From a virus, in the IMG/VR virus record IMGVR_UViG_3300029908_000103, positions 1 to 32,274 of that record: a stretch of 32,274 nucleotides of DNA; one strand, written 5' to 3'. Shown piece by piece: positions 1 through 32,274 of the stretch; within the stretch, counting starts at the first letter, position 1; each line of letters starts with the position of its first letter. The translations under genes and the position numbers were made by a program. The notes below the pieces were generated by a model, which was not told where the DNA came from, did no database searches, and was given only the letters and a program-made list of their open reading frames with translations.

Positions 1-2
1 AG

Positions 3-572
3 GTAAAAACCGCTCCAAAGCAATTCTTAACTGATCCCAAGAAAATCAGGGACTTAGTTCTAAATACTATGAAGCGCATCTCAGATGCGGTAGGATCCTC
101 CATGGGTCCAGGTGGCAGACTTACATTGATCGAATCCGATATGCCCGGAATTGCAAATTCGATCACAAAAGATGGCGTGACAATCTTCAAATCACTTGGC
201 AGTTCAAGCGCTTACGAGCATCTTATCATAGAGTCTACTCTAGATACTTCAGCTAGAACGGCATCAGAAGCAGGCGATGGAACGACAACTACCGCAGTTT
301 TAGCTCATTCCATCGTGGATAATCTATTCGAGTTTTGTGCTAAAAACCCAAAATCATCTCCTCAGAAAATCACTCGCCGTATCACTAAAATAGTAAAAGA
401 TCTTCTAGTGCCATTTATCCAAAGTCAATCTGTTAGCATTACTGAAGTTAACCAAGAAATCCTCAAGATGGTGGCTACGATCTCGGCTAACGGCGATAAA
501 GAGATGGCCCTCTGTAATAGATGCTTTCGAAGCAGTAGGCTTTGGCGAATCCTCACACGTAACTATTCGTGA
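3..572 (+). CDS. groEL: GroEL-like chaperonin, N-terminal part (partial at left edge, frameshifted)
   Basis: This is the N-terminal equatorial part of a group I (GroEL-type) chaperonin, an ATP-driven folding ring that in phages is thought to fold virion proteins. The reading frame is open from base 3, so the true start lies just left of the window; the ATG at 69 is internal. Visible hallmarks are ITKDGV (the Asp matching E. coli D52), AGDGTTTTAVLA (the ATP loop with D87) and ATISANGDKEMA (the turn into the intermediate domain). Chaperonin similarity stops at Ala-509/Leu-512. The frame then reads unrelated residues to a TGA at 570, while the homology resumes one frame over from 511-514. The broken reading is therefore a frameshift inside one gene, not a separate short gene. 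The next stretch, 511-1755, holds the rest. Product assignment is certain; whether full-length protein is made is open. Confidence 0.88.
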   Translation, partial: VKTAPKQFLTDPKKIRDLVLNTMKRISDAVGSSMGPGGRLTLIESDMPGIANSITKDGVTIFKSLGSSSAYEHLIIESTLDTSARTASEAGDGTTTTAVLAHSIVDNLFEFCAKNPKSSPQKITRRITKIVKDLLVPFIQSQSVSITEVNQEILKMVATISANGDKEMALCNRCFRSSRLWRILTRNYS

Positions 573-1755
573 ACTTAGCGGTCCTCCTGGTTTCAATGTT
601 GAAAGAATCGATGGCTTCCCAATTCCGATCGGCTTAGAAGAGAGTATGGGCAAGATTCACACGGCATTCATAAATGATCAAGCAAATCAACGCTGTTACT
701 TCGAAAATCCTGCTTATATTCTTTATGACGGTCAATTAAATGATCTCAACGCTATAGTTCCTCTTTTAAACGCAATAGATGAAAAATTCAAAGCTAATGA
801 ATCAGATGTTAAAAACGTAGTGATATTCGCACATCATTTTAGCGATAACGTATTGACAACATTGGCCTTCAACTTCGCAAATCCCGGTACATTGAATATA
901 CTACCAATGCGTACTCCGATGGCACAATTCTTGAATAGCCAAACGCATTTCCTTCAAGATTTAGCAGCTTTCACCGGCGCTGCTGTGTTTGGACTTCAAA
1001 AACAAGTGCAAGATGCAACTCCAGCTGATTTGGGCAGTAATATGGAAAGCTTTGAAGCTTATAGATTCCGCTCTACAGTAGTAGGCGATCCTGATCCAAT
1101 CAACGTTGAAGTCAGAGCCGAAGAACTGAAGACTATGCTAAAGTCGCCAGAAGGACAAGCTGAAATGGTTTTCTTACAAGAACGTCTAGGAAAGATTACC
1201 AACGGTATTGCGAAGCTCACGATCTTTGGTGGTTCTCACGGTTCATTAAAAGAAATGCATGACAGATGCGAAGATGCCATCTGCGCAGTTCGGGCAGCTA
1301 TAGTTCACGGAGCTCTACCTGGCGGCGGACGTTTAGCCATTGACATGGCTTTGAAATTATCCGAAGAACTACCTACGGGAGATCCAGCTAGAGAAGTGCT
1401 GTTGCCTTCTTTACTTTCTTTGCCAACCAGATTGTTAACAAATGCTGGGCATACTACCGAAGAGATTAAAGAAGTATTAGAGAAATTAATATCTACACCT
1501 GGAGTGGTTTATGATATTGAGAATCAGGTTTACGGATCCGCTTTAGAGCTTGGCTTGTTTGATGCAACGAAAGCAGTTCAAGAGGCATTGGTAAATGCAG
1601 CTAGTATCGCAAACGTTTTAGGCACTTTGAGTTGTATAGTAGCTCATCCTAGGGATGATATCTTCGAGCGTCACGAAGCGCAGCTCGACAATGAATTCAT
1701 CCGTTCGAGTGAACGCGCAAACGAGTACGTAAATGAAGCTAATACAAGGGCTTAA
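511..1755 (+). CDS. groEL: GroEL-like chaperonin, intermediate/apical/C-terminal part
   Basis: This is the continuation of the chaperonin in the +1-related frame. It is homologous from VIDAFEAVG (base 514) and could be translated alone only from the ATG at 646, which has no strong ribosome-binding site and would remove the start of the intermediate domain. The apical domain is strongly diverged from bacterial GroEL. The C-terminal equatorial half is clear: a RCEDAICAVRAA segment carries the catalytic Asp equivalent to E. coli D398, followed by GALPGGG and an IENQVYG...LGLFDATKAV segment that matches the nucleotide-binding C-terminal region. The GGM-repeat tail is absent; the protein ends in a charged segment, NEYVNEANTRA. 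Joined length is about 584 residues plus the missing N-terminus, compared with about 548 for E. coli. It lies 9 bases before the endonuclease gene and upstream of terL, in the head-assembly block, which fits a role in folding virion proteins. Confidence 0.87.
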   Translation, partial: SVIDAFEAVGFGESSHVTIRELSGPPGFNVERIDGFPIPIGLEESMGKIHTAFINDQANQRCYFENPAYILYDGQLNDLNAIVPLLNAIDEKFKANESDVKNVVIFAHHFSDNVLTTLAFNFANPGTLNILPMRTPMAQFLNSQTHFLQDLAAFTGAAVFGLQKQVQDATPADLGSNMESFEAYRFRSTVVGDPDPINVEVRAEELKTMLKSPEGQAEMVFLQERLGKITNGIAKLTIFGGSHGSLKEMHDRCEDAICAVRAAIVHGALPGGGRLAIDMALKLSEELPTGDPAREVLLPSLLSLPTRLLTNAGHTTEEIKEVLEKLISTPGVVYDIENQVYGSALELGLFDATKAVQEALVNAASIANVLGTLSCIVAHPRDDIFERHEAQLDNEFIRSSERANEYVNEANTRA

Positions 1756-1764
1756 TAATTTCAT

Positions 1765-3540
1765 ATGAAAAAATATACTATAGACTATATTAAAAAGCAA
1801 TTCGCAGATGTGGACTATGAAATGCTTGAAGAAGTCTATATAAATGCTCATACAAAAATGAAATACCGTTGTAATAACAATCATATACAATCAATGACTT
1901 ATAATAATTTTACCCAACTTAAGCGATGCCCTAGTTGTAAAAAGATCCCTGCTAATAAGCATGATTTTGATTATGTTAAACAAATTTTCGCTCAAGATGG
2001 ATATCTTTTATTATCTACTATCTATATAGATGCAAACGATAAATTAGTCACCCAATGTCCCTCAGGACATAACTGGCATACGACTTTTAGTAATTTTAAA
2101 AACCGCCATAGTAGATGCTTTGATTGTTCACATATAAAGCCCTATACACTAGAAGATGCTAAAGAGATATTTATAAAACGAAATTATATCTTATTGTCCA
2201 CTAGCTATAAAAACGTATTTACAAAACTAGATATCTTATGTCCTAAAGGACATGCGTATAAAGTATCATTACATCAATTTCAATCTAAACAAAGCAACTG
2301 CCCAGTTTGCGTCGGCCATATACCTTATACAGTAGATACGGCAAGTAAGATCTTCAACAAAGAAGGCTATATTCCTTTATTTACCGATTATATAGACAAC
2401 GTGACGCCTCTAAAAGTCCAATGCCCAAAGGGACATATTATAACGCCTAGATTGGGTGATTTTTTGATGGGAAAAAGATGTAAACTATGCGCTAATAATG
2501 TGATTCTTGATATTGAAATGATTAAGGAATCCATCCAAAAGGAGGGCTATGAAGTTGGTTTTTCAAATTATAAAAACAATAATACACCATTATCTGTAAT
2601 TTGCCCTAATAAACATGATTGGAAAGTTAGCTGGCATAATTTTTCTAGCGGTGTCAGGTGCCCTAAATGCTCCTTATCCGGTACTTCTAGGCTAGAATTA
2701 AAATGGCTAAATTTTATACAATCACTAGGTTTTAAAGCAGAAAAATATAAGTTTACATACAATAAAAAAAGATGTGAAATTGATATTTTTATTGAAAATA
2801 AGAATATCGGTATAGAAATTGACGGCTTAATTTGGCATAGCGAACGTTTTGTAGATTCTTATACTAAACGTAAAGAAAAGTTATCCGCTGTAAACTCTTT
2901 AAACTGTAGGTTACTTACCTTTTTTGAAGATGAGTTAATGAATAAAAGTGATATAATAGAAAGTATACTAAAGAACAAATTAGGTATTTCTGACAAAACT
3001 ATCTACGCCCGTAAAACAGAAATAAGAGAGCTTAGTAAAAGAGACGGCATTATTTTTATGCAAGAAAACCATCTACAAAGTTCAACTTTATCTGAAATAT
3101 ATCTTGGTTTATATCATGAAAATCAATTAGTTGCAGCTATATCTGGCGGTAGACATCATAGAAATAATGATATTACTATTTTAGTATTAAACAGATTATG
3201 TTTTCTAAAAAATCATACTATAGTCGGTGGGTCATCAAAGTTATTGAAATATTTTATAGAATATGCTAAAGTTAAAGGATATAGCACCATTGTTTCCTGG
3301 TCTGATAATAGACTAAGCGACGGTAATATATATAAAAAACTAAAGTTTGAACTAAAGGATGAGTTGCCATTAGATTATAGTTATGTAAAACAGTTAAAGC
3401 GTTACTCTAAGCAAAGTATGACTAAAAAAAAGCTTCTTAAAATGGGCGCTATAGGAAATACAGAAAGAGAGATGGCAGTATCTCTGGGATTTTATAGAAT
3501 ATACGACTGCGGTAAAAAACGTTGGGAGTTAAAGATATAA
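1765..3540 (+). CDS. Homing-endonuclease-like protein: five zinc ribbons, Vsr/EDxHD-type nuclease, GNAT-like C-terminal domain
   Basis: This is a free-standing 591-residue selfish-type endonuclease. The first ~305 residues hold five tandem units of about 61 residues. Each has a Cys, a His shortly after, a conserved F, and then a C-x-x-C pair; the fifth unit reads CPNKHDW...RCPKC. These are probably DNA-reading zinc ribbons. About residues 309-405 form a Vsr-like nuclease fold with a CEIDIFI strand and an IGIEIDGLIWHSE strand, the acidic and His residues typical of EDxHD-type homing endonucleases. About residues 410-591 form a domain common in phage endonuclease-like proteins (LGLYHENQLVAAISG, IVGGSSKLLKYFI, SWSDNRLSDGNIYKKL), resembling a GNAT fold. 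It sits exactly between the chaperonin stop and the terL start, with 9 and 3 spacer bases, and has weak ribosome-binding signals. Codon use is visibly richer in ATA, AAA and TAT than its neighbours. The class is well supported; its target site is unknown. Confidence 0.85.
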   Translation: MKKYTIDYIKKQFADVDYEMLEEVYINAHTKMKYRCNNNHIQSMTYNNFTQLKRCPSCKKIPANKHDFDYVKQIFAQDGYLLLSTIYIDANDKLVTQCPSGHNWHTTFSNFKNRHSRCFDCSHIKPYTLEDAKEIFIKRNYILLSTSYKNVFTKLDILCPKGHAYKVSLHQFQSKQSNCPVCVGHIPYTVDTASKIFNKEGYIPLFTDYIDNVTPLKVQCPKGHIITPRLGDFLMGKRCKLCANNVILDIEMIKESIQKEGYEVGFSNYKNNNTPLSVICPNKHDWKVSWHNFSSGVRCPKCSLSGTSRLELKWLNFIQSLGFKAEKYKFTYNKKRCEIDIFIENKNIGIEIDGLIWHSERFVDSYTKRKEKLSAVNSLNCRLLTFFEDELMNKSDIIESILKNKLGISDKTIYARKTEIRELSKRDGIIFMQENHLQSSTLSEIYLGLYHENQLVAAISGGRHHRNNDITILVLNRLCFLKNHTIVGGSSKLLKYFIEYAKVKGYSTIVSWSDNRLSDGNIYKKLKFELKDELPLDYSYVKQLKRYSKQSMTKKKLLKMGAIGNTEREMAVSLGFYRIYDCGKKRWELKI

Positions 3541-3543
3541 TAT

Positions 3544-5406
3544 ATGGATTTCAATTCTATTACGCTGGAAGAAAAAGCACAGTATACAGAGTTACTTTTT
3601 ACTAAACTCAATTCATTGGAGGATACCAAAAATTGGGTTTACTCTTTCTTAGGTTTAGACATGCCCATGACTTGGGTGGATCCAGACTCTAACAGTTCCC
3701 CAATTGGTGCTATCTGGACCATTTATGAGATGATTAAAAATAATGATCCAGATCATCCAACTAGTGTTATTATGCTCAGTGCGAGAGCTGGGTATAAAAC
3801 CTTGTCTGCCGCTATTGTAGAACTATTGTTAATGTTGCATTTTGAATTAACGATCACACACCTAGCCGCGATCAGGGAACAGTCCTCTAAAGCAGTGGAA
3901 TACGTTAATCTGTTTTTCTCTAAAGTACAACCGCTACTAGATTCAGCAGGATGGACTAGTACTTCTAAAAATAAAACACGCGTTGAATATATGACCGCGA
4001 AGCAAAATAGGGTGTATATCCAAGTAATCGTTGCTACTTTACAGAGTACGAACGGTCAACATTCAAATTTAACTTTCATTGACGAGATTGATATTGTTAA
4101 GGATCCCAAAGCTTATGATGAAGCCAAGCTGGTTCCAGAGTATGAAAAAGGTATATATCCATTAACAGTTAAATTATCAACTCGTAAATTTGCATTCGGA
4201 TTAATGCAAAAAGAAATCACATCGGCGCCCATTACAGGGGATCAAATTATACGTTGGAATATCATAGATGTAACTGAAAGATGTCCTACTTCTAGACATA
4301 AGCCTAATCTGCCTAAAATAGATCGATATGTGAATAAAAACTTACCACTCAGACAACTATCAGTAGAAGAGTACGAAACTCTAAGTATCGCTGAGCAGTC
4401 TAAATGGGAACTATTATCAGCCGTACACGGTGGTTGTGTTGACTGCCCATTGTTGCCGGTATGTAAAACTAGATTAGCTAGTCGTTCTAGTAAAGATAAG
4501 GGCGGCCTATTTAAGCCTATAAGTTTAACAATAAGTAACATTAAAAAACTTCCTCCAGATATGGCAGAGGCACAAATGTTATGTTGGCGTCCTTCTTCAC
4601 AAGGTTTAGTTTATCCTCGTTTTAGCAATGAACTAAATACTGGCAATGTTATCTCTCTACATCACGCATGGGAAACCTTGATGGGTGAACCGTCTTTAAA
4701 GAAACATATACCTGAAATTGATCTTATACAGAAAATGAAACAAGTCGGTATTAGATTTTATGCTGGAGTGGACTGGGGATTCTCGCATGATTTCGTCATA
4801 GTAATTTTCGCTCTAATTCCTAATGGAGAGATCTGGATAGTCGACTGCTTCGGCGCGCCGGGTTTAGAATTCGCAGAGTGTTTAGAAATCGCCAAATCTT
4901 ATAGAGATAAGTATGGCTGCGAGAAATGGTACTGTGACCAAGCTATGCCAGCGAATATTAAATCATTCACTAGAAATGGAATGAAGTGTCCCACGTTCAC
5001 CAAGGACGTCGCAGGCGGTATTAATGCTCTAAGAAGCAAAATAACTGATGGCTATGGACGTAGATTATTAAAAGTTTTAGACAATGATGCGAACAAAGGT
5101 ATTATTGAAGCATTCTTAAATCACCATTTTAAACTTGGATCTGATGGCAATCCTACTCAAGAGCCTGATGATGATCCAGGAGTATCAGATAGAGCCGATG
5201 CTATGAGATACGTAGCTCAGTGTCTGTTCCCTATTAAAGGTACTCAGCAACTTCATTTCTTGAAGCCCGAAGGAGTAGATCACTTAACTAATCCGGACAA
5301 CAGTTTACATACTAATCAAATGATGGAAGAAATAGCTAAACGTACAGGCGGTGCACCGTTCGTTAGCAAAAGCGGCCGCAAGGGCGGGTTCCATTTCGAC
5401 TTCTAA
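3544..5406 (+). CDS. terL: Terminase large subunit (packaging ATPase/nuclease)
   Basis: TerL is the motor that pumps DNA into the prohead through the portal and cuts the concatemer. The ATPase has a deviant Walker A, SARAGYKT, at residues 79-86 and a Walker B LTFIDE at 176-181, with the catalytic Glu at 181. The RNase H-like nuclease has its three acidic positions at D410 (YAGVDWGF), D465 (WYCDQAM) and D549/D552 (SDRADAMRY). Between the two domains is a cysteine cluster, C298-x2-C301-x5-C307, with further Cys at 247 and 347; it may bind zinc. Length, 620 residues, is usual for large phages. The start ATG follows the endonuclease stop by 3 bases and has only a distant GGGAG, so translation may depend on coupling to the upstream gene. 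No small terminase was recognised in the window. No terminator was seen after the gene; the next transcript unit has its own late-type promoter at 5459. Confidence 0.95.
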   Translation: MDFNSITLEEKAQYTELLFTKLNSLEDTKNWVYSFLGLDMPMTWVDPDSNSSPIGAIWTIYEMIKNNDPDHPTSVIMLSARAGYKTLSAAIVELLLMLHFELTITHLAAIREQSSKAVEYVNLFFSKVQPLLDSAGWTSTSKNKTRVEYMTAKQNRVYIQVIVATLQSTNGQHSNLTFIDEIDIVKDPKAYDEAKLVPEYEKGIYPLTVKLSTRKFAFGLMQKEITSAPITGDQIIRWNIIDVTERCPTSRHKPNLPKIDRYVNKNLPLRQLSVEEYETLSIAEQSKWELLSAVHGGCVDCPLLPVCKTRLASRSSKDKGGLFKPISLTISNIKKLPPDMAEAQMLCWRPSSQGLVYPRFSNELNTGNVISLHHAWETLMGEPSLKKHIPEIDLIQKMKQVGIRFYAGVDWGFSHDFVIVIFALIPNGEIWIVDCFGAPGLEFAECLEIAKSYRDKYGCEKWYCDQAMPANIKSFTRNGMKCPTFTKDVAGGINALRSKITDGYGRRLLKVLDNDANKGIIEAFLNHHFKLGSDGNPTQEPDDDPGVSDRADAMRYVAQCLFPIKGTQQLHFLKPEGVDHLTNPDNSLHTNQMMEEIAKRTGGAPFVSKSGRKGGFHFDF

Positions 5407-5458
5407 GTATATGAATTTACACAAATTGATACATAATACTATAAGTAAAATAAGACGC

Positions 5459-5473
5459 CAATCTTAATAGTAT
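5459..5473 (+). promoter_or_regulatory. Putative late promoter (CAATCTTAAT class)
   Basis: The site reads CAATCTTAATAGTAT, one of five exact CAATCTTAAT copies in the window. It lies in a 95-base gap with its end about 30 bases before the ATG at 5502 and points toward that gene. The other four copies sit upstream of minus-strand virion genes in the matching orientation. Promoter function is inferred from position and conservation. Confidence 0.6.
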
Positions 5474-5501
5474 CAAGTTCTTATAATAAAAAGGTGATTC
5501 T

Positions 5502-6443
5502 ATGAGATTTAGTTTAAGTATGTTCGCTAATGCCTTCTCAGACCGTAACGGCAGTGGATCTCCTAGCTTATCGAACTTCAAATGGAATCGCGATCTAACT
5601 AGTTTCCCGATCCAACAAGCTAATTCGAATCAATACTCCCTAGCTCCAGGTCAATCCCAAGCAGTATTCACTGGCGTTCGATCTATAACTCAAGATAATA
5701 CAACGACTTATAGCATCGCACCGGTCCCCGGTTCCACGGTATTATATTCCTTGACAGCTACTGGCGGTTTGCTTCCTAACTTTAGAACTCCTAGAGTTAT
5801 TGGAACAGACGCTACCAGTCAGTTTCTAGTAGTTCAAAATGGTCCAATTACTACTTTCACGAGCTCCGGCGGTGCAATAGCTAGTTTCAGCGGTATATCT
5901 GTAGGTGATCAAGTAAGCATTGGCAGTCAATTCAATGCCGCTAATCAAGGAACTTATCAAGTCATAGCTAATACGGCTACTAGTTTTACCATAGAGAATT
6001 TATTAGGCGCCTCAGAAGGCCCCATTACTCTTGGCTCCAGCTTTGCTTCTCAAATCGCCATATTCAGTGCCTTCGGCGTTCAAATAAGTGACGCCTTAAT
6101 GTTATCAAGTGGATTTTCCTTAGCAACTCTAGGAACTTACTTCGTTACTTCAGTTTTTGCTAACTCCTTACAATTTAGCAGCGCCAGCATTCTACCTACC
6201 GAAAGCAGTATCTTGACTGAGGTTATAGCTTATAGTTTTGCCAAGCAATGGGTCTACATAGAAAGCGATGCTCCTTGCGATATCTTGATCAACGGGACCG
6301 ATACTGCTCAAGTGGCTCCTTTTATATATAGTCCTAATCAGAAAAGAAACGGTATGTTCATGAGAACTTCACCGATTTGGTCCTTAAGTCTCACGAACAG
6401 TGGCATAGTTAATGCGAATGTTCTTATATTATCAATTGAGTAA
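5502..6443 (+). CDS. Virion structural protein with baseplate-type beta modules
   Basis: This is a 313-residue beta-rich, Ser/Thr/Gly-rich protein with no catalytic motif. An AAAGGTGA ribosome-binding site lies 6 bases before the ATG. About residues 125-165 contain ISVGDQVSIGSQF followed by NQGTYQVI, a module of roughly 45 residues that recurs in the large baseplate protein at the right edge (GDNITISAPF...NQGQFRVI and relatives). A second, more diverged copy follows (VQISDALMLSSGF...LGTYFVT). The C-terminal part (VYIESDAPCDILINGTD) resembles surface-exposed virion beta domains. It lies between terL and the portal and is driven by its own late-type promoter. A decoration, connector-associated or fibre-attachment role is possible; I do not recognise a named family. 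Confidence 0.6.
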   Translation: MRFSLSMFANAFSDRNGSGSPSLSNFKWNRDLTSFPIQQANSNQYSLAPGQSQAVFTGVRSITQDNTTTYSIAPVPGSTVLYSLTATGGLLPNFRTPRVIGTDATSQFLVVQNGPITTFTSSGGAIASFSGISVGDQVSIGSQFNAANQGTYQVIANTATSFTIENLLGASEGPITLGSSFASQIAIFSAFGVQISDALMLSSGFSLATLGTYFVTSVFANSLQFSSASILPTESSILTEVIAYSFAKQWVYIESDAPCDILINGTDTAQVAPFIYSPNQKRNGMFMRTSPIWSLSLTNSGIVNANVLILSIE

Positions 6444-6461
6444 TGATATAGTTATACATAT

Positions 6462-8252
6462 ATGGCTGATGAAAAGAAAAAGAAAACTATCATATTTGCA
6501 CAAGATCCTGAATCTTTAGAGAAATCTGAAGCAGGTAGTCTATCGCCTTTAATGAAAGCTTTAAATACCGCAACGGGCGTAGCTAATAGTAAAGCTCCTC
6601 GTCTTGCAATGACACAGGACTATTTACCGCATAATGTTTATCCTGGCGTATGGAAAGTTAAGAGTCATTTAGTTCCCGATGATGTTATAAAATCCATTCG
6701 GATTCAGGATTCCTTAGTAGGCGCGATAGTTGCCGCTAGAGGAAGCATGTTCAGTTTATTTGGACATTTAAGAAAAGATCGTTTTGACATTGGTATTGAA
6801 GTCGTAATTAAACCTGAGATATTAAAGGTATTAAATACAGAACAGTTACTTATCATTAAAGAAAGATTGAAGAAATTTGAATATCTATTACTAAACTGCG
6901 GCCATACCACTGGTATGGAAACACAAGATTTAATGACATTAGCTGAATTCCTTTACACCCAGGGAATGAACGGAGTATCTTTCGGTAGATTTGCTACTGA
7001 AGTTGTTTACGATCGTTCTGTTCAACCAGATTCAGATGGAAATTATCCATTTCACAGATTCAGACCAATCGATGTGGGTACAATTCGTCCAGCAGTTAGA
7101 AAAGGTGAAAATGTTGGCGATAATCTAAGAGAAACGGCAATTAAGCTTTTAGAGCAAATGTCTGGCGATAAATATGATATAGATTTTGGCCGTCTACGAG
7201 AAGATCATTACGCCTGGTTACAAGTAGTGGACGAATTACCAAAACAAGCTTTTACTCACAAGGAAATGTTAGTTTACACTTTCTATCCTTCTACAGATAT
7301 TGCACATAATGGATATCCAGTCACTCCAATCGATAAGACTATTAGCAATATAACAACTCACATTAATATCGATACTTACCAAGAATTGTACTTCCAAAAC
7401 GGTCGCGCCTCTAAAGGTATGTTAGTTATTAACAGTGATGAAATCGATGAAGCAACTTTGAATAGTATTAAACTACAATTCCACGCTTCAATTAATAGCG
7501 TATCAAATAGTTTTAGAACTCCAATTTTTGGTATCACAAAAGACGATTCAGTACAATGGCTTCCTTTGACTGGTGAAGGTTTGGGTAGTGAATTTGCTTT
7601 CATGTATGATGCAGTGGCAAGAACTATTTTAGCTTCTTTCTCAATGTCCCCAGATGAGCTTCCTGGCTATGGGCATTTGAGCAAAGGAACGAACAGTCAA
7701 ACATTATCTGAATCGTCAAACGAATTTAAACTTAGCGCATCTAGGGATACTGGTTTACGGCCTTTGATTTTGAAGATGCAAACTTTCTTCAATCAAATGT
7801 TAATGCCTTTGATTGATCCAGGCCTTGCTAAAGTTGCCGAGATTCGCTTCGCCGGTTTAGATGCTGAATCTAAAGAAAAGGAATCTGCAAGATTACAACA
7901 AGATTCAGCTCTGCACATGACTTATGATGCTTTATTAAATGAAGTTGATAAAGATGCCGTAGGCGATATCTTTGGCGGTAACTTTCCTTTTAATGAACGC
8001 GTTCAATTGATATTCGATAAGTTCATGGATGCTGGTCAACTAAGAGAGAAATTCTTCAGTGATCCATTAGCGTCATTAGATCCTATATTACGTTATAAAC
8101 GTGATCCGTTCTGGCTTCAAAACTTTCAGTTACTAATGCAATCACAATCAGGTGCAGCTAGAGCTTTTTTAGCTCCAAGAAGTAAAGAGTTGATTTTAGA
8201 CGCCATGACAATGCAAATTACCGATATGCTTGATTTGGAAGAGGAAGAATAA
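6462..8252 (+). CDS. Portal protein
   Basis: The portal is the ring at the single capsid vertex through which TerL translocates DNA and to which the tail attaches. The 596-residue length fits portals of large myoviruses. Recognisable segments are the mid-protein LYFQNGRASKGMLVI (the portal-core NG...KG pattern), the FRTPIFGIT strand, and the FSMSPDELPGYGHLS loop that precedes a long helical stretch typical of the portal stem and crown. The C-terminus is acidic (DLEEEE). It is preceded by a structural gene and followed after 2 bases by a small Q/A-rich gene, then the MuF-like gene, the classical order around portals. The start ATG at 6462 has only a weak purine stretch before it. The family assignment rests on motif memory and position and is strong. 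Confidence 0.88.
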   Translation: MADEKKKKTIIFAQDPESLEKSEAGSLSPLMKALNTATGVANSKAPRLAMTQDYLPHNVYPGVWKVKSHLVPDDVIKSIRIQDSLVGAIVAARGSMFSLFGHLRKDRFDIGIEVVIKPEILKVLNTEQLLIIKERLKKFEYLLLNCGHTTGMETQDLMTLAEFLYTQGMNGVSFGRFATEVVYDRSVQPDSDGNYPFHRFRPIDVGTIRPAVRKGENVGDNLRETAIKLLEQMSGDKYDIDFGRLREDHYAWLQVVDELPKQAFTHKEMLVYTFYPSTDIAHNGYPVTPIDKTISNITTHINIDTYQELYFQNGRASKGMLVINSDEIDEATLNSIKLQFHASINSVSNSFRTPIFGITKDDSVQWLPLTGEGLGSEFAFMYDAVARTILASFSMSPDELPGYGHLSKGTNSQTLSESSNEFKLSASRDTGLRPLILKMQTFFNQMLMPLIDPGLAKVAEIRFAGLDAESKEKESARLQQDSALHMTYDALLNEVDKDAVGDIFGGNFPFNERVQLIFDKFMDAGQLREKFFSDPLASLDPILRYKRDPFWLQNFQLLMQSQSGAARAFLAPRSKELILDAMTMQITDMLDLEEEE

Positions 8253-8254
8253 TT

Positions 8255-8800
8255 ATGTCAAATATAAACTATAAAAATAAGTATGAACAATTAAAAGCTA
8301 AGTATCTAAGTTCAGTTGATACGGCATGGCGTTTAGGCTTCGAAGCTGGTCTAAAAGAAGCTCAAATGGACAATGCAACTCAACAAGCACAACAAGCTCA
8401 GCAACAAGTTGCTCAAGCTCAACAAGCTCCAGGAACTGCAGTACCAGAAGCCGGTTCAACGGCTGCTCCTTCAGCTTCTTCTGCACCGACTGAAGAGACT
8501 CCTTCTGAACAAGCTCCTATGCAGCCAGAAAGCGGCTCAGAGCTTGATCAGCACATTAACAGACTAGAAGAACTAGTTCACAAATCTGAATTAAGTCCTA
8601 CGGATCTTATAAAAGCTTTAGAAGAAATCAGACTTCATAAAGAAGGTCATTTACATTTATCCTTGCCACAAGCTGACGAGAATACTAGGCAGTCTTTGGC
8701 TTTGCAAGAAAGAATTGTGAGTGACGTTATGAAGGGCTGGCAAGAAGAAGAAAACCGTGCTAAAAAGGACATCTTAAGTACTTTGGGCATTTTAAGCTAA
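8255..8800 (+). CDS. Small portal-adjacent protein with Q/A-rich linker (possible assembly/scaffold factor)
   Basis: This 181-residue hydrophilic protein has three parts. An N-terminal helix (YEQLKAKYLSSVDTAWRLGF) is followed by a low-complexity linker of Gln, Ala, Pro and Ser (about residues 45-95, with runs such as QQAQQAQQQVAQAQQAP). The C-terminal part is charged and helical (LDQHINRLEELVHKSELSP...). The start overlaps the portal end region (stop, 2 bases, ATG) with a GAGGAAG ribosome-binding site inside the portal gene, so the two are translated together. Size, helicity and place between portal and MuF protein fit a scaffolding or head-assembly protein, but no protease or scaffold signature is visible. 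Function is inferred from context only. Confidence 0.55.
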   Translation: MSNINYKNKYEQLKAKYLSSVDTAWRLGFEAGLKEAQMDNATQQAQQAQQQVAQAQQAPGTAVPEAGSTAAPSASSAPTEETPSEQAPMQPESGSELDQHINRLEELVHKSELSPTDLIKALEEIRLHKEGHLHLSLPQADENTRQSLALQERIVSDVMKGWQEEENRAKKDILSTLGILS

Positions 8801-8813
8801 GAAGGTAGGTTTT

Positions 8814-9542
8814 ATGCGTGACTTATCATCTGCTAATAAAGAATCTATTGCTTTAACTGTTGAAGATTTGTTCGACAAATTAGCTCTTGAATTCATTGGC
8901 AATATTCCTAAATTAAGACATAAGAAACATCTCATAATTTCAACCAAACCTAATTATGGGTTGGCGAATCTATTCGTACAATCTTTACGTAATACAAATC
9001 CTAATATATTTGAATCCGAAGCGTTAAAATCTATTTTGGATAATTCTTTAAGTTACATAGAATCATTAAAAAGCAAGACTAAAGCTGATATATTAGAAGG
9101 AATCGGCGCTTTAGCTAGAGAAGCTTCATTAAAAGGTGAATCTATATCGGGCGAGAAAGTGCAAGAGCTATTGCATAATTCATTGGATAAAGCTCGTTCT
9201 CATATGAAGACGATAGTTGATACTGAGAGTACCAAGGCTAGAAATATTGGTAAAGCATTAGATATCAAGAAAGTGGGATTAAGCGCTGGAGATATGGATC
9301 CAAGATGCTATTTCGTAATTACTAGAGATAATGTTACTTGTAAAGAATGCATTCGTTTACACTTGGACGAGGACGGCGTAACGCCTAGGATATGGAAATT
9401 CAGTGAACTTAAACAGGGTTATCATATACGTGGCGAAGATGTACCGTCAATGCTGCTGATGCACCCTAATTGTAGATGCGGCCTAGTATATTTAGCGCCT
9501 GGTTTTGGTTTTAAAGACGGAAAATTGACTTACATAGGTTAA
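8814..9542 (+). CDS. MuF-like minor head / head morphogenesis protein
   Basis: This 242-residue protein matches the phage Mu gpF / SPP1 gp7 class, which binds the portal and is packaged in the head. The N-terminal ~140 residues are helical. The diagnostic C-terminal part has DTESTKARNIG, then CKEC (C176, C179) and the terminal HPNCRC block (H217 to C222), a likely metal-binding arrangement. A good AAGGTAGG ribosome-binding site precedes ATG 8814. It is the last plus-strand gene of the head block. Its TAA stop (9540-9542) shares bases with the TAA stop of the opposing minus-strand gene, so the two genes meet tail to tail in the four bases TTAA with no space for a terminator. Confidence 0.85.
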   Translation: MRDLSSANKESIALTVEDLFDKLALEFIGNIPKLRHKKHLIISTKPNYGLANLFVQSLRNTNPNIFESEALKSILDNSLSYIESLKSKTKADILEGIGALAREASLKGESISGEKVQELLHNSLDKARSHMKTIVDTESTKARNIGKALDIKKVGLSAGDMDPRCYFVITRDNVTCKECIRLHLDEDGVTPRIWKFSELKQGYHIRGEDVPSMLLMHPNCRCGLVYLAPGFGFKDGKLTYIG

Positions 9543-10150
9543 GCGTCTACTAAAACATCACCTGTAATATCATCAACGATTACTGTTCCATCAATATTTG
9601 ATGTTAGAATAGAATCTACACTGAAACCTGAAGCGGAGCCGCCGATTGGTAATGAAGAACCTGCATCGATAACCCAGCCATTGCGGAACCACAGTCGATT
9701 CGTAGAAGTTGATACATCCGTGATCATCTTAGCGATTAAGAAAACTTCAAGATCAGCAGCGTCAAGTGCCGGAAGACCGGTAGCAGCAAGAACGGTCGTA
9801 TTAGCAGTTACTGTTCCGAGTGATCGATTTACAATCGCATACCACATGTCTCCTGGATTAAACGAATATACTGAAGCTGAAGTTGCGATCACACACCGAA
9901 TAGCTGGACCGCCTCCTAGGATTGAACTGAAATCTAAAGCAAGAGACGTGCCAGAAGAAAATGTGAGTTCTGTACCGGAAAAAGTAAGGATGCCTGAACC
10001 ATCCAGTAACATATTGTTATTGCCGAATAATTTGCCTAACTCAATATCAACTGTTGTTAAAACATTATCAAGAGTTTCGTTTGCCGAATTGCCTAATATA
10101 GGTAATTGAGGTCTTAAAACTGACTGACGTGCATCGAAATTTGTCGGCAT
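9539..10150 (-). CDS. Fibre- or spike-associated virion protein
   Basis: This 203-residue protein has beta-prone composition (TLTFSGTELTFSSG, SLGTVTANTTVLAATGLP) and no catalytic motif. The N-terminus (LPILGNSANETLDNVLTTVD) looks like a short helical attachment region. The rest resembles repetitive trimeric fibre-shaft or collar segments, and the C-terminus ends in a short DD-rich strand. An AGGAG ribosome-binding site precedes the ATG and a CAATCTTAAT promoter lies 24 bases upstream, isolated from the fibre genes by a terminator at 10197-10227. It is therefore probably a monocistronic late transcript. Tail-fibre or collar function is inferred from composition and neighbourhood. Confidence 0.55.
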   Translation of the reverse strand: MPTNFDARQSVLRPQLPILGNSANETLDNVLTTVDIELGKLFGNNNMLLDGSGILTFSGTELTFSSGTSLALDFSSILGGGPAIRCVIATSASVYSFNPGDMWYAIVNRSLGTVTANTTVLAATGLPALDAADLEVFLIAKMITDVSTSTNRLWFRNGWVIDAGSSLPIGGSASGFSVDSILTSNIDGTVIVDDITGDVLVDA

Positions 10151-10164
10151 AGAAATCTCCTGTA

Positions 10165-10184
10165 ATACTATATCATTAAGATTG
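10165..10184 (-). promoter_or_regulatory. Putative late promoter (CAATCTTAAT class)
   Basis: On the minus strand the site reads CAATCTTAAT followed by GATATAGTAT. The core ends 24 bases before the ATG at 10150. It directly follows the terminator of the previous transcript, a terminator-promoter junction. Confidence 0.62.
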
Positions 10185-10196
10185 CAGGTTAAAACG

Positions 10197-10227
10197 AAAA
10201 AAGGCCAGGATTTTCATCCCAGCCTTT
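10197..10227 (-). terminator. Rho-independent terminator
   Basis: On the minus strand a 12-bp stem (AAAGGC, a T-G and a G-T wobble pair, GGAT) closes a GAAA tetraloop and is followed by a run of six or more T. It ends the transcript carrying the genes from 11236 down to 10259. On the plus strand the stem is not followed by a U-run, so termination is directional. Confidence 0.8.
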
Positions 10228-10258
10228 ATAATACTTAACTAATTGATATTACTTATTT

Positions 10259-10432
10259 TTAAATAGAAGCCAAAGGTGAATTACCGCTGGCCAACCAAGA
10301 TAAGTATAATACGTAGTCGGAATTAGCTGGATCAGTAGGTATAAACGATATAATACTATTATCATCAATGATTTTAACCACTTTAGCTGAATCTAAACCT
10401 ATTATAGGGTCTTTAATTAGTTGAAATTGCAT
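10259..10432 (-). CDS. Small tail-fibre-associated protein (57 aa)
   Basis: This is a 57-residue reading frame with GGAG five bases before its ATG (10432-10430). It starts MQFQLIKDPI and ends SNSP-like in SWLASGNSPLASI, with a central FIPTDPANSDY. The pattern of a polar DPxNxDY followed by a YLxWLAxGNxP tail is one I know from short phage proteins and fibre C-termini encoded beside tail fibres. It may act in fibre assembly. It follows the fibre-tip segment by 8 bases and is the last gene before the terminator at 10197-10227. Confidence 0.7.
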   Translation of the reverse strand: MQFQLIKDPIIGLDSAKVVKIIDDNSIISFIPTDPANSDYVLYLSWLASGNSPLASI

Positions 10433-10440
10433 ATAATCTC

Positions 10441-10806
10441 CTAAATTTCAGCGCTTGCAACCCAAGCGTAGTAAGTTAAAATACAAGAACCGGCCGTTAC
10501 GGTCGGAGACAGGCTAGTATCGAATTCCGATTTCTGAATAGTACCTGCAGAAATAGCTGTATAAACAGCACTTCCGCCGATAATTGCGCGTGTTTGACCG
10601 GCAGTTCCTGTATCGTCATAGAATGTCATCGTTGGGGCCACACGTTTAGTTACTGAAAATCTCACGCTATTCCCAATAACACTATTAGCACCCCAAGCGT
10701 TAGCTAAGTGGTAAGTTCCGCCACTCGAAGTTCCTGGAGTCGTGGACAAACCGAATGATTTTTCATAATATCTTTGGCAAGCTACAAGTTCATCTTCTAA
10801 CGTCAA
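10441..10806 (-). CDS. Orphan tail-fibre C-terminal tip segment (no ATG start; possible pseudogene or readthrough product)
   Basis: The 121 residues from a TTG codon match the C-terminal tip of the 16692-18086 fibre: DELVACQRYYEKSFG aligns with GELIACQRFYEKSFN, and both end in a W.A.AEI tail. Fibre homology continues upstream of the TTG (ATAAPFTRAAL against STAAPFQKAG) to a TAA at 10921, which is also the stop of the preceding 99-residue gene in the same frame. The real homologous unit is therefore 10441-10920 and lacks any ATG or GTG. It may be a fibre remnant, a donor cassette for recombination with the intact fibre, or the C-terminal half of a readthrough or TTG-initiated product; AAGAG lies five bases before the TTG but is weak. 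The coding frame is intact to the TAG at 10441, which argues against long decay. Confidence 0.6.
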   Translation of the reverse strand: MTLEDELVACQRYYEKSFGLSTTPGTSSGGTYHLANAWGANSVIGNSVRFSVTKRVAPTMTFYDDTGTAGQTRAIIGGSAVYTAISAGTIQKSEFDTSLSPTVTAGSCILTYYAWVASAEI

Positions 10807-10920
10807 AGCTGCTCTTGTAAAGGGTGCCGCTGTAGCACCTTGAACGATCTGAAGGGGGTTTGTGTTGATATAACAGACATTGCTATTTTGAGTGATCCTA
10901 CCGGTTATGGTTTGACTGAT

Positions 10921-11220
10921 TTAGCTACCAGGGTTATCCATCACTAATTCAAAGATGTCACTTGAGAGGCCGTATAGTAATGATGGGACGCTATGCCCTG
11001 AATCGGTGTAAACTGTATAGATTGCACGAATGAAGGGAAGGTTTGGCATGAGAAATGAATTTGCGAAATAATTACCATCCGTTCCATACGTGAGATTCAC
11101 TGGACTCCCTGAAACAGGAGCATCATAAATATCGACGATCGTCGCTTGTACAAAAACACTTGAATTAGGGTCTGGTAATTGAAGACTTAAGGGAACTACC
11201 GCTCCGACTGTTAAATTCAT
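10921..11220 (-). CDS. Small tail protein upstream of fibre-tip segment
   Basis: This 99-residue beta-rich protein has a GAGG ribosome-binding site eight bases before the ATG. The sequence MNLTVGAVVPLSLQLPD opens a pattern I associate with short phage tail proteins that carry an Ig-like or beta-sandwich fold: VQATIVDIYDAPVSG, then FLMPNLPFIRAIYTVY, and an SSDIFELV end. The stop is TAA, and the frame downstream of it stays open for 160 codons with fibre-tip homology. It follows the 837-residue fibre after 15 bases and is probably co-transcribed with it. Function is unknown; fibre attachment or assembly is inferred. Confidence 0.6.
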   Translation of the reverse strand: MNLTVGAVVPLSLQLPDPNSSVFVQATIVDIYDAPVSGSPVNLTYGTDGNYFANSFLMPNLPFIRAIYTVYTDSGHSVPSLLYGLSSDIFELVMDNPGS

Positions 11221-11235
11221 TTAAAAACCTCATGT

Positions 11236-13749
11236 TTATTGATAATATTCCCAGACAATTATTTTTCCAGCACTTCCTTTAGCACCTGCCCCCGCTGATG
11301 TGCCAGTCCCAGCACTTCCCGCTGAACCACCGTCCGTTAACACGAAACTATATGAGTTAGATGGAGCGTCTATAATTGCTTTAAGCCAACCTCCGGCACC
11401 ACCTCCGGCACCACCGGCACCCGTACTCGATCCACTTCCACCACCGCCTCCACCACCACTATTTGGTTGACCAACCCCAGCCGCGGCGCCGAAACCTGAG
11501 GATCCATTCCCTGCACCACCAAAATAAGAACTTCCACCTTGTCCACCTGCCGCTTGTAATAATCCTGATGCATTGATAGCGGGAGCGCCATTGCCACCAT
11601 TTACTTGATCTCCTGGTTGACCTCCGAGAGAATTAGTACCTCCGGCGCCACCAGTAGTAGATGCACCACCTCCGGCACCAGCAGATAATAATGAAGTTCC
11701 AAATGTAGTTGCTGTGGAAGTGCCACCGGCGCCTGGAGATGTACCACCACCTTGACCACCACCACCTGGGCCCACAACTTCCACTTCTAAATACCTTGGT
11801 TTTCTAGGAGATGTGGGTAAATTATAAGTTCCAGCGCCGGTCACGGTCGTAAAAACTTGAACAGTTCTAGTTAAAAAAGTATTGGTAGTGACTTGGGTAG
11901 ATGAAATAGCCCCACTTAAACTAGTTGCTGGAAAATTTGTACAGTTAGATAAATTTCCAGAAGTAGGGGTACCAAGTAAAGGGGTTACTAATGTTGGAGA
12001 GGTAGCGAGAACTACAGAGCCTGAACCTGTGGTTGGAGCTGCACTGATCGCAGAGCCATTCCCCGATAGGATCCCCGAAATAGTGGTCGAGAGAGTGATA
12101 GCTGGGGTGCTTGTGGGATTTAAAACTGTACCTGCTAACCCGTTAGCAGGGGTTACCGAGACTGAAGTAACTGTTCCAGAAGTAGCTGGGGCGGCCCAAA
12201 TAGGCACTCCGCCGGATACAGTTAGTACGTTTCCAGTAGAACCTATAGCTAATCTTGAGGCTGTAGTTCCAGAAGAGCTATAGATAATATCGCCAGTCGT
12301 TGTGATCGGACTCAAAGCACTGAAAGCTGCGGCTGCCGTAACTTGTCCTGTACCGCCTTGAGCTATCGTAGCGGTTCCAGAAACATCTGTAAAAGCCGGT
12401 TGACTTAAAGCGGGAATGCCAGAAGTAGAAATACTGCTAATCCATTGATGAGATACGTTGGCAGCGGAACGTATGCCACCCAAAGTTGTAGCTGAAGGAT
12501 TAGGTAATTGAGATGCCGCTACTGAACCTGAAATATCTGTGAAAGCAGGTTGAGTAGAACTTGGAACACCGCTAGTAGATATAGCATTAATCCATTGACT
12601 TGTTACTGCTGCATAGCTTTCAATACCGCCTAAAGTTGTAGCTGAAGGATTCGGTAGTTGAGCTGCGCTTACAGTACCAGATATATCTGAAAATGCCGGT
12701 TGACTTAAGTGTGGCACTCCGCTAGTAGATATTGAATCTATCCATTGATGCGAGACCGATGCAGCCGATTTAACGCCACCTAAAGTGCTTGAACTTGGAT
12801 TTGGAAGATCTGCGCCAACTAAGGATCTGAAAGCTGGAATATCCATAGGACCGGAAACAGGTCCTGCGTATATAGTATTAGCGCTTTCAGCAGTCAAAGT
12901 AAGGGGAGCTTGCCAAGTAGGTAGGGCACTTGCTCCATTAGAAGTTAATACATAACCTGTAGATCCTAGTCCAGAAATTTGTTGCAAAATACCTGTAGAG
13001 GTAGTTCCACCGGCTAATAAAGCGTAAGGAGTTAAAGTATCTAAGCCCGTTCCACCTTGATCTGGAGAAAGTGGACCGGATCCTGGAGTTCCGGCAGTGT
13101 TGTTAGTGCCCATCATTTGGGAATCTACCCAAATTTGGGTCGTGCTCATTACTATACCGATTTTAAAAGCTGCAGTACTAACCCCTGTAGGGGCCGTAGT
13201 ACTAAAAGCACCGGCAGTTGTTAGCCAAACAGGATTGCCAACATCGGAAGAACTAAATGGAGTATCAGAAGACCCTAAAGTAAATATACCATAGGACTGA
13301 ACTGGGATGCTATCACCTGAAGTAACAGCGGTAGGAGATAATGCGATACCGATAGCCCAGAATTCGTCGAAAGATACTACGCCATCATCTGCAGCGTAGA
13401 CATCACTGGCTGTTTCTGATAAAGAATGCATGCCCCATCTTACTAGATAAGATGTATTTGCAGAAAAAGATTGACCTGCTACAAGATTATTTATTATAGA
13501 TGGACTTGAAGCTATTGAAGCCCAACTTAGATTGCCGGATCCGTCATTTTGAAGAACTGATAATGCACTACCTTGTGCCGATGGTAACGCTAAAGAATAA
13601 GAACTTGTAACTGCTGCAGCATTAAGAGTTACATTTCCAGAAGTAGAGCCATCAAACTGGATAGCTGAAACTCCTAAAGTATTGGTAGAAAGATCTACGG
13701 TTCTAGCAGCACCGTTAAGTAAATGTAAAAACTTTGAATAAACGCTCAT
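11236..13749 (-). CDS. Tail fibre with glycine-rich tip (837 aa)
   Basis: This is a long trimeric-type fibre. The N-terminus (SVYSKFLHLLNGAARTVDLS) is a segment shared with the fibres at 13880 and 18168 and probably attaches the fibre to the tail. Residues about 90-215 form a beta module, FSANTSYLVRWGM...TLGSSDTPFSSSDVG, that is also present at the C-terminus of the 13880 fibre. The shaft has repeated ~47-residue units with LPNPSATTLGGIES...SQWINAISTSG and QGGTGQ motifs. The C-terminal ~190 residues are Gly/Ser-rich (GGGGGGGSGSSTGAGGAGGG) and end in GKIIVWEYYQ, the pattern of glycine-rich receptor-binding tips. A GAGGAAG ribosome-binding site is present. A CAATCTTAAT promoter lies 51 bases before the ATG. 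The role is host recognition. Confidence 0.88.
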   Translation of the reverse strand: MSVYSKFLHLLNGAARTVDLSTNTLGVSAIQFDGSTSGNVTLNAAAVTSSYSLALPSAQGSALSVLQNDGSGNLSWASIASSPSIINNLVAGQSFSANTSYLVRWGMHSLSETASDVYAADDGVVSFDEFWAIGIALSPTAVTSGDSIPVQSYGIFTLGSSDTPFSSSDVGNPVWLTTAGAFSTTAPTGVSTAAFKIGIVMSTTQIWVDSQMMGTNNTAGTPGSGPLSPDQGGTGLDTLTPYALLAGGTTSTGILQQISGLGSTGYVLTSNGASALPTWQAPLTLTAESANTIYAGPVSGPMDIPAFRSLVGADLPNPSSSTLGGVKSAASVSHQWIDSISTSGVPHLSQPAFSDISGTVSAAQLPNPSATTLGGIESYAAVTSQWINAISTSGVPSSTQPAFTDISGSVAASQLPNPSATTLGGIRSAANVSHQWISSISTSGIPALSQPAFTDVSGTATIAQGGTGQVTAAAAFSALSPITTTGDIIYSSSGTTASRLAIGSTGNVLTVSGGVPIWAAPATSGTVTSVSVTPANGLAGTVLNPTSTPAITLSTTISGILSGNGSAISAAPTTGSGSVVLATSPTLVTPLLGTPTSGNLSNCTNFPATSLSGAISSTQVTTNTFLTRTVQVFTTVTGAGTYNLPTSPRKPRYLEVEVVGPGGGGQGGGTSPGAGGTSTATTFGTSLLSAGAGGGASTTGGAGGTNSLGGQPGDQVNGGNGAPAINASGLLQAAGGQGGSSYFGGAGNGSSGFGAAAGVGQPNSGGGGGGGSGSSTGAGGAGGGAGGWLKAIIDAPSNSYSFVLTDGGSAGSAGTGTSAGAGAKGSAGKIIVWEYYQ

Positions 13750-13795
13750 GTGATCTTCCTCATTATGTTATAATGATATAAACTTTGTTGTTATC

Positions 13796-13810
13796 GTACT
13801 ATTAAGATTG
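13796..13810 (-). promoter_or_regulatory. Putative late promoter (CAATCTTAAT class)
   Basis: The minus strand reads CAATCTTAATAGTAC, identical in its first ten bases to the other copies. It begins about 10 bases after the T-run of the terminator of the 13880 fibre gene and drives the 837-residue fibre. Confidence 0.6.
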
Positions 13811-13816
13811 TATTAA

Positions 13817-13854
13817 ATAAAAAGGGACCAGATCCTTTCGAAACAGGTCCCTTT
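13817..13854 (-). terminator. Rho-independent terminator
   Basis: The minus strand forms AAAGGGACC paired with GGTCCCTTT (9 bp) around a 16-base loop that contains TTTCGAAA, followed by TTATTT. It closes the 13880-16480 fibre transcript immediately before the next promoter. Confidence 0.75.
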
Positions 13855-13879
13855 AGAATTCATAGGTTAACTAATGAAA

Positions 13880-16480
13880 TTAATTGATACCTTGCATATC
13901 TGGCATGATAAACATCTTACTAGTAGTCTTAACCATACCGGCTTTCATTACAGCTTGTAATGAGGAAGAAGGAGCAGTAGTGCTAAAAGCACCTGATGCT
14001 GTTAAGAAAATTGGTTTTCCGATATCGCCAGCTGAGAAAGCTGTATCAGAAGATCCAAGAGAGTATTCGCCTAAGGACACTACTGAGATAGAGCCACCAG
14101 CGGAAACACCAGCTGCGCTGAAAGCTACGCCGATGATCCAGAATTTGTCCGCGGAAGTTGTATCATAGTCAGCTTTATAAACACTACCAGCTGTTTCACC
14201 AGTTATAGCGAAACGAACTAGGAAGCTGGTATTAGCTGCGAATGATTCACCAGCGATCTCCATATTGGAGACTAAAGGAGCTTGAGCTACAGAAGCTGCT
14301 GTTCCTGCGCCGCCTACGATCGTTACTTGATCGAATGCGCCAGTAGCAAGTTTAGCTGCTGTTACTGAAGCTGCTGCTAATTGTGAAGTTCCAACGCCTA
14401 ATGCTTTGATTTCTAACGTAGAACCAGAACCAGATTGGTCTAAGGTTACGCCATCAGTTACTGTTCCTAATTTAGAAGCAGTTACTGCACCAGCAGCGAT
14501 CGTTACAGCACCGGTACTAGCGATAGTTACATCACCAGATACTGCTACTGCTGTAGCTACTGAACCAGCACTACCAACAAAGATATCAGCTGGAGCTAAT
14601 GTTTTCGTTAGTTTGCTATCGATCTGTGTTTGAATCGCACTAGTTACACCAGATACATATCCAAGTTCAGTAGATGTAACTGCAGAAACGCTAATTACGC
14701 CAGAACCATCAGAAACAAGAGCTAAAGAAGGAGATAGAGCGGCTAATTTCGAAAGAGCAATAGCTGCTGAAGCTGAGATATCAGCATTGACGATATCACC
14801 TGTTAAAGCTAACTTGCTGTAAGCAATGGCAGCTGAAGCTGAGATATCAGAGTTAACGATATCACCAGTTAAAGCTAACTTGCTGTAAGCGATAGCTGCT
14901 GAAGCGCTAATTTGTGTGTTGCTAATTCCACCGGCTTTTACTTCTAGAGTTGAACCAGAACCAGATTGATCTAGAGTAATGCCGTCAGTTACTGTCCCTA
15001 ATTTTAGGGCAGTTACTGCGCCAGCGGCGATAGTAGCTGCTTTTGATTGAGATCCACTAGCTGGACCTGCGGTGATATCGCCGGTTAATTGATAGATAGC
15101 GTTAACTGTTACAGCGCCTTGTGCTCCGTTAACAGATTGGACGCCTGCAGCTGGAGTTACTAATTGCCATACGCCAAGTGCAGAGGAATAAATTACCAAA
15201 TCACCGATTTGGAAATTGATCATTGATGGATCAGATAACCCTGCAACTGCGCTTGCATCAGCTGCGGAAACCCAATATACGTTACCGTTTGTTCCAGTAC
15301 CGTCAGAAAGAGCTGGGGTATTAGTATTTGGATTCCAAGAACCTTGGTATTCCATTACTACTGAAGGTAACTGAGATATTGGGATCTTACCGCTACCATC
15401 TAATGTAGCAACGCCATTAGCAGCTGCTAATTGGTCCCATATTAGTGGTTGGCCTGTAGCCGTAGGAGTTGGTAGACCGTCGATTTCATTGCTGCCCATG
15501 TGTAGGACGCCAGACATCGTTCCACCGGAAAGACTTAACTTACCGCTGAATTGTGTTTGGATGGCTGAAGTTACGCCAGATACATACCCTAATTCCGTTG
15601 AAGTAACTGAAGAAGCTACTAAGAAACCGGAAGAGTCGGTCGCTACTGCCTTAGAAGCTGTTAAAGCTGCTAATTTATTAACAGCGATAGCTGCGCCGGA
15701 AGCGATGTCAGCGTTTACGATGCTAGCCGCAAGAGCTAACTTGCTGTAAGCGATAGCTGCGCCAGAAGCGATGTCAGCATTAACGATAGATCCTGTTAAG
15801 GCTAACTTACTGTAAGCAATAGCCGCTGAAGTTGAAATGTCAGCATTAACGATATCGCCAGTTAAGATCAACTTGGAATAAGCAATCGAACCTGCTAAGT
15901 CGGCGTTTAGAATGCTGCCGGTTAATGCTAATTTGCTATAAGCAATAGCTGCTGAAGTTGAAATGTCAGCGTTAACGATGTCGCCGGTTAAAATCAACTT
16001 AGAATAAGCGATTGAACCTGCTAAGTCGGCGTTTAGGATACTGCCAGTTAGAGCTAACTTGCTGTAAGCAATAGCGGCGCCAGAAGCGATATTGGAGTTT
16101 GTTAAGTTTCCAAGATCCACGTTTGCGTCAGGCATCGTGATCGTTCTGGTCGTGCCAGTGGCAATCCCGGCAGCTGAGAACTTGATTTTCTTAGTACTAT
16201 CCGATACATTGTAGATATTAAAAGCTGAATCGCTAAAAGTACCAGCAGCAGATAATGAGCCTAAAGCAGTATCAATAGCTGCTAAAGCGCCTTCAACTGT
16301 TGCAGTTAAAGGTGTAAAGTTAGAATAACCACCAGCTATACCGATGCTAGCGGAACCGGTAGAAGCGCTTAATAAAGAGCCTCCAACGATTAGAGCTCCT
16401 ACGGATAATGTATTTGATGAGAGATCAATCTGACGCTGGACGCCATTAATGAGTGAGGAAAATTTGCTATATGTAGCCAT
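13880..16480 (-). CDS. Tail fibre with tandem AYSKLALTG repeats (866 aa)
   Basis: The N-terminus (ATYSKFSSLINGVQRQIDLS) is the shared attachment segment. The shaft is built from tandem 21-residue units of the form AIAYSKLALTGDIVNADIS, arranged in two blocks: roughly residues 135-280 and 530-590. Both blocks are followed by ELGYVSGVTSAIQTQ, a coiled-coil-like trimerisation segment common in phage fibres. A spacer with GAVTVNAIYQLTGDITAG lies between them. The C-terminus (FAANTSFLVRFAI...YSLGSSDTAFSAGDIG) is a beta module of ~120 residues found near the N-terminus of the 11236 fibre. There is no Gly-rich tip, so the module itself may be the receptor-binding or capping end. It has a GAGGG ribosome-binding site, an 80-base leader and a degenerate late-promoter motif at 16565-16574. 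It ends in a clear terminator. Confidence 0.87.
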   Translation of the reverse strand: MATYSKFSSLINGVQRQIDLSSNTLSVGALIVGGSLLSASTGSASIGIAGGYSNFTPLTATVEGALAAIDTALGSLSAAGTFSDSAFNIYNVSDSTKKIKFSAAGIATGTTRTITMPDANVDLGNLTNSNIASGAAIAYSKLALTGSILNADLAGSIAYSKLILTGDIVNADISTSAAIAYSKLALTGSILNADLAGSIAYSKLILTGDIVNADISTSAAIAYSKLALTGSIVNADIASGAAIAYSKLALAASIVNADIASGAAIAVNKLAALTASKAVATDSSGFLVASSVTSTELGYVSGVTSAIQTQFSGKLSLSGGTMSGVLHMGSNEIDGLPTPTATGQPLIWDQLAAANGVATLDGSGKIPISQLPSVVMEYQGSWNPNTNTPALSDGTGTNGNVYWVSAADASAVAGLSDPSMINFQIGDLVIYSSALGVWQLVTPAAGVQSVNGAQGAVTVNAIYQLTGDITAGPASGSQSKAATIAAGAVTALKLGTVTDGITLDQSGSGSTLEVKAGGISNTQISASAAIAYSKLALTGDIVNSDISASAAIAYSKLALTGDIVNADISASAAIALSKLAALSPSLALVSDGSGVISVSAVTSTELGYVSGVTSAIQTQIDSKLTKTLAPADIFVGSAGSVATAVAVSGDVTIASTGAVTIAAGAVTASKLGTVTDGVTLDQSGSGSTLEIKALGVGTSQLAAASVTAAKLATGAFDQVTIVGGAGTAASVAQAPLVSNMEIAGESFAANTSFLVRFAITGETAGSVYKADYDTTSADKFWIIGVAFSAAGVSAGGSISVVSLGEYSLGSSDTAFSAGDIGKPIFLTASGAFSTTAPSSSLQAVMKAGMVKTTSKMFIMPDMQGIN
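15825..16076 (-). repeat. 126-bp tandem duplication inside a fibre gene
   Basis: Two adjacent 126-base units (15825-15950 and 15951-16076) encode the same 42 residues (two 21-residue fibre units each). By eye they differ at about fifteen bases, all silent. A run of shorter, more diverged 63-base units continues on both sides (about 15690-15825) and again at about 14740-14910. Confidence 0.8.
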
Positions 16481-16559
16481 TGTAAGGCCCTCTTAAGTTG
16501 TGGAGTTTAGATATACGAGCTTACTAGTCACCTACTCCATAGGAACTGAGCATCTCGTA

Positions 16560-16574
16560 ACGTAAATAAGATTA
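16560..16574 (-). promoter_or_regulatory. Degenerate late-promoter-like motif
   Basis: The minus strand reads TAATCTTATT, eight of ten matches to CAATCTTAAT. It lies 84 bases before the 866-residue fibre ATG, in the only place where the other fibre genes have an exact copy. Weak support on its own. Confidence 0.4.
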
Positions 16575-16581
16575 GGTCATG

Positions 16582-16623
16582 AAAAATAGTTCTCTTAACT
16601 ATGAGGTAGTTAAGGATATTTTT
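16582..16623. terminator. Possible bidirectional terminator hairpin
   Basis: CTTAACTA pairs with TAGTTAAG around a TGAGG loop (16594-16614), flanked by AAAAATA and TATTTTT on either side. It lies downstream of the 464-residue fibre stop (16692). The stem is AT-rich, so termination strength is uncertain. Confidence 0.45.
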
Positions 16624-16626
16624 ATG

Positions 16627-16679
16627 TAATATATTGAAATAATAGAATATATTATTTCAACTTATCATTCAATATATTA
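16627..16679. other. Overlapping AT-rich inverted repeats
   Basis: TTGAAATAATA pairs perfectly with TATTATTTCAA (16634-16660, 5-base loop). The outer TAATATATTGAA (16627-16638) also pairs with TTCAATATATTA (16668-16679). The two helices share TTGAA, so they exclude each other. The block lies just after the 464-residue fibre stop codon. Confidence 0.55.
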
Positions 16680-16691
16680 GAGATATAGAGT

Positions 16692-18086
16692 CTAGATTTC
16701 AGCGTCTGCTGTCCAGTTACCGCTGAACAAAATATTAGAGCCTATACTAGAAGTACTTAATCCACTAGCCGTTACATTAAAAGACGTAATAGTTGCTGAG
16801 GGCGTTACCGGCTCACTATTGCTAACTCCGCCAGTTAGATTGTAATATGACCAATCGCCAACATTAGAACTATTTGGATCATAGGCCGTAATAGTTGGGG
16901 GTTGTCTTTTAGTTGTCTTAAACATAACTGAAGAGCTTACAGCTGCTGAAGTGCTAAAGTAAAATCCGCTAATAAGTTGAGCAGTACCACTTATGTTAGC
17001 TGCTGGAGTAACTCCTATATTAAAAGACTTTTCATAGAATCTTTGACAAGCGATTAATTCACCGGCATAGTTGCCGCCAGCTTTTTGAAATGGAGCTGCT
17101 GTAGAACCAATATTAAGCATTGCTCCAGCTATTGTAAGCCCATTGCCAGAAGTATATAAGGTATTAGAAGCGGTAGTAGGATATATTTGAACGCCAATTG
17201 AACCAGATGAATTAATAGATCCTGGTATAGATACATTATTCAAAGTACAGTATGTATAGCTTCCGTTCGTAATAGTAAATGCAGCCGAAGTAATTACGGT
17301 TTGAGTTTTAGTTTCGGTATTTGCGTATGTTACAGCTATAGTTACTTGGGTAACCGCAGCTACACCCTGTACCCATACGCCGAAAGAAACTTTGCTATCT
17401 AAAGCTAACATAGAAGTTTTATTTTCAACTACTTGGCTTATATTCATGTTTGGATTAGAGCAACCAGCGCCATAAGTAAAATTCATAGCGAGACCTACAC
17501 CTGGAACGGTCGCGGCCGGAGCACCTTGGCTAAAGTTAAGAGTTCCACCAGTACCGTTGACGGTAAACCATCTATCGGCTATGTAGACGTTTGAAGATGA
17601 AGTAGAGATAGAAGTACCTCTTTGAAAGAAATCGAATCCACCATTTATTAATAGATTTTGATTGAAAGGCAAATCTGCCCCAGTTAAAGCTCTAAATGTT
17701 GGGGCTGCGGCTGAACCTGAAGTAGGACCGGCAAAGATAGTGTTGGCTGATTGATTTGAAAAGCCACCGGTAGTCCAGGTAGGTATTCCACCTACTACTG
17801 TCAATACTTGACTGGTAGATCCGATAGGCAGACTTGTCAAAGTATTAGTAGCAGTAGAGAAATACTCTATAGCACCGTTAGTAGAACCTGAAGCTGCGCT
17901 AGAAATCTGCTCCCATAAAGGGGTCGTATTACAAAGTATGAAGAATTGTTGGGTATCAGTTTGATACGCTACCTTACCGATATCAGTGGATTGAAACCCA
18001 GATGCAGCCAATCTAGCTGTTGCGTTAGCATAAGTAAATGCCTGTACGACGTGCATTGCTGAACCGGTGACGACTGAATGAAACAT
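16692..18086 (-). CDS. Tail fibre with carbohydrate-binding-like C-terminus (464 aa)
   Basis: The N-terminal module (YANATARLAASGF...DIGKVAYQTDTQQFFIL) is typical of phage fibre-anchor proteins. A short linker with SANTIFAGPTSGSAAAPTFR and LTGADLP is shared with the 11236 and 18168 fibres. The central sequence NLLINGGFDFFQRGTS, followed by YIADRWF, is the hallmark opening of carbohydrate-binding-like modules of phage fibres. The C-terminus (AAPFQKAGGNYAGELIACQRF...) is the tip, homologous to the orphan segment at 10441-10920. It has a GAGGG ribosome-binding site, and an exact CAATCTTAAT promoter ends 28 bases before the ATG. It is likely a host-recognition protein, separately transcribed from the neighbouring fibres. 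Confidence 0.87.
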   Translation of the reverse strand: MFHSVVTGSAMHVVQAFTYANATARLAASGFQSTDIGKVAYQTDTQQFFILCNTTPLWEQISSAASGSTNGAIEYFSTATNTLTSLPIGSTSQVLTVVGGIPTWTTGGFSNQSANTIFAGPTSGSAAAPTFRALTGADLPFNQNLLINGGFDFFQRGTSISTSSSNVYIADRWFTVNGTGGTLNFSQGAPAATVPGVGLAMNFTYGAGCSNPNMNISQVVENKTSMLALDSKVSFGVWVQGVAAVTQVTIAVTYANTETKTQTVITSAAFTITNGSYTYCTLNNVSIPGSINSSGSIGVQIYPTTASNTLYTSGNGLTIAGAMLNIGSTAAPFQKAGGNYAGELIACQRFYEKSFNIGVTPAANISGTAQLISGFYFSTSAAVSSSVMFKTTKRQPPTITAYDPNSSNVGDWSYYNLTGGVSNSEPVTPSATITSFNVTASGLSTSSIGSNILFSGNWTADAEI

Positions 18087-18109
18087 AAATTAAACCCTCT
18101 ATATACCTT

Positions 18110-18124
18110 ATATCATTAAGATTG
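18110..18124 (-). promoter_or_regulatory. Putative late promoter (CAATCTTAAT class)
   Basis: The minus strand reads CAATCTTAATGATAT, matching the copy at 10165-10184 over 16 bases. It drives the 464-residue fibre gene. Confidence 0.62.
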
Positions 18125-18167
18125 TCTTCTAAAATCTATTTTAGCTATACGAATAGTGTTACATAAC

Positions 18168-20216
18168 CTATTGATAATGCTCGGTTACAATTATTATTCC
18201 GGAAGCACCATTTCCACCTGCGTTTCCACCGGCACCGGCCGCACCACCGGCTCCCCCTGAACCAACTGCAAAGCTATACGTGGAAGCAATTGATGACAAT
18301 ATTACAAATTTAAGATATCCACCTGAACCACCACCACAGCCCGTGTAAACACCAGAAGTCGCACTTGCACCGCCACCACCACCACCAGAGCCACTATTAG
18401 CGACTGCATTAGTACCGGCGGAGTTAGTACTTGAGATACCAGCGCCACCGTAAGGGGAATGTCCACCGATCCCACCGGCCGCATATACACCACCACTGGT
18501 TATCATAGTTGTACCCATACCATAACTGCCTGCTTGATTAACTAAAGCAGTATGTCCCGAACCTAACGTATTAGTACCTCCGGCACCCCCAAAAGATGCT
18601 CCATTAGTTTGACCTGAACCGCCACCTGCAGTTGAACCACCAAATGTTGTATTACCTGCATTACTTCCTGATTGAGTTCCACCTGATGTACTAGAGCCAG
18701 ATCCACCGGATCCACCGCCAATCATTTCGACTGTAACATAGACCGGACCTCTAGGAGAAGTAGATGTAGTAAAAGTACCGCTGCCCGATGTGTATACCGT
18801 GATTTTTGGTGCTATAAATGTCGAAGTAGTCACTTGAGAAGAAGACACAGTACTTGAGATATTAGAGAAAGAAGGCTGAGCGCTTACCGGTACACCCGAA
18901 GTCGAGATCGATGTTAAAAACTGATTAGATACCGCAGTATAGGATTCTACTCCACCTAAAGTAGTCGCAGAAGGATTTGGAAGATCTGCGCCGACTAAAG
19001 ATCTAAAAGCAGGAGCCGCAGCTGATCCAGAAGTAGGACCTGCGAATATAGTATTCGCCGAAGCCGTGGTAGCTCCGGTACCGCCGTTAACTACTGCGAG
19101 AGTTCCTGTAACGGCACTTGAATTACTTAAAGTTACAGCGCCCCAAGACGGTAAATCGCTGCCGTTAATCACCATTACTTGATTTGAAGTACCGATCGCT
19201 AACCTATTATTAGTGCCGGAAGCATAATAGATAGTGTCGCCTGCGGTAGTGGTTGGTGCTAAAGCATTGAAAGCAGCTGAAGCTGTTGATTGCCCAGTAC
19301 CTCCATTGGATATACCTAAAATACCAGAGACTGCATTCCCAGCAGATAAATTAACTGTGCTCCAAATCGGCAATCCTGTTATATTTGAAACTGTAAGAAC
19401 ATTGAACCCAGAACCGATACCTAATCTAGTTGTAGCTACACCACTAGTAGCGTAAGAAATATCACCGGCGGTAGTAAACCCAGAAAGAGCAGCTAAGGCT
19501 GCAGAAGCGGTAGTTTGTCCCGAACCACCATTAGCTATTGCTAATGCGCCTGTAACAGCACTAGAACTACTTAATGTTACAGCGCCCCAAACTAATGTTG
19601 AACCATTACTTGTAAGTACTTGATTAGAAGTACCTAAAGCTAATCTAGCGTTTACCGTGGAATAATATAAAAGATCGCCAGCAGTAGTTAAAGGAGATAA
19701 AGCTCCAAAAGCTGCTGAAGCTGTAGTTTGTCCTGTTCCGCCTTGTGAAATTCCCAAGGTACCGGAGATATCTGAAAAAGCTGGCTGAGTAGAAGAAGGG
19801 ACACCAGAAGTAGAGATAGCATTAATCCATTGATGAGCTACTGAAGCGTAACTTTCAATGCCACCTAAAGTTGTAGCAGAAGGATTTGGAAGATCTGCTC
19901 CGACTAAGGATCTAAAAGTTGGAGTAGTAGCAGAACCGATCGTAGGGCCTGCGAAAACTAAGTTTGCACTTTCATTGGCCAAGGTAACAGCAAAAGTACC
20001 TGAGGTAGTAATTGGCGAGCCGGATACGTTAAATATCGAGGGTACGGTTAAAGCAACGGAAGTTACACTTCCAGAACCCGAACTAGTAAAAGCGCTACCG
20101 CCTGCGCCGTTAGCGGTTAGCACATATCCAGACGTAGCGGCACCTGAGCTTATATCAGTTCCCTGAATTTGCTCTTGTCTTTGCACTCCGTTTACTATTC
20201 TAGAAAATTCGCTCAT
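18168..20216 (-). CDS. Tail fibre with glycine-rich tip, second copy (682 aa)
   Basis: The ATG at 20216 was chosen because it gives the shared fibre N-terminus (MSEFSRIVNGVQRQ); the longer reading starts at a TTG. The shaft has many GGTGQTTASAAF...LSP units with LATGSSNQVL-type spacers, plus two LVGADLPNPSATTLGG units nearly identical to those of the 11236 fibre. The C-terminus is rich in GGSGSGG segments and ends in GIIIVTEHYQ, paralogous to the tip of the 11236 fibre. It follows the small upstream gene by 4 bases (TAG-TATT-ATG) and is the last gene of the operon that begins at 24226. No strong terminator was seen after it. Function: receptor-binding fibre. Confidence 0.87.
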   Translation of the reverse strand: MSEFSRIVNGVQRQEQIQGTDISSGAATSGYVLTANGAGGSAFTSSGSGSVTSVALTVPSIFNVSGSPITTSGTFAVTLANESANLVFAGPTIGSATTPTFRSLVGADLPNPSATTLGGIESYASVAHQWINAISTSGVPSSTQPAFSDISGTLGISQGGTGQTTASAAFGALSPLTTAGDLLYYSTVNARLALGTSNQVLTSNGSTLVWGAVTLSSSSAVTGALAIANGGSGQTTASAALAALSGFTTAGDISYATSGVATTRLGIGSGFNVLTVSNITGLPIWSTVNLSAGNAVSGILGISNGGTGQSTASAAFNALAPTTTAGDTIYYASGTNNRLAIGTSNQVMVINGSDLPSWGAVTLSNSSAVTGTLAVVNGGTGATTASANTIFAGPTSGSAAAPAFRSLVGADLPNPSATTLGGVESYTAVSNQFLTSISTSGVPVSAQPSFSNISSTVSSSQVTTSTFIAPKITVYTSGSGTFTTSTSPRGPVYVTVEMIGGGSGGSGSSTSGGTQSGSNAGNTTFGGSTAGGGSGQTNGASFGGAGGTNTLGSGHTALVNQAGSYGMGTTMITSGGVYAAGGIGGHSPYGGAGISSTNSAGTNAVANSGSGGGGGGASATSGVYTGCGGGSGGYLKFVILSSIASTYSFAVGSGGAGGAAGAGGNAGGNGASGIIIVTEHYQ

Positions 20217-20220
20217 AATA

Positions 20221-20670
20221 CTATAATTCCCCAACAACCGATAAAAGGAGTTGGATGTCTAAAAGTGAAGGATTATATTCGTTTTCAACTACTACGCCGA
20301 TTAACAAAACAAAGTCTCCTGCTACGAAACCATTAGCTCCAGTATTAGGCTTAATGTTAGTTAAACCACCAGAGGCTGATACATATACTATATCACCAGA
20401 GCTAAATCCGGTTGATAGGTTTTCTAATCGGCCCGAATCGATGACAGGACCGCTCTGGCCGTTAGGAATATCGGCGTAGGTCAGACCGATCATAGCAGTA
20501 GCGATAGTTTCCGTACTGACCGATATAGGTATGATATGACTAGCACTATTAATAGCGACCGGAGTACCTTTAACGAGAGTTGAGCCAGTTTCATTAACAA
20601 AATTAGTTACAACTTGTCTGGAAGATCCCGTACCCTGTAAAGAAGCGAATGATATCGGTGAATAGCTCAT
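20221..20670 (-). CDS. Fibre-associated beta-barrel protein (capping/decoration type)
   Basis: The 149-residue reading from ATG 20670 was chosen because GGAG lies seven bases before it and it overlaps the upstream stop as ATGA; the longer reading begins upstream. The sequence is a single beta module: VTNFVNETGSTLVKGTPVAI, IGLTYADIPNGQSGPV, GFSSGDIVYVSASGGLT. It resembles small beta-barrel decoration proteins (DUF2190-like pattern of KGTPV, G.V, GD.VY and GGLT). It also resembles the module seen in the 11236 and 13880 fibres. It lies between a homing endonuclease and a fibre in one operon. It may cap, join or decorate a fibre; the exact partner is not visible. Confidence 0.55.
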   Translation of the reverse strand: MSYSPISFASLQGTGSSRQVVTNFVNETGSTLVKGTPVAINSASHIIPISVSTETIATAMIGLTYADIPNGQSGPVIDSGRLENLSTGFSSGDIVYVSASGGLTNIKPNTGANGFVAGDFVLLIGVVVENEYNPSLLDIQLLLSVVGEL

Positions 20671-21515
20671 ACGGTAACTCCTAAGAATTCCAAACATTTA
20701 GGTACACAAGCGTCTTTATCTTCGATCCAATTTTCTTCTTTAATATGAAGGATTTCAATGCCTTGAGATCTAAAGTAGTCATCTTTAATCTGATGATACA
20801 TTACTATATCGCTATCGGGCCAAGTAATCTTCTTTTTTCTTAAAGCTTTAAGTGAATGCCAGTAGATTCCATCGAATTCTATACCTTTAGATATTTCTGG
20901 TACAAAAATATCGATTTCAAAACCTTTTATATGAGGTTTATTGTCTATATGTATATTAGCATGTCTTAAAGATTTTGCTGTTGGTAAAAATGATTGAATT
21001 ATATTATGCAACTCTTTTTCTTGAAGAGAAACAGTCCTGGATTTTTTCATGTGTTTACAAATATCGTCCATGATTCCTAAACGTAGTGCCGCATCATAGG
21101 CACCGGAAGAATTATCCTCGAACTCTCCTCTAGAGTTAAATCTTAGAGCTTCTATTCTTAATGTAGTAAGATTCCAGTATCCATTAGGCATTCTTGTTGA
21201 TAACATATGTTGACATATCTTATCTATAATTTTATATCGCAAGGCCGCTTTATAAGCTCCAGGAGAACCATTTTCAAATGCTACTCTAGAATTATACTTT
21301 AAAGCCTCTTCTTGTAGAGTACTCGGATTCCATTTAATGGGGCGAATAAGATTATTTAGAGGATCTTTCAATATCATATGGGAACAGATTTCATTTAATA
21401 TGCCTAATTTAATTGCCTGTTTATAAGCGGCAGAAAAAGTCTTTTTAAACTCTGTTCTAGAATTACAAGTTAAAGCTGATTCTTTGATCTGCAATTCAAA
21501 CCATATCTTTTTCAT
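20667..21515 (-). CDS. Homing-endonuclease-like protein with three helical repeats and Vsr/EDxHD-type nuclease
   Basis: The ATG at 21515 (MKKIWFEL) was chosen because a GGAG lies nine bases before it and it matches the start of the paralogue at 26636. Residues about 5-160 contain three ~50-residue units with the pattern EALKYNSR.EF...S..AY..A...GI.D.IC.HM. The last ~110 residues are a Vsr-like nuclease with FEIDIFVPEISKGIEFDG, YWHS, YHQIKDDYFRSQGIE and a closing HIKEENW, the acidic/His arrangement of EDxHD-type homing endonucleases. The gene overlaps the upstream stop (TAATG) and the downstream start (ATGA). That is unusually tight for a selfish gene and makes its expression translationally coupled to virion genes. 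The related gene with five repeats is at 26636-27745. Confidence 0.82.
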   Translation of the reverse strand: MKKIWFELQIKESALTCNSRTEFKKTFSAAYKQAIKLGILNEICSHMILKDPLNNLIRPIKWNPSTLQEEALKYNSRVAFENGSPGAYKAALRYKIIDKICQHMLSTRMPNGYWNLTTLRIEALRFNSRGEFEDNSSGAYDAALRLGIMDDICKHMKKSRTVSLQEKELHNIIQSFLPTAKSLRHANIHIDNKPHIKGFEIDIFVPEISKGIEFDGIYWHSLKALRKKKITWPDSDIVMYHQIKDDYFRSQGIEILHIKEENWIEDKDACVPKCLEFLGVTV

Positions 21516-24226
21516 TAGAATATACTCCAAAAAGCACCATTACTAATGAGACTATAACTGACCCATTGTACGTTTGTTAACTGAGTATTGGATCCATCTA
21601 TTAAATCGGATCCATTTCCCTTAACTGTTAAAGTATTGAGAGTACTGTCGATTTTCTTAACATAAAATATCTGACCCGTAGATGAGCTGGCGGTAGGTAA
21701 TGTAATGATAATATTTCCACTAGTACAATCTACTAAAATAAAGCAATCAGAAAGCATTATTGTATAATTACTAGTCTTAGTGGAAATCGAAATAGGACCA
21801 CCTGCTGCATCAGCGCCAGGATTTCCAGCGGGACCTTGAGGGCCTATGGGACCCGGTTCCGGAGTCCCACCCGAACCTCCTCCGGGTCCGCCAGTCACAC
21901 CTATTCTAAACTCAAGAACATCGCCCACAACTAAAGTTTGTAGGATTTCGATCTGATTTGAAGTCGTACCAGGAGCGCCAACTTCGGACCAGTCAACACT
22001 TAAAACTAAATATTGACCGTTTAAGAAGACTTGTAATCCTCCTAAACCAACGGTATATCTTTGTGGAGCATTGCCTAGTCTGGAGTTATTCGGCAGAGTG
22101 ATTAAAGTAGTAGCCGAAATAGGTCCAGCTAGAGAAGTTGGAGGAGTAGCGCCTGTTAATACGATATTAACCGTTTGATCATAGCAAGGCTCATCTAACA
22201 ATGATGCAATAATGCCCATTGCTTTATCTAGCTCTTTAATAGCTAAAGTTAAATTGGAACCATCAATAATACTATAGTTACCGACACCGGTCCCGCTTTG
22301 ATTTGTAGTAACCGTAAATGGTGTGCCTACATCAAAGTTCGAAGACGCAATCGTTACACCTGCGCTAGTATTGGTTACAATTATTGTATCAGTATTAGGA
22401 TTTGGCTGTTGGACCGCTAAGAAGTCATCAGCACTTGTACCGTTTAGTCCTGTAGTAATCAAAGCGGCAACTTGAGCAGCTGTCATTGAAGTTGTAATAT
22501 CTACTTCGATTCCTAAAGTAGTATAAGGAGGAGCTGGATCGACGCCAGTTCCGTTTACTTTAAACCAGACATAATACTTTCTGAAGTTACCGGAGCTATT
22601 GATTAAGAAATATTGGCCCGGTGAAATAGTGGAACCGATGCCGGTTACTATTTGAGTAATCTGAGATACGGAGCCAGGATTTAATGCGGAAACATATTGT
22701 GGCGCATAAGCGGTTTCAATTGGAGAACCGATATATTGCAGTACAGTTTGAGCGGTGGTGTCAGAAATTTGACGGTCTTCACCCATCTCTAATTCGGCAC
22801 CTAAGAACCGAATATAAATGTTAGGGATGGAACCGCCGTTGTCCGCACGCATGAACAACCAGAACACGTCGGCTCCAGCCGGTACTAGCCCTCTGGAAGT
22901 AATTTGAATCGCTCTAGGATCGCCAACGGGAGTTGCACTTACGTAATAACTGCCGAAAGCATACAAAGCTAAGGAAGTAACTGTTTGATAATAAGTTGTA
23001 GTTAAAGTAACTTGAGAAGGAGAATTGACTGTTAAGATCTGATAATATTCAGCATCAGTATCGGTTGCGATTTTAATCCAATCGCCAGCTATTAAATTTG
23101 TAGTCCAACTTACCGCACCTACTGAAGTGACGATCGCGCTTGAGATTGTGAATATTAATTCTGGTGAAATTGTAGCGCCGCGGGTTAGAGTTATATAGGC
23201 TACTTGATCATCGGTTAATATTAAATTAGAAGAAGTTGAATTGGCGTCTAATTCATAATTTAATTCAGATCCAATAACTTTAATAAAGATCGGCTGATCC
23301 CAATTTAGCTGCCCAGCAACTGTCGGAACGATTGGTGGAAAAGTTGGAAGAATACCGTGCGCAATGGAACCTTTACCTGTAACTACTGTATTGGCGAGAT
23401 CCTCTCTTAATGAAGACAAGGATCCATCAGTCCCAGCAGAGAACCAAAAAGGGGTTCCTTTGATCTCTTGAACGGAAGTCATTATAGCTGACATCCACGA
23501 TTTGAGGTTATCTAACGCTTTATCGCCGCCGCTAAAAGGATTAACTGAGTCATCGGTAGAAATAATCGGATTCGCCGTACGTCCTTCTGGCCATGGGTAG
23601 GTGTACAGAGGATTTGGGGTTAACCCACCGGTTCCTAGAGTAAATAACATTGGACGGATATCTTCGATCGATATTACGTTATTACCAGCATCGGTTTGAA
23701 CTATTGCAATAGGTAAAAAGTGAGAGGCAGGAGTTACATTCGATATATTGATAGTATAAGAAAGAATTATAGCGCTTGGAGCCGTCGACGTTATCTCAGA
23801 ATCAGTAGTGACATCCCAAAAATAGGTAGGGACACTAGAACTTGCTTCAACACTTCTTGTTAATTCCAACGATACGTAATTATATGAACTAGGGGAAAAC
23901 GCTCCGAGGACTATTGGATTTGTGGCAGCATTTAGCTGTTGAACAGGAGTTCCTACTGGGACCAAATAAAATGTACCGCTGACTGAGGATAAATAATGTA
24001 ATACAGCGCCAGGATCGACCGTCATTGTCAGAGCACTAGAAGCTCCACCAATAGCATTGGCCATGTTAATTTCGAAACCGCGTAGAACGTAAGAATTATT
24101 CGTCCCAAGGACGAGGGAGGCCATTAACTCATCAAAATCATTAGAGGTAGCCGATTCTATTGAAAGCATCGCTGGAAGATCTATACGTTCGGAACTTAGA
24201 AAATTCTGGCGCCTTATAACAGACAT
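21515..24226 (-). CDS. Large tail/baseplate structural protein with collagen-like segment (903 aa)
   Basis: The N-terminal ~250 residues (SVIRRQNFLSSERIDLPAML, YVLRGFEIN, VDPGAVLHYL, SIEDIRPMLF) resemble phage tail or baseplate wedge proteins that anchor fibres. About residues 540-640 hold GQYFLINSSGN and YYVWFKVNGTGVDPAPP, a module that recurs in the baseplate protein at the right edge. At residues about 791-809 is a collagen-like GPIGPQGPAGNPGAD stretch. The C-terminal ~95 residues (ISTKTSNYTIMLSDCFILVD...ITLPTASSSTG) look like a trimeric fibre-tip domain. An AGGA ribosome-binding site is present and a CAATCTTAAT promoter ends 42 bases upstream. It is the first gene of the operon running to 18168. 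Confidence 0.8.
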   Translation of the reverse strand: MSVIRRQNFLSSERIDLPAMLSIESATSNDFDELMASLVLGTNNSYVLRGFEINMANAIGGASSALTMTVDPGAVLHYLSSVSGTFYLVPVGTPVQQLNAATNPIVLGAFSPSSYNYVSLELTRSVEASSSVPTYFWDVTTDSEITSTAPSAIILSYTINISNVTPASHFLPIAIVQTDAGNNVISIEDIRPMLFTLGTGGLTPNPLYTYPWPEGRTANPIISTDDSVNPFSGGDKALDNLKSWMSAIMTSVQEIKGTPFWFSAGTDGSLSSLREDLANTVVTGKGSIAHGILPTFPPIVPTVAGQLNWDQPIFIKVIGSELNYELDANSTSSNLILTDDQVAYITLTRGATISPELIFTISSAIVTSVGAVSWTTNLIAGDWIKIATDTDAEYYQILTVNSPSQVTLTTTYYQTVTSLALYAFGSYYVSATPVGDPRAIQITSRGLVPAGADVFWLFMRADNGGSIPNIYIRFLGAELEMGEDRQISDTTAQTVLQYIGSPIETAYAPQYVSALNPGSVSQITQIVTGIGSTISPGQYFLINSSGNFRKYYVWFKVNGTGVDPAPPYTTLGIEVDITTSMTAAQVAALITTGLNGTSADDFLAVQQPNPNTDTIIVTNTSAGVTIASSNFDVGTPFTVTTNQSGTGVGNYSIIDGSNLTLAIKELDKAMGIIASLLDEPCYDQTVNIVLTGATPPTSLAGPISATTLITLPNNSRLGNAPQRYTVGLGGLQVFLNGQYLVLSVDWSEVGAPGTTSNQIEILQTLVVGDVLEFRIGVTGGPGGGSGGTPEPGPIGPQGPAGNPGADAAGGPISISTKTSNYTIMLSDCFILVDCTSGNIIITLPTASSSTGQIFYVKKIDSTLNTLTVKGNGSDLIDGSNTQLTNVQWVSYSLISNGAFWSIF

Positions 24227-24263
24227 GTTTTCGGTCCTATATTAGTTTGAGTGACTTAACTCT

Positions 24264-24278
24264 ATCTTATTAAGATTG
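24264..24278 (-). promoter_or_regulatory. Putative late promoter (CAATCTTAAT class)
   Basis: The minus strand reads CAATCTTAATAAGAT. It drives the 903-residue structural gene and lies in a divergent intergenic region whose other side carries a sigma70 promoter. Confidence 0.6.
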
Positions 24279-24374
24279 CTAGTTAAGTATTTTCCTACTA
24301 TAAGACTATATCATACGACGGTATTTAATAGTGTTTTAATCTTATCAATAACTTATAGTACAATCCATAATAAT

Positions 24375-24388
24375 CAGTCTATTGACTG
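24375..24388. promoter_or_regulatory. Dyad over the -35 element (possible operator)
   Basis: CAGTC-TATT-GACTG is a perfect 5-bp dyad that contains part of the TTGACT -35 hexamer (24382-24387). A binding protein or hairpin here would affect the plus-strand promoter. Confidence 0.35.
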
Positions 24389-24410
24389 TACTTTTAAGAT
24401 ATGATATAAT
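24382..24410 (+). promoter_or_regulatory. Sigma70-type promoter
   Basis: TTGACT (24382-24387), 17-base spacer, TATAAT (24405-24410), followed by the coiled-coil/zinc-ribbon gene at 24432. This is near-perfect consensus, so it is probably read by the host RNA polymerase. Confidence 0.85.
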
Positions 24411-24431
24411 ATAGATAGAGGTAACTCAACC

Positions 24432-24836
24432 ATGGGTAAAGCAAAGCGTTCAGATAAGGATCACAGTAAAATCCAAGAACTTCACCATGAAAACATGAAG
24501 TTAAAGCGCACCATCTCTTCTTTGAGAAAACAATTGGCCCGTGTCGATCTAGATCGTTATGGTACTCTGAAAGACATGCTAGATCAAGAAGAGGCTGAAA
24601 CTGGAAAAGCGCAAGAAACCAGCCAATTCTTAAAAGACCTAAAGAAAGTTTGGGCCTGCAGAGAATGCTCTGAAGGTTATCTAGAGATTATCCTGTACAA
24701 TCGTCGTGATGGATTATTCTATTTCAGGTCTTGTAATATGTGTAAAAATAGGACCAAAAGTCAGCGTTATAATAAAGATGAAGTTAAAGGTATCATGAAA
24801 CCAGAAGAATCTGACAACAAGAAGAAGTCTACTTGA
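24432..24836 (+). CDS. Coiled-coil/zinc-ribbon phage protein of unknown function
   Basis: This is a 134-residue basic protein. The N-terminal ~55 residues form a predicted coiled coil (HSKIQELHHENMKLKRTIS, SLRKQLARVDLDRYG), and the middle is acidic. The C-terminal part has two C-x2-C pairs (CREC and CNMC) around YLEIILYNRRDGLFYFRS, a zinc-ribbon arrangement. I recognise the pattern from small proteins of large phages but not a function; nucleic-acid or polymerase binding is a reasonable guess. It is the only plus-strand gene in the right half, and it has a near-consensus sigma70 promoter 22 bases before the ATG. It ends in an 8-base tail-to-tail overlap with the exonuclease gene, so this transcript would run antisense to it. 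Confidence 0.65.
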   Translation: MGKAKRSDKDHSKIQELHHENMKLKRTISSLRKQLARVDLDRYGTLKDMLDQEEAETGKAQETSQFLKDLKKVWACRECSEGYLEIILYNRRDGLFYFRSCNMCKNRTKSQRYNKDEVKGIMKPEESDNKKKST

Positions 24837-25359
24837 ACATCTGAGCCAAGTGAAACCAAATCCTTGCTGTGTTCAAGGCATCGCTTAACGCAGTATGTTC
24901 AGTACCTTCAAAGCCAAGATTTAATGAATTACAAGAGTCTTTCAATCCACCGCGAACTTTCTTGCCTTGAAACAACCTCATACTTTGGTAAAGAGTTTTA
25001 GCATCGATTACTCGATGGCCCATAAAGTTTGATTCTTTAATTCCCGATTGTTCGTATAAAGCACTGGAATCACTGCGAGTTCCGCTTCCCCAAAGGACAG
25101 GATTCACAAAGCACTTATATTTAGTATGAATTTCCTTTAAATGGAGGTAAACATCTAATACCTTTGGAGCGCCCTTCACGTCAGCATCTGTGATGCCGGT
25201 TAGTTCAGTAATGTACGGAATAATAGGTTCACCTGGATCGATGAAGGATTCGTATTTATGAATTATTTCGCCCGTATCAGCTTCGAATACGACTGCCCCT
25301 ATTTGGATGATACGATTACTAGGCTGATTCATCTCTAAGTCGAATGACAACAACCTCAT
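24829..25359 (-). CDS. DnaQ-like DEDDh 3'-5' exonuclease
   Basis: This 176-residue protein of the RNase T/DnaQ exonuclease family hydrolyses nucleotides from 3' ends of DNA or RNA with two metal ions. All five DEDDh residues are visible: D7 and E9 in FDLEM, D97 in GSGTRSDSSAL, and H155 and D160 in EHTALSDALNTA. The protein is complete and has no polymerase domain, so it is a stand-alone exonuclease, perhaps for nucleotide salvage, RNA trimming or proofreading. Its ATG overlaps the preceding stop as ATGA and it ends the sigma70-driven operon 26067-24829. The gene tail overlaps the opposing gene at 24829-24836. Confidence 0.85.
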   Translation of the reverse strand: MRLLSFDLEMNQPSNRIIQIGAVVFEADTGEIIHKYESFIDPGEPIIPYITELTGITDADVKGAPKVLDVYLHLKEIHTKYKCFVNPVLWGSGTRSDSSALYEQSGIKESNFMGHRVIDAKTLYQSMRLFQGKKVRGGLKDSCNSLNLGFEGTEHTALSDALNTARIWFHLAQMFK

Positions 25360-25598
25360 ATGGATACCTTACGTAAATTAAATACTAACTGAGTATAAAC
25401 TGGATCAAAATGCTCCGACTGTGGCGACCAGAATTCCCTTAGGACGCTATCGGATTCTGGTAACAAAGTTACTATCTGAGCCATCTGAATTAGATCACTA
25501 TTCAGTTCTTTTAAATCAAGCTTAGTCTTAGGAAAGTGCTTTTTATGCTCTTTCATAGCGGCGTCTAAGTTAAAATCATCATCGAATGGATTTAACAT
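25356..25598 (-). CDS. Hypothetical 80-residue protein
   Basis: This is a charged, mostly helical small protein (NPFDDDFNLDAAMKEHKKHF, DLIQMAQIVTLLPESD) with no motif that I recognise. It overlaps the transglycosylase gene by 20 bases at its start and the exonuclease by 4 bases (ATGA) at its stop, so it is translated as the middle gene of a three-gene operon. Its function may relate to either neighbour. Confidence 0.5.
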   Translation of the reverse strand: MLNPFDDDFNLDAAMKEHKKHFPKTKLDLKELNSDLIQMAQIVTLLPESDSVLREFWSPQSEHFDPVYTQLVFNLRKVSI

Positions 25599-26067
25599 GC
25601 TTAACTACTTTCTTATTAATAGTATTTACAAAATTAGGTTCGAATAATTTATTTAGACATTTGAAATTAAATTGCTCGTCTTCTGGCACTCTGACTTTAA
25701 CTGATTTAACGTAGTATAAGTTTCTAGGCAACATGGCATTCTTTTTGCTAGGATTAAATGTTCCAGCATTATACGCTGCTGTAGCTTGACACCAGTCTTG
25801 ATTGTAGCGATCCATTTGGAATTTCAGATAACGAGCAGCCCATTTGATGTTAGTTTTTTCATTCATCAAATCTTGTTCTTCGCCTTTAAATCCAAGCATT
25901 TGCGCTGTAAGTTTCTTCACTTGGCACACGCCAAATGAATGGCTAGATCCATCATTGAAAGCTATTGTATTCTTAAGGCCTGTTTCTTGTGTACATATTG
26001 CAATCAATAAAGACGCCGGTACAGAGACGCTTTTTGCTGAAGCAATAATTAAACTTAAATATTCCAT
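25579..26067 (-). CDS. Lytic transglycosylase (SLT-type peptidoglycan hydrolase)
   Basis: This 162-residue SLT/lysozyme-fold enzyme cleaves the glycan strand of peptidoglycan. The catalytic Glu is at residue 28 (CTQETG). The other family blocks are SFGVCQVK, ARYLKFQMDRYN, CQATAAYNAG and a Tyr-bearing YYVKSV. No signal peptide or membrane segment was seen. ATG 26067 was chosen because GGGAG lies five bases before it and because the sigma70 -10 hexamer (26085-26090) would place the transcript start near 26078, downstream of the ATG at 26094. It heads the three-gene operon with the exonuclease. It may be an endolysin or a tail-associated murein enzyme; the non-structural neighbours favour lysis or early infection use. 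Confidence 0.8.
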   Translation of the reverse strand: MEYLSLIIASAKSVSVPASLLIAICTQETGLKNTIAFNDGSSHSFGVCQVKKLTAQMLGFKGEEQDLMNEKTNIKWAARYLKFQMDRYNQDWCQATAAYNAGTFNPSKKNAMLPRNLYYVKSVKVRVPEDEQFNFKCLNKLFEPNFVNTINKKVVKHVKSIR

Positions 26068-26084
26068 TTGAACTCCCAAGTTAG

Positions 26085-26113
26085 AGTATAACACAGGAGT
26101 AGAGGTAAGTCAA
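26085..26113 (-). promoter_or_regulatory. Sigma70-type promoter
   Basis: On the minus strand TTGACT (26113-26108), 17-base spacer, TATACT (26090-26085), then a short leader and the transglycosylase ATG at 26067. A second overlapping TTGACT lies at 26118-26113. Near-perfect host consensus. Confidence 0.82.
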
Positions 26114-26138
26114 GTCAAAAGGCTGTATGTGTCATTGC

Positions 26139-26152
26139 TATAGAATTCTATA
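26139..26152. other. 14-base palindrome in intergenic DNA
   Basis: TATAGAATTCTATA is a perfect 14-base palindrome between the transglycosylase promoter and the stop of the structural gene at 26167. No function can be assigned. Confidence 0.3.
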
Positions 26153-26166
26153 ATAATATCAAGATA

Positions 26167-26634
26167 TTAAAGGCCAAAAGATCCAAGCAACCCACTGATC
26201 CCAGGAGCTGGAGCTCGGTCCAAGGACATCAGAGGAATCTGACCGACAAAGTCCCAGCTTAATTTATAGGCGCCTTTGACAGCTATGCCGTGCTTTTCAT
26301 TGGTTATCTTTGCTTCGGCTATGAAGATAATATCTTCATTAGTGGAACGATCTGTGATTCGTATAGAGATATAGGGTGAAGCGGACGCATCAGTAAAAAG
26401 AGGTCGTCCTTCCATCGCTTGTACTCCGCCGCTATTTTTAGTTCTAACTCCACTTACGGTACCGGATACGGTGATGCGTGTAGGGGCTATTTCTTGCGGG
26501 TAAAGCGCATCGATGCCAAAAATAGGGGATTCTCCATAATCTATGGAAAGTGATATGTTTTGCACATAGTTTACAACGCGATTGTTTACATATAACAAGA
26601 TATTAGCGCCACTTAAAATTGATTGCATTGCCAT
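26167..26634 (-). CDS. Virion structural protein (tail/baseplate type)
   Basis: This 155-residue beta-rich protein opens with SILSGANILLYVNNRVVNYV and contains YGESPIFGIDALYPQEIAPT and a TVSGTVSG segment. I associate this pattern with small tail structural proteins of large myoviruses. It has no catalytic motif, and the C-terminus is Pro/Gly-rich (PAPGISGLLGSFGL). A GGAG lies nine bases before the ATG. The gene begins 1 base after the homing endonuclease stop and continues the baseplate block. Confidence 0.55.
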   Translation of the reverse strand: MAMQSILSGANILLYVNNRVVNYVQNISLSIDYGESPIFGIDALYPQEIAPTRITVSGTVSGVRTKNSGGVQAMEGRPLFTDASASPYISIRITDRSTNEDIIFIAEAKITNEKHGIAVKGAYKLSWDFVGQIPLMSLDRAPAPGISGLLGSFGL

Positions 26635-26635
26635 A

Positions 26636-27745
26636 TTAACTTACTCCTAGAAATGCAAGACTTCTTTGTATACATTGTTCTTTATCTTTATTCCAATCTT
26701 CTTCTTTAATGTGAATAATTTCAATACCTTGAGATCTAAAATAGTCATCCTTGATTTGATGATAATTCTCAAGATCTTCTATAGGCCAGTCCGTTCTGGA
26801 GCGTTTTAATCCTTCAACTGAATGCCAGTATTCTCCATCAAATTCAATGCCCTTTTTTATTTCTACTATAAAGATATCAATTTCAAAACCCATAACATGG
26901 GGTTTATTTTCTATTATTACTTTTCTATCTATAAGATTACACGCGTTAGGAAAATATACCTTTATATTATAAAACAATTCTTTTTCTTTAGTAGAAGAAT
27001 TCATAGAAGTTTTTTTCATATGTTTACATACGTCGTCTAGAATTCCTAACCTAGCCGCTGTCTGGTAGGCCTTATTCGATTTTAATTGGAATAAGATTCT
27101 TGTATCATGTTTTAATGCTTCATTGTGTAATTTTTCATAAGTCCATGATTCATGCATCGCTGTCATATGTGAACATATTTTATCTAATAACCCCCACTTC
27201 GTGGCTGTGTAATAAGCGTTTGGGGAACCGGCGACAAATTTACCTCTATTTTCATATTTTAACGCTTCATTCTGAAGTTTTTCTTCTGTCCAATCAATAT
27301 ATTGCAGTTCCATATGGGTGCATATTTTGTCTAATAATCCCCGTCTTTGAGCGGCCATGTACAGGTTTACAGAATATTTCTGAAAATCCATCCTGTTGGT
27401 ATATTTTAACGCTTCTTCCAATAACTCTTTTTCGGTCTTCTTTTTTGTCTTAGACAGAGACATATGTCTACATATCTTATCTAATATTTTACGTTTACGG
27501 GCACACATATACATGTTGTATGAATAGATAGCAAATTCATTTCTAGCGCAATATTTAAGCGCTTCTTCTGCAAGTTGTTCATCGGTATATTTTAATAATC
27601 TTCCTCTAGTCATATGATCGCAAATTGCATCTAAACATTTGTGATAATAAGCCCATCTATAAGCATCATTAGATGCTGTTCTAAATTCATTTCTAGAATT
27701 ATACTTTAAAGCTTCTTGTTTGACTGATTCAAAAGTCCATTTCAT
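26636..27745 (-). CDS. Homing-endonuclease-like protein with five helical repeats and Vsr/EDxHD-type nuclease
   Basis: The start was set at 27745 because its AAGGA lies six bases before the ATG; the ATG at 27751 lies almost on top of the same AAGGA. About residues 1-245 hold five ~49-residue units: EALKYNSRNEF, EALKYCARNEF, EALKYTNRMDF, EALKYENRGKF, EALKHDTRILF, each ending in a [LV]D.[IV]C.HM block. They are followed by a Vsr-like nuclease (FEIDIFIVEIKKGIEFDGEY, WHS, YHQIKDDYFRSQGIEIIHIK). The 20667-21515 gene has the same architecture with three units and a closely similar nuclease. The gene is inserted between two baseplate genes, and its own sigma70 promoter lies in the 45-base gap before it. 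It does not interrupt any reading frame. Free-standing selfish endonuclease. Confidence 0.83.
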   Translation of the reverse strand: MKWTFESVKQEALKYNSRNEFRTASNDAYRWAYYHKCLDAICDHMTRGRLLKYTDEQLAEEALKYCARNEFAIYSYNMYMCARKRKILDKICRHMSLSKTKKKTEKELLEEALKYTNRMDFQKYSVNLYMAAQRRGLLDKICTHMELQYIDWTEEKLQNEALKYENRGKFVAGSPNAYYTATKWGLLDKICSHMTAMHESWTYEKLHNEALKHDTRILFQLKSNKAYQTAARLGILDDVCKHMKKTSMNSSTKEKELFYNIKVYFPNACNLIDRKVIIENKPHVMGFEIDIFIVEIKKGIEFDGEYWHSVEGLKRSRTDWPIEDLENYHQIKDDYFRSQGIEIIHIKEEDWNKDKEQCIQRSLAFLGVS

Positions 27746-27763
27746 ATTCATTCCTTAATATCT

Positions 27764-27793
27764 ATTATAACATATAGTTAGGGATAAAGTCAA
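27764..27793 (-). promoter_or_regulatory. Sigma70-type promoter of the homing endonuclease gene
   Basis: On the minus strand TTGACT (27793-27788), 18-base spacer, TATAAT (27769-27764), 19 bases before the ATG at 27745. The -35 starts about 2 bases after the stop codon of the upstream baseplate gene. Confidence 0.78.
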
Positions 27794-27795
27794 GC

Positions 27796-29409
27796 TTAAT
27801 CTCCGCCCCAAATCGTTGATATTTCAGAGTATACCGTACCGCCTTTTCCAATTCCATAATCCGATGGATAAAGTATTGTAAAGACTACGGTTATTCCAGT
27901 AGCCAGTACGCTATTGATCAAGCTTTGAGCGTAAACGCGACCCGCAACAACGTCTGTGATGTAGAATGGGTAATCAGATCCATCCGTTGTTATCACAACT
28001 GGAGCATCTGAAGATATAAAATTCACATTAGCACCAACAAAGTGCTGTTGCTGTATTGTGTAGGCCGGACTTATCAGTATAGTAGAGCTAGAAGGAGTCG
28101 CTATATAAGGAATGGGGCCTTCTTGATTTTCTGAACCGTAATCTAAAACTAAATACCCGAAAGAATTCGGGAACGATGAGGAATTCGCTACTTGTATAAC
28201 TTTAGGGGAAATGGAATTCAAATTCTCATTCAGCGTAGTTTCGTAAGCACCTATAGTGAAAGATTGCTGAATATTGTAAATATAAGGTCCATATTGTCCA
28301 GGAGATGAAGGCTGACCATCCTGAATAAAAGCTGCACCCTCTCTAGATCTTCTTACTATTTGCGTTGAAGCTGGCAAGAATATCTGCAATGTGTTAGCCT
28401 GTACTTGATATAGTGCGGCATATAGATTCTGATTATTTAAAATAGACTTTACAGGATTATAAAAAAGTACTGCATTATCAACGCCTTCTACTACAATACC
28501 AGTTGTACCGAGTGGGTTATTGATTTCGAAATAAGCAATATTTACAGTGCCACCTTGCATTTTTACTATAGTATAACTACCTTCATTTGAAGAAGAAGTA
28601 AAACCACCGCCGAAAATACTAACATAATAACCGGCCTGCAATTTTCCAATCCTAGGGTCAGAACCACCGGACCAAGTAAATCTTAGTAGTCCGCCGTTTT
28701 GGTTAGTTATAGTCCATTGAGTGGACATGTTGCCGCCAGCCGGAACTATTTCTGGGAATATAAAATCATTCTGAGCACTTCCACCCATTACAGTAACAGA
28801 AGAGGCTGGTCCAATTGTATCGCTGAATATTTGTATGAAATTTCCATTTCCATTATTACCTACAACTGCAGTGCCAGTTTGCCCTTTAGCACGGAGTTGT
28901 TTAGTAATAGCATCGGCTACTTCTTGCGCGAGAGCAGCGGCAATATCTTGAAATTGGGATGTCGTGAAAGTAATTGTAGAAGTATGATTTTCATCAAAGT
29001 TTATGATTAAATCATCCCCATTCATTAAATTATAAGGTTCCACATTCAATGATGATACATTTGCTTTGGTGTAGAGATCGCCAAATAAGTCATCTAGGAT
29101 GACGTTTAAAAGATCTCTGACTTGTTTTCTATTCTTAACAGATATACCAAGACTGCTATAAATATCATCGGATAGGCCGACATTGTCCGGTCTAGTAATC
29201 CCGCTTGCAGCTAAAAGCTCGTCTAGATATTGAGCTTGAGCGGATACTATATACATTGAATCGTTAACTGCTGCTGCTTGATTTACAAGATAAGTGGACA
29301 TCGCCGTAGCCAGAGCGTAAAGGATGGCGTCGGTATTTTTCCCTTTAATGTAAGGATTTAGATAACTTCTAAGCCTGGTATATTCTTGCTGAACGGTAGT
29401 TACAGACAT
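27796..29409 (-). CDS. Baseplate structural protein (537 aa)
   Basis: The N-terminal ~140 residues (LRSYLNPYIKGKNTDAIL, AQAQYLDELLAASGITRP, DDIYSSLGI) match baseplate wedge proteins that bind baseplate J-like partners, with a helical hub-facing region. The rest is beta-rich with Ig-like segments (RFTWSGGSDPRIGKLQAG, YVSIFGGGFTSSSNEGSY). The start follows the large J-like gene by 4 bases (TAA-TCAC-ATG). The ribosome-binding site is poor (GGAT), so coupling to the upstream gene is likely. Baseplate function is well supported by position and pattern, and the exact wedge position is not known. Confidence 0.7.
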   Translation of the reverse strand: MSVTTVQQEYTRLRSYLNPYIKGKNTDAILYALATAMSTYLVNQAAAVNDSMYIVSAQAQYLDELLAASGITRPDNVGLSDDIYSSLGISVKNRKQVRDLLNVILDDLFGDLYTKANVSSLNVEPYNLMNGDDLIINFDENHTSTITFTTSQFQDIAAALAQEVADAITKQLRAKGQTGTAVVGNNGNGNFIQIFSDTIGPASSVTVMGGSAQNDFIFPEIVPAGGNMSTQWTITNQNGGLLRFTWSGGSDPRIGKLQAGYYVSIFGGGFTSSSNEGSYTIVKMQGGTVNIAYFEINNPLGTTGIVVEGVDNAVLFYNPVKSILNNQNLYAALYQVQANTLQIFLPASTQIVRRSREGAAFIQDGQPSSPGQYGPYIYNIQQSFTIGAYETTLNENLNSISPKVIQVANSSSFPNSFGYLVLDYGSENQEGPIPYIATPSSSTILISPAYTIQQQHFVGANVNFISSDAPVVITTDGSDYPFYITDVVAGRVYAQSLINSVLATGITVVFTILYPSDYGIGKGGTVYSEISTIWGGD

Positions 29410-29413
29410 GTGA

Positions 29414-32274
29414 TTATCCAGTTATTAAGGTTACACCGATATCGGTGGTAGGATTAATAATTAAAGTCTTAGACATTGGTGGTACAGCTATAAGATCGTT
29501 AGTGGTACTATAATTTGGATTAGCAATCGATACTGATATGATACCTGGAATTTCACTAACTACTGCTACGATACTGCTAATAGCAATTGCTTGTCCAATT
29601 GGATTACTGTTTACCAAGGAGCTGACTTGTGAGCGAATTTGAGTTACGATATTCGAGAACGGTACACCTGTAGCTGTTCTGATATCGATTGACACTTGCA
29701 CTCTTAAAGCTAGAGGAGCTCTTATGAAAATATCGGCACCAGCTGCACTCACGCCTGGGTAGGTAAAACTGTCTCTAGGATCACCGTATACTATCCTGTT
29801 AGCTTCAGCAATTAATCCAGTATTATATCTATAGCTATCTAATCCAATTTGGATAGTAGTTGGATAGTCTAGTTTTCCTAATGATGTTAGAGCAACACCT
29901 GCACTATTGTTAATTTTATCATACTGAGCAAAACCATAAAATGCTATGAGATTCTGAGTTGTCGAACCTGGTTGTGCTGATATTAACTTAGTCTTCTTAT
30001 AAGCAGTATAAGGTGTTTGTTCAACTACATATACAGAAGTAGTTGCGTTATTTAAGCTAGCATTTAAAACTTGAACCATGTTACCTTTTACTATTGCGTG
30101 ATCTCTATCTAGAACTTGAACAACAGTATAAGTGCCTGCATTGGCTAAGCTTAAAGTACTGCCAGTAACCGTAAATATATCGCCTGGTTGAGTTACGTCA
30201 TATTCAGAGAATAATATCTGAGGCCTATCACATTCCAGTACGCCTGAAGTCACTAAAACTGAAGCTTGCGTTACAGCAGCTGGATTTATACAATTCAAAT
30301 ATGTTGCTCGTCCTTCTTGTAATACAAGGATAGAGAAAAATGAAGGCATGTTAAAATTTGAAGGATCAGTAGTTAAATTATAACCTGTAGTTGTAGTTGT
30401 GACGATTAAACCTGAAGAAACAGCAGTTATACCGATTGAAGTATTGATTGCTATAGCAGTTTTCGTAGCTACTTGAGTAGAATTATCACCATTTAGAATA
30501 GCTACTTCGATGCCCGTATAGCCAAATGGAACTGGATCGGTATTAGTTCCATTTACATTGAACCATACGTAATACATGTTGACGTTACCGGCATTGTTAA
30601 TGAAGAAATATTGACCTGCAGTACTTAACGTAAAAGCAGAGCCTGAAGGCATACTGAATTGGCTGATTTGTTGCAATTTAGCACCGGAACTAAATACCAT
30701 GAAGTTACCTTGGTTTGCGGAAGCGAAAGCCGTTCCAAAAGTAACTACATCACCCATGTTAGCATTACCAAGAAGGGGTTCAGTGCCTGTTCCATTCCAG
30801 CTTAATTTTAAAGTATGTTCAGAAGCATCAACATTAAAGGAAGTTGTAGAATCAAAACCTAGACTTATAAGATTATCTGGCAAAGTAACGTCTTCATTTA
30901 CAACATCGACATTTTCGTACCACACACTGTTGTTGAATTCTCGTATCACTCTGAACTGACCTTGATTCAATGGAGAAAAAGGAGCAGATATTGTGATATT
31001 ATCCCCTTCCGATACTCCACTAGTAGCGATAAATTGTCCAGATACAAATGATACACTAGATTGAACTGCAGCTAAAGGATTTAGAACTTGTGCGGTTAAT
31101 CCATTATCGGATACGCCGGTAACTAAGAAAGTACCGTTATTACTTGTCGTTGGAAGTCCTGATACGGTTAATAAATCGCCAATAGATAGCTCAGTGAAAT
31201 TAGCATTGCCAGTCAAAATGGTGTAAATAGAATCTTGCGAATTGGTAACTAAAGAAACTGATACCGTACCACCTCCGCTGTCATTGAAATTCAATGGAGA
31301 CTGTAAGAAGTCTGGACTAGTTCCGATTCCGTTCCAGCTTAAACAAGCTAGACTACCTTGATTTTCGATCTTAAAAGTTAATCCACGTACTCTCACATTG
31401 GCTCTTGGTTTTCCAAAATACCGTTGAGTCGGCAGTCTATTGAGTAGAGTTACTGTAGTTTCATTTGCAATTGGAGTATTTGGATAAAGACTGATACTGG
31501 TATTAGATCCAAAAAGCGTCTTCTTTGTTTGAGCAATTGTTGCAGCTAAACGGAACCACTGGTCGCTTAATATTCCAGCTGAAGCGGGAATGCTTGCTGA
31601 AATTTGACAATACTGATTATTAAGATTCGCAGCCGAACCTAGGACTGGTGTTTGATATCCATTAGCTAAACCGCCGAATATTTGTATAGAACCGGCGCTT
31701 CCAATCGTATCTGTTGATAAAGCTAACTTAGTGCCGCGATCTGCGGATTCTATTAGACCGCCTGAGGTAAAACCGGTTACTGCTAATACATTGGTAAATC
31801 GCGATACTTGATCAATAGTAGTAGGGATTAATTGGAGAACTTCGCCATTATTGAAGGCGTAGCCTATATCAGTCGGTAAGGACAAGGGACGTTTCAATAC
31901 GAACTGCGGACTACCGGAGATATTGCTACTGTAAATCCAATTAAGACCATCTTGTAATGATATGGAACTGTAAGTAAATCCACTGTCTTGATAAGTACTT
32001 AAAACTATTACTCCTGAGCCAGAAAGATCGCCATCTAACGCTAAAGTAGCAGTTATGTAGGAAGCTAGATTAGCGTTTACGTACGTAACTATTTGAGCCG
32101 CAGTCGTAGGACTTGCTTCATAGAATTGAATACCATTAGGTACTAGAGTCTGTTTATTTGATTCTACAACTTCAGAGTTAGTTGCCCGTTGTATAGTAAA
32201 TGAAGTAGAAGTAGGAGCAAATCCTGCCTGCGTAGATACTCTAAACACGCCTTGGTTAGCTGAACTAAATCCTG
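29414..32274 (-). CDS. Baseplate J-like wedge protein with repeated beta modules (partial at right edge)
   Basis: The frame is open through the right edge; the apparent GTG at 32248 is internal because the NQGVFRV module starts before it. The C-terminal ~150 residues (AAGADIFIRAPLALRVQVSI, PIGQAIAISSIVAVVSEIPG) are the baseplate J-like domain that links wedge and hub. The central ~700 residues carry at least five copies of a ~45-residue beta module with GD.[VI]T...F...NQG.F.V and one YYVWFNVNGT-type module. The same modules occur in the 5502-6443 and 21515-24226 proteins. It is a large structural wedge protein and its N-terminal part is outside the window. Confidence 0.8.
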   Translation of the reverse strand, partial: GFSSANQGVFRVSTQAGFAPTSTSFTIQRATNSEVVESNKQTLVPNGIQFYEASPTTAAQIVTYVNANLASYITATLALDGDLSGSGVIVLSTYQDSGFTYSSISLQDGLNWIYSSNISGSPQFVLKRPLSLPTDIGYAFNNGEVLQLIPTTIDQVSRFTNVLAVTGFTSGGLIESADRGTKLALSTDTIGSAGSIQIFGGLANGYQTPVLGSAANLNNQYCQISASIPASAGILSDQWFRLAATIAQTKKTLFGSNTSISLYPNTPIANETTVTLLNRLPTQRYFGKPRANVRVRGLTFKIENQGSLACLSWNGIGTSPDFLQSPLNFNDSGGGTVSVSLVTNSQDSIYTILTGNANFTELSIGDLLTVSGLPTTSNNGTFLVTGVSDNGLTAQVLNPLAAVQSSVSFVSGQFIATSGVSEGDNITISAPFSPLNQGQFRVIREFNNSVWYENVDVVNEDVTLPDNLISLGFDSTTSFNVDASEHTLKLSWNGTGTEPLLGNANMGDVVTFGTAFASANQGNFMVFSSGAKLQQISQFSMPSGSAFTLSTAGQYFFINNAGNVNMYYVWFNVNGTNTDPVPFGYTGIEVAILNGDNSTQVATKTAIAINTSIGITAVSSGLIVTTTTTGYNLTTDPSNFNMPSFFSILVLQEGRATYLNCINPAAVTQASVLVTSGVLECDRPQILFSEYDVTQPGDIFTVTGSTLSLANAGTYTVVQVLDRDHAIVKGNMVQVLNASLNNATTSVYVVEQTPYTAYKKTKLISAQPGSTTQNLIAFYGFAQYDKINNSAGVALTSLGKLDYPTTIQIGLDSYRYNTGLIAEANRIVYGDPRDSFTYPGVSAAGADIFIRAPLALRVQVSIDIRTATGVPFSNIVTQIRSQVSSLVNSNPIGQAIAISSIVAVVSEIPGIISVSIANPNYSTTNDLIAVPPMSKTLIINPTTDIGVTLITG

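Follow-up and report, generated by a model that had tools for sequence, protein, structure and literature searches.

Very probably, the 10-mer CAATCTTAAT switches on the genes for particle building in phages related to Myxococcus phage Mx1 (PMC10720576), and it is likely that in the phage studied here it forms the -10 element of late promoters read by a truncated phage sigma factor. A phage late promoter, as proposed in the preliminary description of this DNA, is the best-supported reading, since dozens of distant relatives carry the motif ahead of orthologous late genes, and since it is class-specific in Mx1. Also, it stands at a preferred fixed distance from a subset of start codons, which fits a -10 element at leaderless genes. 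The group using this type of box consists of large Mx1-related phages, most of them uncultured.

Genomic Context

The window (the whole stretch of DNA analyzed, 32,274 nucleotides) is a 32 kb virus record and covers part of the genome of a large Mx1-related phage. It carries GroEL, TerL, portal, head morphogenesis, fiber and endolysin-like genes, together with several homing endonucleases. Megablast comparison with phage records gave no match for the window, and its relatives were reached through protein searches. The nearest isolate is Mx1 itself, with a genome of 169,621 bp (TerL 33%, portal 42%), while longer viral contigs encode TerL and portal proteins 59% identical to those of the window. 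In contig L008, both proteins are 100% identical to the window's, and this contig reaches about 3 kb further left.

Several side observations were made on this gene content. The GroEL-like gene at 69-1755 is interrupted in the window, where it occupies two frames, and forms a single intact frame of 593 amino acids in the near-identical L008, so that the split is either an assembly error or a recent frameshift. HNH/homing-endonuclease-like genes were found at 1765-3540, 20667-21530 and 26636-27751. The fiber-like genes within 11236-20237 have internal repeats in common, a pattern that suggests duplication or recombination among tail fibers.

Candidate Late Boxes in the Window

Five exact copies of CAATCTTAAT occur in the window (0.24 expected; maximum of 2 in 100 dinucleotide shuffles). 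Their coordinates and strands agree with those of the preliminary description, and all five are intergenic and in sense orientation. The range given there of 24-51 bases before the start was also exact, the gaps between 10-mer and start codon being 33, 24, 51, 28 and 42 nt. The first putative -10 box (5459-5468, plus strand) precedes 5502-6443, a conserved plus-strand gene located between TerL and portal, which is orthologous to the Mx1 7617 gene and has no named domain. The other four boxes and their genes are on the minus strand. The second (10175-10184) precedes 9539-10150, a gene with no clear family match, and directly follows an intrinsic terminator at 10200-10227 (minus strand), 15 nt upstream. 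The third (13801-13810) also comes directly after an intrinsic terminator (13819-13851, minus strand; hairpin GGGACC...GGTCCC and T-run), and lies before 11236-13749, a fiber-like gene with a weak tail-fiber match only and with the repeats of its fiber-like neighbors. The fourth (18115-18124) precedes the tail-fiber gene 16692-18086 (phrog_4492 tail fiber protein, E = 1.2e-27). The fifth (24269-24278) precedes 21515-24226, the orthologue of Mx1 139197 in the baseplate/endolysin block, and the motif is also present at the orthologues in Mx1 and in the relatives G001 and G003.

All five downstream genes had been called structural. This label was borne out for 16692-18086 by tail-fiber profile matches; the rest of it was partly inferred. 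A weaker copy had also been reported before the fiber gene 13880-16480 (minus strand). It corresponds to TAATCTTATT at 16565-16574 on the minus strand, which has two mismatches and lies about 90 nt from the start; its TAATCTT core is a variant used in relatives, and we retain it as a candidate weaker late box. When two mismatches to CAATCTTAAT were allowed, no enrichment was seen in the window (69 vs. 61), so that within the window the signal sits in the tight motif only. Similarly, the looser form YAATCTTWA was not enriched there (6 vs. 3.4), and its weight therefore rests on position and on the relatives. Terminators precede two of the five sites of the window, but in the clade as a whole they were not significantly more frequent ahead of the motif (p = 0.09).

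By contrast, host-like promoters were found before other genes of the window. One of them, TTGACT-N17-TATAAT with an extended -10 (TG) and 11/12 matches, lies at 24382-24410 (plus strand) before the non-virion gene 24432-24836. The other, TTGACT-N18-TATAAT with an extended -10, was read directly from the sequence; it lies at 27764-27793 (minus strand) and gives the homing-endonuclease gene 26636-27751 its own host-type promoter.

Conservation and Class Specificity

The clade consensus is (G)YAATCTTWA, with YAATCT as its core. As read from the aligned sequences, the conserved part is YAATCT(T)WA, which is shorter than the 10-mer first described. Several relatives contain few exact copies of CAATCTTAAT, and the shorter core is needed to follow the motif in them, and GC-rich relatives retain CAATCT with altered flanks. 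AATCTT showed a sense-strand upstream excess in G001 (18 vs. 4.1 expected), G003 (12 vs. 2.6) and part of G010 (5 vs. 0.6). When 2.9 million viral contigs were scanned with nothing but the motif, as the 16-mer CAATCTTAATGATATA, 42 stretches were returned; two of them came from the long contigs G009 and G010, both of which carry the sigma factor gene known from Mx1. Conversely, 80 loci were gathered by homology to this Mx1-type sigma, and CAATCTT occurred upstream of their genes 51 times in sense and 10 times in antisense orientation (6.2 expected).

Orthologues of gene 5502-6443 were present in 55 loci. After removal of redundancy, 45 of 48 had YAATCT in the 75 nt before the gene (2.0 expected; maximum of 5 over 200 shuffles). 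YAATCT was at chance level upstream of six control families, namely TerL, portal, sigma, helicase, GroEL and calcineurin-like. In G001, copies of the motif lie upstream of homologues of the prohead protease, baseplate, 7617, 139197 and 23137 genes, and none was found before homologues of polymerase, RecA, SSB, ribonucleotide reductase or sigma.

In Mx1, YAATCT sites are located upstream of the sheath, tailspike, baseplate, portal and 7617 genes, among others. With late blocks delimited by us from the annotation, and the minus strand being mostly early, intergenic regions containing YAATCT numbered 8 of 20 in the late blocks vs. 0 of 74 on the minus strand (Fisher p = 1.1e-6). Several virion genes, for example that of the major capsid protein of Mx1, have no YAATCT site of their own, so that their transcription must start at promoters further upstream. 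In the prohead protease gene of Mx1 (L081:13002-16721), a YAATCT box lies inside the annotated start and an ATG follows 7 nt downstream (13023), which suggests that the start codon was annotated too far upstream.

TGATATA was the other motif enriched upstream in the loci fetched with the sigma. TGATAT was found upstream of 27/60 sigma, 21/59 helicase and 23/54 GroEL genes vs. 2/50 orthologues of gene 5502, the opposite of the YAATCT pattern. TGATATA-N8-ATG is in excess as well (for example L091:9985, and also in other low-GC relatives). From these sequence patterns, TGATATA probably marks promoters of early or middle genes, some of which also appear to be leaderless, and the distribution of the two motifs suggests that transcription proceeds in a cascade, with the sigma being produced from TGATATA-type promoters and then activating those of the YAATCT type. 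These data also bear on the possibility that CAATCTTAAT is a repressor or activator binding site overlapping ordinary promoters. Two sites of the window do read CAATCTTAATGATATA, in which a TGATATA element comes right behind the box, as such an overlap would predict. However, the clade logo shows no conserved second element at a fixed spacing, and TGATAT and YAATCT hardly ever mark the same gene families. We regard this alternative as very improbable, and as the least probable of those considered.

Spacing and Promoter Architecture

Distances were taken from YAATCT to ATG codons opening long frames. Most sites lie 15-45 nt upstream of the start, many of them with a Shine-Dalgarno sequence. A particular spacing, YAATCT-N7-ATG, was in excess both in Mx1 (9 vs. 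0.0) and in the other contigs (20 vs. 3.0). Once redundancy was removed, 27 such sites remained, compared with 0-9 for ten permuted motifs (average about 4), three of which reached counts of 8-9. A Shine-Dalgarno sequence was present at only 1 of the 27 N7 sites vs. 40 of the 105 sites located 15-25 nt from the start. The simplest reading of this excess, combined with the near absence of Shine-Dalgarno sequences, is that the mRNA is leaderless, its ATG being at +1. This would place the YAATCT box at -13 to -6, i.e., as a -10 element. Our data thus suggest leaderless mRNAs at a subset of genes; in Mx1, the candidate leaderless starts include 7617, 13023, 36563, 75289 and 121405. The aligned sites contained one strong block only, and no -35 block.

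The same spacing could point to a signal acting at the RNA level, such as a translation enhancer, an unusual ribosome-binding site or a processing site in the leader, as the motif is always in sense orientation near start codons and 27 sites stand exactly 7 nt before an ATG. We find this very improbable, because most sites are 15-45 nt away with a Shine-Dalgarno sequence at many of them, because the motif is mostly absent before operon-internal genes such as those of TerL and portal, and because two sites of the window come directly after terminators.

A Putative Sigma Factor for the Box

The obvious candidate, and the probable reader of the YAATCT motif, is a phage sigma lacking region 4.2. 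The annotation of Mx1 lists 2071-3078 as a putative sigma factor, and this protein matched sigma-70 region 2 weakly. An alignment of 57 members gave a profile match to RpoD (E = 6.6e-10) that covers regions 2 to 4.1 and ends at E. coli residue 566. The fold, predicted from contig-derived sequences (pLDDT 84), aligns to sigma-70 and SigA, and its last residue is the equivalent of the same E. coli residue 566. The VIA-align Z of about 12 to sigma-70/SigA is attainable by chance for helical folds; the matches listed were all sigma or RNA polymerase entries, and T4 gp55 was absent among them. Taken together, profile and fold match sigma-70 from region 1.2 to 4.1. The protein stops immediately short of the region 4.2 helix-turn-helix, and many relatives end at the same point. 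On the strength of sequence and model, this sigma is without an intact region 4.2, and a factor truncated in region 4.1 should not read a -35 box, which accords with the lack of a -35 block in the aligned promoters.

Mx1 alone carried this type of sigma among 50,697 phage records searched. The gene is absent from the window, and L008 breaks off within the gene that, in relatives, comes after sigma; a sigma gene in the window phage is therefore predicted from synteny. The small conserved protein encoded at L008:2-253 has relatives that closely follow the sigma gene in 44 of the 80 sigma loci. Multi-subunit phage RNA polymerase was found in none of 7 long or complete genomes, in which positive controls matched, and the host core enzyme is thus presumed to be used. 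The control of the search for T7-type phage RNA polymerase gave no match, so this search carries no weight.

Another reader of the late promoter can be envisaged, either a host alternative sigma or host RNA polymerase with a phage activator. Our link between sigma and motif is indeed inferred and not direct; the two travel together within one clade, so their co-occurrence is no independent proof of reading. Also, T4 late promoters likewise require a co-activator and a clamp (PMC2988020). Nevertheless, a host sigma possessing region 4 would leave a -35 block, and none is seen. In addition, phages whose GC contents range over about 37-56%, and which thus probably infect diverse hosts, have kept the motif along with a dedicated phage sigma. 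We consider this alternative unlikely.

Under the favored scheme, with the phage sigma as reader, host-type or TGATATA-type promoters would first drive the early and middle genes, including that of the sigma. This sigma-70 relative, which keeps regions 1.2 to 3 and ends in region 4.1, should be unable to read a -35 box. Together with the host core RNA polymerase, it would recognize YAATCTTWA at -13 to -6, and transcription of the virion genes would begin about 7 nt downstream of the box, the start codon being the first transcribed codon at a subset of genes (leaderless mRNA). If true, it would be unusual for virion genes to be translated without a leader. The motif could also be used to find late genes, to correct start codons, as for the prohead protease of Mx1, and to recognize uncultured members of the group.

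Comparison with Known Promoter Systems

The preliminary description knew of no named promoter with this core, and our literature searches agree. No paper naming a YAATCT promoter was found in the literature searched, which does not cover all journals, and a search for CAATCTTA gave unrelated sequence matches only, among the matches listed. As far as searched, the motif is undescribed.

Phage-specific late motifs are known from the promoters of the non-virion RNA polymerases of giant phages (AR9, phiKZ) (PMC7618050). The present box would likewise be a phage-specific late motif, but theirs require a phage multi-subunit polymerase, of which none was found in the 7 genomes mentioned above. Compared with host sigma-70 promoters, the box would have the same position relative to the start and, in the leaderless register, AATCTT keeps the A at -11 and the T at -7. 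Unlike them, YAATCT sites have another hexamer and no TTGACA, and host-type promoters serve other genes of the window (24432, 26636).

The promoters of phages phiEco32 and 7-11 (tAATGTAtA; TGATGT core) are read by a phage-encoded sigma (PMC4331800). They resemble those described here in having a -10-like, phage-specific motif of roughly 9 bp before middle and late genes (PMC4331800), but their sequence differs, and the search of 50,697 phage records with the Mx1-type sigma returned no phiEco32 or 7-11 record.

The closest parallel concerns the T4 late promoters, in which a TATAAATA box at -13 to -6 is read by gp55 with gp33 and gp45 (PMC1524935, PMC2988020). In both systems, a short single box lies about one helical turn upstream of the start, with no -35 element, before virion genes (PMC1524935, PMC2988020), and the register of -13 to -6 proposed for YAATCT is the one reported for T4 (PMC1524935). 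Both also follow a split-sigma logic, with a phage sigma without a -35-binding domain (PMC2988020), a feature predicted here from sequence and fold. Unlike in T4, the box is YAATCTTWA, which does not conform to the TATAAATA consensus, many of the sites are apparently leaderless, and the sigma is longer, its match to sigma-70 extending from region 1.2 to 4.1, while only region 2 served for modelling gp55 (PMC2988020). If our reading is true, this would be a further phage sigma that dispenses with -35 recognition, derived apparently from a nearly full sigma-70 architecture and not from gp55. On balance, we lean toward the view that, in this mostly uncultured clade, a sigma-70-derived factor devoid of region 4.2 reads the -35-less YAATCTTWA box, with part of the virion genes leaderless, as a system independent of the T4 gp55 lineage.
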